Positions 1 to 64,000 of a stretch of DNA of 64,000 nucleotides are shown here, in pieces. Source of the stretch: Zygnema cylindricum (lineage: Eukaryota > Streptophyta > Zygnematophyceae > Zygnematales > Zygnemataceae); the NCBI GenBank assembly GCA_037447655.1, contig JBBHKE010000908.1, forward strand, positions 62,001 through 126,000. Direction: 5' to 3'. A program made the translations under genes and the position numbers. The notes beneath the pieces are model-generated. The model worked only from the letters and a program-made list of their open reading frames with translations, searched no databases and was not told where the DNA came from. The stretch's first letter is position 1. Every line of letters begins with the position of its first letter.

Positions 1-522
1 TGCTTGTCTTACCTTGTTGTCTCTTAGTGCAGAGTAGCCAGTATATAGGCAGTAGTGTACATGTGCAGAGTATTGAATGAATTAATCAATCTATCTTAGA
101 TGATTAACCTTGGAGTAGGGATTATTTATAGAAGAGAGAGAAGAGAGAGAAGAGAGAAGAGAGATGATGTAAAGAGGATTCGGCCAAGAACACTTATAAA
201 TCTTTTTGGCTGAATATTCCTCTTGTTTATTATGAGCTTCCGCTGTGTAATGTTTTATGTTTTATGAATTATTAAGAGTGAATGTCTTTTGCTCAAGATC
301 CTACATTTAAGGGACACCATGAATGTGTGTTAATCAATTAAACAAATAATACAAGTAGTAGAGATAAGGAGTTAGAGGAGTAAAATTTGTAAATTCAGAT
401 TTTTATTAATATGAGAAATTTTCGAAATGTCTCTTCAATGTTGATTTAATGTTTTACATTCTGAGTGTTTCTGCTGTTGTAATTGTTTCTTAGTGAGCTC
501 AAAATTTTTACGGATCCTTTCA
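1..522 (+). repeat. LTR-like fragment, family G
   Basis: No coding sequence is visible. The right half resembles 27990-28236: both share a phrase reading taagggaca, then gagataagga, then a tract ending gatcctttca, with similar spacing. In the second copy that end is followed by a primer-binding-like site, so both are probably the end of an LTR of the same old copia family. A GA-rich microsatellite lies at about 132-165. The left end of the LTR is outside the window. This is a similarity judged by eye; the call is weak. Confidence 0.3.
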
Positions 523-562
523 GAAATAAATGAGTACAGACCCACCAAGCTCTGCATCGAGC

Positions 563-634
563 TGGTGGCATAGTGGTAGTCCGTTTGTAGTTGAACTGAA
601 AGGTCCTAGATACAAGCCGTGGCCAACTCAATTT
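563..634 (+). repeat. tRNA-related SINE-like fragment
   Basis: The stretch TGGCATAGTGGT matches the RNA polymerase III A-box consensus at 11 of 12 positions. About 35 nt downstream GGTCCTAGATAC followed by aagcc looks like a damaged B box and T-arm. There is no complete cloverleaf, so this is not a working tRNA gene. It could be a tRNA-derived SINE or a scrap of a tRNA-like module like those in the LTRs of this window, though here it lies outside any LTR I can define. Confidence 0.35.
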
Positions 635-648
635 TCCCTAAAATGGGA

Positions 649-1684
649 TGAAGAAATTAAAGGCTAGTTTAGTATTTTCAAGGTTTTGTAAAATGCAGAA
701 AAGAAGCAGAGGCAGTCTGCCTCTAACTCCTCTTTCTAACTCCCACACTTGTCGCAGTCATTCAAAGTTGGAGAGGGAGATAAAGCCATGGCCCCCTATG
801 CTATCCAGACGGGGATAAACATTAGATTGGCAGATTTACCAAAATAGTTATTGGCGGAACCGGGATTTGAACCTGGTACCTGCCTTCCGTCACAGCCACC
901 GGTAGCTGGTAGCCTTAACCAATTAGACTAGGATCAAGGTTATACGATATAAGGTTTGATAATTACATAAATATGTACACGTAGGCTATGTCATTTAGCG
1001 GGTTATTTGGACATAGAAACAGTTTGTAATGTACAGCATACAGTAAATCCAAAACGAATACCACGCAATTTGTTTTGAAGGCGAAATAAATATCGCGCAA
1101 TTCTTTATGACGGCTACGATTGAAATTCGATTTAATCAGAAGGCCGCGAATCATGCCGAGATCGTGGAATAGTTTTTCGGCGGTTTACAGTCAACGTCAA
1201 ATCGAATGTCACGTTGCACAACCATATTGGAATACGATTCCTCCGAGGATTACAGGAACGAATCCAAAAGTGACATGTGTTGACTTGTTGGCCATGTCGT
1301 ACAATGGTCGTACAGAAAGTACACCGGCACTTGTACTTTTCTGTACAATACAGTATTATGATTGGTGCCGTACTATTGTAGATAAATTTTTAGAGAGAGA
1401 TAGGACTTAGAAAAATTTGATAGATTGGACCCTCTCTCCCAGAGAGCCTCTGTACAAAATGTCAACTTTGACCCTTCATAACTTACTGCTCAGAGGAGCA
1501 AATTCAAAGATTTTTTTTGCTAATGACTTAACGGAGTCTTGCCTTCACAGAAGTATAGGTGGTCAGAGTTTTTTGTCTGGCAAGGTAGCACTAATTCTTG
1601 CCGAAACACAAAGGGGTTAGGGTAATCCTAAAGGCTTCGTGTCAGCTGCCTACTCTGAGGACCTATGGAGGTCTCAGAGTGACA
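649..1684 (+). repeat. 5' LTR of copia element F
   Basis: The LTR starts tgaagaaatt (degraded from TGTAGAAA) and ends gagtgaca next to the primer site, 1036 bp, close to the 1041 bp of element A. It shares with A the GTAC-rich block around 1275-1350 and the LTR end phrase gaggtctcagagt. It carries an antisense tRNA-like module. Confidence 0.8.
860..932 (-). promoter_or_regulatory. Antisense tRNA-like pol III module in LTR of F
   Basis: On the minus strand TAGTCTAATTGG (919-930) fits the A-box consensus TRGYNNARYNGG at every position and GGTTCAAATCC (863-873) fits the B box GGTTCRANNCC at every position. The D-arm can form a 4-bp stem, GTCT with AGGC, around a 9-nt loop. The T-arm has a 5-bp stem with one mismatch. 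No acceptor stem pairs, so it is tRNA-like rather than a tRNA gene. It runs opposite to the retroelement. Confidence 0.7.
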
Positions 1685-1699
1685 GGTTATGGGCCCACC
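1685..1699 (+). other. Primer binding site of F (half-tRNA iMet type)
   Basis: GGTTATGGGCCCACC directly abuts the LTR end. It is complementary to roughly nucleotides 26-40 (anticodon stem-loop) of plant initiator tRNA-Met as I recall that sequence. The gag start ATG at 1689-1691 lies inside it. Confidence 0.75.
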
Positions 1700-4600
1700 A
1701 TCTAGGGCGCCCATATTAAATGGAGGTGGCTTCATATACTGGGAAATTATGATGACAGGAGCTCTATATGAGAAACGGTTTTGGGAAATAGTGAGTGGAT
1801 GGGTGAGGCGTCCATCAAGTTTTGGGATACCTCTAAAGTTTACAAGAGGCAGATTCACTAAAGATGTAGATCCATCTTCAACGGAGGAGACAAAAAAAAA
1901 GGAGGTGGTAGACAAAGGAAAGGAGAAGGAGACGATCACACCAATAGCAACCGGTTTGGCATTCATGTCACCTATTCCGAGGAACGAGGAGAATGATATC
2001 GATACTTGGGACTACAACAATATGGTGGCTAAGCACTTCATCCTCCACCATCTCACTCAAGGGCTTGCATCTGCCAATTTGCAAGTAGAGAGGGCTTCCG
2101 ATCGTTGGGTGGCTCTCACAGAGATGTACCGAAGTGGTACAATTCAGCAACAACAGTTGGCTAATCAGAAAATTAAGGAGTATGTATACAAAGGGAGGAA
2201 GATGTTGGATTTTTGCAATGAGGTTGCTACACTTTTCATGGAACTAGAGAGTGCTAGAAAAGTATTTAGTGAAAAGGAAAAGGTTAATTGTTTACTGATG
2301 AAGTTACCGGATGAGTTCAAGAACATAGTCAACCGTGTGCAAGACTTGGCGGACTCAAGGTGGATTTAGAATTCAGTGGTAGGGATGATTCTCGTTCGGG
2401 AGAATACGATTGATCCGAAGGGGAGGAAAGAGTGGGCAAGCTTTGGCAGCTGGGACCGATTGGAGGAACTATGATTCCAAGAAACGCGCTGGAAATTATC
2501 GAGGGGAGGGGCAGAAAAATCAGACCGAGGAGTTCACACCAAGGACTCCCAAGGGTTTGTGCCATTTTTGTAAGAAACTCGGACACTATATGGCTCAATG
2601 CACTAAGTTAACCGAGCTGGGTTGAAGAGGGCCAGACCGGTGGACCCTCGAGAGAAAAAAAAAAGACCCTTGAGACACAGGTACATGAGGCGGAATCCGA
2701 GGACGAGGAGGATGAACTCCTATTGGATGAGGAGTTGTAAGCGAAAAACGAGGTCGAAATTCCACGAAAGCATAAATGTGCTTTCGATGGATTGAAAGGT
2801 GAAGCAGGCTAAATTGTAGACTCAGGGTGCATCTATGATATGATGCCACCTATAAGGGAGAAAAGATTCTAGATTTAATTCACAGAATATTTGGGGGCCA
2901 GCCAGAGTGCCACCACCCGGAGGGAAGAGATTTATGATGACTATCATCGATGATTGGTCTCGGTATTCCAGGGTGTATTTTTTTGAAAATAAGTCAGAGG
3001 CTCAGGAATGTTTTAAACAGTATAAAGCATGGAGTGAAAAACTCCATGAAACCTCAATCAAGAGAGTAAGGAGTGACAATGGTTGAGAGTATAACTCTAA
3101 CCAGTTTGAGGATTTTTTGAGAGAAGATGGAGTTCAACACCAAAAGGATGTTTTTGAAAATCCTGAGCAGAATGGTGTAGCTGAAAGATTAAATAGAACA
3201 CTGATTGATAGTGCTAGGAGTATGCTGTCAGATAAGAAGATAGGAATTAAGTTTTGGGCCGAAGCAATGAACTATGCAAATTATCTCAAGAATAGAGTTC
3301 TTACTACAGCAGTAAAAAGGCCAAACACCCTATGAGAGATGGACTGGTCGAAAACTAGGTATTTCACACTTAAAGGTTTTCGATAGTCAAGTGTTCAGTT
3401 TAGACAAAGATTGGTCAAACTCGAAGTTAGACCCAAAAGGAAAACTAGGATATCTACTAGGATATGATGAATATGTAAAGGGATATAGAGTCTATGATCT
3501 CAAAAGAGAGGATATTATTCTAGTGAAGCATCTAGTGGTTATGGATGAACGAAATTCTAGAGATCAATTTAAGCATACAAAGACAGTCAGAATCAGGTTT
3601 TAGTTAGAAAATTATGATGACTTTGAGCTTCCTAACTATCCAAGATTTCAAAAAGATGATGATCTAGCAGGCACATATCTTATCGAGAAGGACCCAAATG
3701 TGAAACCCCTAGTATTAACTCCAACCGAAGCGGAAGACGTGGTGGAACTCGACTTAGAATCAAGGGATAGGGGAGAAGTAGAATGTGTTCGGAAAAATTC
3801 AAGAGAGCCATCTATTTCGGCAACCGAGTTTGAGGGAGGAAGAAGAAGCAACAAAAGGCTGCAAGAGAGGCAAGTCTACGATAAGGTAACCAAACTGTCT
3901 CACCGCGATGAACCTCAAACTTATAATGAGGTAATGACTTGTCATGAGAGAAATCGGTTGAAGACAACCATTAATGAGGAGATGGCCTCAATTATGGCGG
4001 CCGATACATGGGAATTGATGGATTATCCTATTGACAGGAAGCTAATTGGGTGTAAGTGGGTATTTAAGTTGAAACTCAACCCGGATAGCTCCATTGAGCG
4101 CTACAAGTCTCGGTTAGTGGCGAAGGGATTTACCCAGAAAGAGGGAATTGACTATGAGGAGACTTTTGCTCCGGTCGTCCGGTTTCCTTCTGTTTGAACA
4201 CTTCTCACTATGGCGGCAGCAGAAGACATAGAAGTGCATCAATTGGAAATCAAGACGGCCTTTCTACATGCAGAGTTGGAAGAGGAAATTTTTATGCGAC
4301 AGCCTAAAGGATTTGTGGAGCAAAGGGAGGAAAGCAAGGTATGCCGATTGGTCAAATCTTTCTATGCGCTGAAACAAGCGCCTCGGCAATGGAACAAGAA
4401 GCTCGATGAATTTTTTACAGGTTTGGCATATATTCAGATCACCTCAAATCACTCAATATATTTGTTTGAAGATGAGGAAGGAATTATTCTCATTGCAATT
4501 TATGTTGATGATTTGCTTGTTTTAAGTAAATCTATGGATAAAATGAATAAGTTTAAAAATGATCTAAAAAGAAGATTTTAGATGAAAGATATGGGAGAAG

Positions 4601-4798
4601 CAAGGTATATTATGGGAATTCAGGTAGAGAGAGACAGAGATAGAAAAATAAACTCAAAAGGAGGCCATTGGACATATGTTAGAAAAATTCCAAATGGACA
4701 AAGCTAATAGTTATACCACTCTTATGGAATTTAAGAAGGGAAGTCAGGGGAGTGTGGAAGATGGAGTTATAATCTTAGATGATGAGGTAGGCCAAGAA
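1689..4798 (+). pseudogene. gag-pol of copia element F, degenerate
   Basis: The gag frame opens at 1689 with MGPPSR and runs to a stop at 2367; a zinc knuckle CHFCKKLGHYMAQC lies at about 2560-2600. The protease begins (IVDSG at about 2814) but the frame then jumps by deletion to a segment matching the integrase start. Integrase core: RSDNG at about 3070, then PEQNGVAERLNRT at about 3160-3200. RT: IGCKWVFKLKLNPD at about 4045-4090, the first aspartate motif decayed to LEIKTAF near 4240, and YVDDLL at about 4500. Stops at 2367, 2622, 3085, 3601, 4195 and 4579, plus frameshifts, mean no polyprotein can be made. Sequence after 4798 is a gap. Confidence 0.85.
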
Positions 4799-4854
4799 NN
4801 NNNNNNNNNNNNNNNNNNNNNNNNNNNNNNNNNNNNNNNNNNNNNNNNNNNNNN
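4799..4854. other. Assembly gap (56 N)
   Basis: A run of 56 N. Element F is open on its left and unrelated fossils begin on its right, so the two sides may not be truly adjacent. Confidence 0.99.
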
Positions 4855-5081
4855 TTTCGATGCTAAACCCACTTCCTCTATAAACCTCTCAATCTGTAAT
4901 AATAGCCTACACGCTCTTATAAAGGTTTGCCGTACTAAAGCTATCGTAACTAATCCTTAGGGCACAAAATATTCTCCTCCTTTGTATGATCCTAAGGTAC
5001 CGTGAAATAACCTTTTTAAAACTCTCTTCCTCAACCGCCGATGAAAAGCTGATGGTAACTCCGCCGAAAACTGTACGAATG

Positions 5082-6420
5082 TTACAGTCGATACGTTCTG
5101 CAGAAATACTCCCCATCTGGCTTTTGTCCGAACGACGTAAACCGAACAAACAAGACCGGGGTGAACCGATGCAAATTGACTCTCATACACTCTGCCAATT
5201 TGCCGATTCTCACAATGGCCTCTAACACTTCCCTTCTTATTGTGGAAATCCTCCTACATCGCAGCAAGCCTGTTTTCGGTCTACCCCTCATAAAGACGTC
5301 TTGCATAGCTGACATTGTAAGCATGTCAAAAGCCGCCTCAATGGTAGTCGAAAAGTAGCCGCCAACTCCTTCTCTCAAAATTTTTCCAATAAAGTGCCAT
5401 GGAATCCTAGTATGTTTCCTCCTCTTATAAAACACGGGATTCCTAATCAATGCTATCGAAATCATGCCGTTTGGAAATATTCTCGCACATCCGATAATAA
5501 TGTCTAACTCTCCAAATATCTCCTTCACCCAAATCGTAGCTTTTGTAGCATGACGCCGCGTACTCTGCCGTTGTGACCAAATATTCACGGCTTCCCAAAG
5601 AATATCATTTGGCGTGTGTTGATGACTAAAGTTGTAGTGGAAATGTTTGGTTTGGTCACAAACCCTCAAAAGGCAGTCAATTGCCTCCCTGTTCGAATTA
5701 TCTACAGTTTCCAATTTTTTGACTTGCAATGCTATACTACGGATCTAAAGTAGTTGAACGTGATGTAGCATCGGTGATAAAGAATCGTGCCAAAACCTCC
5801 GTACAATATTGGTCCTCACTTACCCCGACTTTCCCGAAACATCACGAATTACCTCAATTTCCATTTATCTCACTTCCCCATATACGTCCCAAATACATCT
5901 TTAACTCATTAATTTGAGTCAAACTATCTGATTTCATGATGTTAACATCCACAAAAACTGAAAAGGTGACATTGTCCTCGCCTTCAACCTTCACATATAC
6001 GTCGAAATCCAAAGTAGCTTTCATAAGACTGAACTATTATAATACCTTGTGTAGCCAAAATTGTCACGTTCATTTTGCTTCTTTCAAGCCTTACAACGAT
6101 TTTTATAATCTCCACACTATTATAGGTTTTCATGTCACACCCGTTACTCTTTTAGATAAACATCCTCCATTAAATCCCCGTTCAGAAAGGTTTTCACATC
6201 CATCTGATTCAAGTGGTCGTTTGCCACCAAAAACAGAGCCATTCTCTATGAATCGAATTTCATCCTCCGAATAGTCCGCTCCCTCCTTCTGTTGAAACCC
6301 TTTGCATACAAGCATTTCATAACCTCTGCACACGTGTTGGTGTTCATCTTCAATAACCATTTAGCATCAATCTTTTTATTCCCAACAGGTAGCTCTTCTT
6401 CCTCAAATGTGGGATTATAT
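5082..6420 (-). pseudogene. Fossil Ty1/copia RT and RNase H (family unlike A-F)
   Basis: Reading the minus strand from 6420, there are pieces of the RT start (ELPVGNKKIDAKW, then KGFQQKEGADYSE at about 6270-6320) and the catalytic region LNQMDVKTFLNGDLMEDVY at about 6155-6215 in another frame. An open stretch of 215 codons at 5082-5729 follows. It fits the C-terminal half of copia RNase H: ATKATIWVKEIFGEL, then ISIALIRNPVFYKRRKHTR, then WHFIGKILREGV, matching family motifs for the EAIW, NPV..RTKHI and HFIRE blocks. The order RT then RNase H is correct for the strand. No LTR could be recognised. It is older than the other copies: frames change and stops are frequent outside the 215-codon stretch. 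Confidence 0.7.
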
Positions 6421-7089
6421 ACTACAGATTTGTCGTCTTTCTTCCACGCTTCTATTTACCACCCCAATCCCGTGCGTCTCTCGCCTCGGTACAAGATCGC
6501 AAATCTGAGGTTTCCACCATTGTCTCAATTACTAACTGCTATAAGAGAAATTCGTTCTTGCAACTACGAGATCAGTTCCAAGATCCAAATTAATTCGCTT
6601 CCTTAGATTTGGCTCAAGGATATCATTGGTCTAAATCACACAAGAAGATGTAGCAAAGACTACATTTTGCACACAAATTGGCTCTTTTCAATTCTTTCTA
6701 TACAAATGCGCACTTGGACCCTTTCGCAAAGAAATTTCCGATACGCACAATATCCAAAACCTGTTGGACATGGTTTTCATGTTCTTTTCAAATCACAACG
6801 TACAGATAAAACCAACGTATAATTGCCTAATGGCGGCCGCCAAGTCTACTTACGGTATGATTCACATATAAAGTTCTTTTCACGTAAATATAAACCTGGA
6901 CGGTGTTACAAATAACTTTTTCTTACGCAAAATGTCAAAATAGCCGTTGGATTCTTCTTGTGTGCATGTAAAAAAAAGGATGACACATAGGTTTAACTAG
7001 AATAGAACTTACACATCAACCTCGTGAAACAATAGTTCATCCCGTATTTCAATATAGCCGGTGTCTTGGTCAAATAGAAGGATAGCTAC
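6421..7089. other. No recognisable gene
   Basis: Between two retroelement fossils. It may hold decayed integrase of the minus-strand copia, but I could not match any motif. Confidence 0.4.
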
Positions 7090-7690
7090 AAATTTTGTAC
7101 GAATACATAATAAGAAGCCTGTCTACATCAGTGATTGGCAAGCATTTAAGATTGTCTAAGACCTCTGACTATTTTACGATCTGCTAGTGCCTCGAGATTT
7201 ACAACAACATTTTCCAACCTAAAACTTACCTATCTAGGGCCACAGCCAAATGGGAATGGAATATCAAATGTCAGGTTTCAAGGAAATAAATATAACCTTA
7301 TTCATGCTCCAACCCTCTCATATTGATCCATCAAAGTTGTATGAGTGCGTCGTCGATGCATCAGGGTTTGGTGAAATATTTTCAAACGTAGATTAACTGA
7401 TTTTCCAATCGTGACTCATTAACTCGATCCATCGTAAGTTTTTTGCAAGGGAGTGAGAATTGTTAGTTATCGCTTATGCACTTCTAGTATGGTGATGCTT
7501 TCTGGAAGGTTGTCAAAGATCAGTGATTCTAATTGATCACAAGCCGGCAACCTTTTTCTTCACAAACAACGATTTATCACAACAAAGAGCCACGTGGGTT
7601 GATTTTCTCCTACGTTGTACCTTTTAGGCCGCAACATCGTATGCGACTGACAAATGTTGCATATTCTCTAAGTGACAACAAACGTTAAAT
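7090..7690 (+). pseudogene. Fossil Ty3/gypsy RT end and RNase H
   Basis: On the plus strand, across frameshifts, there is KWEWNIKCQ at about 7246-7275, then DPSKLYECVVDASGFG at about 7326-7373, the start of RNase H with its first catalytic aspartate. IDHKPATFFFTNNDLSQQR and WVDFLL follow at about 7530-7610, then NVAYSLS at about 7645-7665, the place of the VADALSR motif. This order and spacing is that of Ty3/gypsy RNase H, where copia has a different motif set. Frames change at least twice, so it is dead. No LTR or integrase was recognised nearby. Confidence 0.7.
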
Positions 7691-10500
7691 ATAATGATAA
7701 TGTATCCATTGGTCGCAACTAGAGGATTGAAATGTCCAAACGCAAATTTATTGTATCTTTAGAATAGACATCTTCGCACCTTTAAAGTTATACTCCACAA
7801 ATGATATCTAACTAGCTTCTGTTGTTGTCCTCAATATTCTATATTAAGCATATCAAAATAGCCATATAGTTTACGGAAAAATAAGTCACAATAGTGTCGA
7901 CCTGCAATATTTCATCGTTTTGAGTAGGAATTTACGTAAAACAGTATCTAGCTCACGTGCTATGAGATAAGGAACAAAGGCAATTTATCAACTGAGGGAT
8001 TATAACACTCGATTTTCGGGAAACTTACGATTTTATAACACTACCAAGCATTTTACACGATTTTTTACATTTCAAACATTTTTAACGAATATCATAAACT
8101 ATCTATCCCCTTGGGGTACATCTCAAAGGCATAAACCTAGCATTACGCACAAAGTTGAATTGCGATAAAACCTCAAAATCTTGACTATATCATAGTCCAA
8201 TGTGAGATTGGATTTCGTCATGCAAATACCTGTGATGTGACAAAGACATATTACAAATCATGGGTTCGTTGATCACCACATGTTACATTTACTTCAAATC
8301 ATATTGAAGCTAGTGATTCAGAGAGAAAAAAATTCATAAATTGCGTGTTGAAACATTCAGTTGAGCTCACGACTGGCTTAGACGTTCTATTCCCACCGTT
8401 TGTATGTTTTCTTGACAAGAGATTTATAAAGGTGACGGTACATGCTAAGGTTTGTCTAGAGATTTCCAACTAGAATCAATGGGCAGAGGGAAAGAGTCCA
8501 TCATGTACTCAATTAACAACTTACTTCTCTACAACACTTTGGGATCCCCCACCACGAAAACTAAAATGATTCCTACTTTTTGTAAAATGTACTTTTACGA
8601 AGGCACACCACAAAAGAACCAAAGCTACCCGAGGAAATCTCCATTTTGATTAGCCTTTATTAGACTTCCTACAACGCTCACCTAGGATGAGTGGTAACAT
8701 GTTACCTGGTTTCAATAATTTTTTCGTCAATATCAATGACGCAATCCATTACACAACATACTTTTTTTTCCAAGGGACTCAAGATCCACACATTATAAGC
8801 TCTGGTAAACGTCAAAATTTCATAAACTTAGGCTAGGTAATGACGTCTTGTCGGATGCAACCACTTGGGTTTAAAGTTTACTTGTTTCACGCAATTTTCA
8901 CCCAGTTCAGTCAAGCCATTTGGAGCAATGCAATGTTTTGACAAATTGGTCTCTTCAATGAGATGTTCCACTACGCGACTCAAATTATGAAAGCCTTGGA
9001 AGTGTGATATCGCTCACTTTTAGTAAATAGTGTTGGTTACAATCGTGAAGTGGGTCGCACCATTAGTTAAAAAAAGTAAAAAAAAAGAGGATATGTGACC
9101 AAAAAATTTGGCGCCCAACAAGTATGTGCTGGCATCCGTTGTGGAGGAGTAAACATCAATTTGTCAATCACTCTTCGCTCAAGAATGGCAATTCTCTCAA
9201 CTCTTAGAATGGTCATTTTTTTTGTTTATCTTCACGAAGATGGGAAGATTTCCAAATCGAAAGGGATGAAAAAAGAAAAGGGCTATTTGTTGTTCATTGC
9301 ATCTTGAACCTACGATTAATCGAGAAAAAAAGGAAAAAATAAAGATATCAGAACCACTAAGTTTTGCTAGCATATCAGTATATGATTGACGGTCAGTTCA
9401 TGCTTGTGGGTGCAAGGTGTCGACATATTTAGGTATGTCTTACCCTTACCCGCAAACATTGTGTTAAGGATTAGCCAACTGTACTCAATTTTCCGTTTTT
9501 GGTTGGTGTACAACTCACAGGGTCTTGCTTCAGTTGATTTGGTTTCCATAATCATAGTCATATTCTTATTCTTGTAAGACTGATCATTTCAACCCACTTT
9601 CATTAGTTGCCCTTTGTAGGATCACCGCGTAAATCCACAATAAATTTTGGGAATCATGGCGTGAGGATTAGCCGTTCCATTTAGGCATACAACGAGATCC
9701 GACAAGAAGAACAGCTTTGTAGAAATGTATGGTGGGATTGTTGGTATAAAGCAAAGAGTTGAGATTTCTCACAACCAAATAGTATTGTTCCCTAAATCGC
9801 CGTCATCATAAGATAGTTAGCAATTGGGAGAACAGTGCGCACTACCCTTAATGTACGGCCCTAAAATGGTGTAACCTTGGAGGTTACATCCCATGGTTCA
9901 GGGCAGGCGTCTAACAGACTAATTACAGAGGGAGTCTCTTTGTACGAACCCCCTCTTTGTACAAACCCCATCACACAGACTCCTTCATGGGTAGTTGGAT
10001 AGACTTCATATTGATGCTCCTCTGAACGTATTGTTTGATCTGCATGTTGATTCTTCAAATCGGGAGAGTTGTCTTTGAGTGTCATGTATAAGGGAATTAG
10101 TGTGAAAGGAAGTATTACCTACCGTTATGCTGTACTACCTACATTTAACGAGTAGTGGAACAATGGCTACTCTTTTTTTTCGTAACAACTTATTTTTTCC
10201 TATTCCACATCATTCCACATGATGATCTTATTAGGAGTTCCCACAGTTGGCAAGTGAAGTGCGGGATTTTGGCCTACCTAGAGAAAAATACTTGCCTCCA
10301 ATACAGTTGGCAAGTAAATGTGCAAAGTTTTTCCAAATCGCTTACACATAAGATACATGATTTCGTTTTTTTGAAAGTTGTGACTAACTAGTTAACCTAT
10401 AATTAGCCTATCGCACAAGCTAATAAGAGGTCTCAGCATACATGCAATTATTTAGTTATCCACGTCATTGTCTTAGTTTTTTTTTTTTTTTGTATCTTTT
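7691..10500. other. No recognisable gene; probably decayed retroelement
   Basis: I see no convincing coding motif. Short open frames (for example 8452-8649 plus and 9861-10085 minus) carry no family signature. The 3' part of the gypsy fossil (integrase) would be expected here but I could not find its HHCC or DDE motifs. A short gtaaccttggaggttac palindrome lies near 9870. Confidence 0.4.
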
Positions 10501-10539
10501 GTCGAAATGGAAAGAAAAAGAGAGCAAAGACAAACTGAA

Positions 10540-11370
10540 GAAAAAATAAATCCCCCTTCTGCCCTCTCCCCCAGCTTCCCACCCGTTTCGATAAAAAAAA
10601 CACAAAACCAGAAGGGAATTGAATGTAAAATGCACTTTCCCATGTACATAAATTTTATAAAACTATATTTATTCCTCGGCTTTCTTCCTTTTCTGCGTTT
10701 TCGACAAATCTCCCAACCTATTGTTCACTCACAAGTATTTCAAAGCGGTGAGGTTCCCAATCTCCCCCGGAATCCTCCCCCCTAATTGCATCCCAGGAAG
10801 ATACCTGCAACTCCCCACGCCCCCCATTGGTCGATAGACGAGGTGTTTTCCCTCTCTACCCACCCCCTCCTCCCTCGCCTCGCACTCTTTTCTTGTATAC
10901 TGAAATGGATATTTCCACCTCCGTCCTATTTACAGTCGAATGATTACTCTCATTCTCCTACCCTTTCCCCCTTTCCCCCTTTTCCCAACTGTCCTTTCCC
11001 GACCACTGTTATTCAAAGAGATAACAGGACCCTCCACATAGTGGTTTTTAAACACGTTACCAAGTTCTTTTCCATCCCTGCCCCTCTCCCCCTTCCCCCT
11101 CCCCTCTCCCTTATTTATAATAAAGAGGTATTTGCACCTGCTTTTCATTTTTTTTGAGACAGTACTTTGATCCCCTCTCCCCTCTCTCTATCCTCCCTCC
11201 CCTCTCTCTATCCTCCCTTCTATCTCCTCCAACTCACTGACCCACCAAATTCTCAATGTCTACACCTTCCCCGCCTTCTTGGTTTTTTCAACGAGATTCT
11301 CTCCCCCCCCAACTCCTCCCACCCCACCCTAACCCTCCCCCCTGATTCCACGCCCCCCTCTTTGATGTTC
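10540..11370 (+). repeat. Pyrimidine-rich low-complexity block
   Basis: The plus strand is strongly C and T rich with many ccct and ctctcc runs, densest at 10750-11370. Open frames here only reflect this bias (proline, serine and leucine rich) and should not be taken as genes. Confidence 0.75.
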
Positions 11371-11399
11371 CTTAATGTGAACGCAGCCTAACAACTGAC

Positions 11400-11640
11400 A
11401 TTCAGTGCGAACTTTGTGCAGTCCACCGCAGCCAAGAATCAATCGGAATTCAGTGCGGAATGCAGTGATCAATTCAAATTCAGTGAACAATCGAGATTCA
11501 GTGCGGAATTCCAATGATTAATTGAAATTCAGTGCGGAATTTAGCCATCAATTTCAATTTTAGTGCGGAATTTAGTGCGGAATTTAGTGCGGTGATTTCA
11601 GCGGTGATCGATAAAATTCAGTGCGGAGTTCAATGCGTAT
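11400..11640 (+). repeat. Imperfect tandem repeat of an ATTCAGTGCGGA unit
   Basis: About ten copies of a core reading ttcagtgcgg or ttagtgcgg, spaced roughly 12-45 nt apart, with intervening atcaatt phrases. Three near-perfect 12-nt units stand side by side near 11555-11595. The array lies about 200 nt upstream of the truncated LINE. Its origin is unknown. Confidence 0.65.
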
Positions 11641-11834
11641 CCGTCAGGGAAAAGTGCACGCGGCGATAAAATCACTCACACTTCGTACACGCGACCCTCG
11701 GCGTCGCAGCGGAAAGCGGTTCCCTCCATGTATGTGAAACCTGTTTCCTTTTCATGAGACTCTTCTCTCCGCGCGTGCGCTCCTCCCACCGGATGCAAAA
11801 AACCAGGTTCCACCCTTTCAAACTTTTATTTCCG

Positions 11835-12930
11835 ACAACAACATTCATCTCCAACAACGTATAACTGAGCAATTGGCAGCCGCTGAATTCCATAACCTTT
11901 TAAACGCGCTTCCTTCTGCTCAATCGCGTGCTCGACTGCGTTCGTGTTCTGGGCCAGGGGCTGGTGCATGGCTGCAAGCTACGCCGATTTTTTCAACCCT
12001 TCGTCTAACGTCCGACCAGTTCACATCTGCCTTACGTCTTCGTTTGGGTTTGCCCCACCCTGCACTTCTTGGGCGACCCCATTGTGTTTGTAATCAACTT
12101 ATCGACTCGGATGGGATTCATCTACTCCGTTGCTCTAGGGGCGGTGAACGTACGGTTGCGCATGATTTGGTTCGTGACTCAATTGCTGCAATTGGTACCG
12201 ATGCAGGCTACACCGTGAGGCGCGAAGTTTCTCATATACTACCTCCTCGCTCCCAGTCTAACGGCCTTAGAAGTCCTCGGGTTGACTTGGTTTTCCTTCA
12301 TGGGGCTGGGAGGACTTTGGGTGATGTGGTCCTCACGGATCCGACTGGGACCAACGTTTCTTCTCGCGCGGCTGTTCACACAGGGGTGGCGGCTCGGGAC
12401 GCAGCAACTTCTAAGGAAAGAGATTATGCTCACCGAGACCCGGCGGACCAATTTGTGCCATTTGTCGCAAAAAAATTTGGTACTTTGGACAAGTCGTTTG
12501 ATGATTTCCTCCCGACTGTGCGAAGAAAACATTTGAGACCCGGGGTCTAGGAAGCCCTCCCCTGAGCCTTCTCGTCGCGTTTTACCGTCAACGAGTATCA
12601 GTGGCTCTTCAACGAGCGCAAGCCGCGGCCCTTCTACGGCGGGGTACAGTAGCGGATGACCGGCGGGGTCTCCCAGATCTTCCACCAAGGGATCCAATCC
12701 ACATCCACGATCTTCGAGGTGTGGAGTTTAGCTTGGTAGGGTTTTTTCTTTTGTTTAGTGTCATCTTTAGTATATTTGCTTAGTTTTGGCCTTTTTTTTT
12801 AGATAGGTTTGGTGTCTTCACATGTTTTGTTTACCTTCTTTTCCTTTGGCTATTCTTTAGCAACAAGCGTCTATTTTTTCTTTTTGAGCCCCTTTGTACT
12901 TTGATGGAATTTTCCATCGAACTTTTTGAA
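11835..12930 (+). pseudogene. 5'-truncated LINE 3' end: CCHC and restriction-like endonuclease domain
   Basis: The open frame matches the C-terminal part of the LINE at 42070-45491. It contains the shared run RARLRSCSGPGAGAWL, then a CCHC-type cluster CVCNQLIDSDGIHLLRC (C-x-C-x9-H-x3-C), then RVDLVFLHGAGRTLGD, which fits the R/K-P-D, x12-14, D pattern of restriction-like endonucleases of early-branching LINEs. The tail RDAATSKERDYAHRDP, FVPFV and, after a frame change near 12550, FYRQRVSVALQRAQAA also match the other copy. The 3' UTR ends in a hairpin (12903-12918) and aactttttgaaataaag. About 430 codons of RT are absent, as expected for 5' truncation. Confidence 0.7.
12903..12918 (+). other. 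LINE 3' terminal hairpin
   Basis: GATGGAATTTTCCATC can fold with a GATGGAA/TTCCATC stem. A related hairpin followed by a cTTTTT run ends the LINE copies at 42092-42107 and 36633-36648, both on the minus strand. Confidence 0.55.
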
Positions 12931-13329
12931 ATAAAGTTTGAACGTCCTCTAACCTCACAGGAACCTTCATAGAGCATAAATTATTGTGGCTTGAATAGAC
13001 AGATCCGTACGCCTTGGTACGAGTGACAACTCGATAGTTCTCAAAACCGCAGAAAAAACTCAGAAGTGAATCTTTCAGAGGTTTCGTTCTCGCCATTCCA
13101 TTGGTGCTTTGCATGACTGCCGTACGATGTTCTTTTATTGATGTAAGCATATTCTCAGTTCAAATAAAACTCGAGAGGTTCCTTGGAGATTACACCGTGA
13201 ATCATTACTAAACCGTGGATAGCTATTAGCGTAGAGATATTATTAGATTCCAAACAAAAAACTTTATAAACTCTATTTTTTCAGTTCCAAAGCCTAAAGG
13301 GAACAAAAATTAATGCAAATTTATGCATA
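12931..13329. other. No gene; one R-family terminal repeat at 13191
   Basis: No coding sequence. At 13191 the phrase tacaccgtgaatca is the left end of the R-family terminal inverted repeat. Its partner end was not found, so the element is truncated or interrupted by later insertions. Confidence 0.4.
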
Positions 13330-13332
13330 TAA

Positions 13333-14282
13333 GGGTACGTCCCTATGTATTAAAGTATCTACTTTTCTTTGTCTTTTTGCCCTAAATTTCAAGGAACTTT
13401 GACAAAAACTTTAGCCGTACGAGAAAATCATTTTTACCAAAGTAGGGTGAACGTCAATTCATACTTTGGATGTACGGCGTGTTTGTTGTCATGTGAACGC
13501 ATTTTGGCATTTTCCCCTTTTCGACCCCCGGGCAAGAAAATCCAGCCCAAAAAAAAACCTCATCCAAAATCACCTCGAGGGGGTGATTTTTGTTAAAGTA
13601 ACGCCCAAACAGTGAATGAAAAATGACCCATGCATGCGCTACAAGAGTAGGAAAATTTTAGGACGAGGGAGAGTCCTCTCTATTTTTTTTCTGTGCACGT
13701 CACGCGCATGTACGGAAAAAAGTTGCAGGGGTCTCGAACCTCCAATTTCATTCATGCGGTCCATTGCAATATTTTACGCCCTCATCACCTCTCCCCTCTC
13801 CCTCTCACACTATCGCTTTTATCTCACACTACTTAGAATGAGACACGACAATATTGGTATAAAATGAAAGATATTTTAAAAATATTATTTTTGTCAATTT
13901 TTAGGTTTTTTTTTTATGGCAAATCGAGTGAGAAAAGTCAAAAAAATCGAAATCGGGAAAACATGGCGGAACATTATTAAATCAATGACGTCGACGTTGT
14001 CACAAGTGAGCATGACTTCACAATGTCACCAAACCTTCAACATCTACAATTTCACAAAAATATATACGTCTACCATTGTCGATGTTTTTGTTGGTGTCAC
14101 TAATCGTTTGAAGTTTCGTAGTCGACTTCAATCGTCACAAGTTGTACTTACGTCTAAAACCGTCATATTTCAAAGTTCCGATTTCATTTTCGCACACATG
14201 GACGCTCTTCAAAGTAGTACAGAGAATCTTCACTGCAGTCCAAAATACTTTATCAAAGTATAGATTACATGGGGACGTACCC
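13333..14282. mobile_element. Tourist-like MITE T1 (PIF/Harbinger-type)
   Basis: Terminal inverted repeats are GGGTACGTCCCTATGTA and, inverted, tacatggggacgtaccc. They are flanked by the 3-bp duplication TAA (13330-13332 and 14283-14285), the size and TWA type expected for PIF/Harbinger. The interior (950 bp) has no transposase. It is homologous to T3 at 27054 and T4 at 33245 and has a central hairpin near 13563-13588. Confidence 0.75.
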
Positions 14283-14285
14283 TAA

Positions 14286-15015
14286 GGGTCAAGTTCCATC
14301 GGTCGTTTTTGTAATATTACGGCCAAATCTATGGGTCGGGTTAATTGAGTCGATGTTCCATCACAAATAGTTTGTAATGCACGTGTTATACATTGAGTGG
14401 CACCACGTGGGTTTTGATCGGATGTTTAAAATCTTTTAAAAAATTTCACATTAACAAATTTCACTTCAAATCTTCACTTGCGTACCATGTACCTGCGTAC
14501 CAAGTCATAATACAACTGAACTTTTGTACTTTTTGCAAACGCCAGTCTTTTACGCCAACTTATTTTTTAGGGTTCATGTTTTCGAACATAACGAAAATCC
14601 TTTGCCGGAAATAGTGTGACGATAGAAATTGCGCCACGAAGGTCTGTTTCAAGATTTTTTTTTTAATTTTCATCTGCATTTTTTTTAAGTACAAACCGTG
14701 TGCAGATTTCGTCAATTTTCGTTGGATTTCTATCGTGACACGTAGCTTATTGGTCCAACGTGTCACTATTAATTTTTTTCTGTATCTGCCAACCCACCTC
14801 CTATAGGTACGTTGGCAGCTACACAGAAAAATGAAGCGAACGCCTTGCGGATGAGCATCCGACGGTCAGTATTACCTCCTAAACCTTCGAAGAGTATTGG
14901 CAATATTTTGTGTAATGTTGTTTTACGTACAAAAACAAAATAAGCGGTACGGTTTGGTACGGATAGTCACGGATTTTTGTAAACTACTCCACTTTTCAAT
15001 TGATGGAACTTCACC
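14286..15015 (+). mobile_element. MITE S1 (PIF/Harbinger-type)
   Basis: Terminal repeats are GGGTCAAGTTCCATC and, inverted, gatggaacttcaccc. The left flank is TAA, the same TAA that ends T1; the right flank is TGA, probably a mutated TAA. The interior is homologous, in inverted orientation, to S2 at 23834-25033. No coding capacity. Confidence 0.7.
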
Positions 15016-15318
15016 CTGACCCTAATTTGGATACTCAATCCGATAATGTAGCTGCTACAGTAAATTCTGTATCCACATAGTCGCCGGTTGAAGATCTAAG
15101 AACTGGTTCGCGGGATTTTCTGTATAATTGATTAATACGAATCGAATTTGAGTGTGTTTTCACGCGTTGATACCGTTATATGACGTTTTTTATGTACTTT
15201 TGTACGAAACACCGAGCAGTTAACATACAGACTGACACATCTAGTGTAGTACAATTCGTACATACCTCCTGAACTAGTGTAGTTGGAGCGATTTTAGTTG
15301 ACACGTATCACTATAGTA
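15016..15318. other. No gene seen
   Basis: Spacer between MITE S1 and copia element A. The last five bases, TAGTA, are the left target-site duplication of element A. Confidence 0.5.
15314..15318. repeat. Target-site duplication of element A, TAGTA
   Basis: TAGTA directly precedes the LTR, and an identical TAGTA follows the other LTR at 21753-21757. Confidence 0.9.
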
Positions 15319-16359
15319 TGTAACTCTGAGACCTCCATAAGTCCTCAGAGTGGACAGCTTCCAAGAAGCCTCTAGGATAATCCTGACCCCTTTGTGTTTA
15401 AGCAAAAATAACTGCCACCCTGGCAGACAAAAACCCTGACAACCTGCACCCCTGTGAAGGCAAGACTCCCCTGAGTCAGTAGCAAAAAGAATCTCTGAAT
15501 TTGCTCCCCTGAGCAGTAAGTTATGGAGGGTCAAAGTTGACCTTTTGTACAGAAGCTCTCTGGGAGAGAGGGTCCTATCTTCTAATTTTTCTAAGTCCTA
15601 TCTCTCTCACAGACTCTATCTACTGATGTACGGAACCAATCAGAATTGAGTTCCGTACGCAAAAGTACAGCCGCCGGTGTACTTTCAGTACGGACATTGT
15701 ACGACATGGCCTAAATGTCGACACATGTCAAATCCGGATTCGGTGCCATAATCTCCGGAGATTCTACAATCCAACGGAATTTCGCCACGTGTCATCCGAT
15801 GTGGCGATGGCCACAAACCGCCGAAATCTCCCTCCGCGATCTCGGCGCTAATTCCGGCCGTCCGATTAAATTCAGATTTAATCTTAGCCGTAATAAATAC
15901 ATGCGCGGTATTTATTTCACTTCCGAAACAAATGCGCGGTATTGATTCGTAATCCGTACCGTCATCCGTACCGGTTCTATGTATCCCGTAATCCGTAACA
16001 GTTAAATGAATTTATCGTACGTATACATCTTTAAATAATTATCAAACTATATAGTATGTATCACTATAGCTAGACCTAACGGCTAAGGCTACCGGCTATT
16101 TCCTATCTGCCGGCCGGTAGGTACAGGGATCAAATCCTGTCGCCGGCGCTTAACTTTTAATTAAATAAATAAACCCTAGTATTAAATTCCCGTAAACTTC
16201 AGGATAGCCAAGGTAGCCATGGCTCTAGCTTCCTCTCCAACTTCTCAGTGACTGCAACAAGTTTGAGAGTTGGAGAGAGAAGTTAGAGATAGACTGCCTC
16301 GGCTTCTTTCTATTTCTATTTAGACCTAGAAAATACTAATAAATCCATTAGTTTCTACA
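15319..16359 (-). repeat. 3' LTR of element A
   Basis: 1041 bp. In the element's sense it starts TGTAGAAACTAATGG and ends CAGAGTTACA. It matches 20712-21752 at about 98%. It contains GTAC-rich promoter-like blocks near 15630-15710 and an antisense tRNA-like module. Confidence 0.95.
16071..16150 (+). promoter_or_regulatory. Antisense tRNA-like module in 3' LTR of A
   Basis: GGATCAAATCC (16127-16137) fits the core B box GWTCRANNC and sits in an ACAGG/CCTGT stem. TAGACCTAACGG (16071-16082) stands where the A box should be but matches only about 9 of 12 positions. It runs opposite to the element. Confidence 0.6.
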
Positions 16360-16372
16360 CTCCCCTTATTTT
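16360..16372 (-). other. Polypurine tract of element A
   Basis: In sense AAAATAAGGGGAG directly precedes the 3' LTR and directly follows the pol stop codon. It would prime plus-strand DNA synthesis. Confidence 0.85.
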
Positions 16373-19300
16373 CTAGTCAATCTTTAATATCAGACCACAC
16401 TTCTCCCTGCAAAAAATTAGCTTAGGGGAAGGCACAGGTTTGGTCATCATATCTGCTACCATCTCACTATCTGGTCTGTACTCTAAACTGATTATTTTGT
16501 TTTCTACTTTCTCTCTAACAAAGCTGAGTCTGATGTCCATGTGTTTGGCTTTAAAATGGTGTTTAGGATTGGCAGAAATAGCGATTGCTGCCTGATTATC
16601 ACAAAATATTTTCTGCACACCACTCTTAAGGTGACCAAGCTCACCAAGCAAAGACTTGACCCACATCAATTCTTTTACAGCAGAGCAAGAGGCCATATAC
16701 TCAGCCTCCATGGTGGACTGAGCAATAACCTTTTGCTGTTTGCTACTCCAACAGCAAGCCCCATCACCCACATATAATACATATCCAGAAGTACATCTCC
16801 TCATCGGAGCATCACCATAACTGGCATCACTCCAAGTAGTGATGTCAGTATTCTCCCCACCCAAATGCAACCATAGATCTCTAGTTCCTACCAAATATCT
16901 AAGGACTCTCTTAGCTGCCTCCCAATCCCTTTTAGTGGGAGCATTTAGACTTCTACTCAGCACTCCTACAGCTGCAGCTAAATCCGGCCGGGTACAATTC
17001 ATAAAATAGATTAGACTTCCCACTACTTGCCTGTAAGGAATAGTCTGCATGAACTTCTGTTCATCAGGAGATAATTCCTCGTCTAAGACTATGACTCCTT
17101 CTTCCTCACTCCCCTCACTTCCCTTGTTCAACTCCATTGGAGTTGTACAACTATTAGCTTTATCCATTTGAAATTTTTCAAGCATGTTCCCTATTGCTTC
17201 CTTTTGAGTCAGTTTTATAATTTTCCTTTTCCGGTCTCTCTCTACTTGAATTCCCAAAATATATCTTGCTTCTCCCATATCCTTCATTTCAAATCTCCCC
17301 TTAAGATCGGTTTTCAGTTTGTTAATTTTTTCCATTGATTTACTTAATACAAGCAAATCATCAACATAAATTGCAATAAATATCAGACCTTCCTCATCTT
17401 CAAAAACATAGATTGAGTGATCTGAGCTGATCCGAATATATCCCAGACCGGTAAGAAACTCATCAAGCTTCTTATTCCATTGTCGAGGTGCCTGTTTCAA
17501 ACCATAAAGAGATTTAATCAGCCGGCATACCTTACTCTCCTCTCCTTCCTCCACAAAACCTTCGGGTTGTCGCATGAAGATCTCCTCTTCCAATTCTCCA
17601 TGCAGAAAGGCTGTCTTGATGTCCATCTGATGCACTTCCATGTCTTCCGCCGCTGCTAAACTGAGAAGTATGCGGACGGAGGGAAATCTGACCACCGGGG
17701 CAAAGGTTTCCTCGTAGTCAATTCCTTCCTTTTGTGTAAATCCCTTTGCCACTAATCTGGCCTTGTAGCGTTCGATTGTGTTATCTGGGTTCAGTTTTAA
17801 TTTGAAGACCCACTTACAACCAATTGGTTTTCGGTTAGGTGGACAGTCCACCAGCTCCCAAGTATCGGCTGCCATGATTGAAGCCATCTCCTCATTGATG
17901 GCTGTCTTCCACCGGTTTCTTTCTGGACAAGTCATCGCCTCTCTATAAGATTGAGGTTCATCTTGATGAGATAGTTTAGTTACCTTGTTATTAACCTGTT
18001 TTTCTTGCAGTCTTTTGCTACTTCTCCTCCCCCCCTCAAAATCTGATGTCGGAATAGATGGTTCTCGTGGATTCTTTCGAACAATCTCGGCTTCTCCCCT
18101 ATCCCTTGATTCCGAATCAATTTCCACCACGTCTTCCGCTTCGAGTAGAGTTGTCACTGGAGTTTCCACAGCCGAGTCCTTTTCGGTCTGATTTGTTCCT
18201 GCAAGAATGCCATCTTCTCTAAAACCTGGATAGTTAGGAAGCTCAAAGTCATCGGAATTTTCTGACTCAAATCTGATTTTTACTGACTTTGTATATTTGA
18301 AGGGATCCACAGACTTTCCTTCATCCATAACTACTAGATGCTTTACTAAGATTATATCTTCCCTTTTTAAATCATAAACTCTATATCCTTTAACATCTTC
18401 ATCATATCCTAATACGTATCCCGGTTTTCCTTTAGGATCTAGCTTCCAATTGGACCGATCAGTATCTAGACTGAATACTTGACTGCCGAAAACCTTTAAG
18501 TGAGACATGTCTGGTTTCCGGCCTGTCCATCTCTCATAAGGTGTTTGATCTTTTATAGCTGAAGTAAGAACTCTATTTTTGAGGTTATTAGCACAGTTTA
18601 TTGCTTCTGCCCAAAACCTTTTTCCTATCTTTTTATCTGACAACATACTTCTAGCACTATCACTTAGTGTTCTATTTAATCTTTCAGCTACCCCATTTTG
18701 TTCCGGATTTTCTAGAACTGTCATTTGGTGTTGAACCCCATCTTCCCTCAGAAAATCCTCAAACTGGTTAGAAGTATACTCTCCACCATTGTCACTCCTT
18801 ACTCTCTTGATTGGAGTTTCATGGAGTTTTTCGCTCCACGCTTTATATTGTCTAAAACAATCCTGAGCTTCTGACTTGTTTTTCAAAAATTACACCCGGG
18901 AATACCAAGACCAATCATCAGTTATAGTCATCATAAATCTCTTCCCCCCCGGTGAAGACACTTTAGCCGGTCCCCAAATATCTGTGTGTACTAGATCTAG
19001 AATTTTTTCTCCTTTATAGGTGGCTGATTTAGGAAAGGGTAATCTGTGTGCTTTACCTTGAGCACATCCACTACAATCACTTATATCATCACTCTCACTG
19101 AACTGAATCCCTTCCACCACTCCCATCTTTTTCATCTCTCTTAACTTATCTAGATTCACATGCCCAAGCCTCTTATGCCACATCATAATATCATGAACAC
19201 CAGCATAGTAAAGTTTCTTCTTTTCATTACTTAAGATCAGCCTAAACATCCCATGGCTACCTTTCTCAGCAATGAAATAGACATCATCCTCAAAACTAGC

Positions 19301-20707
19301 AGTAAAGACTCCTTCCCTAGTGCTAGTAAAAAAACCCTTATCATCTAATACTGATGTAGAGATAAGATTTTTGTTCAGCTCCGGAATAAACAATACATCG
19401 GAGAATGTTAATATGGATGTCTTTCCTTCTACTAACACTTTTAGATCTACCGATCCTACAAGAGTAGTGGTGACTATCCACCCATCCCCGTACTCTATCT
19501 CTACGGTGGGAATCTTTCTTATCTTAGTGAACAGGTGTCTATCCTTACACATGTGCATGGAGGCACCTGAATCTACAATCCAGCCTGCTTCACCTTTCAA
19601 TCCACCGTAAGCACATTTCTGCCTCCGTGGAATTTCGACCTCTTTTTTCGCCTCCAACTCCTCATCCAAAAGGAGCTCATCGTCCTCGTCCTCGGATTCA
19701 GCCTCAAGTACCTGTGTGACAAGGGCCTTTTTCTTTCCTCTCGGGGTACCACCGGTCTGCCCCTCCTTTAACCGAAGCTCGGTTAGCTTAGTGCACTCTG
19801 CCATATAGTGCCCCGGTTTCTTACAAAAATGACATAGACCTTTGGGAGCCCTTGGTTCAAACTCATCTGCCTGTTTTTTCTGCTCCCTACCCCCATAGTT
19901 TCCGACCGGTTTTCGGGAATCCCTATTCCTCCAATCAGTCGCTGTTGCCAAGGCTTGGCCACTCTTTCCTCCCCTTCGGATCTCAATTGTATTCTCTTGA
20001 ACGAGAATCATCCCTACCACTGAGTTCCATATCCACCTTGAGTCAGGCAAGTCCTGCACACGGTAAACTATGTTCACGAACTCATCAGGTAACTTCATTA
20101 GTAAACAGTTAACCTTTTCTTTTTCACTAAAATCTTTTCCCGCACTGTGTAGCTCCATGAAGAGTGTAGCAAGATCATTGCAAAAATCCAACATATTTCC
20201 CCCTTTGTATACATACTCCTTAACTTTCTGATCAGCCAACTGTTGTTGCTGAATCGTACCACTTCGGTACATCTCTATGAGAGCCATCTAAAGATCGGAT
20301 GCTCTTTCTACCTGCAAATGAGGACATGCAAGTCCTTGAGTGAGATGGCGTAGGATGAAGTGCTTTGCCGCCATATTGTTGAAGTCCCAGGTTTCAGTAT
20401 CATTCTCCTCGTTCCTCGGAATATGTGACATGAATGCTAAACCAGTTGCTATTGGTGTGGTCGCCTCCTTCTCCTTTCCTTTGTCCACCACCTCTCCTTC
20501 CTTTGTTTCCTCCGTTGAAGGTGAATCCTCTTTCCTGGTGAATCTGCTTCCTCGAAACCCTGGAGGAATTCCAAGACTTGATGGACGCCCCAATCGTCCA
20601 CTCACTATCCCCCAAAACCTTTTTTCGCATAGAGCTCCTATCATCATACTTTCCCAGTATATGAAGCCAGTTCCATTAAAGATTGGTACCCTAGAGGGTG
20701 GGCCCAT
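16373..20707 (-). pseudogene. gag-pol polyprotein of element A, two nonsense codons
   Basis: One frame of 1444 codons starts at the ATG inside the primer site (20707). A further in-frame ATG lies eight codons upstream in the LTR (20731). Approximate residues: gag 1-290; zinc knuckle CHFCKKPGHYMAEC 292-305; protease active site IVDSGAS near 379; HHCC of the integrase N-terminus 511-549; integrase core D576, D639 (RSDNGGE) and E675 (NGVAERL); RT with MDIKTAF near 1029 and YVDD 1114-1117; RNase H with WSDASYGD near 1293 and MEAEY near 1334. It would make and integrate the cDNA copy of the element. Codon 140 is TAG where related gags have TGG (Trp), and codon 606 is TAA where element F has TAT (Tyr). 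These two point changes are the only visible defects. A single frame means Gag and Pol would be made at equal ratio unless splicing or cleavage adjusts it, as known for some copia elements. Confidence 0.95.
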
Positions 20708-20711
20708 AACC
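20697..20711 (-). other. Primer binding site of A overlapping gag AUG
   Basis: In sense GGTTATGGGCCCACC directly follows the 5' LTR. All 15 bases are complementary to the anticodon arm (about nt 26-40) of plant initiator tRNA-Met as I recall it. Drosophila copia has GGTTATGGGCCCA at this place and uses a cut half-tRNA as primer. The ATG here (20707-20705) is the gag start and would pair with the anticodon CAU. Confidence 0.85.
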
Positions 20712-21752
20712 TGTAACTCTGAGACCTCCATAAGACCTCAGAGTGGACAGCTTCCAAGAAGCCTCTAGGATAATCCTGACCCCTTTGTGTTTAAGCAAAA
20801 ATAACTGCCACCCTGGCAAACAAAAACCCTGACAACCTGCACCCTTGTGAAGGCAAGACTCCCCTGAGTCAGTAGCAAAAAGAATCTCTGAATTTGCTCC
20901 CCTGAGAGTAAGTTATGGAGGGTCAAAGTTGACCTTTTGTACAGAAGCTCTCTGGGAGAGAGGGTCCTATCTTCTAATTTTTTCTAAGTCCTATCTCTCT
21001 CACAGACTCTATATACTGATGTACGGAACCAATCAGAATTGATTTCCGTACGCAAAAGTACAGCCGCCGGTGTACTTTTAGTACGGACATTGTACGACAT
21101 GGCCTAAATGTCGACACATGTCAAATCCGGATTCGGTGCCATAATCTCCGGAGATTCTACAATCCAACGGAATTTCGCCACGCGTCATCCGATGTGGCGA
21201 TGGCCACAAACCGCCGAAATCTTCCTCCGCGATCTCGGCGCTAATTCCGGCCGTCCGATTAAATTCAGATTTAATCGTAGCCGTAATAAATACATGCGCG
21301 GTATTTATTTCACTTCCGAAACAAATGCGCGGTATTGATTCGTAATCCGTACCGTCATCCGTACCGGATCTATGTATCCCGTAATCCGTAACAGTTAAAT
21401 GAATTTATCGTACGTATACATCTTTAAATAAATATCAAACTATATAGTACGTAACACTAAAGCTAGACCTAACGGCTAAGGCTACCGGCTATTTCCTATC
21501 TGCCGGCCGGTAGGTACAGGGATCAAATCCTGCCGCCGGCGCTTAACTTTTAATTAAATAAATAAACCCTAATATTAAATTCCCGTAAACTTCAGGATAG
21601 CCAAGGTAGCCATGGCTCTAGCTTCCTCTCCAACTTCTCAGTGACTGCAACAAGTTTGAGAGTTGGAGAGAGAAGTTAGAGATAGACTGCCTCGGCTTCT
21701 TTCTATTTCTATTTAGACCTAGAAAATACTAATAAATCCATTAGTTTCTACA
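20712..21752 (-). repeat. 5' LTR of element A
   Basis: 1041 bp, the partner of 15319-16359. It is bounded by the primer site on one side and TSD TAGTA on the other. The in-frame ATG at 20731 lies inside it, eight codons before the primer-site ATG. Confidence 0.95.
21464..21545 (+). promoter_or_regulatory. Antisense tRNA-like module in 5' LTR of A
   Basis: Same layout as in the 3' LTR: TAGACCTAACGG at 21464-21475 and B-box GGATCAAATCC at 21520-21530. Confidence 0.6.
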
Positions 21753-22147
21753 TAGTACACTACACCGTGAATCGTTGTCAGTGTTAACACTAATAGCGAT
21801 GCACAATGTATTGTACTGTAGCTAGGTCGTTCCCGTGTTAATGTTTACAACAAAATTATCAGCCAAATTCTATTGTAGCTTCAAGGATTGCAAGTTAGCA
21901 GGCCCTAAACTAAATCCATACACACTATAAGCGATTTTGACTGTAGTTTGTTGTCACCCCCCAACCAATGACGGTGTGAGGCGAGTCTTAGGGTACGCCC
22001 CATTGTAATTATAACGTAGCGAACTTACTTTGTATATTAGAGCAAATTCTCCGTACACTAAAAAATTCCTAGACGCTTATCACTTGGAAGTCCCACCATT
22101 TAGACTTTGGCGCACGGCTTGGGGATGCATATTTTCAAAAGTGAATC
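21753..22147. other. No gene; R-family terminal repeat pair near 21764
   Basis: tacaccgtgaatcg at about 21763 followed closely by cactaatagcgatgc at about 21789 looks like both ends of an R-family MITE with almost no interior. A T-family end (TTA then gggtacgcccc) starts near 21990 without a clear partner. Confidence 0.4.
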
Positions 22148-22150
22148 TTA

Positions 22151-22926
22151 GGGTGCGTCTCCATGTATTTGAAAATTAACGATTTTACTTTGTTTTTTAG
22201 CACAAATCCGGTGGACCCGGATTTCAAGTGTCCCTATGTGTAACAACAAAATAGTTACTTAAGGGTGTGACGTTTGTATACGCTGACAATGCCCGTGACA
22301 GTTGTCATCGTCTATAATTTGTGATGACACACGTTATTTTTGTAACTGCTTGTGACGTTGCATGAGTTTTCGTGACATTGTAGACGTACCGCCTTCCAGC
22401 TCGTGTCGGTTCACGGTTGCAGCAAATGCGCTTCGCCTTTGCTTCTCCTGTTCGCTCGACGTGAAATGCCATCGGAATCTAGAGACCCTTGGAAAAATAA
22501 AATTCGTACCAAGCGCAAAGGGACAAAACCAAACAAATTGTGTACTTTACCTCGTCGTACCTGAACACAAACGGAAAAAACATAACAAATAGTGTACCTT
22601 TCGCCGTCGCTTGAATTAGTTTGAATTTTTTGTAAAAAAAAAATCATGTGCAAATACGTGTTCTAATTTGTTTTTGGAAAATACTTTGTTTTGAAACACA
22701 TCGTCTCGTGTTTTAAAGAAAAGTTTGAAGAAGACGTTTTTAGCGTGCCGTGGGTCAAATAACATAAGGCGACAACATGTACTACATCCTAAATTTGATG
22801 ATGACGTAAAATGTACTTCTCTTTTTTTCTATTTTTTTGTACGATTGAAGCTTACGCAACACGGCTCTAAGTTTCACAAGAAAAAGACAGAAAAAAACCA
22901 TTACTTTGGAACATGGAGACGTACCC
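22151..22926. mobile_element. Tourist-like MITE T2
   Basis: Ends are GGGTGCGTCTCCATGTA and, inverted, catggagacgtaccc, flanked by the 3-bp duplication TTA (22148-22150 and 22927-22929). It is 776 bp without a transposase. The interior is only loosely like T1. Short open frames inside have no family signature. Confidence 0.65.
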
Positions 22927-22929
22927 TTA

Positions 22930-23123
22930 CAGAGCGTGCTCGCCATTCTTGTGGCACGTCCGTATATTATTAACGTACTATGTCTTCGATTTGACATAAC
23001 GTACGCACACCACCCAACCAATGAGAGTACGAAGAGGCTCTCCAACGCACGCAACCAACGTCTTGGACACTAGCGTACCGCTTGGGAATACATCTTATGG
23101 ACGCTTTCGTACACTCTTGACAT
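22930..23123. other. No gene seen
   Basis: A short spacer between MITEs with repeated GTAC-containing words and nothing coding. Confidence 0.4.
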
Positions 23124-23326
23124 TACACCTTGAATCGTTATTAGCGTTTAGAAATTATTAGTTTAAAGAAAAAATTATTGTCATTAATTCTAGTTTAGTG
23201 CAAGGAGACGTGGCAAATTATGGTCCACGTCCTTAAATAAGGTAATTTATTATATTTAAGGTATGAATGTCAAAATTTTGGGGTGCCGATATAGAGTACA
23301 TAAGGCTAATAACGATTCACGGTGTA
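23124..23326. mobile_element. R-family MITE, 203 bp
   Basis: The left end tacaccttgaatcgttatt and right end aataacgattcacggtgta form an inverted repeat of about 25 nt with few mismatches. If the outer TA is the target duplication, the repeat itself starts CACC; this fits a Tc1/mariner-type TA but does not prove it. Confidence 0.55.
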
Positions 23327-23830
23327 GCGCAGGGCAAGGGATGCATACTTTTATAAACTGGATCTTTCACAAGTTGCGCTTTCGTCATATCATTGGCTCT
23401 TTCGAGTAAATTTGGCGTAGGATGCCCTCGATTTGACAAAAGAATGACGATCGGATTGTGACTGGGCCGTCGCCAACCAACTAAATGAGTGTACAGACGC
23501 AGACACATCACCTTGAATTGCCAACATCCTGTACGGTGGTGCACGCCCGGCGATACATATTTCTAAATAGTAAGGGTGAATTAATTTTCTGATTTTGTCT
23601 TTTAACCAAAATCCTGTAACCGGCCAACGAAATGGTGCCACGATCTCTTCGTGCAGCTTCAATTTCGAGACAGATTATGACGCCACGTAAGACAAAAATT
23701 GGCTAAGCTGAAATTCCTTTGTTGTTTCGGCGTTTCTAAACTTAAATAGCATGGTCTACAAGCGCATTTTATTTTTAGGGTTTTAACAATAAATACTTAG
23801 TATCTCACGCCGGTTTGTGCCCTTTTTTTC
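23327..23830. other. No gene seen
   Basis: Two overlapping minus-strand open frames (23317-23544 and 23390-23662) have no recognisable motif. This is probably decayed transposon DNA. Confidence 0.4.
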
Positions 23831-23833
23831 TAA

Positions 23834-25033
23834 GGGTGAAGTTCCATCAAGCGAAAAGTGGCGTTTTTTACAGAAATCCGCGACTCTCCGTACCAAATCG
23901 TACCGCCTATTTTGTTTTTATACAAAAAACAACATTACAGAGAATCTTGCCGATACTCTTCGAAGGTCTTGGAGGTAATACTGGCGGTCGGATGTTCATC
24001 TTCGAGGAGTTCACTTCAATTTTCTCTGTTACACTCAACCCACCTCGAGGAGGTGGGTTGGCATATACAGAAAAAAAAATTTGTGACATGGTGGAGAATT
24101 AAGCTACGTGTCCTGATGGAAAACCAACAAAAAATTAAGATTTGCACAAGACACGCGGTTTCCAAAATACAACCGAAAATAAAGACGAAATTTCGTAACA
24201 TTCCATCGTCACGCTATTTTCAGTAACTTTTGTTCGTCACACTATTTCTCTCAAAGGACTTTCGTTATGTTTGAAAACTGAAACCCTAAAAAATGAGTTG
24301 GAAGAGAGACTGGCGTCTGCAAAATATTGTTCAAAAGTAGGTGTTTCTATTGTAGGCTTTTTGTCGGCGCCTTTTTTGGAAGTTGTGTTATGAGCTTTTA
24401 ATGTGATCCTCTTAAATCGCTACTTTGATCAGGGACCGTCCGATCATCCAAAATCTGACGATAGTCTTATTGTAAGTTGTGTTATTGGCTTTTCATGTGA
24501 TCTTCTTAGATCGCTACGTTGATCAACAACCGTCAGATCGTCCAAATCTGACGGCTTAAATAAAAAGTCGCTCAAAACTCACAGAAATAGATTATTTGTC
24601 CGATATTTTTTTCAAATTTAGACATGACGTTTAATTCTCTATCGATCCATGTGCAACTCAACCTTGTTACTACTTTATTTCATTTTGCGGCCAATACAAT
24701 ATGGGTCTTAAGGGTATATTGTATTTTTTGCGTACAATATGCATATTGTATAGGTGTACTTTAACCTACTTTTGAACTATGGTGCAAAACGTATAAAAGT
24801 TTTGTCGTATGATTACTTCGTACGTAGGTGCATGGTACGCAAGTCGAGATTTGAAGTTAAGTTTGTCTGTGCTAAAAATTTGAAAGATATTCAAAATCGG
24901 ATCGTAGCTTGCGTGGCGCCAATCAATTTAGAACACGTGGTTTACAGACTCTACTTGATGGAACTTCGACTCAATCGACCCGGTCTTGAGAGTTTGCCGT
25001 AAAATTACAGAAACGTATGATGGAACTTCGCCC
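23834..25033 (-). mobile_element. MITE S2 carrying a nested hAT-type MITE
   Basis: Ends are GGGTGAAGTTCCATCA and, inverted, gatggaacttcgccc, with TAA duplications at 23831-23833 and 25034-25036. Without the nested 457-bp insertion its length is about 735 bp, agreeing with S1. A strong hairpin, CAACCCACCTC with GAGGTGGGTTG around a 3-nt loop, lies near 24038-24061. Confidence 0.75.
24325..24781 (-). mobile_element. hAT-type MITE H1, nested in S2
   Basis: The right end reads cctacttttgaactatg and the left end tattgttcaaaagtagg, an imperfect inverted repeat. The 8-bp flanks are ctgcaaaa and gtgcaaaa (7 of 8). The S1 copy has this site uninterrupted, with one tttgcaaa, and so serves as the empty site. 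Same family as 34207, 34803 and 37802. Confidence 0.75.
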
Positions 25034-25047
25034 TAATAACGATTCAC

Positions 25048-25057
25048 NNNNNNNNNN
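25048..25057. other. Assembly gap (10 N)
   Basis: A run of 10 N directly after an R-family terminal repeat (aataacgattcac). Confidence 0.99.
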
Positions 25058-26219
25058 TTCAAATTTTTTTTATTTTTTATTTTTGAGAAGGTTATTGAGA
25101 GAGGGAGAAGTGGTTTAGAAGAGTGGGAGGGAAAGGGCAGATTTGGGGAAGAGGGAGAGGGAAAGGAGGGGGAAAGGTAAGATTTTTGGGAGGGGGGAGG
25201 GAATGGGCAGATTTGGTGAAGAGGGAGAGAGTTATTGGAAGAGTTTTTATTTTTTATTTTTTTTAAACTTATCGTCAATAATTTTTTTTGTACACATGTT
25301 GTGGTATTCGTGTCTCCACAACGATGATCTTAGTCGCCTTGAAGTTTTGTCCTGTTCGTTATAAATAACAAAAAAAGTAAACGACGAAACTCCATAGAAA
25401 AGTTGAGAGGGAGTAGAAACATAAAAGAAGAGGTCATAATATCTATGATCGTCTTGTCCAAAAAATGTTGAAAATGTGAAAAAAAAGTCGGCGTGGCCAC
25501 CAGCGCAGGATGAAGAATAATCGTGTGGATGAGATTCTAAAATGAAAAATCTATTTTATGTGGTGTATCCGCATTTGCCGTTGTTTTTATATCTTTTTTT
25601 TTGCATCTGCATCACGCTTTCAACCATAGATGTGGTGTTTTAACCCTAATTAGTCAAGTTTTAACTATAATTTCTGGCCATTTCCCGAAGTGAACCCATT
25701 TTAGAGTGCAAACAAACTCTAATATGTGCAATTGTTGGGAAAATGGCCCCTTTTTAGCGTACATAAATCTAAAATAGAGAACACGTTTACTCTAATATTT
25801 CCAAAAGATATGAAATAGAGTACAACGGCACCTAAATAGCGTGAATTTGCAGTCAATTTGCTACATGGATAAGTATCAATCAGTTCGTTTACGTAACAAG
25901 TGCAATGTAGCGCATATAAAAAGGTTATCTGTTCATATTACGACAAGAAAAATGAACATTTGAATGCATGCGAACGGGCTTTGGCAAACTCGTTTTTACT
26001 TTATTTCACAGGGCAGTTTTTCGTGTGATAGCACATAATATCCGTACATGTATAATTAAAAAGTAAATTCTTATACCCACCAACTCGTTCCATACTCTAA
26101 CCTAAAAAAAAAATACATAAATTAAAATGGTGTACACTAATTGTTCTTCTCGTAATTAGCGTACAGGAAAAATTAGTATCATTTACCCTATTTTAGGTAA
26201 AACCCTGAAAATTTAGGGG
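25058..26219. other. Low-complexity start, then no recognisable gene
   Basis: 25060-25265 is poly(T) and GA-rich low-complexity sequence, with gggaagaggga phrases resembling the block at 29850. The rest is AT-rich, with no reading frame or repeat end I can name. Confidence 0.45.
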
Positions 26220-26224
26220 TGCCG

Positions 26225-26460
26225 AATTAGTGTTCAACACGCTATATACGATCGACGGTGTTGTGTTAATGTTTTTTCGCCACGTAAAACTTATTTTATC
26301 CGTACACGTTTGTCGGAATATTAATTTTGCGATTGAAAGCCAAGACTCTCCCGTTCTGATTGGCGGTCTCCAAGTGAAAATCCACCAAGTGTGTACGGAG
26401 AAGAGATGCTATTAGTAAAGGAAATGTTTTCCACACTAATAGCAGTACACGGTGTAGGCG
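26225..26460. repeat. R-related repeat with a homologue at 32935-33165
   Basis: Shares with 32935-33165 the phrases ttcgccacgtaaaac (there ttcgccatgtaaaac), acacgtttgtcggaat (there acacttgtcggatt) and a ggtctcca block. It ends in acacggtgta like R elements. A weaker third match lies near 40230-40470. No coding potential. Confidence 0.5.
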
Positions 26461-27050
26461 CAGATTCGGCCGCCCATTCGTGCAAATGGCGACACTATCT
26501 CGCCGCGCTAGGGTTTCGTACTTTTCTTTCGTACGGTAACTGATTGTTATTTTAACATTGTACTTTAATGTGTAATGCTACGACGTGTTGATTTGTTTCG
26601 GTTGGAGTGATTTTTTTTTCTTATCTGTTGGGTTCTTTAATCTTTATATCTCCATGTATGACCGACCCACAACCACTACGCTTCTGATCCCATGGTTTTC
26701 GATTTTTTTTCTTTGATTTTTGCCCTCTAATATTTATCTTTACATTGTTTTACCCTCGATGTAATTTTCATTTCAAAACCAAAGTTCTTTGTGCCAATGT
26801 GCTTAAGCGCCTATGAATAAAACAACCCAATGTACTTCATCTTTCTCGTTTCAATGAAACACCCAACGGCAAACTAAAATTGTGTAAACAACTCTTCGCG
26901 CATTGGAGATGTGTGAAGAAAGTAGAATTTTAAGGTATAATGCGACTTTAGCCCTTGAACAAAATATGTCGAATAACGAAACAAGCAATAAAATATTGCA
27001 TATTGTTAAAATTTATTGAAATAATCGTACGCTCGCGAAATTGGTTCGAT
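26461..27050. other. No clear gene; short start-like segment at 26486
   Basis: An ATG at 26486 opens 17 codons (MATLSRRARVSYFSFVR) and sits beside a telobox-like ctagggttt, a word common near plant transcription starts. With no downstream exon visible I do not call a gene. The rest of the stretch is AT-rich and blank. Confidence 0.3.
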
Positions 27051-27053
27051 TTA

Positions 27054-27719
27054 GGGAGTGTCCACATGCGTCAAAGTATCGACTTGTCTTTGTCGTTTTC
27101 TCCCAAAATTCAAGGAACTTTGAGAAAATCTTTAGCCGTATGAGAAAATCATTTATACCAAAGTAGAGTGAACGTCAATTGGATACTTTGAACGTACTGC
27201 ACGTTTGGCGTCATGGGAACGCATTTTGGCGTTTTCCTCCTTTCGACCGCCAAGCAAGATAATCCAACCCATCAAAAAAATAATAAAAAATCACCTCGAG
27301 GGGGTGTTTTTAGTTCAAGTATTGCCCAAACACCGAATGAAAAACAACTCACGCACGCGCCACTCGAGTCGGAAAATTTTAGGATGAGGTAAAGTACTCC
27401 CATTTTTTCTCCCTGCCCGTCACGCGCATGTACGAAAAGTACAAGCATGCATGGAAAAAAATATGCGGGAGTCTCGGAATTCCACTTTTATTCATGGGTC
27501 CTTTGCACTGGTCTCAGACCTACAACTGTCGTTTTTGTTGGCGTCACCATTTCGTAGTCGTCGTCAACCATCACAAACTTGTAGCTACATCTACAAGCGT
27601 CACATGTCAAAGTTCCAATTGCATTTTCGCATAGTGCGACTCTCCTCAAAGTAGTACAGAGAATCTTCACTACATTCCAAAATACTTCATCAAAGTACCT
27701 ATTAAATAGGGACACCCCT
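27054..27719. mobile_element. Tourist-like MITE T3
   Basis: Homologous to T1 over its first half (caaggaactttgaga, gaacgcattttggcg, aatcacctcgaggggg) and at its end (tagtacagagaatcttcac). Flanks are TTA (27051-27053 and 27720-27722). 666 bp, no transposase. Confidence 0.7.
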
Positions 27720-27722
27720 TTA

Positions 27723-27899
27723 GCATCAGTCGAACAAAGAGTTTTGCAAAAGTACTTATATATTAGTTGCACGTCACATTTGTTGTTTTGTTTCGCTTCT
27801 ACAATTGTCCTACATCTAGTGTAGAACGATAGTAGTGTACTTTTGACTTGTCTTCTACTTTCGTTTGGCTTAACCTTTTGCTATGTATTCAATCCTTAA
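27723..27899. other. No gene seen
   Basis: Spacer between MITE T3 and the family G LTR. Nothing recognised. Confidence 0.4.
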
Positions 27900-28236
27900 T
27901 AAAATTTAGAATGTTCTAGTGTTTAAATTGGATAGGTAACAGATTTCTAGAGGTTTCTTGGAGGTGCACGCTCCCACGTGCCGCGTAATAGCTAGTACAG
28001 TATTTAAGGGACAACATGTACATGTGTAAGATAATTTTTTGAAGCAATACATAAAAAAAAGAGATAAGGAGACAGAATAAAAGAAATTACATGTTTGTTT
28101 ATTGTTGATGTGAGAAATATTATGTCGAATTATCTTCTAAAAGTTGGTTCAATATAATGCTATATTAATTAATGTTATTGCTTTTGATTATATGGTTGTT
28201 TGATACTGAAAATTAAGTTTAAAATCGATCCTTTCA
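27900..28236 (+). repeat. LTR-like end of copia fragment G
   Basis: Resembles 190-522. It ends gatcctttca and is followed at 28237-28250 by tttggcattggagc, a decayed form of the usual plant copia primer site TTTGGTATCAGAGC (3' end of initiator tRNA-Met). The left border is uncertain. Confidence 0.45.
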
Positions 28237-28250
28237 TTTGGCATTGGAGC
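28237..28250 (+). other. Primer binding site, standard 3'-end iMet type, decayed
   Basis: tttggcattggagc differs at three positions from the usual plant copia site TTTGGTATCAGAGC. Its position between an LTR-like end and a copia gag supports the reading. Confidence 0.45.
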
Positions 28251-28289
28251 AAGTAAAGCTCTATTTTTGTATCGTCGTGGCTATTGTTG

Positions 28290-29824
28290 CAGCCATGGGG
28301 GAAAATTACAAGAAGAAGCCCTCTTTCATTCCTTCCTCTTGAGTTGCCCCCAAATCGAATCATTGGGAAAATATGCCCACTCCCGAAGACCTTCCCAAAA
28401 AAAAAAATGAAGTTCGTTTCTTTCCTAAGCCACCTTTGATTCCTCTTACCCCGATCATTTCGATCAAAATAGAGGTGTCTGTGGCTCAGTGTTAGACAAT
28501 TTGTTGAGAAAGTATTTTGAGAACTTCATGCGGCAAATTGATAAGAAGGTTTCAGCCGTTGATAAGAGGTTGGAGGAACTAACTCATGGTGAGCTTGATC
28601 CCGATCCGGATGGAGGGATTCTATGATGATAACGAGGGGGCAAAGAAAGAGAAAGGTAAGAAGGGGAAACAAAAGCTTGATGGTGATTCCGATTTAGAAA
28701 GAGATAGTCAAAGAGGAGGGGAGATGTTTCAAATGTATGGCAACACACGTGTCTTCAATGGATCGAATTATCCTCCTTGGAAGAATTACATTTGAGCTCA
28801 ATTGATTTTGAGTAGACTGGAAAGTAGTGAATGGAGAGGAGAAAACGATGGTTAGAGATGCAAAGGTTTGTCGTTTGTGGACGCAAAAGAATCTCGTGGC
28901 CATTACCGGATTGATGCAAACGTATTCGGTGTCCGTGCACGGCCAGTTCCTTACCCACAACACCAAACACGGATATACAAAGACGTTGGAATTTTGATCA
29001 AAAAGATGTGAAATTTCGGGCTCAATATCCTTTTGGATTTTGTCCATGCCAATCTATGTGGACAAATTAAGCTAGAGAGCATTGTAAGAAATCGATATAT
29101 CATGGTAATTGTTGATGATTATTTGAGATTTTCATGGGTTCAGTTATTAAATTGGAAATCCGATACTCTTGACACTTTAATCAAGGGATGCGTTTGTCGA
29201 ATTAGAATGCGAACAAAAATTGAAAGCCATTCGTCCGGACAATGGCGGAGAGTTTATCTCATTTGAGGGGCATTGTAAGGGGAAAGCATTTGGTCATCAA
29301 TTCACATCGCAATATTCTTGGGTATCGGATGGAGTAGCAGAAAGGAAGAATCTAACTTAACAAGAAATGTGGGCTATGGTGCACACGGTCGGTCAAGATA
29401 TCTCATTATGGGGAGATGTCATTCTCACAGCTGATTACATTTGCAATCGGAGGCGTACGCTGGTTTCCGGTGACCAAAATCCATTCGAATTAGGGGAGAA
29501 AACCGGCGCTCCATCATCTCCGATTTTGGTGATGTCGAGCTACAGCGCATGTGGATCAAGTGAAATGGAAAGGGACACTTGCAGCGAGGAGTTGGCCCAT
29601 AATTTTTGTGGGCTATAGTTCTAAAATAAATATTTACTATTTATTTGATTTGGTACGTCGCATTGTCAAAGAATCGCGCAGTCAATTTTTATGAAGACTT
29701 AAATTCGATTTGTGAGAAATCGGTCGAATCGAAAATAAATATTGATTTCTACGAAGAGGACAATGTTGCCAATTTTCCGTACATTGAAGATTCAAATCGG
29801 ACAAGGAGCCGAAATCCATTTTAA
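28290..29824 (+). pseudogene. gag-integrase remnant of copia fragment G
   Basis: A gag N-terminal motif RVFNGSNYPPWK lies at about 28750-28785. Most of gag and all of protease are missing. Integrase follows: DFVHANLCGQI at about 29034-29066, IVDDYLRFSWVQLL at about 29107-29148, and a decayed second-aspartate and glutamate region (SDGVAERKNLT at about 29325-29358). The frame shifts near 29275. A later stretch gives FVGYSS at about 29605-29625, the motif after the integrase core. RT is absent, and the sequence runs into the purine-rich block. It belongs to a copia family different from A-F. Confidence 0.65.
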
Positions 29825-29849
29825 ATTTCAAGAAGAATAAATTGAATGT

Positions 29850-30600
29850 TGATATGGGGATATGGGGAGTGGGTGAGAGGGCCAGTGTGTGGTGGGAAGG
29901 AAGAGAGAGGGAGAGGGACAGGGGGAGAGGGGGTGAGGGAGAGGGAGGAGAGGAGGAAAGGGGGAGATAAAAGGCAGTTGAGTAAAGGCGAGGAGGAGGT
30001 TGAAAGAGGGTGGTTAGGGGCAGGTGGGGGGTTGTGGGAGTGAGTGTGAGAGGGGTAGAGGGTAAAAGTGGGAGAGTGCAAAAACGGGAGGTGGGGAGAG
30101 GCGGATAGAGGTATAAATGGAGAGGGGAAGTGGGAAAGACGAGGATAGGTTTAGTGAGGAGAAGGGAGAAGGGAGACAGAGGGAAAGAGAAGTAGAGGGT
30201 TAAAGGGTGGAACAGGAGAGAGAGGGGGGTGGTGGAGAGGGGTGAGAGAGGGGAGAGGGGAGAGAGGAGTGTGGGGAGAGTGGGAAGAGGAAAGGAGAGT
30301 GAGAAAGGTGAAGGAGGGAGGGATTGAAGGGGAGAGGGCTAGAGGGTGTGGGGAAGGGAGAGGTGTTGAAAGAGGGGGAGAGGGCGGGTGAGAGAAGTAG
30401 TTTTAGGGAGAGGCGAAGAAGAGAGTGGGGAGGGGGGAGGGGGGAGGGGGGGGGGGGGAACGTGGAGGGGTAGAAGGGGAGGCTAGCGATGGTGAGGGAG
30501 AGAGGGATGGCGGAGGGGAGAGGTGGAGAAAGGGAGAGGAGAGACAAAGAGGGAGAGAGGAGGAGATGGGAAAAAGGGAAGAGGGGGAGATTGGGAGAGG
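29850..30600 (+). repeat. Purine-rich block, about 750 bp
   Basis: The plus strand is almost all G and A, in varied gggagagg, ggaggag and gagaaag phrases without a fixed period, with a run of about ten G near 30450. Open frames on either strand here only reflect composition. Confidence 0.85.
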
Positions 30601-31860
30601 GATTTACTTAATACATAATAGTTAAAAATTAATTATTAATAGTTAACAATAAATAATGAATATTTGATTGTTATTGCTTAATAATCACTGTTTAATATTT
30701 AATTTATGGTACTTAATTATTAGTTTCTACTAATCAATCCACAATTATTATTTTATAGTATTTAATGATTAAAAAATAATACTTAATACATAATACTCAA
30801 TCCTTAATATTTTATGCTTAACAATCAATAATGAAGTGTTAAATTAACAATTAAGATTTAATAATAAAATATAATTAAACATATTCCTAATATGTTTTCC
30901 TTAAGAATTTTACTCTTTATTTAATTGTTGATTTTTTAAATATTTATTAATTTTCAATACTATTTACTCAATACTTAATAATCAATACCTATAAGTAATA
31001 GTTAATCGGTATTTATTGTTTATTAATATGTTTAACTTATTGGATAATACTGAAGTATTGGTAACTAATACTTTCTAAGTGATACTTAAAAATCAATACT
31101 TCATTGCATATATATTATATTTAATACCTATTTCTTAATTATTAATAGTTAATAGTAAACAATTTTCACTCAATAATCACTAGATAAACCTTTATACTTA
31201 ATGTTTAACACTAAGTAATTAATCTTCAATTACTGATACTTAGTACTTAACAATCAATGATTAATAATTAAGATTAAAATATTAATACGTACTAATTAAA
31301 AGTTAGTTTTTAAGGCTTAATACTTTATAATTAATTGTAAAAATTACTAATTTATACTTCATATATTTATTAAAAAAACTGAAGTTACAATAAACAATTA
31401 GTTGTTGCTAATTAATAATAAAGAATAAATGATTAATCATACAATTGATAATTAATAAATAAGAGTTAAAATTCCAATATCTAATATTAATTCTTGAAAT
31501 ATAATTCATTTAATGATTTATAATAAAAATTAATATTTAAAAATTATATAATAATATTCAATATTTAACAACTAATACTTAATGGTTGGGATTATTATAA
31601 TAGTAATTAATCAAACATTAATAATTGATGATTATACATTAAAATTAAAAAATAAATTATTAATAAAAACTAATTAAGAGTTAACAATTAATAAACAATA
31701 ATTAATAATTAGCACATAGTAGTTAAAAAATAACTTAAATAATAACAATAAAACAATAATACACCAATAATATAAATAATAATATTAACAATAATAATGA
31801 TAATAACAACAACAACAATAATAAAAAATTACTTTGAATAGTATTAAAGTAAAAATTCAG
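30601..31860. repeat. AT-rich low-complexity block
   Basis: Almost pure A and T in taatta, attaata and aacaat words, ending in aataacaac-type runs. It starts exactly where the purine block stops. A short C/T-rich stretch (31872-31930) follows. Confidence 0.85.
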
Positions 31861-31979
31861 ATGTATAATATTTCCTCTCCTCCAGTATCTCTCCCTCCTT
31901 AACCCTGCCCTCCTCCCTCTCCTCCTCCATCGGAGTAATGTGCAAAATGTTAGGTACATTGTGAAATCGGCGTTTCATT

Positions 31980-32630
31980 TTCTTGAGCACATTATTTGTA
32001 TTGGTTCCCTGTTGTGTTTTGGTTGTGTTTTGTGTGCGTCAGTTTACGCCGGTCTTACATTCGTGTACGACAGTTTACGTGTCACTATTACCCATAGCTA
32101 TTTTGTGTAACTTTGTTGTCATTTCGTGATTGGCGTGCATTTGCGCGTCCGTAGCATGGTAGTAGAATTTGGTCCTTTTGCGTCAAGTCTTTAGAGTATA
32201 GGTGGAGTAAGTGTGAGAAGTGAAACAGTAATCTGTTGAGAAAAACATTTTAAAGAAATATGTTTCCTTTGGCTGGAGTGTTGTTTTATTTTGCTGAAGT
32301 GTTCTATCTATGTATCTAATTCCTAATTGTTTCTGTTTATGTTTTATCGGCTATGAGATTATTTTGTTTTCTATTTCGATTCATCAAGTGGTATCTGATC
32401 ATGTGTGCTCCTTGAGAGTGTAAATAGTGGCGACTGTTGTTATTATGGGTGGGAAAAAAAAGAAACCGGTTTGGACGCCTTCTCCGTTGGTTACTCCTCC
32501 ACCAGATCCGCTGGCTAAGTCGGATTCTTCACCCAAACCGAGAGTTGAAGGTTTTATCTTTGGGGGGACAGAATCTAAGGCTACTCCCTCCTCCTCCCTC
32601 AATCCTCCCCTTTCCCTCTATTACCCATAA
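31980..32630 (+). mobile_element. Copia fragment: LTR end, standard primer site, gag start
   Basis: The sequence ends cgattcatca at 32386, and tggtatctgatc follows at 32389-32400, two changes from the standard plant copia primer site TGGTATCAGAGC. A short frame follows, beginning about 32445 with MGGKKKKPVW and rich in proline and serine, like the start of the G-family gag near 28297. It stops at 32628, and the rest of the element is missing. The LTR left end is uncertain. Confidence 0.5.
32389..32400 (+). other. Primer binding site, standard 3'-end iMet type
   Basis: tggtatctgatc, 10 of 12 matching the usual site, three bases after an LTR-like CA end. Confidence 0.55.
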
Positions 32631-33241
32631 AATTTTGTTTGAGTCGGGTAAACAATACCCGACACATAAAAAAAATAAAAATAATAATAAATAAATGAAT
32701 ACAACTAACTTTTGCCCAAATGTTCGGAATGAAAGTTGCCTTTTTGATAACACTATTTGTTGAACTCGTCGAACTGAAGCAAGACCATTTTGATTTATTC
32801 AATTTGAACAGGTGGACCGTATGGGCCCAATCGTCATAAGTGTAAAACACGGTAATAAAGTAATAAATTTTGAACATTAGTTTTAGTGCGAACACTATTG
32901 CACTTTTTGTTTGACAAATTTCGTTTTGAAAATATAGCCGTACACCGTGTATTGTAGATTAGTGTTACTGTTTTTTTGTGTTTTTCGCCATGTAAAACAT
33001 CTTTTCTCCCTACACACTTGTCGGATTGTTGATTTGACGGTCGCATTTGAAAGGAAAAAAAGAAAAAAAGCATGTTTTTTGTTGTTTTTTTTTTTTTTTC
33101 ATTGCTATTTCCGGGTGAGGTCTCCAATCAAAAATCGGACACGTGTGTGTCCGAGGTGTAGTTAGATGTGGAAACTTGAAAGGGTTCCATGTAGACGTTA
33201 ATGTTTATTAGTCTCCCGCTTATTCCCAATTTCTTGCAAAG
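32631..33241. other. No gene; R-related repeat at 32935-33165
   Basis: A short ttgagtcgggtaaac / acaatacccgac inverted repeat lies near 32640-32662. 32935-33165 is the homologue of the repeat at 26225, interrupted by an A/T run. Nothing coding. Confidence 0.45.
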
Positions 33242-33244
33242 TTA

Positions 33245-34165
33245 GGGCATTTTCCTATGTGATAAATTATGGGTTTTTTTCTATCGTTTTCCTCCAAAAC
33301 TTAGGCCGTAACGAGAAAATCCGCAGCCGTACTAATAAAATGAAATTTCCACAGTACAATTTGCGTCGCTTTTAAACTTTAAATGTACTGCAATTTGTCG
33401 TCTAGCACATTTTGACCCATTTTCGCGTCCCTCCAGCTCATCTTCAAACTTCTATTCAAATCACCTCGCGAGGTAATTTTAATTAAAGTTTCATGATGGG
33501 ATGGAATAAGCAGACGTCGCACGCATCGGAGGTTTCTGAAAACTGTTATGCGTGGAGTACCAAAAAAAAAAACCCATTGCTCGTTTACAGCCGTGCATGA
33601 CTTTTTTTCCGTGCGCTACTTTCCGTTCATGGGCCGTGGAGGGGTCGCGACCAACGTAAGCCATTTCGCAAAAGCAAAGTTCGTGAAAACGCCTCTCTCT
33701 CTCCCTCTCCCACTATCCTGCCTATCTCACAATTCTTGCAATGAAAAACGTCAATAATGGTATCAAATGAAAGATCTCTAAAACGGCTTCCTTTTATTAT
33801 CTTTGGGCATATTTTGATGGCACATAGAGTAAAAAAAGGAAATCAAAAAACCATGGCTGAAAGTTTTAGAATTAATGACGTCGACACTAACATAATTGAG
33901 TGTGACGTCAAAATGTCACAAACCCTAAACATCTACAATGTAACAAGTAACTAGATGTCTACAACCGTCACCATTTTGTAAACGTCATCAATTCTCGTGA
34001 GTTTTGTAGTTGTCTACAACCATCACAAATTACACCCAGTCTACATCCGTTAACTAAAGTAACGACTCACTTTCTTTTCATCGTAATGCTTTGAAAGTAG
34101 TACAGAAAATCTTCGCTAAGAAAAAGAGTTACTAGACTTAGTTTAGATTACATGGGAAAGTGCCT
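33245..34165. mobile_element. Tourist-like MITE T4, diverged
   Basis: Left end TTA then gggcattttcctatgt; right end tacatgggaaagtgcc, then ttta. The interior matches T1: ttaggccgta, a central aaatcacctcgcgaggt hairpin, aatgacgtcgaca, gtagtacagaaaatcttc. The terminal repeats have changed in parallel from GTACGTCC to CATTTTCC, and the flanks (TTA both sides) are only partly convincing. Confidence 0.65.
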
Positions 34166-34206
34166 TTATACCCAGAATTTCTCTTTTATTTTTTGAATGT
34201 ATACTA

Positions 34207-34663
34207 CATAGTTTTAACGGAGGTGAAAGTCGCCCATACAATATGCCTATTGTACGTAAATTTTACAATACTTCCTTAAGACCCACATTGTATTGGCTGC
34301 AAAATGAAATAAAATAGTAACAGGGTTGAGTTGCACATCGATCGACAGAGAATTAAATGTCATGTCTAAATTTTGAAAAATATTTGGACAAAAAAAAAAA
34401 AATTCTGTGAGTTTTGAGGTACTTTTTATTTAAACCGTCTAATTTGGACGATCAGACAGTCGCTGATCAAAGTAGCGATCAAAGAAGATCACATGGAAAG
34501 CCCATAACACAACTTACGATAGGACTATCGTCAGATTCGAACGATCGGACGGTCGCTGATCAAAGAAGCGATCCAAGAGGATCACATGGAAATCCCGTAG
34601 CACAACTTACGGTAAAGGCGGCCTATTTAAGGCCTACGAAAAAACGCCTACTTTTGAACTATG
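34207..34663 (+). mobile_element. hAT-type MITE H2
   Basis: Ends are CATAGTTTTAACGGAGGTG and, inverted, gcctacttttgaactatg. The 8-bp flanks gtatacta and gtatatta match at 7 of 8. It contains a two-unit tandem repeat of about 90 bp (gatcggacggtcgctgat). No transposase. Confidence 0.75.
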
Positions 34664-34802
34664 GTATATTAACTTTGCCCGAAACATTTAAGCTGAATCA
34701 GAATTTAACAAAATTTAACCAAAAATCCTGAAAAATATAGTGTGTATTCTATAATTGAACTCATATAACTCCGACTATACTCCTTTTTTTTTTAGTTCGA
34801 AG

Positions 34803-35235
34803 CATAGTTCAAAAGTAGCTGACCGTACGCCCATACAATATGCCTATTGTATGCAAAACATACAATATGGCCTTAAGACCCATATTGTACTGGCCGAAAA
34901 ATGAAATAAAATAGTAACAAGGTTGAGTTGCACATGGATCAAATAGAGAATTAAACGTCATGTCTAAATTTGAAAAAAAATCGGATAAAAAAATCTTTTT
35001 CTGTGAGTTTTGAGCGACTTTTTATTTAAACCGTCAGATTCGGACGATGTGACGATCGTTGATGAAAGTAACGATCTAAGAAGATCACATGAAAAGCCCA
35101 GAACAAAACTTACGATAGGACTATCGTCAGATTCGGACGATCGGACGGTCGCTGATGAAAGTAGCGATCTAAAAAGATCACATGGAAAACCCGTAACACA
35201 ACTTACGCTAAAGGCGGCCTACAAAAGGCCATGAA
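34803..35235 (+). mobile_element. hAT-type MITE H3, right end missing
   Basis: Starts CATAGTTCAAAAGTAG and follows H2 throughout, including both tandem units. It stops at ggcctacaaaaggcc without the terminal repeat. Confidence 0.7.
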
Positions 35236-35829
35236 ACCTATAATTTTCAAGATCGACGTAGGAAGTACGGACTAGTCTACGAGCAGTACAGCTCACCCCG
35301 GCCTGCAGCACACAAAAAATTACAAACGAGCCGTAGAGGACTGCCGTACAAAAGGTCGCCCCTTATTAATATCCTAAATAAACAAACAATTAAAATCAAG
35401 TGAACACAAAAAAACAAAAAAAAAACAGGTAAAAAAATGTATTAAATGAGTCAGTAGGTAGGTAGTGACAGTTCATTCCTTTTGTGGACCCAAATTATAA
35501 TACTTTGTTTAACTAATTAGAAATGAATCTTGCACTTGTATTGCTAGTTTTAACATCATGTCATGTATTTTTTTAAAATAGACGAAATGCCACACCAACA
35601 AATATCTAAACCCTCTTCGATATGGAAAATAGAGAATCGACGATTCCAACTCGATACACGTCATTGATCATTAATACTACAATAGTACCAAATTTGAGAA
35701 TTGGAGCTCAAAAGGTTTTAGCATAAACTACTCTAGAAGGGAGATATTGATTTGATATTTTTAAAGATTTTTCTTCACTGAGAAGTGAAGAAAAGTACAT
35801 AATCAAGCACGAAGTGTCACATATAGTCC
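35236..35829. other. No gene seen
   Basis: No frame or repeat end recognised. It may contain further decayed LINE sequence upstream of 35830. Confidence 0.4.
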
Positions 35830-36530
35830 CACCATGTTTCCAATCCAAGGGAATTCGCGACCCTCTCCTGCATCTTATGTCTTTGCACAGAGTCGAAAGA
35901 ACATTGTGTGACGTAGTTTTTGCAAACCCCATGGGATCCTAGAGTTAATCTTGCGTAGTACAGTACATCAACTCGAGATGCATCTAAGGAACCGAACTAC
36001 GAGCAAACAAATATTTTTGAAATCTTCGTGCCATTTGCTTTGGCAGGTTTTGTCTTTTGTTAGCTGTCTACGTGATTATGCTCATCAATATTTCGAAGGA
36101 ACAATACCTACCAGCCCTTCCCCACCTCTTGTCGAATTTATAAAACCAGTGTATCTCCACTGCCCTTCAACGTGCCGGAGCTTCAACTCTTAGCACAATA
36201 GTGAACAATGGTCGTGGACTTCACGACTTACTGTCACGCAACCCCGTGCATATGGACGATATTCGTATATCTAACCTTTACTTCGGCATAGTATAAGGCT
36301 TTGGGCGGGGGTGTAAAGTAGTTTTTAGATCTAGGTTTGTTCTCTATTTGTGCTTGTAGCTTACAATTCCATATTTTAGTTTTTCTTAAGTTTGTTATGG
36401 TTGAATTATGTAGGCTTTTGTTATCTTGTATCTGTAATGGTTTAAAAAATTGTAAATTTCAATCATGCTTCTTACATGGATGTTTTTAATTTAGCGTTTA
36501 TGGAAATAAAATCCTCCTTCTTTAACGTTG
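35830..36530 (+). pseudogene. Decayed LINE C-terminal end and 3' UTR
   Basis: With frameshifts, the plus strand reads RDASKEPNYEQTNIFEIFVPF at about 35985-36050, then VSTALQRAGAS-like sequence at about 36150-36185, then GRGLHDLLSRNPVHMDDI at about 36210-36262. These align in order with RDAATSKERDYAHRDP, VSVALQRAQAA and RRGLPDLPPRDPIHIHDL of the LINE end at 11835-12720. Only the tail of the endonuclease region is left. The presumed 3' UTR runs to about 36530. Confidence 0.55.
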
Positions 36531-36626
36531 CTAAGCATTAGCGCAGCTGTAAAACTCGACACGTTAGAGGTGTCAAGTATAAAGGCTTTGACGCTTTAAA
36601 ATTTTATACTTTTGCCGACTTTATTA

Positions 36627-36720
36627 AAAAGCGCGATGGTAAACCATCCGAGTCAATAAGAACAAAAGGAAGTAGCATTGCTAAAACTGTAAAACCACAT
36701 AACAAGGGAATAAACAGAAG
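36627..36720 (-). repeat. LINE 3' end fragment
   Basis: Plus-strand aaaaagcgcgatggtaaacc matches aaaaagcacgatggtaaacc at the 3' end of the LINE at 42070. The match continues through aaaactgtaaaacca and aagggaataaa. The fragment is on the minus strand, tail-to-tail with the copy at 35830. Confidence 0.65.
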
Positions 36721-37793
36721 GGATTGAAGTTGGAGGATCCAGAGGATCTTGATTTTAATTGGATTGTTAGTATGTCACGAAATTGCAATGAACCGTGGCG
36801 TTGTCCCCGAGGCCGACTATTGAAAAGTTAACGAACCGGTTTCCTAACTGCCGATAACTGATGGACAAGCCGACCTATATTAACGTATATTATGTTTTGC
36901 TGCCAAACCGCCCTGAAGGCTGTAAGCTTGGCGACATTCCCGTCGAAAAAATCCTTCAATACGAAGAACTCGGTCAGAAAAACAAACAAATGAAAACGTC
37001 ACGGAATGTACACACAGACAGCTGGCACATCGGGCAGGAAAAACAAAATCTAGGGTCTTGAAAAGTAGGACCTGAGTGAAGCCCTTATCCCGTGGTCATT
37101 ATGGTCACCCGTCGTACATTTTTGTTTCACCTCCCAGATTCCGGAAAACCTGGTCAATTGACTTCACATAACACCAGCTTTATGTGTACTTTACTGTATC
37201 TGATCTATAAGAGTAACAGAAGACCTTATGCCGACACGTGGAGACATTTTACAATTTTGAGTGAATTTCGTAAAGCAAGGATTTTTAGGCACATAGGATA
37301 AATAAAGACTTTCCACTTTCCTTTCGCCACATGTCAAACAGTCAATGCACCTAATTTTGTAGGTCATCGGTATTTTCGAGAATGTATGTACGGTACGACT
37401 GAAACAAATTGACCATTTGTGGAAATTTGGCAGCACTCGTCGCTCTGCAACGAATATTAGTGGACGTGAGGTAAAGCTGCCGGATAATATCTTTGTCAGT
37501 TTGTCGGTCTCTTATCCTTGTACGGATATAATACCATTGGTCCAATCTACTACTACTGCCTATCCTATCTGAACTTGCAAGATTCTGAATAGACGGGGAA
37601 GGTAATATATATATATATCTCTATATATATATATAATATTGCCTGTCTGCTGTCCTGTCATGATTCAAAACAAGAAGATCCGGGGATTGCGGTGATAGGG
37701 CCGTATTCCGTTGCAAGTTATATTGGAATTTTAGCGCTTGCTTATTTAAGTTGAGGCATTTTTTGTCGCTTTTGAAAGCGTCATATACGAGAC
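36721..37793. other. No recognisable gene
   Basis: A few short open frames (36861-37061 plus, 37191-37436 minus) without motifs. A short TA microsatellite lies at 37604-37636. Confidence 0.4.
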
Positions 37794-37801
37794 AGCGAAA
37801 C

Positions 37802-38255
37802 CATAGTTTAAAAATAGGTGAAAGTAGGCCCATACAATATGCCTATTGTACGCAAAAAATACAATATGACCTCAAGACCCATATATTGGTCGCAAAATGA
37901 AAAAAAATAGTAACAGGGTTGGGTTGCACATCGATCGATAGAGAATTAAACGTCATGTCTAAATTTTGAAAAACATTCGGACAAAAAAATACTTTTCTTC
38001 GAGTTTTGAGGTATTTTTAATTAAAACCGTCAGATATTGACGATCGGACGGTCGCTGATAAAAGTAGCGATCTAAGAAGATCACATGAAAAGCCCATAAC
38101 ACAACTTACGAAAGGACTATCGTCATATTTGGACGATCGGACGGTCGCTGATCAAAGTAGCGACTTAAGAAGATCACATGGAAAGCCCATAACACGACTT
38201 ACGATAAAGGCGCCGACAAAGGGCCTACAATAGAAACGCCTACTTTTGAACTATG
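37802..38255 (+). mobile_element. hAT-type MITE H4 with perfect 8-bp duplication
   Basis: Ends are CATAGTTTAAAAATAGGTG and, inverted, cgcctacttttgaactatg. Identical 8-bp flanks AGCGAAAC lie at 37794-37801 and 38256-38263. This is the best evidence for the family's insertion type. It has two tandem units of 93 bp starting at 38039 and 38132. No coding sequence. Confidence 0.85.
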
Positions 38256-38312
38256 AGCGAAACCGATTACGATACGTTTCGTTACGGAAGACCGCTCTAT
38301 GTAGGAGAAAGC

Positions 38313-38805
38313 TACACCGCGAATCGCTATTAGCGTACATGACGCTAATTGGGGTACCCCTTTTTTTGGGGCAAATTCTCAAATAGAATAAAGTACGCTA
38401 ATTGTTTTTGCACGTTATTTGAGGTACCCCGCTCAATGCGGTTCATAACTGTAATTTAGTTCCCTTTTAAATAGTGTGGTGTACGGACTGCCAGATCTGT
38501 ACTATTTCGTACATTTTTAAACTTAAAAGTACAGAAAATATAATAATATATAATTGCGTAAATATTTTCCGGCATACGCAGATGTCAAAAAAACGCGACG
38601 GCGTACGAATTGAACAGTTTCGTACATATACATGTTTTAGCGTGGACATATTATGTGCTGAAAATTTTTACAAAGCAGTTTACAAATTAGAGTACATGAT
38701 AAATTAGTATCATGGTGTACCCGAAAAAACACAATTTACCGTAAAGTACGCTAATTGTTTCATTACGCTATCTATTTCATTACGCTAATAGCGATTCACG
38801 GTGTA
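38313..38805. mobile_element. R-family MITE R1
   Basis: The left end tacaccgcgaatcgctatta and right end taatagcgattcacggtgta are inverted, about 25 nt with one mismatch. Repeats of the acgctaatt word occur inside. 493 bp, no coding sequence. The TA at each end may be the target duplication. Confidence 0.65.
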
Positions 38806-38937
38806 CTTGGGGCTTGGGTACGGACCGAACAGCTTTCGCACGGGATGCGATGAATCGTACTTTTTGGAAACTGATGCAAAAGTACCTGCCAGGCTGTCCA
38901 CCAAATCTAAAGTACGTACTAAGGGCGAGGCGGTCCG

Positions 38938-39052
38938 TCCGTCTGTCTGGTTGCCTCTGTCGGTGCGCGCGTGTGTGTCGGTGTGCGCGTGTGTGTGTGG
39001 GTGTATGTGCGTGTGCATGCGTGTGTCTGCGAGTTGGCTAGACTGCCGGGCA
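38938..39052 (+). repeat. GT-rich alternating purine-pyrimidine stretch
   Basis: Runs of gtgtgtgtcggtgtgcgcgt type. Low complexity, with Z-DNA potential. Open frames across it are not genes. Confidence 0.7.
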
Positions 39053-39945
39053 GTCAGTTATGTTTTTGCCAGGCAGTCAGTTTCTTTTTTTGCTCGTGGT
39101 ACGTCTTGCGTAGCACATGCAGTGTGCTACACCATCATTATTATTTATTATAATTAATAACACTAATTCAGTCCTGACTTTCTCTGGCCGCAAATCACAA
39201 AATAGTGTTAGAAACAGTATTTGAGGTTGTAGCATAATACCCGTCACTTCTCCTTGCACAGAACAAGTTTTATATATTATCAAATACTTAACGCTAATAA
39301 CGATGGGCAGTGAAGTGTATAATGAACGTACACAATGTATCGCTATTAGTAGTGTTGTGCATCTATTGTTGGCCTTACCGATAATCAAAATGTGATTGGT
39401 TAGATATATCGTTATGAAATTTATCGCAATGCTTTATAGTTATATCATCCCAATACGAGCGATATAAATAACGCGATAGTTGGCTTCGCTTTTATAGTTT
39501 TTTTGTTTATTCGTTATTATGCCCTCGTATCCTTTTTCAAAAAATGTTCTTAAGCCTAAAATTGTTTTCCTACATACCCTTTATATGATAGATATGTTAC
39601 TGCATGAAGGAAAACTATTATATACGTACATATTTAGATTTCAACTGATTGAAAGATGTAAAGTTTACTAAATTGGAAATTCCTTTGGGTTTGGAGCAAA
39701 CAGTTTTAAGAGGCTAAAAACGATGTTCTCCACTTAGTGTTTACACTATGTTGATCTGCTTGAACAATTGTGTCAATGGCTCCTTATCGATATTCAATAT
39801 GTACCCAATTGTGGGTACCCAAAACTCGATGTATCGCTCGAATAAATCAAGAACCTTACCATCACGATATTTTACAGATCTATCGGCTTGATGTGATGAT
39901 AAATTTATACCACGAAATATCCAAGACACGTTGGGTTGTAGAATA

Positions 39946-39979
<34 letters not shown>

Positions 39980-40582
39980 TTCCATCCGGCTCCCTCCGAC
40001 GGGGGGGGGGGGGGGGGGGAGGGGGGTCTGCCGTACGTTGTTTTGTACTTTGTTTTCGTACTACAACCGTCCTCACCCCCACCACCCTTTAAATATAGCG
40101 AGATATTTTTTGTTGGTTTTGGAGCGATATATCGAGCCCTCTAACCGTTCGATGTTCGATATATTAAATATCGAATTCATCGCGATAACAATTTTTTCGA
40201 TACACAACATTATTAAACAAAATTAGACCTTTGTTTTATTCTTTATTTTTGTTCATATATGTATATTTTTTGCCACTTGAACCTTTTTACGTGCACATAC
40301 GCCGAAGTGTAAATATGATAATTGCGATTGAACGCTATTGCAATTTCACATTTTCGAAATTGTCCATTTCCAATTGAAAACCAGAAATGTGTGTTTGGAG
40401 AAAAGACGTTTTACGTAGTGAAAATCATAAACACTTACAGCGATATACCGTGGAATTTTACAAGAAAATTGTTCGTGACATTTTTTACTGGTTGGGTATT
40501 TTTCAGATAAAAAAAGGGACTGTCAAGACCACAATGAGTGAATCTGTATAACCATTATAGGCTCACCCGATCTTTTGTCTAC
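39053..40582. other. No gene; homopolymer C and G pair at 39951-40026
   Basis: R-family end words occur at 39290-39355. A run of 29 C, a 21-nt spacer, 19 G, an A and 6 G stand at 39951-40026. A weak match to the R-related repeat lies at 40230-40470. Nothing coding. Confidence 0.45.
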
Positions 40583-41661
40583 TACACCCTGAGTCGCTGT
40601 TAACGTTAAAACGTGAAACGTCTCCAAAATTTGACTCTCAAACCTAAAAAAAAATAATAGCTCTAATTTTTTTTCTACGTTAATATAGGTATTATATAAT
40701 TAACGGTATTAACCATAATTTATACAATTTTTCAATAGTGTAATGTACAAAATGTGTTATTCAATACTAAAATTGCTTGTTGTTTGGTACAATCGTACAA
40801 AACGAGTGTTAGATAAAGGCGTCCACACGCAAAAGTGAGTGCGTCGACACCAAAATGCGCCCTCAAATTTGATTTCGATAGACAAATACCGGGGAAAATC
40901 ACACAAACATGTTTTCGCATGTTCATCGTGAACACAAGCTATACTGGCTACACTATGGGAAAAGTGTACAGAAATTTGCATTATTGAATGAAATTAGAGT
41001 GTTTTTTTTTGGCGAAGGGCATGTTACCCAAATTAGTGGGAATAACACCATTTATTTTTGAACACTACACCGCGAATCGCTATTAGCGTCAAGATATAAA
41101 TAGTGTAAAGAAAAATAGTGTCATCAACGCTGATTGGGAATTTCAAAAAAAAAAAAAAACATTTACTCTAATTTTTTACCAACTCTAATTTGGGTTTTTC
41201 CAAAAAAAATTACTCGTCGTAAATATGTTTACGCTAATAAAGGTAAGCGTACAAAATTTGACAAATCATCACAAATCGTACGTTCACATGGTCGACCACG
41301 CGGTTGTCGGACGAATATGTGCGAACGTGAATTTTGACAACTCGATTTCATATTTTTTTTAGAGCGCAAATTCACATGCGTGCGCGGTTATGTTAAATAA
41401 TTTCTTGTACTTTTTCACTTATAAAAGGTACATTTTGAACGGTATGACATTGACCGCACACCATACTATTTAAATCGCAGTGTGCTTTCGTTTTTAACGC
41501 TTATTGGAACAGAACCCTAAAAGGCGTGAAGATAAAAATAAAATTATTAATTTTATTTAAGAATTTGTGTCAAATATTAGGGGAACCGAATTAGCGTTAT
41601 TTACGCTAAGAGCGATTTGCGGTGTAATTATATCTTAACGCTAATAGCGATTCACGGTTTA
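40583..41661. mobile_element. R-family element with a second R element inside
   Basis: Outer ends are tacaccctgagtcgctgtta (40583) and aatagcgattcacggttta (to 41661). Inner ends are tacaccgcgaatcgctatta (41066) and aagagcgatttgcggtgta (to 41626). Two left ends followed by two right ends suggest nesting. No transposase frame was found. Confidence 0.5.
41066..41626. mobile_element. Inner R-family MITE
   Basis: 561 bp between inverted R ends, nested in 40583-41661. No coding capacity. Confidence 0.5.
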
Positions 41662-42069
41662 CTGCAGTAAACTATCCAGAACCGTACATCCCAAACAGTA
41701 CCAATCAGGTTGCATCAATCGAAAATGATTCTTATGTACAGAAATGAATCTCAACATCCTGAACATTTGTCGTTTTTGGAAGCGTAGGTCATGGATTCTT
41801 CTGTCGCTCATAGATTCTGCCAAAGATTTTGCAATCATGTTAGAAATCTACAAGATTTTGGTTGATTCTTCGATCAATGTATTTTTAGGAGAGTTCATTG
41901 AGAAGCGTTATTAGAGTAGAAAATCATTAGTGTAGGGGAAAAACACTGTTTATATTAATTGTCTGGGTATAATGAACTAAAGCAAACAAAACATTAATAC
42001 TAATTAATATAAACCCACACTAGTTCTAATACACATTCCCGTAGTGTTTCCGAATTTCCACTGTAAAAA
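41662..42069. other. No gene seen
   Basis: Spacer before the LINE 3' end. Nothing recognised. Confidence 0.4.
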
Positions 42070-42091
42070 ATGCAGGATAAATTAAAAAGCA

Positions 42092-42107
42092 CGATGGTAA
42101 ACCATCG
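42092..42107 (-). other. LINE 3' terminal hairpin
   Basis: CGATGGT and ACCATCG stems, followed in sense by gtgctttttaattta. A probable recognition structure for the element's RT, by analogy with R2-type elements. Confidence 0.5.
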
Positions 42108-42299
42108 GAGTCCGAGGGTACAAAACGGGTGGCATGGCCGAAACTGAAAAACTACCAGCAAGGGAATAAAAAAACATCACAACAAAAACAAAAAGAAAAG
42201 AACAAGGAAAATAAAGCACCAAAACTCAAAATGAAAAGCAGAACAACTGACAAAACCAAAACTACAACCCCAACCCCAACCCAATTAAATAACTACGAA

Positions 42300-45200
42300 A
42301 AGCAACCCCGTAAGTCCCCCCATCCGGAAGAGCACGTTGAGGGAGTTCCGAAACCCGACGATGATCTATAGCGGTAACAGCCGATCGGAGGAGAATAGAA
42401 ACATGCACTCATTGTAAAGCCACAGATAAGCGTTGACGATAAAAAGAAGTAAGGACCGAAGGAGGAGGGCTCCCATGTCCTCGGCGCTCGAAAGCACATC
42501 GAGCACAAGTATGGAGAAACTCGTCCATTGCAACACCCAGACAACCAAAGATCTCGACCGTCATCGGAATAAAGTCATCCATAGGGTCCCAGTGGGCATA
42601 ATCACGCTCTTTCGCCTTAGCGGCATCACGAGCCGCCACCCCAACATGTCGAGCCGCCTGACCAACAACTGTGAAGTAGGGTTCACCAAAACAATATCAC
42701 CGAAGATGCAACGGGCACCATCAAGAAAAACAACATCGATCCGACGCTTGGGAATAATATGAGAAACCTCTCGATGCACAGAAAAGCCCCCATCTGAAGC
42801 GATATTTGCAACGACATCGCGAATAGTGTCGTGCACTTGGATCAAATCTCCCCCATGGAAGCAACAAAGCAAATGGACACTATCGGGCCCCAAAACGTGA
42901 CCACAGGCAGAAACAAAGAGCCAAGTAAAGGAGGATGGGGGAGGCCAAGGCAAAACCGCAAGGCAGTGGTGAACTAAGCTGGTGAGAATCGGAGAGTGGA
43001 CAAAATCGGTGTAGCCAAAAGCCAAGACCCACAACCAGGTCCACCACAAGAGAGAAGACGGGCACGAGAAGAATCGAAGGGAAGCGCCTTAAGAAGGTCG
43101 GATTTAATGGCGGCCACAACCCGATCAGAAATCGATTCTTGGACAAGCTCAACAGATTTTGTAACAAGGGTGGAGAAAATTGGCACATCCACTAGGGCAC
43201 GGGGAGGAAAAGAACATGACCCGTCCAATAGAGATCGCTGGAAAGGGAACACACAATTTGAAACCCGGGGGATAACAGTAGCTAGAATGGGGGTGTCCCC
43301 AGTAAAGAAAAGGGAAACAAGATTGGAGGCAATAAGACACCAACTTCCCAAATAAGCAGCGGGAGCAACACGAGCAGTGGATAATAGACCCAACCCCCCC
43401 AGTAGAGACAGGGAGGGATGCATGAATGCGGGCCGATGGCCCAAACTCGCGATCAAATGCCCCACGACCTAACATAGTGTGGAGGACGTTCATGAGGCGA
43501 TCGTCAAAAGCAGAGAGAGAGGAGATAAATGTCGCAGTGGGAGGGGAAGTACGAGTAAGGTAAGAAAGGCGGTGGGGAAAACACCTAGTTAACATAGCAA
43601 AAGCACCTTGGGGATCGAGAAGGTGAGGAAGATCGTCCACTTGGACCATATCTGTTTGTAAAGGATCATGCAGGAATTGGGTCACGAAAGTATCCGAACC
43701 AAGGGGGCAACCCAGCACCCGAATGCCATCTGAGGGAGAAGGGGTTTGAAAACCAGAAGGGGGAGTAAACGAAAGGGGAATATCATGAGGAGACCAAATA
43801 GCACACTTCGACGGTTGGACTGAAAGGTTGAGTTCGGCCAAACGTTTTTTGAAAAAATCATATGCAACACGACTTGTTCTCTGGGCCCAATTATGTGCGT
43901 ATCATCTGCGATCAAAGGGAAAAGGCAAGAAGGGAAGGCGGCTGCGGAGGCACAAAGGGCCCGATAATGGGCGAGGGCGAACAAAGATATGCCCAGAGGG
44001 TCGCCTTGGCGATGTAGCAAAGAAGAGAGGAATGAGATCACTATCGGCCGAGAAGGAAAGGCTGTTTGTTAAAGAATATAAAGCCCTCACAAAGGGAAAT
44101 AATTGGACAATCGGAGATGGAGCCGCCATAAACTTTGAAAAAATCACGTTCCGATCCACCGTATTAAAGGCATTGGAAACGTCGATTTGAAGGACCAACC
44201 AATCTGGATGTACATCCAACAAAGCCCGAATCCAATGGTCCATGGCCTCACAACACCCTGTCGTGGCCACTCCAAAATGACGACGAGAAAAATAATTATA
44301 GAAAGCTGGTTGGAGCTGGAGACATATTGCACGAGCCACCAAACTATATAAAACCTCTCCCACGGCGATAGGGCGGATCCCACTATTAGGTTTGGCGACT
44401 GCCACAAGGCGGGACGCCGTGAGAAGATCAAAAATCTGAGGGGGAACATCCCTACTAGCAATAAGAGAACATACTCGAAAAAACACATCGAACCCCCGGG
44501 CACCCGATTCAGGGGGCAAAACATCGCGAAACAACTCATACACTGTGCTCGAGCCCCCCTCCGCTGAAAGGTGAGGATAAGAGCTAAGAGCCTTAATGAA
44601 AACCTCGCGATCCAAAGTTAAACTCTCAAAGGGCTCAAAGGCGTGGATGGAAGGGGGTAAAGCGGAAGGTGCAAGAGGGTAAAGAGCTCGAAGGACCTCA
44701 ATAGTGGAAGAAGATCCGGGGGTAGGGGTGAATGGCTGTAGGGCCCGAATCGCTCGAGAAAGCTCACCAACACGGCCTTAGTGAATTGCTCGACGATAAG
44801 AGGTCGGGACATCTGATGGCCTAGGTGGCCGACGTGGTATGAAAGAGGTGCTCGATGCCCGATCCTCATGCTCAGCGTGGAGAGCATTCCACTCACGACG
44901 AAAGAATCGGCTACAACGCGCCATAGTTTCTTTAGCCCCATTGCCCCCACCACGACCTAGAAGGACTAGCACCCAGAGAGAGTATAATAAGAAGAAGGTG
45001 CCAAGGAGCAATGTCCGACGGGTTTGAGGAAATGTGGGACAAGGGGAGGTGGAGGGTATCTTGTACTATTGTCCAGACGACAATGCGTATACAGGTGTAC
45101 AATCGCGGGAGGGGAGCTCCTAAATTGTGAGCCCCCAAAACATCTAACTCATGCACGAAATTCGAATCCTCATCTGTGGGACCGGAAGGGAGTGTGATCG

Positions 45201-45402
45201 ACGACGATTGAGGAGAGGTGATAGAAAAAAGACCACACATGGTTATACAATGTCGACAACTTCGTGTGTGAAGGGAAATACTGGCCCCAGCGGCAAAAAG
45301 GTTGTGACACCCAGGACATTCCAAACGCATAGAAGATTTACGAGGTTTGGGTGGAGGTGGGGGAGGGAGAAGGGAATAAGAAAGGCTTCCGGACATGGTC
45401 AA
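42300..45402 (-). pseudogene. LINE polyprotein: zinc finger, RT, CCHC, endonuclease (frameshifted)
   Basis: In sense order: an N-terminal zinc-finger-like CPGCHNLFAAGASISLHTRSC at about 45255-45320; RT finger region IRPIAVGEVLYSLVARAI at about 44330-44385; first catalytic block LVLQIDVSNAFNTVDR at about 44150-44200; RQGDPLG at about 43995-44015; IADDTHI (the xxDD box) at about 43895-43915; thumb PSDGIRVLGCPLGSDTF at about 43680-43735; then GGVGSI / GGLGLLST and AYLGSW near 43340-43400; a cluster with HLLCCFHGG at about 42850-42875; and RRIDVVFLDGARCIFGD at about 42690-42740, fitting the R-P-D, x12-14, D endonuclease pattern. At least five frame changes make it inactive. It would nick target DNA and prime reverse transcription from the nick. 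The clade assignment is inferred from domain order. Confidence 0.7.
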
Positions 45403-45491
45403 TAAGCCAAATAAGCCATGGGAATTGGGAGGGTGGGGAGTGGAAGAGAGGGTTCAAGTATCAGTTTTGGGTGTGTAAGGGGTATAGGGGA

Positions 45492-46413
45492 TGGAATTCT
45501 GTGTCCCCCATTGGACTACAAAATTTAGGAGGCCTCTAGATAGTTTTTGGCTAACCCCTCTTCAGCTAGGATCATAGATTCCCAAGTATGCCAACAAGCA
45601 ATTTGACTGCATCTAGGTGCAATCTGGACTCCCGTGAGTGCGTTGAAAAAGAAATCAGTGAAAACGCCCAACCAGGCGATTAGTTATCAAATGGCAAAGA
45701 TGCCAAAATATATACAACCTCATTGGAAGAGAGAGGCGCCTACCTCCTAAATCTCCTAAGTCTCAAACCCCTCTCACAAACCCTATCTACTGATGTATGA
45801 ACGAATGAGAGAACTGTAAAGAACAGTAAGGTACTATGGCCGTCGTACTTTATGTATGGTCTGTGTATGACTCGGCCATTGAGTAGATGCCTGCCCCCTT
45901 CAGACTTGTCCTCATGCTCTCCGGGATTCCCGCTTCCCAATATTATCTTGTCACGTGGCGCCAGGTCATGTTACTCCCAAAAACCGCCAAAGCCACCATT
46001 CAGTAATCTCGATGATGATGCCTACCGTCGGATCCAAATCGGGTTGAAATTTTGGCCGTTGTAAATCAATGTCCGGTAAATTTGTTTCGTGCGGTTTTAC
46101 GTTCGCACTATATTTTATTTTGTATCTATATTACTTATCCGTAATTTTTTTGATCGTATTAATGAACTTTAACATGTTCAAATACTTATCACACCCAATG
46201 TACTCTAACGAACTTCAACGATAGACCGGCTAAAGCTGACGGCTACGCCTCCCTCTGTCGCTGGGAGGTTCGAGTCCTGCTGGACTTAACCTTTTTGTTA
46301 GAAGTGACTTATATCACTTCATATGACCCGCCTAAGGAGCCAAGGCAACCATGGCTCCACCACCCTCTCTCTCTTTCAGTGACTACGACAACTATAGGAG
46401 ATAGAGAGGAGAG
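45492..46413 (-). repeat. 3' LTR of element E, first part
   Basis: Similar to the LTR of C in its first 60 bases (attggactaca, then ctctagatagttttt). It is split by element B at a GAGAG target site; the remaining 88 bp lie at 63786-63873. Confidence 0.75.
46222..46292 (+). promoter_or_regulatory. Antisense tRNA-like module in LTR of E
   Basis: GGTTCGAGTCC at 46267-46277 is a perfect B box (GGTTCRANNCC). TAGACCGGCTAA at 46222-46233 is at the A-box place but a poor match. Opposite to the element's sense. Confidence 0.55.
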
Positions 46414-47481
46414 TGCAAATCTGAGACCTCCATAGGTCCTCAAAATGGACAACTTGGAAGAAGCCTCTAGGATAACCCTGACCCCTTTGTGTTTCAGCAA
46501 GAATAACTGCCACCCTGGCAAACAAAAATCTAACCACCTTCACCTCTGTGAAGCCAAGACTCCCTGAGTCGATAGCAAAAAGAATCTATGAATTTGCTCC
46601 CCTGAGCAGTCATTTATGAAGGGTCAAAGTTGACCTTTTGTACAAAGCTCTTAGGGAGAGAGGGTCCTATCTACCGATTTTTTTTAAGTGTTATCTCTCT
46701 CTAAAGCTCTATCTACTGACGTACGACACCAATCATATTAATGTGCCGTACAGAAAGGTACAGCTGCGAGTGTACTTTCTGTACGGACATTGTACGACAT
46801 GGCGAGAAGGTTGACACATGTCATATCCGGATTCGTTTTCGTAATTCTTGGAGATGCCGAAATCCAATGTCGTGGTGCCACGTGTCATCCGATGTGGCGG
46901 TGACCACAAACTACCAAAATCCTCTTCCTTGATCTCGACATTCTTTCCGGCCGTCCGATCGAATGCCGATTTCAATCGTAGCCGTCATAAATATTTGCGC
47001 AGTATTTGTTTCGCTATCGAAACAAATGCGCGATACTTGTTTCTTCTCCGTACTTGTAATCCCTACTTTTCATAACCGACTCTATGTATCCTGTATATAG
47101 TTGCCGTTAAATGAATTAGCCTACATGGTAACGTTTATATATTTATTAAACCCTATATCACTAACCACTAGTCCTAGACTTAACGGATGAGTCTACCGGA
47201 TACCGGCAGCTTTAACTAATGGTAGGTACCAGGATCAAATGCTGTAACCGACAACTTTCCTATTAGTAAATCAACTAATTTACTACCTGTAAATCAACTA
47301 ATCAATTACGTGTAAATCTCTGGATAGCATAGGCAACCATGGCTCTAGCATCCTCTCCAACTTCTCAGTGACTGCAACAAATGTGGGATTTGGAGAGAGA
47401 AGTTAGAGGCAGACTGCCTCGACTTCTTTTCTGCATTTCATTTTAGACCTAGAAAATACTAAAGAACCATCAATTTCTACA
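46414..47481 (-). repeat. 3' LTR of element B
   Basis: 1068 bp, plus-strand tgcaaatctgagacc to catcaatttctaca, next to the polypurine tract (plus-strand ctccctttattttctag). Confidence 0.9.
47175..47250 (+). promoter_or_regulatory. Antisense tRNA-like module in 3' LTR of B
   Basis: TAGACTTAACGG at 47175-47186 lies in a stem AGACT/AGTCT like a D-arm. GGATCAAATGC at 47232-47242 is a B box with one change at the end. Confidence 0.5.
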
Positions 47482-47489
47482 CTCCCTTT

Positions 47490-50400
47490 ATTTTCTAGTC
47501 AATCTTCAATTTTAGACCATGTTTCTCCCTGCAGAAAATTAGCTTAGGGGAAGGTACAGGTTTGATCATCATATCTGCTACCATCTCGCTATCTGATCGA
47601 TACTCTTAACTGATTATTTTGTTTTCTACTTTCTCTCTAACATAGCTGAGTCTAATGTCCATGTGTTTGGCTTTAAAATGATGTTTAAGATTGGCAAAAA
47701 TATGCAATTGCTGTCTGATTATCACAATATTTTTTTTGCACACCACTCTTAAGGTAACCAAGCTCACCAAGCAAAGACTTGTGAAGCTGAGTCTAATGTT
47801 CATGTGTTTGGCTTTAAAAATGATGTGTAGGATTGGCAGAAATAACGATTGCTGCTTGATTACCACAAAAACATTTTTGCACGCCACTCTTAAGGTAACC
47901 AAGCTCACCAAGCAAAGACTTGACCCATATCAATTCTTTTACAGCAGAGCAAGAGGCTATATAATCAGCCTCCACGGGGGACTGGGTAATAACCTTTTGT
48001 TGTTTGCTACTACAACAACAAGCTAATCACCCACATGTAATACTTATCCAGAAGTACATCTCCTCATCGGAGCATCACCATAACTCGCATCACTCCAAGT
48101 AGTGATGTCAGTATTCTCCCCACCCAAATGCAACCATAGATCCCTAGTTACTATCAAATATCTAAGGACTCTCTCAATTGCCTCCCTATCCCTCTTAGTG
48201 GGAGCGTTTAGACTTTTACTCAGCAGTCCTATAGCTGCAGCTAAATCTAGGCGGGTACAATTCATAAAATAGATTAGGCTTCCCACTACTTGCATGTAAC
48301 GAATAGTCTGCATGAACTTATGTTCTTCAAGACTTAATTCCTCGTGTAAGACTATGACTCCTTCTTCCTCACTCTCCTCACTTCCCTTCTTTAATTCCAT
48401 TAAAGTTATACAACTATTAGCTTTATCCATTTGAAATTTTTCCAACATGTTCCCTATTGCTTCTTTTTGAGTCAATCTTATAATTTTTCTTTCTCGGTCT
48501 CTTTCTACTTGAATTCCCAAAATATATCTTGCCTCCCTCATATCCTTCATCTCAAATCTCCTTTTAAGATCGGTTTTCAGTTTATTATTTTTTTCCATTG
48601 ATTTACTTAAAACAAACAAATCATCAATATAAATTGCAATAAACATAACACCTTTTTCATCTTCAAAAACATAGATTGAGTGATTTGAGATGATCTCGAT
48701 ATATCCCAAACCAGTAAGAAACTGATCAAGCTTCTTATTCCACTGTCGTGGCGCCTATTTCAAACCATAAAGAGATTTAATCAGCCGACATACCTTACTC
48801 TCCTCTCCTTCCTCCACAAATCCTTCGGGTTGTAGCATGAAGATCTCCTCTTCCAATTCTCCATACAAAAAGGCTGTCTTGATATCCATTTGGTGCACCT
48901 CCATGTGTTCCGCTGCTGCTAGACTGAGAAGTATGCGGACGGAGGGAAATCTGACGACTGGGGCAAAGGTTTCCTCGTAGTCGATTCCTTTCTCTGTAAA
49001 AATCCTTGTGCCACTAATCGGGCTTTGTAACGCTCAATGGTTTTATCCAGGTTCAGTTTTAATTTGAAAACCCACTTACAACCGATTGGTTTTCGGTTAG
49101 GTGAACAATCCACCAGCTCCCAAGTATCGGCTGCCATAATTAAGTCCATCTCCTCATTCATGGTTGTCTTCCACCGATTCCTTTCGTACAAGTCATCTCC
49201 TCTCCATAAGTCTGAGGTTCATCTTGATGAGATAGTTTTGTTAACTTGTTATTAACCTGTTTTTCTTGCAATCTTTTGCTACTTCTTCTTCCCCCCTCAA
49301 AATCTGTGGCCGGAATAGATGGTTCTCGTGGGTTCATTTGAACAATCTCGGCTTCTCCTCGTCCTTTGATTCCAAATCAATTTCCACCACGTATTCTGCT
49401 TCGGGTAGAGTTATCACTGGAGTTTCCGCAGCCTAGTCCTTTTCGGTCAGATTTGTACATGCAAGAATGTCATTTTCTCTAAAACTTGGATAGTTAGGAA
49501 GCTCAAAGTCATCGGAATTTTCTGAATCAAATCTGATTTTCAATGTCTTTGTATACTTGAAGGGATTCACGGACTTTCCTTCATCCATAACTACTAGATG
49601 CTTTACTAAGATTATATCTTCCCTTTTTAGATCATAAACTATATATCCTTTAACATCCTCATCATATCCTAATAAGTATCCCGGTTTTACTTTAGGATCC
49701 AGCTTCAAATTAGATTGATATGTATCTAGACTGAATACTTGACTGCCGAAAACCTTTAAGTGAGATATGTTAGGTTTCCGGCCTGTTCATCTCTCATAAG
49801 GTGTTTGATCATTTATAGCTGAAGTAAGAACTCTATTTTTGAGGTAATTAGCACAGTTCATTGCTTCTGCCCAAAACCTTTTTCCTATCTTTTTATCCGA
49901 CAACATACTTCTAGCACTATCACTTAGTGTCCTATTTAATCTTTTAGCTACCCCATTTCGTTCCCGGTTTTTCTAGAACTGTCTTTTGGTGTTAGACTCC
50001 ATCTTCCCTCAGAAAATCCTCAAACTGGTTAGAAGTATACTCAGCACCATTGTCACTCCTTACTCTCTTGATTAGAGTTTCATGGAGTTTTTCGCTCCAT
50101 GGTTTATATTGTCTAAAACAATCTTGAGCTTTTGACTTGTTTTTCAAAAAATACAGCTTGGAATACCGAGACCAATCATTAGTGATAGTCATCATAAATC
50201 GCTTCCCTCACGGTGAAGGCACTTTGGCCGGTCCCCAAACATCTGTATGTACTAAATCTAGAATTTTTTCTCCCTTATAGGTGGCTGTTTTAGGAAAGGG
50301 TAATTTGTGTGCTTTACTTTGAGCACATCGACTACAATCACTTAGATTCTCACTCTCACCGAACTAAATCCCTTCCACCACTCCCATGTTTTTCATCTCT

Positions 50401-50581
50401 CTTAACTTATCAAGATTCACATGCCCAAGCCTCTTGCGCCACATCATTATATCATGAACACCAGCATAATAAAGTTTCTTCTTTTCATTGCTTAAAATCA
50501 GCCTAAACATCTCTTAGCTACCTTTTTCAGCAGTGAAATATACTTCCAACTCAAAACTAGCAATAAAGACTTCTTTCCAAG
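47490..50581 (-). pseudogene. integrase, RT and RNase H of element B, degenerate
   Basis: Colinear with element A: RNase H at about 47500-48130 (KAKHMDIRLSYVREKVENK), RT at about 48130-49190 with the YIDD variant of YVDD at about 48616-48630 and GCKWVFKLKLNLD at about 49045-49085, integrase at about 49700-50290 with RSDNGAEYTSNQF at about 50020-50065. The integrase N-terminal HHCC region runs to 50581, where element C interrupts. Many stops and frameshifts, including a 141-bp tandem duplication in RNase H. Confidence 0.85.
47644..47925. repeat. 141-bp tandem duplication inside RNase H of B
   Basis: The stretch from agctgagtctaatg to caaagactt is present twice, with starts at 47644 and 47785. 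141 is a multiple of three, so the frame was kept. The two units differ at several positions, so the duplication is old. Element A has one unit. Confidence 0.8.
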
Positions 50582-51288
50582 TGCAATTCTGTGTCCTCCA
50601 TTGGACTACAGAATACAAGTACCCTCTAGATAGTTTTTAACTAGCCCACTTTAAGCCACAGCCACTGCTGCCCAAGAATGCAAACAGACAGTTTGACAGC
50701 ACCCTTGTGCAGCTTGGACTCCCCTGAATCCGTAGCAAAAAGAATCACGGAAAATGGCCAACGAGCTGATAAGTTATGAGGCAGTAAAAATGGCAATTTG
50801 TACAAACTCTCAAAGGGAGAGGTGACCGCCTACCCAAAAATTTCTAAGTCCAAATTCCCTCTAATAACTTCTATCTACCGAAGTACGGACCAATCATATT
50901 ACCGTACCGTACCAAAAAGTACTACTGCCGGTGTACCTTTTGTACGACCTATGTACGACAAGGCTATTAAGCGGACGCGTGTCTGCTTTTCACTCGTCCG
51001 TACATTCTTTGGAATTCTCATGACTGAATGTCATCTCTCCACGTGGCTCTAGGTCATGCCACGTCACTAAACGCCAAAGTGACCACTCCGGGATTTCGAC
51101 GATGATGTGCGCCGTTGGATTTGCAGCGAGACACAATCTTAACCGTAATAAAAACTTGCGCGATATTTGTTTCGCTGGCGAAACAAAATGCGTGGTATCC
51201 GTTTTGAAATAGTGTCGTACTTCGTACTTTCATAAAACTGTATCTATGCACGCCGTATACAGTTTAGTTAAATGGATTTGTTCCTCCC

Positions 51289-51414
<126 letters not shown>

Positions 51415-51444
51415 ATCACATACTATAGCATTTAGCATTGGTCC

Positions 51445-51515
51445 TAGTCTAATAGGATAAAGCTGACCTCTCTCGTCCAACTTGACGAACTGCAGGTACC
51501 GGGATCAAATCCCGG
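51445..51515 (+). promoter_or_regulatory. Antisense tRNA-like module in 3' LTR of C (best T-arm)
   Basis: TAGTCTAATAGG (51445-51456) matches the A-box consensus at all positions. GGATCAAATCC (51502-51512) matches the B-box core. CCGGG and CCCGG form a perfect 5-bp T-stem around the 7-nt loop ATCAAAT, exactly tRNA geometry. The acceptor ends do not pair. Confidence 0.7.
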
Positions 51516-51728
51516 GTCTGTCAGATATATTTTTAGTAGCCTACTAAAAATTAACTGCCTGTTGAACTAAGGAAACCATGGATTAACCACCCTCTCTATC
51601 CTTCAGTGACTGCAACAAGTATGGGGGCTAAAGAGAGGAGGTGGAGGCAGGCTGTCCGTCTTTTTCTTTTTCTTTTATACTAACATATTAAACCTAGAAA
51701 ATACTCTAGAAATCTATTTATTTCAACA

Positions 51729-54700
51729 CTCCCCTTATTTTCTAGTCTAATTTTAATTTTTCTTTCAACCCGCAATTTTCCTGACAATATTTTAAATTAG
51801 GAGACGGCACAGGTTTGGTCATCATGTCAGCCACCATTTCTTGATCAGGTCTATACCAAGATTTAAAATTTTATTTTCAACTTTTTCTCTCACGAAGCTT
51901 AATCTTATGTCCATATGTTTTGCTTTAAAAGGGTGTATTGGATTGGCTGGAATTGCAATTGCAGCTTGATTATCGCAAAAGACTTCATGCACTCCCTCCT
52001 TCATATATCGCAGTTCTTGCAACAATGACTTCACCCACATTAATTCTTTTACAGCAGAACAAGAGTCCATATACTCAGCCTCCATAGTAGACTGAGCAAC
52101 CACCTTTTGTTGCTTAGTGCTCCAACAACAAGCACCTTCCTCCACATACAAAACATGTCCAGAAGTTCATCTTCTCATAGGTGCATCCCAATAACTGGCA
52201 TCACTCCAAGTGGTGATATCAGTGTTCTCCCCTCCCAAATGCAACCATAATTCTCTGGACTCTCTTGGTTGCCTCCCAATCTCTCTTTCTAGGATCCTTA
52301 AGACTCCTACTGAGGACTCTTACTGCTGCCGCTATGTCCAGCCTTGTACAGTTCATAAAGTAGATCAAACTTCCTACGACATGTCTGCAAGGAGTAGACT
52401 TCATAAACTCTCTCTCCTCTAGACTCATTGGATCATCTAAGATCATCACTCCTCCTTCTACACTCCCAACACTTACCTTATTCAAGTCCATGGGAGTGGT
52501 ACAACTGTTAGTTTTCTCCATTTGAAATTTCTCAAGAATATTTCCTATTGCTTCTTTCTGAGTGAGTCTTATGATCCTCTTCCCTCTGTCTCTTTCCATT
52601 TGAATTCCCAAAATATATCTTGCATCTCCTAAATTTTTCATGTCAAATATGCTCCAAAGATCAGATCCTTTTTTAAATTATTGATATTTCCCAAAGACTT
52701 ACTTAGCACCAGCAGATCATCCACATTAATTGCAATAAAGATTACACCATTCTCATCTTCAAACATATAGATAGAACGGTCAGAGCTGATCCTGATATAT
52801 CCTAGACCAGTAAGAAACTCATCTAGTTTCTTATTCCATTGTCGGGGAGCCTTCTTAAGTCCATATAAGGACTTTATTAGCATGCAGACTTTACTTTTTT
52901 CCCTATTCTCCACAAACGCCTCCGGCTGCCTCATGAAGATTTCTTCCTCTAACTCACCATTGACGAATGCGGTCTTAATGTCCAACTGATGTATTTCCAT
53001 GTTTTTTTGCTGCTGCTAGGCTGAGGAGAATCCTTATTGATGGGAAACGAACAACTGGGGCAAATGTCTCATCATAGTCAATCCCCTCTTTTTAAGAGAA
53101 CCCCTGTGCCACCGAACGAGTCTTATATCTTTCGATGGTATCATCAGGGTTTAGTTTTAGTTTAAAGACCCATTTACACCCAATAGGTTTTTCTGTCTGG
53201 AGGGCAATCTGCTAGTTCCCAGGTGTTTGCTTCCACGATGGAAGCCATCTAATCATTTATGGCCCTGATCCATCTGTCCTTCTCTGGACTGTTTACTGCC
53301 TCTAAGTATGACTATGGCTCATCAGGATGTGATAGCTTAGTTACCTTATGAGCGATCTGTTTCTCTTGTAGCCTTTTGCTGCTCATTATCCCCCCTTCAA
53401 ATTCTGAAGCTCGAATAGATGGAAGTCTTGGGTTTCTCCTTAGTGTCTCATTAGCTCCCCTATCCATGGAAGATGGTTCCGGTTCCTCCTCTTCTGTCTC
53501 CTCGAGGTCCATAGGAAGATGTGGGGTATCTGGTTGCTCTCTTGTATCTTGGATCTCTCTTGAATCTGCAATCACAGTCTCACTCATGTCTTTTTCGGGA
53601 AAAACAGAGTTCTCCTCACTCCAAGACTCAAACCTGATTCTTATCCTTTTAGTATATTTGAAGGGGTCAATTGACTTTCCTTCATCCATGACAACTACGT
53701 GTTTGACCAGAATGATATCTTGTTTTGCTAAGTCATAGACTTTGTATCCCTTAACATCCTCATCATATCCCACAAAATATCCAGGTTTTCCCTTAGCATT
53801 AAGTTTCCAGTTTTTCTAATCCGTATCTAGACAATAAACTTGGCTACCAAACACTTTAAGGTGAGAGATATCTGGTTTCCTTCCAACCCATCTTTCATAA
53901 GGTGTCATACCTTTGACTGCTGATGTAAGGACTCTATTTTTAACGTAGTTGGCATTGTTCATGGCTTCTACCCAAAATCTCTTTCCTATTTTCTTGTCAG
54001 CCAACATACTACATACACTATCTCCTAGTGTTCGGTTTAACTTCTCTGCTACCCTATTTTGTTCCGGATTATGTGGTACGATTTTCTGGTGTTGAACTCC
54101 CTCATCTCTTAAGTATTCCTCAAACTGGTTAGAGGTATACTCTCCCCCATTATCACTCCTTATTCTCTTAATGGGGGTTCCATACAACTTCTCACTCTAG
54201 GCTTTGTATTCTTTGAAGTAAGTTGGTGTTTCTAACTTTGTTTTCAGAAAATAAACTCTAGAGTACCTAGACCAGTCATCAGTGATTGTCAGCATATATC
54301 ATTTCCCTCCAACTGAGGGTACCCTTGCTAGTCCCCAGATATATGTGTGGATTAAGTCTAGTACCTTTTCACCCCTATATGTGGCGGCTTTAGGAAAAGG
54401 AAGTCGTGAGATTTTCCTTGGGCACAACCACTACAATCATCCACTATTTCATTATCAATGAATTGAATCCCTTATACTACACCAAGCTTCTTCATCTCCC
54501 TTAACCTATCAAAATGCACATGCCCCAACCGCTTATGCCAAATCATCAATTTTGGGACACCAACATAGTATGCATTCTTCTTTTCATTACTCAGGTTAAG
54601 CCTAAACATTCCTTGGCTACCCTTATCTGCAGTGAAGTAAACTTCATCCCCATACTTGACTGAAAAACTCCCTTTCTAGTGAAAGTATCAAACTCTTTGT

Positions 54701-55563
54701 CATGTAATACAGATGTAGAAACAAGATTTTTACTCAATTGAGGAATATAAAACACATCTTAAAAGTGAGAATAAAAGTCTTACCCCCCACTAAAACTTTC
54801 AGGTCAACTGATCCCACTAGATCTGTAGTAATAACTCTCCCATCCCCATACTCTATTTCTACAGTAGGGATTTTCCTTAGCTTAGTGAAGAGGTCCTTGT
54901 CACAACACATATGCATGGATGCAACTGAGTCGATGATCCATCTTTCCTGTGGAGCTTCCCGAATTGCTCTAGGGCACACTTTTGTTTCCGAGGAGGGTCC
55001 TTCTCCTCCAGACTCTCGTCAAGAAGAAGCTCCCCATCCACCTCAGAGGACTCGTCCTCGGTGTCTCCTATAACCTTTGTGACCAAAAGTGCCTTTTTCT
55101 TCCCTCCGGAAGAACCCCCTCGTTAGTTCTCTTGTAACCTCAGCTCCGCCAGCTTGGCACAATCCGCAATAAAGTGCCCTAGGTTTTTGCAAAAGTGACA
55201 TAGGCCCTTTGGGGGCCTCAATCCTCCAGGTTAGACTCTTTCTCATTTGTATGGTTTTTTCGGTTCGGGTCTCCACCTGTCCCCTCCGGCGGCAAGAGCT
55301 TGAACGCTCTTTCCACCTCTCTTGATCTCAATGGTATTTTCCTGCACAAGTATCATCCGGACCACTATATTCCACTTCCATGAACTATCAGTCATTTCTT
55401 GTACTCGGTACACTATGTTCTCATTCTCGTCTGGTAACTTCATGATGAGAGTGTTAACTTTCATTTTCATTGTACTTGTCTAACTGGCACTTTCCATCTC
55501 CATATACAAACAAGAAAGATCATTGCAATAATCTAACATCTTTCCCTTTTTGTAAGTGAAACT
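51729..55563 (-). pseudogene. gag (part) and pol of element C, degenerate
   Basis: Colinear with A: RNase H at about 51822-52200 (TMEAEYMDSCSAVKELMW), RT at about 52200-53260 ([17 protein letters not shown] at about 52935-52990; the fourth box is NVDD instead of YVDD at about 52715-52730), integrase at about 53830-54440 (RSDNGGEYTSNQFEEYL, PEQNRVAEKLNRT), protease region at about 54840-54960 (DSVASMHM instead of DSGASMHM), and gag with zinc-knuckle remains at about 55100-55563. Stops and frameshifts throughout. The active-site changes suggest it was dead before or soon after insertion. Confidence 0.85.
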
Positions 55564-56745
55564 TGTTGATATTTGTGTATTTTCTAGGTCTGTAAAAGGA
55601 TAGAAAAAGGCAGAGGCAGTCTACCTCTAACTCCCCTCTCCAAGTCCACACACTTGTTGTAGTCACTGAAGGCTGGATAGGGAGCTAGAGCCATCACTCC
55701 TTAAGCACTCTAGAGAAGACAAGGGTTAAATTAATAAGACTTACAAAAACGTACTTGACAGACCAAGGAATTGATCCTGGTACCTACCATCCGTCAATCC
55801 GCCCTTAGCCGGTGACTTTATCCATTTAGACTAGAGCTAGTAATACGACGTATGGGGTTTGATAATTATTTAAATAGTAACACGTAGACTGGTTCATTTA
55901 ACTGGAAATATATACGTATTGTATAGATACAGTTACGGATAGTACGGAGTACGGATTTATTTATTGAAACAGATATCGCACATTTGGTTCGACCGCGAAA
56001 TAAATACCGCGCGTCTATTTTCAACGGCTAGAAATGTAGCCGGATTTGATCGGACGGCCACGATAGGCGCCGCGATCGCGCGATATGTACTTTTGGCGAT
56101 TTGCGGTCATCGCCACATAAGATGACACATGGCACTTCAACATTGGATTGCGGCGACATTGGAGATTACGGGAACAAATAGATATATGACATGTGTTGAC
56201 ATTTTAGCCATATCGTACGATTGTCGTACAGAAAGTACACCGACACCTGTACTTATCTGTACGGTACAGTGAAGTGATTGGTGCGGTACGTCAGTAGATA
56301 GGGTCTTAGAGTGAGAATAGGACTTAGAATATTTTGAGTAGGTAGTCGCCTCTCCCAGAGAGCATCTTGTATAAATGGCTAACTTTGGGCAGCCACAACT
56401 ATCAATTTACTTGACCATTTTCAGTGATTCTTTTTGATGCGGACTCAGGGGAGTCCAGGCTACACATGGGTTTAGTTGGTCAGAGTTTTTGTTTGCCAGG
56501 GTGGCGGTATTTCTAAGGGAAAGTCAAAGTGGGTGATTGTGTCTAAATCTCATATTCTAACTTTGCATTCTGTGGTGGAACTGAGCACACAGAAAGTGTT
56601 ATTTCACAGGGTTGAATCTATATTGGGGTTCTGACTGTCAAAGGGTCAGTTATTTGGGTTTATATCTAATTGGAGTCGGCACTATGTAGATTAGCTTCTT
56701 TTGGATCTGCATACTTTGAGGGCCAATGGAGGTCTCAGAATTTTA
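55564..56745 (+). repeat. 5' LTR of element D
   Basis: Starts TGTTGATATTTGTG and ends cagaatttta (last CA mutated to TA) against the primer site. Confidence 0.9.
55767..55833 (-). promoter_or_regulatory. Antisense tRNA-like module in 5' LTR of D
   Basis: On the minus strand TAGTCTAAATGG (55822-55833) matches the A box at 11 of 12 and GGATCAATTCC (55767-55777) matches the B-box core. Confidence 0.6.
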
Positions 56746-56760
56746 GGTTATGGGCCCACC
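56746..56760 (+). other. Primer binding site of D overlapping gag AUG
   Basis: GGTTATGGGCCCACC, identical to the sites of A and F. ATG at 56750-56752. Confidence 0.8.
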
Positions 56761-58423
56761 ATCTAGGGTGTCTATGTTTGATGGAACACGCTTCACTTAT
56801 TAGGCGTTTACAATGGAGGGATTGCTTTTCGAGAAGCACTTATGGGGAATTGTTGCAGGACAAGTGAGATGTCCGCCACCTGGCTTTGGAGGAGCTTACT
56901 AAAGAGAATCATATGAGGCTGCCAATAATATCAACCGAAGTTTAGATGCAACGGAAGGTGAAGGGAAAAACCTTTTTGTGGATGGGGAAATAAGGGAGAA
57001 GGAAAAAGGGACATCTATGGTGAGGAGAGCTAGGCTCTCAGCTATGGTACCACTTGTAGGGATTAAAACTGAAGAAAATGATAGGAAAATATGGGAATAC
57101 AAAAACACTTTAGCAAAACATCTCATACTTAGATATGTGTCTAAGTCCGTAGCTATCACTCTTTTAAGTCTAACAAAGTCTTCAGAGATATGGGAAACAC
57201 TAAGTCAGATTTATAAGAGTGAGATTATGCAGAGGCAGCAATTAGTAAAACGAAAATAGAGGCCTATGTTTATAAAGGCGGTAACATGATAGAGTTTTGC
57301 AATGATATTGCTGCGTTATATATTGAGCTTACTAGTGCGGGATATGTAGAATCTGAGGAGAGGAAGATTAGTAATTACTTATGAAACTCCCAGATGAGTA
57401 CAAAAATATCATTTGTCGTATGCAGGCAATTTATGGTTCCTCATGGATTTGGAGCTTTACCATGGGGATAATTCTTGTGAGGGAAGGCACTTTGGAGCTT
57501 CGTAGAGGAAGTGACAGGGTGAATGCATTTACAGCTGGTGGTGATTGGCAGAAGCATGATGAGACGAACGACGGTGATTGGCGGAAGCGTGATGAGAGGA
57601 AGAAAGACAAAGGTAAACCTTATCGGAACTTTGGTGGAAAAAGAGGGAGAGGAAAAGACACGGGAGCTTTGAAAAAATGGGTTTGCTTCTTTTGTAGGGA
57701 ACCGGGTCATTATATGGAGGAATGCCCTTGTTTGGAAAAACTTAGAAGTTGGAATGTGGATGAGGAGGACGAAGAGGAAGAGGAGAAAGATGATGAAGAA
57801 ATCTTGGAGCTTATTCACATCGGTAGAATGGGGAAGAGAGAAAAGTACACAAAAATTGCACGAAGGCAACAGTGTGCTTTTGGAGGTATAAGGGAAGTAA
57901 AGAGAGAGGAGGTACTTGAGGATGTCGAGGAGTGTAAAGTGTATGACTTAGAAATGAGAAAGTCAGATCTAGGATCCATAAGTGAAAACGGGAAAGATAA
58001 AATTAATAAGGATAATTTTATAGGTATTTTAAAATTAGAAAACTGGTCGAAAGGGAGACCTCAACGGATTCCGAGGAAAAGGGAGAAGTGAAACTAGAAG
58101 GAGTTTTTAAAGATAAGGGAGAAGATGAATATTTAACGAAAGGTTTAGGGGAGGAGAAATACTTATTGGGAATAAATTTAGAAAGAGAGAGTGGAAAGAA
58201 ATCCATGGGAGAGACTGAGGAAAGTTCAATTTTTGCGGGTAATGGGTTTGACATCGCTAAAGGGAGTGATGGTATTTATGAAGGTGTGCCTCTAAAAAGG
58301 TTAGCATCTGGGTGTATGTTGCAGATTGGAGATGGGGCTGGCTGTTTGGATCGCAAGAGGGAAATCGGTTTGTGTGTGGATGAAAAAGAGATGAGGTGGA
58401 TAAATCTTTGCTCGGATTTATGA
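56750..58423 (+). pseudogene. gag and pol remnant of element D
   Basis: Gag begins MGPPSRVSMFDG, with an early TAG (56801-56803) where relatives have Trp. Open stretches at 56978-57259 and 57381-58091 give the rest of gag, including MKLPDEYKNIICRMQ and the zinc knuckle CFFCREPGHYMEEC (57690-57731), followed by a very acidic run. Protease, integrase and most of RT are absent. 58088-58423 keeps only EEKYLLGINLERES (RT end) fused to LKRLASGCMLQIGDGAGC and EMRWINLCSDL (RNase H pieces). The frame is nearly intact through gag, as if gag alone had stayed under selection. Confidence 0.8.
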
Positions 58424-58600
58424 AAAGTGGGATGTTAAATAAAATGTGTGATGCAATTATTATTTCAATTCATTTAATGCACTCTGTTAAATGCTTAAGT
58501 TTTATGAAAGGAAAAGGAAAAAGGAAAAAGAAAAAGAAAAAGGGGAGGGGGTGTTTGTTTACTTTTTTGTGGAAGTTGAAAGGAAAAAAGACTAAAAAAT

Positions 58601-58608
58601 AAGGGGAG
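58601..58608 (+). other. Polypurine tract of element D
   Basis: aaggggag directly before the 3' LTR, the same core as in element A. Confidence 0.75.
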
Positions 58609-59789
58609 TGTTGATATTTGTGTATTTTCTAGGTCTGTAAAAGGATAGAAAAAGGCAGAGGCAGTCTGCCTCTAACTCCCCTCTCCAAGCCACCACACTT
58701 GTTGTAGTTATTGAAGGCTGGATAGGGAGCTAGAGCCATCACTGCCTAATATCTCTAGAGAAGACAGGGGGTAAATTAATAAGAGTTACCAAAAAGTACT
58801 TGACGGACCCAGGAATTGATCCTGGTACCTACCATCCGTCAATCTGCCCTTAGCCGGTGACTTTATCCATTTAGACTAAGCTAGTATTACGACGTATGGG
58901 GTTTGATAACTATTTAAATAGTTACAAGTAGACTAGTTCATTTAACTGGAAATATATACGTATTGCATAGATACAGTTATGGATAGTACGGAGTACGGAT
59001 TTATTTATTGAAACAGATATCGCGCATTTAGTTCGACCGCGAAACAAATACCGCGCGTCTATTTTCAACGGCTAGAAATGTAGCCGGATTTGATCGGATG
59101 ACCACGATAGGCCACGCGATCGCCCGATATGTACTTTTGGCGGTTTGCGGTCATCGCCGTATAGGATGACATATGGCACGTCAACATTGGATTGCGGCGA
59201 CATTGGAGATTACGGGAACAAATAGATATATGACATGTGTTGACATTGTAGCCATATCGTACGATTGTCGTACAGAAAGTACACCGACACCTGTACTTAT
59301 CTGTACGGTACAGTGAAGTGATTGGTGCGGTACGTCAAGAGATAGGGTCTTAGAGTGAGAATAGGACTTAGAATATTTTGAGTAGGTAGTCGCCTCTCCC
59401 AGAGAGCATCTTATATAAATGGCTAACTTTGGGCATCCATAACTATCAATTTACTTGACCATTTTCAGTGATTCTTTTTGCTGCCAACTTAGGGGAGTCC
59501 ACGCTACACACGGGTTTAGTTGGTCAGAGTTTTTCTTTGCCAGGGTGGCGGTATTTCTAAGGGAAAGTCAAAGTGGGTGTATGTGTCCAAATCTCATATT
59601 CTATCTTTGCATTATGTGGTGGAACTGAGCACACAGAAAGTGTTATTTCACAGGGTTGAATCTATATTGGGGTTCTGACTGTCAAGGGGTCAGTCATTCG
59701 GGTTTATATCAACTTGGAGTCGGCACTATCTACATTAGCTTCTTTTGGATTTGCATACTCTAAGGGCCAATGGAGGTCTCAGAGTTTCA
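58609..59789 (+). repeat. 3' LTR of element D
   Basis: Starts TGTTGATATTTGTG and ends cagagtttca. Partner of 55564-56745. Confidence 0.9.
58812..58878 (-). promoter_or_regulatory. Antisense tRNA-like module in 3' LTR of D
   Basis: Minus-strand A box TAGTCTAAATGG (58867-58878) and B box GGATCAATTCC (58812-58822), unchanged from the 5' LTR although neighbouring bases differ. Confidence 0.6.
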
Positions 59790-60276
59790 ACACTAGCTTT
59801 TGCTCAACCAATTGGAGCTCCTGAATAATACCAGCTCTATAAATGTCCGCCAAACTCTCCCACAACTCCTCGGCCTTATAAATATTAAGGTGAGAGGTGG
59901 CCAAGGCTTGAGTGAGATGCCTTAGAATGAAGTTTTTGGCACCCATTTTTACATCTTCCCACATTCGAGCATCGTTCTCCACGGTCTTCACGGCTGCCGC
60001 TCTTGGTGCCATGGCAATAGGGGTGAGGGGTGTCTCCTTCCCTTTCCCTTTTTCAGACACACTGCTGTCCTCATCATCTGCCTTCTCCGCGGAATCAGTC
60101 GCTGCTGCAGAAAACCTTACTCCTCCAAATCCTGGCGGAGTTCTTGAAGGTGGACGTTTCACTTGTCCACTGACGATACCCCAGTATCGTTTTTCACACA
60201 AAGCTCCCATCATCATGGCTTCCCAATAGATGAACCCAGATCCATTGAAAGAGGGCACTCTAGAGGGTGGGCCCAT
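59790..60276 (-). pseudogene. gag N-terminal part of element C
   Basis: An open frame from MGPPSRVPSFNGSG to ELQLVEQKLV, about 160 codons, cut by element D. The rest of gag continues at 55563 downwards. Sequence and order match gag of A (KNFILRHLTQALA against KHFILRHLTQGLA). Confidence 0.88.
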
Positions 60277-60280
60277 AACG
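60266..60280 (-). other. Primer binding site of C overlapping gag AUG
   Basis: CGTTATGGGCCCACC, 14 of 15 complementary to the initiator tRNA anticodon arm. The gag ATG is at 60276-60274. Confidence 0.75.
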
Positions 60281-61320
60281 TGCAATTTTGTGTCCTCTAT
60301 TAGACTACAAAATACAAAAAGCCTCTAGATAGTTTTTAACTTGCCCACTTTAAGCCACAGCCACAATTGCCCAAGAATGCAAACTGGTAATTTGACTACA
60401 CCGCTGTGCAGGTTGGACTCCTTTGAGTCCGTAGCAAAAAGAATCACTGAAAAAGGCCAACCAACTGATAAGTTATGAGGTAGTTAAAATGGCAATTTGT
60501 ACAAACTCTCAAAGGGAGAGGTGACTACCTACCAAAATTTTCTAAGTCCAGATTCCCTCTAATAACTTCTATCTACTGAAGTATGGACCAATCAGATTAC
60601 TGTACCGTACCAAAAAGTACTACTGCCGGTGTACCTTCTGTACAGCATATGTACAACAAGGCTATTAAGCAGACGTGAGTCTACTTTTCACTCGTCCGTA
60701 CATTCTTTGAAATTCTCATGATCGAATGTCATCTCTCCATGTGGCTCCTGGTTATGCCACGTCATTAAACGTGAAAGTGACCACTCCGGGATTTCGGCGA
60801 TGATGTGCGCCGTTGGATTTGCAGCGAGAGGCAATCTTAGCCGTAATAAATACTTGCGCGATATTTGTTTCGCTGTCGAAACAAAATGCCTGGTATCCGT
60901 TTTGAAATAGTGCCGTACTTCGTACTTTCATAAAACTGTATCTATGCACGCCATATACAGTTTTAGTTAAATGGATTTGTTCCTCCCTAAATATATATGT
61001 ATATCTATCACATACTATAGCATTTAGCATTGGTCCAAGTCTAATAGGATAAAGCTGACCTCTATCAGCAAACTTGACAAACTGCAGGTACCGGGATCAA
61101 ATGTCGGGTCTGTCAGATATATTTTTAGTAGCCTACTAAAAATTAACTGCCTGTTGAACTAAGGCAACCATGGAACAACCACCCTCTGTATCCTTCAGTG
61201 ACTACGAGAAGTATGGGGGCTAGAGAGAGGAGGTGGAGGTAGGATGTCCGTTTTTTTCTTTTTCTTTTATATTAACATTTTAAACCTAGAAAATACTCTA
61301 GAAATCTATTAATTTCAACA
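60281..61320 (-). repeat. 5' LTR of element C
   Basis: 1040 bp from tgcaattttgtgtcc to aatttcaaca, adjoining B sequence on the right. Confidence 0.88.
61035..61105 (+). promoter_or_regulatory. Antisense tRNA-like module in 5' LTR of C, decayed
   Basis: The A box reads AAGTCTAATAGG and the B box GGATCAAATGT (61094-61104); each has changes relative to the 3' LTR copy. Confidence 0.5.
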
Positions 61321-62705
61321 TCTATTATCAAAACCCTAATCATCTAATACAGACGTAGAGATTAGGTTTTTGTTCAGCTCCGGAATAAACAATACATCTG
61401 AGAATGTAACTATGGATGTCTTTCTTTCCACTAACACTTTTAGATCTACCGATCCTACAAGAGTAGTAGTGACTATCCTCCCATTCCCGTATTCTATTTC
61501 TACGGTGGGAATCTTTCTTATCTTAGTGAACAGGTGTTTATCCTTGCACATGTTTATGGAGGCACCTAAATCTACAATCCAGCGTGCTTCACCTTTCAAT
61601 CCACGGAAAGCACATTTCTGCTTTCGTGGAATTTCTACTCCGTTTTTCGCTTCCAACTCCTCATCCAACAAGAGCTCATCGTCCTTGTCTTAGGATTCCA
61701 CCTCATGTACCTGTTTCACAAGGGCCCTTTTCTTTCCTCTCGGGGTTCCACCGGTCTGCCCCTCCTTTAACCGAAGCTCGTTTAGTTTTGTGCACTCCGC
61801 CATATAGTGCCCTGGTTTCTTACAGAAATGACATAAACCCTTGGGAGCCCTTGGTCCGAACTCGTCGGTCTGATTTTTTTGCACCCCCTTTCCGTAGTTT
61901 CCGACCGGTTTTCGGGAATCCTTCTACCTCCAATCGGTCCTAGCTGCCAAGGCTTGCCCACTCTTTCCTCCTCTTCGGATCTCAATCGTATTCTCCCAAA
62001 CGAGAATCATCTCTACAACTGAGTTCCATATCCACCTTGAGTCAAGCAAGTCCTACACACGGTTGACTATGTTCTCGAACTCATCATGTAACTTCATCAG
62101 TAAACAGTTAACCTTTTCCTTTTCACTAAATTATTTTCTAGCACTCTCTGGCTCTATGAAAAGTGTAGCAAGATCATTGCAAAAATCCAACATCTTCCCC
62201 TCTTTGTATACATACTCCTTATTTTTTGATCAGCCAACTATTGTTGGTGAATCGTACCACTTCGGTAATATCTCTATGAGAGCCATCCAAAGATCGGATG
62301 CCTTTTCTACATGCAAATGAGGATATACAAGCCCTTAAGTGAGATGGCGGAGGATGAAGTGCTTTGCCGCCATATTGTTAAAGTCCCAGGTATCACTATC
62401 ATTATCCTCGTTCCTCATAATAGGAGACATGAATGCCGAACCAGTTGCTATTGGTGAGGCCGTCTCCTTCTCCTTTCCTTTGTCCACCACCTCCCCTTCA
62501 TTTGTCTCCTCCGTTGAAGATGGATCTGCTTTCCTGGTGAATCTGCTTCCTCCAAACCCTGGAGGGATTCCAAGACTTGATGGAGGCCCCACTCGTCCAC
62601 TCACTATCCCCCAAAACCTTTCTCGCATAAATCTCTTGTCATCATACTTTCCCAGTATATGAGGCCATTTCCATTAAAGATGGGTACCTTAAAGGGTGGG
62701 CCCAT
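61321..62705 (-). pseudogene. gag and protease of element B, degenerate
   Basis: Colinear with A: protease region IVDLGASINMCKDKHLF (active-site DSG changed to DLG) at about 61540-61590, zinc knuckle CHFCKKPGHYMAEC at about 61790-61835, gag ending at the primer-site ATG 62705-62703. Several stops and frameshifts. It continues at 50581 beyond element C. Confidence 0.85.
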
Positions 62706-62709
62706 AACA
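62695..62709 (-). other. Primer binding site of B overlapping gag AUG
   Basis: TGTTATGGGCCCACC, 14 of 15 complementary to the initiator tRNA anticodon arm. An upstream ATG in the LTR is also in frame, as in A. Confidence 0.75.
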
Positions 62710-63780
62710 TGCAACTCTGAGACCTCCATAGGTCCTAAGAATGGACAGCTTAGAAGAAACCTTTAGGATAACCCTGACCCCTTTGTGTTTCAGCAAAATT
62801 AACTGCCACCTTGGGAGACAAAAAATCTAACCACCTTCACCCCTGTAAAGGCAAGACTCCCCTAAGTCGATAGCAAAAAGAATCTATGAATTTGCTCCCC
62901 TAATCAGTCAGTTATGGAGGGTCAAATTTGACCTTTTGTACAGAATCTCTCTAGGAGAGAGGGTCTTATCTACCAATTTTTTCTAAGTGTTATCTCTCTC
63001 TAAAACTCTATCTACTGACGTACAACACCAACATATTACTGTGCCGTACAGAAAGGTACAACTGTCAGTGTACTTTCTGTACGGACATTGTACGACATGG
63101 CCAGAAAGTCGACACATGTCATATCTGGATTCGTTTCCGTAATCCCTGGAGATGCCAAAATCCAATGTCGTGGTGCCACGTGTCATCCGATGTGGCGGTG
63201 ACCACAAACTGCCGAAATCCTCTTCCGCGATCTCGACATTCTTTCCGGCCGTCCGATCGAATGCAAATTTCAATCGTAGCCATCATAAATATTTGCGCAG
63301 TATTTGTTTCGCTATCGAAAAAAATGCGCGGTACTTGTTTCTTCTCCGTACTCGTAATCCCTACTTTTCATAATTGACTCTAGGTATCCTGTATATAGTT
63401 GCCGTTAAATGAATTAGCCTACATGGTAACGTTTATATATTTATTAAACCCTATATCAGTAACCACTAGTCCTAGACTTAACGGATGAGTCTACCGACTA
63501 CCGGTAGCTTTAACTAATCGTAGGTACCAGGATCAAATCCTATAACCGACAACTTTCCTTTTAGTAAATCAACTAATTTAATACTCGTAAATCAACTAAT
63601 CTATTTCTCGTAAATCTCTGGATAGCATAGGCAACCATGGCTCTAGCATCCTCTCCAACTTCTCAGTGACTGCAACAAGTGTGAGAGTTGGAGAGAGAAG
63701 TTAGAGGCAGATTGCCTTGGCCTCAGTTCTGCATTTCATTTTAGACCTAGAAAATACTAAAAGAACCATCAATTTCTACA
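62710..63780 (-). repeat. 5' LTR of element B
   Basis: 1071 bp from tgcaactctgagacc to catcaatttctaca, followed by the GAGAG duplication. Confidence 0.9.
63475..63545 (+). promoter_or_regulatory. Antisense tRNA-like module in 5' LTR of B
   Basis: TAGACTTAACGG near 63473-63484 within an AGACT/AGTCT stem, and B-box core GGATCAAATCC at 63530-63540. Confidence 0.55.
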
Positions 63781-63785
63781 GAGAG

Positions 63786-63873
63786 GTTGAGGCAAACTGC
63801 TTATGTTTTTCTTTTCTATTTCCATTAAGCTATTCAGACCCAGAAAATACTTTATAAATCTAATAATTCAACA
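63786..63873 (-). repeat. 3' LTR of element E, second part
   Basis: Continues the LTR interrupted at 46413. It ends ttcaaca before the plus-strand ctcccgttaattttt tract. Confidence 0.7.
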
Positions 63874-64000
63874 CTCCCGTTAATTTTTAGTCTAATTTAA
63901 GTTTTTCTCCTAGCCCACACTTCTCTCTACAATATTTCAGTTTCGGTGAGGGCATAAGTTTTATCATCATATCAACAATCATTTCTCAATCTGGTTTATA
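63874..64000 (-). pseudogene. RNase H tail of element E
   Basis: The minus strand reads EMIVDMMIKLMPSPKLKYC, then REKCGL, then a stop beside the polypurine tract, matching the end of A (EMVADMMTKPVPSPKLIFC, REKCGL). One in-frame stop precedes it at the window edge. Confidence 0.75.

Follow-up and report, generated by a model that had tools for sequence, protein, structure and literature searches.

The question raised by this locus is why the LTRs of several copia elements should carry, on the strand opposite to gag-pol, a module with the A-box and B-box words of a tRNA-type Pol III promoter. The window, a 64,000-nt stretch of the Zygnema cylindricum genome, contains ten homologous LTRs with this module (two each from elements A, C, D and E, one each from F and B; Table 1). 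The box words were placed as a sequence-only reading had claimed, and their strand was confirmed. The expected arrangement of PBS and PPT was seen in A, C, D and E, and that of the PBS in F, so the module is antisense to gag-pol in these five elements; for B the same orientation follows by homology with the other LTRs. The A boxes reported for F and for the C 3' LTR were read as described, and the C 3' LTR has the exact T-arm attributed to it (CCGGG-ATCAAAT-CCCGG, ie a 5-bp stem and a 7-nt loop). Both B boxes called perfect were confirmed, the one in F and the one previously given to E, which is assigned here to LTR B, into which E is inserted. Element A is about 6.4 kb long and has gag-pol frames, 1041-bp LTRs, a 5-bp TSD, PBS and PPT. 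The PBS GTTATGGGCCCACC is common to A, C, D, E and F and complements the anticodon arm of tRNA-iMet. Among the best 120 of 7851 copia matches, identity was 41-56% and the named ones were mostly plants, with two labelled bacteria; a copia RT search of genome-contig and viral-contig collections gave no relatives elsewhere.

Table 1. Positions in the window of the LTRs and of the parts of their modules. The F LTR was started at 642 in the alignments.
Feature	Position	Strand	Remarks
F 5' LTR	649..1684	+	gag-pol on +; module on -; start by reading
F A box TAGTCTAATTGG	919..930	-	
F B box GGTTCAAATCC	863..873	-	perfect
F T4 run	841..844	-	past T-arm
A 3' LTR	15319..16359	-	gag-pol on -; 5-bp TSD TAGTA
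A 3' A box TAGACCTAACGG	16071..16082	+	degenerate
A 3' B box GGATCAAATCC	16127..16137	+	T4 run 16155-16158
A 5' LTR	20712..21752	-	
A 5' A-like word	21464-21475	+	
A 5' B box	21520-21530	+	
B LTR	45494..46413	-	interrupted by E, resumes at 63781; by reading
B B box GGTTCGAGTCC	46267..46277	+	perfect; T5 run 46292-46296
E 3' LTR	46414..47481	-	
E 3' A-like word	47175-47186	+	
E 3' B box GGATCAAATGC	47232-47242	+	mutated
C 3' LTR	50582..51728	-	
C 3' A box TAGTCTAATAGG	51445..51456	+	
C 3' B box GGATCAAATCC	51502..51512	+	within T-arm; T5 run 51530-51534
D 5' LTR	55564..56743	+	
D 5' A box	55822-55833	-	
D 5' B box	55767-55777	-	T5 run 55745-55749
D 3' LTR	58609..59789	+	
D 3' A box	58867-58878	-	
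D 3' B box	58812-58822	-	T5 run 58791-58795
D 3' hairpin	58802..58840	-	7-bp outer stem around T-arm; covaries; not a cloverleaf stem
C 5' LTR	60280..61320	-	
C 5' A box	61037-61048	+	decayed
C 5' B box	61094-61104	+	T5 run 61122-61126
E 5' LTR	62709..63780	-	
E 5' A-like word	63473-63484	+	
E 5' B box	63530-63540	+	T4 run 63559-63562

The B box has the form GWTCRANNC and is flanked by GGTACC in the A/E type; it reads GGATC in most A/E and D modules, whereas F, B and the B-type copies have GGTTC. A weaker A box lies 56-57 bp upstream of it in A, C, D, E and F, and by reading a strict A box is absent at the module of the B LTR. The module adjoins an AT-rich, TATA-like tract. It is one inherited feature of ten homologous LTRs, not six captures, and its description as a shared, old, antisense tRNA-type module in U3, showing some components of a Pol III layout, is supported.

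Short degenerate words could have been turned up simply by searching ten related LTRs. The best A+B pair of each LTR, on both strands, was scored against 200 dinucleotide shuffles. Five LTRs were individually at background (A 5' 51, C 5' 55, E 5' 62, A 3' 72 and E 3' 185, each out of 200), and relaxed ARAGORN gave 5 matches compared to 4.5 in shuffles, both as chance would predict. Against chance, F and the C 3' LTR scored above all their shuffles (0/200 each), four of the five relaxed ARAGORN matches, representing three lineages, coincided with the module and lay antisense, and newly fetched LTRs repeated the words with position and strand unchanged. The remaining scores were reached by 5/200 (D 5'), 6/200 (D 3') and 6/200 shuffles (B, where the best pair takes a different A-like word, 46227-46238). 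The best antisense-strand pair fell on the module in eight of the ten LTRs, the exceptions being C 5' and E 3', and five of the six pairs of at least 28 bits in the whole window were on modules. Chance, already disfavoured, is an improbable explanation.

The module is not a tRNA, and no tRNA model fits it. The suggested check with such models gave no tRNA with ARAGORN in the whole window, and Rfam gave no match in the window at gathering score, with RF00005 absent at E values up to 10; relaxed ARAGORN allowing introns produced only scattered matches. The 4-bp D-stem described for F was found, paired 4/4 in both F and E, yet a cloverleaf reading was rejected, as this stem is unmaintained across 45 aligned modules (the alignment includes 4 of the 20 D copies and omits L010 and L043_A5_1637). 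Its covariation was reached by 290/300 shuffles and its paired cells by 53/300; for the T-stem the figures were 30/300 and 38/300. On the ten window LTRs alone the cloverleaf-stem test was reached by 21/500 shuffles, and RNAalifold predicted no pairs from the alignment of their modules. A processing site for RNase P/Z, one of the roles offered earlier, is unlikely given the D-stem result and the failure of every tRNA model.

What tRNA likeness there is resides mostly in the T-arm. Twelve of the 45 modules were compared, against mononucleotide shuffles, with a host tRNA-Ser gene and with the tRNA of Helenus, a TRIM with tRNA-derived LTR sequence (Kojima 2024, PMC10886601). The B-type modules match the tRNA-Ser gene on the antisense strand over about 33-34 nt, mostly T-arm, and no shuffle did as well for B, L033_C5, L045_B and L045_C5 (0/300 each). 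With the T-arm removed, the likeness was significant in 1/12 modules. Likeness to the Helenus tRNA was reached by 0/300 shuffles for L033_C5, L045_B and L045_C5 and by 1-8/300 for seven others, 58/300 for C 3' and 293/300 for L043_F5. Descent of the module from Helenus was rejected because this likeness vanishes once the T-arm is removed (0/12 significant).

The window LTRs were joined by 53 U3 segments of this 353-Mb genome, for a census of 63. For the E type, 28 of 41 rows were fetched; these match E best, and the search scored 40 out of 9805 candidates. For the D type 20 of 41 rows were taken. A third sample, 200 kb and non-random (C680 1-60000 and 119000-128797, C1979 1-130000), held 17 LTR matches, three of them in L035, which overlaps the window; four (L029, two in L030, and L044) were dropped as diverged or partial and without a B core. 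The comparison of 26 A/E-type LTRs is made without L001 (the window itself), L002, L006 and L009 (truncated), and the census is also without L004, whose module is deleted.

The claim of a module preserved amid a diverging LTR is wrong for the module as a whole: in the 26 A/E-type LTRs it scores 0.726, compared to 0.851 outside, and few parts of the LTR are less conserved. Across five lineages conservation was 0.656 inside and 0.674 outside. Only the B-box/left-T-arm stretch, the 18 columns GGTACCAGGATCAAATCC, stands out: its identity in the 26 LTRs was 0.888 against 0.764 for U3, a value matched by 9/5000 column draws and by 5/202 U3 windows. The lack of excess conservation over the rest of the LTR, which had been set beforehand, along with an absence of antisense RNA, as the outcome telling against the module, is true of the whole and false of this stretch, a conserved island within a fast-evolving U3. 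In the same 26 LTRs the B box alone had an identity of 0.881 (95/5000 draws), the A box 0.865 (150/5000), the T-run stretch 0.846 (285/5000) and the region between the boxes 0.674. Among the five lineages, 7/1017 windows were as conserved as the 21-column T-arm/B-box stretch (46/1022 without C); the A box was ordinary (293/1026 windows as high) and the 12 columns of the T-run were poorly conserved (0.500; 944/1026). In family D, which is young, conservation of the B stretch did not exceed that of U3 (0.933 vs 0.944).

In the census, where positioning the module by its best match to the four B-box words already observed makes a core easier to find, and where shared descent accounts for part of each count, a B core was present in 55/63 U3s and a T4 run within 34 nt in 54/63 (0.196 in random windows), so that B core and T-run are retained in most of the U3s sampled. 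A T4 inside the unit was found in 4/63. Both F-type U3s keep the core and one keeps the T-run. A strict A box was present in 24/63, 21 of them family D; the single A/E-type example (1/32) is L010, whose module was misplaced by the script. Such a box is evidently unneeded for recent mobility, as element A is without one and its LTRs are 98.5% identical to each other. The core is lost in 8/63 (E 3', C 5', L022, L010, L008, L011, L012 and L043_A5_1637). These losses and the deletion in L004, the low conservation of the whole module, the scarcity of a strict A box outside D and the unmaintained D-stem all suit a tRNA or SINE fragment which, after a single capture, decayed along with the LTR, has no present role, and owes its apparent B-box conservation partly to shared descent. 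The prominence of the B stretch against a fast-evolving U3, and the persistence of B core with T-run, argue against such a relic, which we consider somewhat doubtful.

A further explanation makes the conserved stretch a regulatory site for Pol II, or else a U3 hairpin in which B-box letters occur by accident, its tRNA likeness being secondary. By reading, the stretch lies upstream of the sense TATA-like tract, and covariation is seen in a 7-bp outer stem that encloses the T-arm (reached by 0/500 shuffles when scored with the T-stem, by 0/300 alone). Its mismatches favour the sense strand (55 A-C vs 20 G-U cells), and it is for that reason no stem of an antisense tRNA. Nothing sets the hairpin apart, however, as equal pairing and covariation are shown by 10/62,553 seven-bp helices of the LTR alignment, the outer stem and overlapping registers included. 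The retention of GGTTCGAGTCC in B-type modules that match a host tRNA gene, and a T-run with few internal T4s, as suits Pol III, also count against this explanation, which is quite unlikely. Reading the outer stem as the acceptor of a mascRNA-like molecule was likewise rejected: the scores (F 13.2 bits, E 3.3; L033 13.8 bits, E 1.9) were not significant, and the sense-strand mismatch bias and the similar helices elsewhere in the LTR tell against it.

The reading we prefer, with reservation, is that of an old tRNA-derived antisense patch in U3, now reduced to B box and T-run, and possibly, in the likeliest working model, a docking site for TFIIIC. The ancestor of this copia clade would have acquired a tRNA-derived sequence, antisense, in U3, and the descendant LTR families would carry its remains as promoter-type DNA rather than as a tRNA: the B box, the T-run just downstream, and a weaker A box upstream. 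TFIIIC would dock at the B box, divergent from the Pol II promoter of the element, and might keep U3 open or tune Pol II initiation. The module may also drive an antisense Pol III RNA of about 100 nt confined to U3. Judged from its position, such a transcript would be complementary to the 3' end of the genomic RNA and not, as first suggested, to the 5' end. An unlikely but fuller form of the proposal is a large autonomous copia clade with a working antisense Pol III promoter whose upstream AT tract is shared with the Pol II promoter, each element then being transcribed by Pol II into genomic RNA and by Pol III into a short U3-complementary RNA (self-regulation), or else using TFIIIC as a built-in boundary. 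The module may help to control the element, or may be a fading relic. If an antisense tRNA-type promoter is kept in several full copia families, a retrotransposon transcribed by Pol II would be seen to recruit Pol III factors for regulation or as boundaries.

The sequence-only reading took tRNA-like LTRs to be undescribed for this group; tRNA-derived LTR promoters are already reported for miniature elements, namely Helenus. According to that report (PMC10886601), Helenus elements are short (311-1263 bp) and coding-free, their tRNA-like promoter is proposed to make their own RNA and to originate from a SINE insertion into the LTR, most members have box A TRGCY/YGG and box B GGTTC, fungal and plant members have a 5-bp TSD, and the PBSs of most fungal members target an anticodon loop, most commonly of tRNA-iMet. 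On that description the LTRs here are similar in having a tRNA-type signal, possibly tRNA-derived, with boxes better kept than tRNA structure, and element A in its TSD, PBS and PPT. They differ in belonging to gag-pol copia elements with LTRs of about 1 kb, in the antisense orientation of the module in all ten window LTRs, and in their boxes, given the 24/63 strict A cores and the prevalence of GGATC in A/E and D modules. Cassandra, the validated TRIMp3, also has a small-RNA promoter inside its LTR; as outlined in the same source, it is 5S rRNA-derived and non-autonomous and drives the element's own RNA, unlike the module here. The MIR lying antisense within Polr3e intron 1, a Pol III unit opposing a Pol II unit (PMC5358760), offers a working model for interference, although it sits in a host gene intron and not in an LTR. 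A comparable PBS is found in copia elements primed by a half-tRNA-Met (Osser, Bryco and some of Gymco-II), and the passages of PMC6317226 covered make no mention of tRNA-like LTRs in them. A Helenus-type element also occurs in the genome studied here, so that it and the module can be compared in one organism.

Self-comparison and reading identified six related copia elements (A to F) in the window, which is C680:62001-126000 of a genome of 352.8 Mb in 2689 contigs; neither approach found a 3' LTR of F in the window. By reading, the LTR of B picks up again at 63781 beyond E, and GAGAG flanks E on both sides. The PBS core GTTATGGGCCCACC is common to A, C, D, E and F and is complementary to the anticodon arm of tRNA-iMet. 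It is adjoined by a U5-end hairpin, CTCTGAG..CTCAGAG, which in C still pairs as TTCTGTG..TACAGAA. PMC6317226 reports a half-tRNA-Met primer for Osser, Bryco and part of Gymco-II. D is a short relative with an interior of 1.9 kb. Its 41 listed genome matches comprise the query, 39 at 93-95% identity and one at 81%; where two of them form a pair, the distance between them is 3.0-4.2 kb.

Features in window coordinates, except where a segment (L031, L032) or contig (C680) of the same genome is named
Feature	Coordinates	Strand	Remarks
A, LTRs	15319-16359 and 20712-21752	gag-pol -	5-bp TSD TAGTA
F, 5' LTR	ends at 1684	gag-pol +	
Nest: D in C, C in E, E in B	45494-63873		four deep, by reading
D	55564-59789		
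Gag-like frame, D interior	57375-58091		CCHC knuckle
Tandem duplication within E	47644-47922		138 bp
Long TA microsatellite, C 3' LTR	51296-51412		absent from C 5' LTR; adjoins TATA-like tract
U5-end hairpin, example	20712-20745		
Helenus-type TRIM	L031:510-1022 = C680:20510-21022 (contig)		LTRs 510-736, 794-1022
Decayed relative of its LTR	525-648		80.7% over 114 bp
tRNA-like part of that relative	559-630		
Reference host tRNA-Ser gene	L032:4881-4962	-	ARAGORN default
MITE-like repeat, four copies	24326-24783, 34207-34662, 34803-35230, 37800-38254		430-460 bp
C-run/G-run palindrome	39948-40029		near-perfect

The tRNA-like module (A box, B box, T-arm and downstream T-run) is antisense to gag-pol in 10/10 LTRs, as the sequence-only reading had it, because the LTRs are homologous throughout (pairwise identity 0.54-0.78 among six representatives). 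The module is one ancestral feature and is not to be counted as six. The four boxes singled out earlier were correctly placed, except that the perfect B box at 46267-46277 belongs to the LTR of B, not of E. The best A-box plus B-box pair of each LTR was compared with 200 dinucleotide shuffles. None reached the pair in F or the C 3' LTR, 5-6 did so for both D LTRs and B, and 51-185 in the remaining five LTRs; in the C 5' and E 3' LTRs the best antisense-strand pair falls off the module. Overall, the original observation is partly confirmed and its interpretation partly supported.

The proposal that the module was kept while the rest of the LTR diverged did not hold. Across five lineages identity was 0.656 inside and 0.674 outside. 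For the A/E type, 26 LTRs were compared (24 genome copies plus E 5' and A 5'), and the module ranks with their least conserved parts (0.726 vs 0.851; 947/963 windows at least as conserved). The 21-column T-arm/B-box stretch was equalled by 7/1017 windows across the five lineages, or 46/1022 with C left out; the A box was ordinary (293/1026 as high) and the T-run columns poorly conserved (0.500; 944/1026). Measured against the whole A/E-type LTR, neither box stands out (A 442/1037, B 335/1038 windows as high). U3 evolves fast overall in this set (0.764), and within it identity is 0.865 for the A box, 0.888 for GGTACCAGGATCAAATCC and 0.846 for the T-run stretch, as against 0.674 for the 38 inter-box columns and 0.585 for the former 3' acceptor. 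The profile is that of a promoter and not of a folded RNA. In the 22 LTRs of the young D family (U3 identity 0.944) the A box reaches 0.985 (36/417 windows as high) and the B stretch 0.933 (310/410), and this family therefore adds little.

A census covered 63 U3 segments: 10 of the window, 23 of E type, 20 of D and a further 10 taken from a non-randomly chosen 200-kb sample. The B core GWTCRANNC occurred in 55/63, modules having been placed by best match to four observed B-box words, which biases the census towards a core. A T4 run followed the B core within 34 nt in 54/63, compared with a fraction of 0.196 among random windows of 34 nt. Internal T4 runs occurred in 4/63. The strict A core was found in 24/63: D 21/22, F 1/2, B/C 1/7 and A/E 1/32, the last being a segment (L010) whose module was misplaced by the script.

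No tRNA was found by ARAGORN or Rfam in the 64 kb window, or by Rfam in the B-type module of segment L033. Relaxed ARAGORN (-ps80) proposed 5 candidates across the ten LTRs, where 4.5 were expected, but 4 of the 5 fall on the module, antisense strand. Twelve modules were matched to a host tRNA-Ser gene against 300 mononucleotide shuffles. The match beat 300/300 shuffles for B, L033_C5, L045_B and L045_C5; it was reached by 3-9 for F5, E5, A5, L005 and L020, and by 24 (L043_F5), 50 (D3) and 136 (C3). The likeness sits mostly in the T-arm, and on its removal 1/12 modules (L045_B) remained significant (L033_C5 42/500 shuffles, L045_C5 46/500).

In the ten-LTR alignment the 7-bp stem around the T-arm covaries (0/500 shuffles when taken together with the T-stem), and covariation is weaker in the cloverleaf stems (21/500). 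The structures had been picked after inspection of D and F, a choice that favours them. Across 45 modules the outer 7-bp stem covaries again (0/300), its non-Watson-Crick cells favouring the sense strand (55 A-C vs 20 G-U). The T-stem leans antisense (20 G-U vs 8 A-C) with unclear covariation (30/300), and the D-stem has none (290/300 reach it). In the LTR alignment 10/62,553 seven-bp helices pair and covary as well, counting the outer stem and overlapping registers. With no D-stem covariation, a sense-leaning outer stem and equal helices elsewhere, a tRNA-like RNA is therefore not claimed.

By reading, the module lies in U3 and, in the sense direction, upstream of a tract that is TATA-like (on the antisense strand it reads TTTAAATAATTATCAAAC in A, with counterparts in other LTRs); genomic RNA should therefore carry the module only at the 3' end. 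A putative antisense RNA would pair with U3 and not, as first suggested, with the genomic-RNA 5' end. With the B box established as the main TFIIIC contact, its retention while the A box drifts would suit docking of TFIIIC more than efficient transcription by Pol III. The LTR pair of A is 98.5% identical and its A box degenerate; such recent mobility argues against a strict A box being required.

Recognisable tRNA-bearing LTRs exist in this genome. In the Helenus-type TRIM of L031 the LTRs measure 227 and 229 bp, and each carries a sense tRNA-like sequence (RF00005, 43.1 and 46.8 bits); the element is flanked on either side by the TSD ACATT and has PBS TGGTATAAGAGCC and PPT-like GAGGGGGGG. The F copia LTR begins directly after a decayed relative of this LTR, about 18 nt beyond the point where the tRNA-like part stops. 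These elements do not demonstrate such an origin for the copia module. The copia module does not qualify as Helenus (Kojima 2024, PMC10886601), from which it is set apart by length and coding content and also by box sequence and orientation. Among the open-licence papers listed, titles and abstract openings showed no antisense or full-length-element parallel; one may be described elsewhere. Elsewhere in the window, the MITE-like repeat has inverted ends, e.g. ATAGTTCAAAAGTAGG and CTACTTTTGAACTATG, the copy at 34803-35230 being without the left one.
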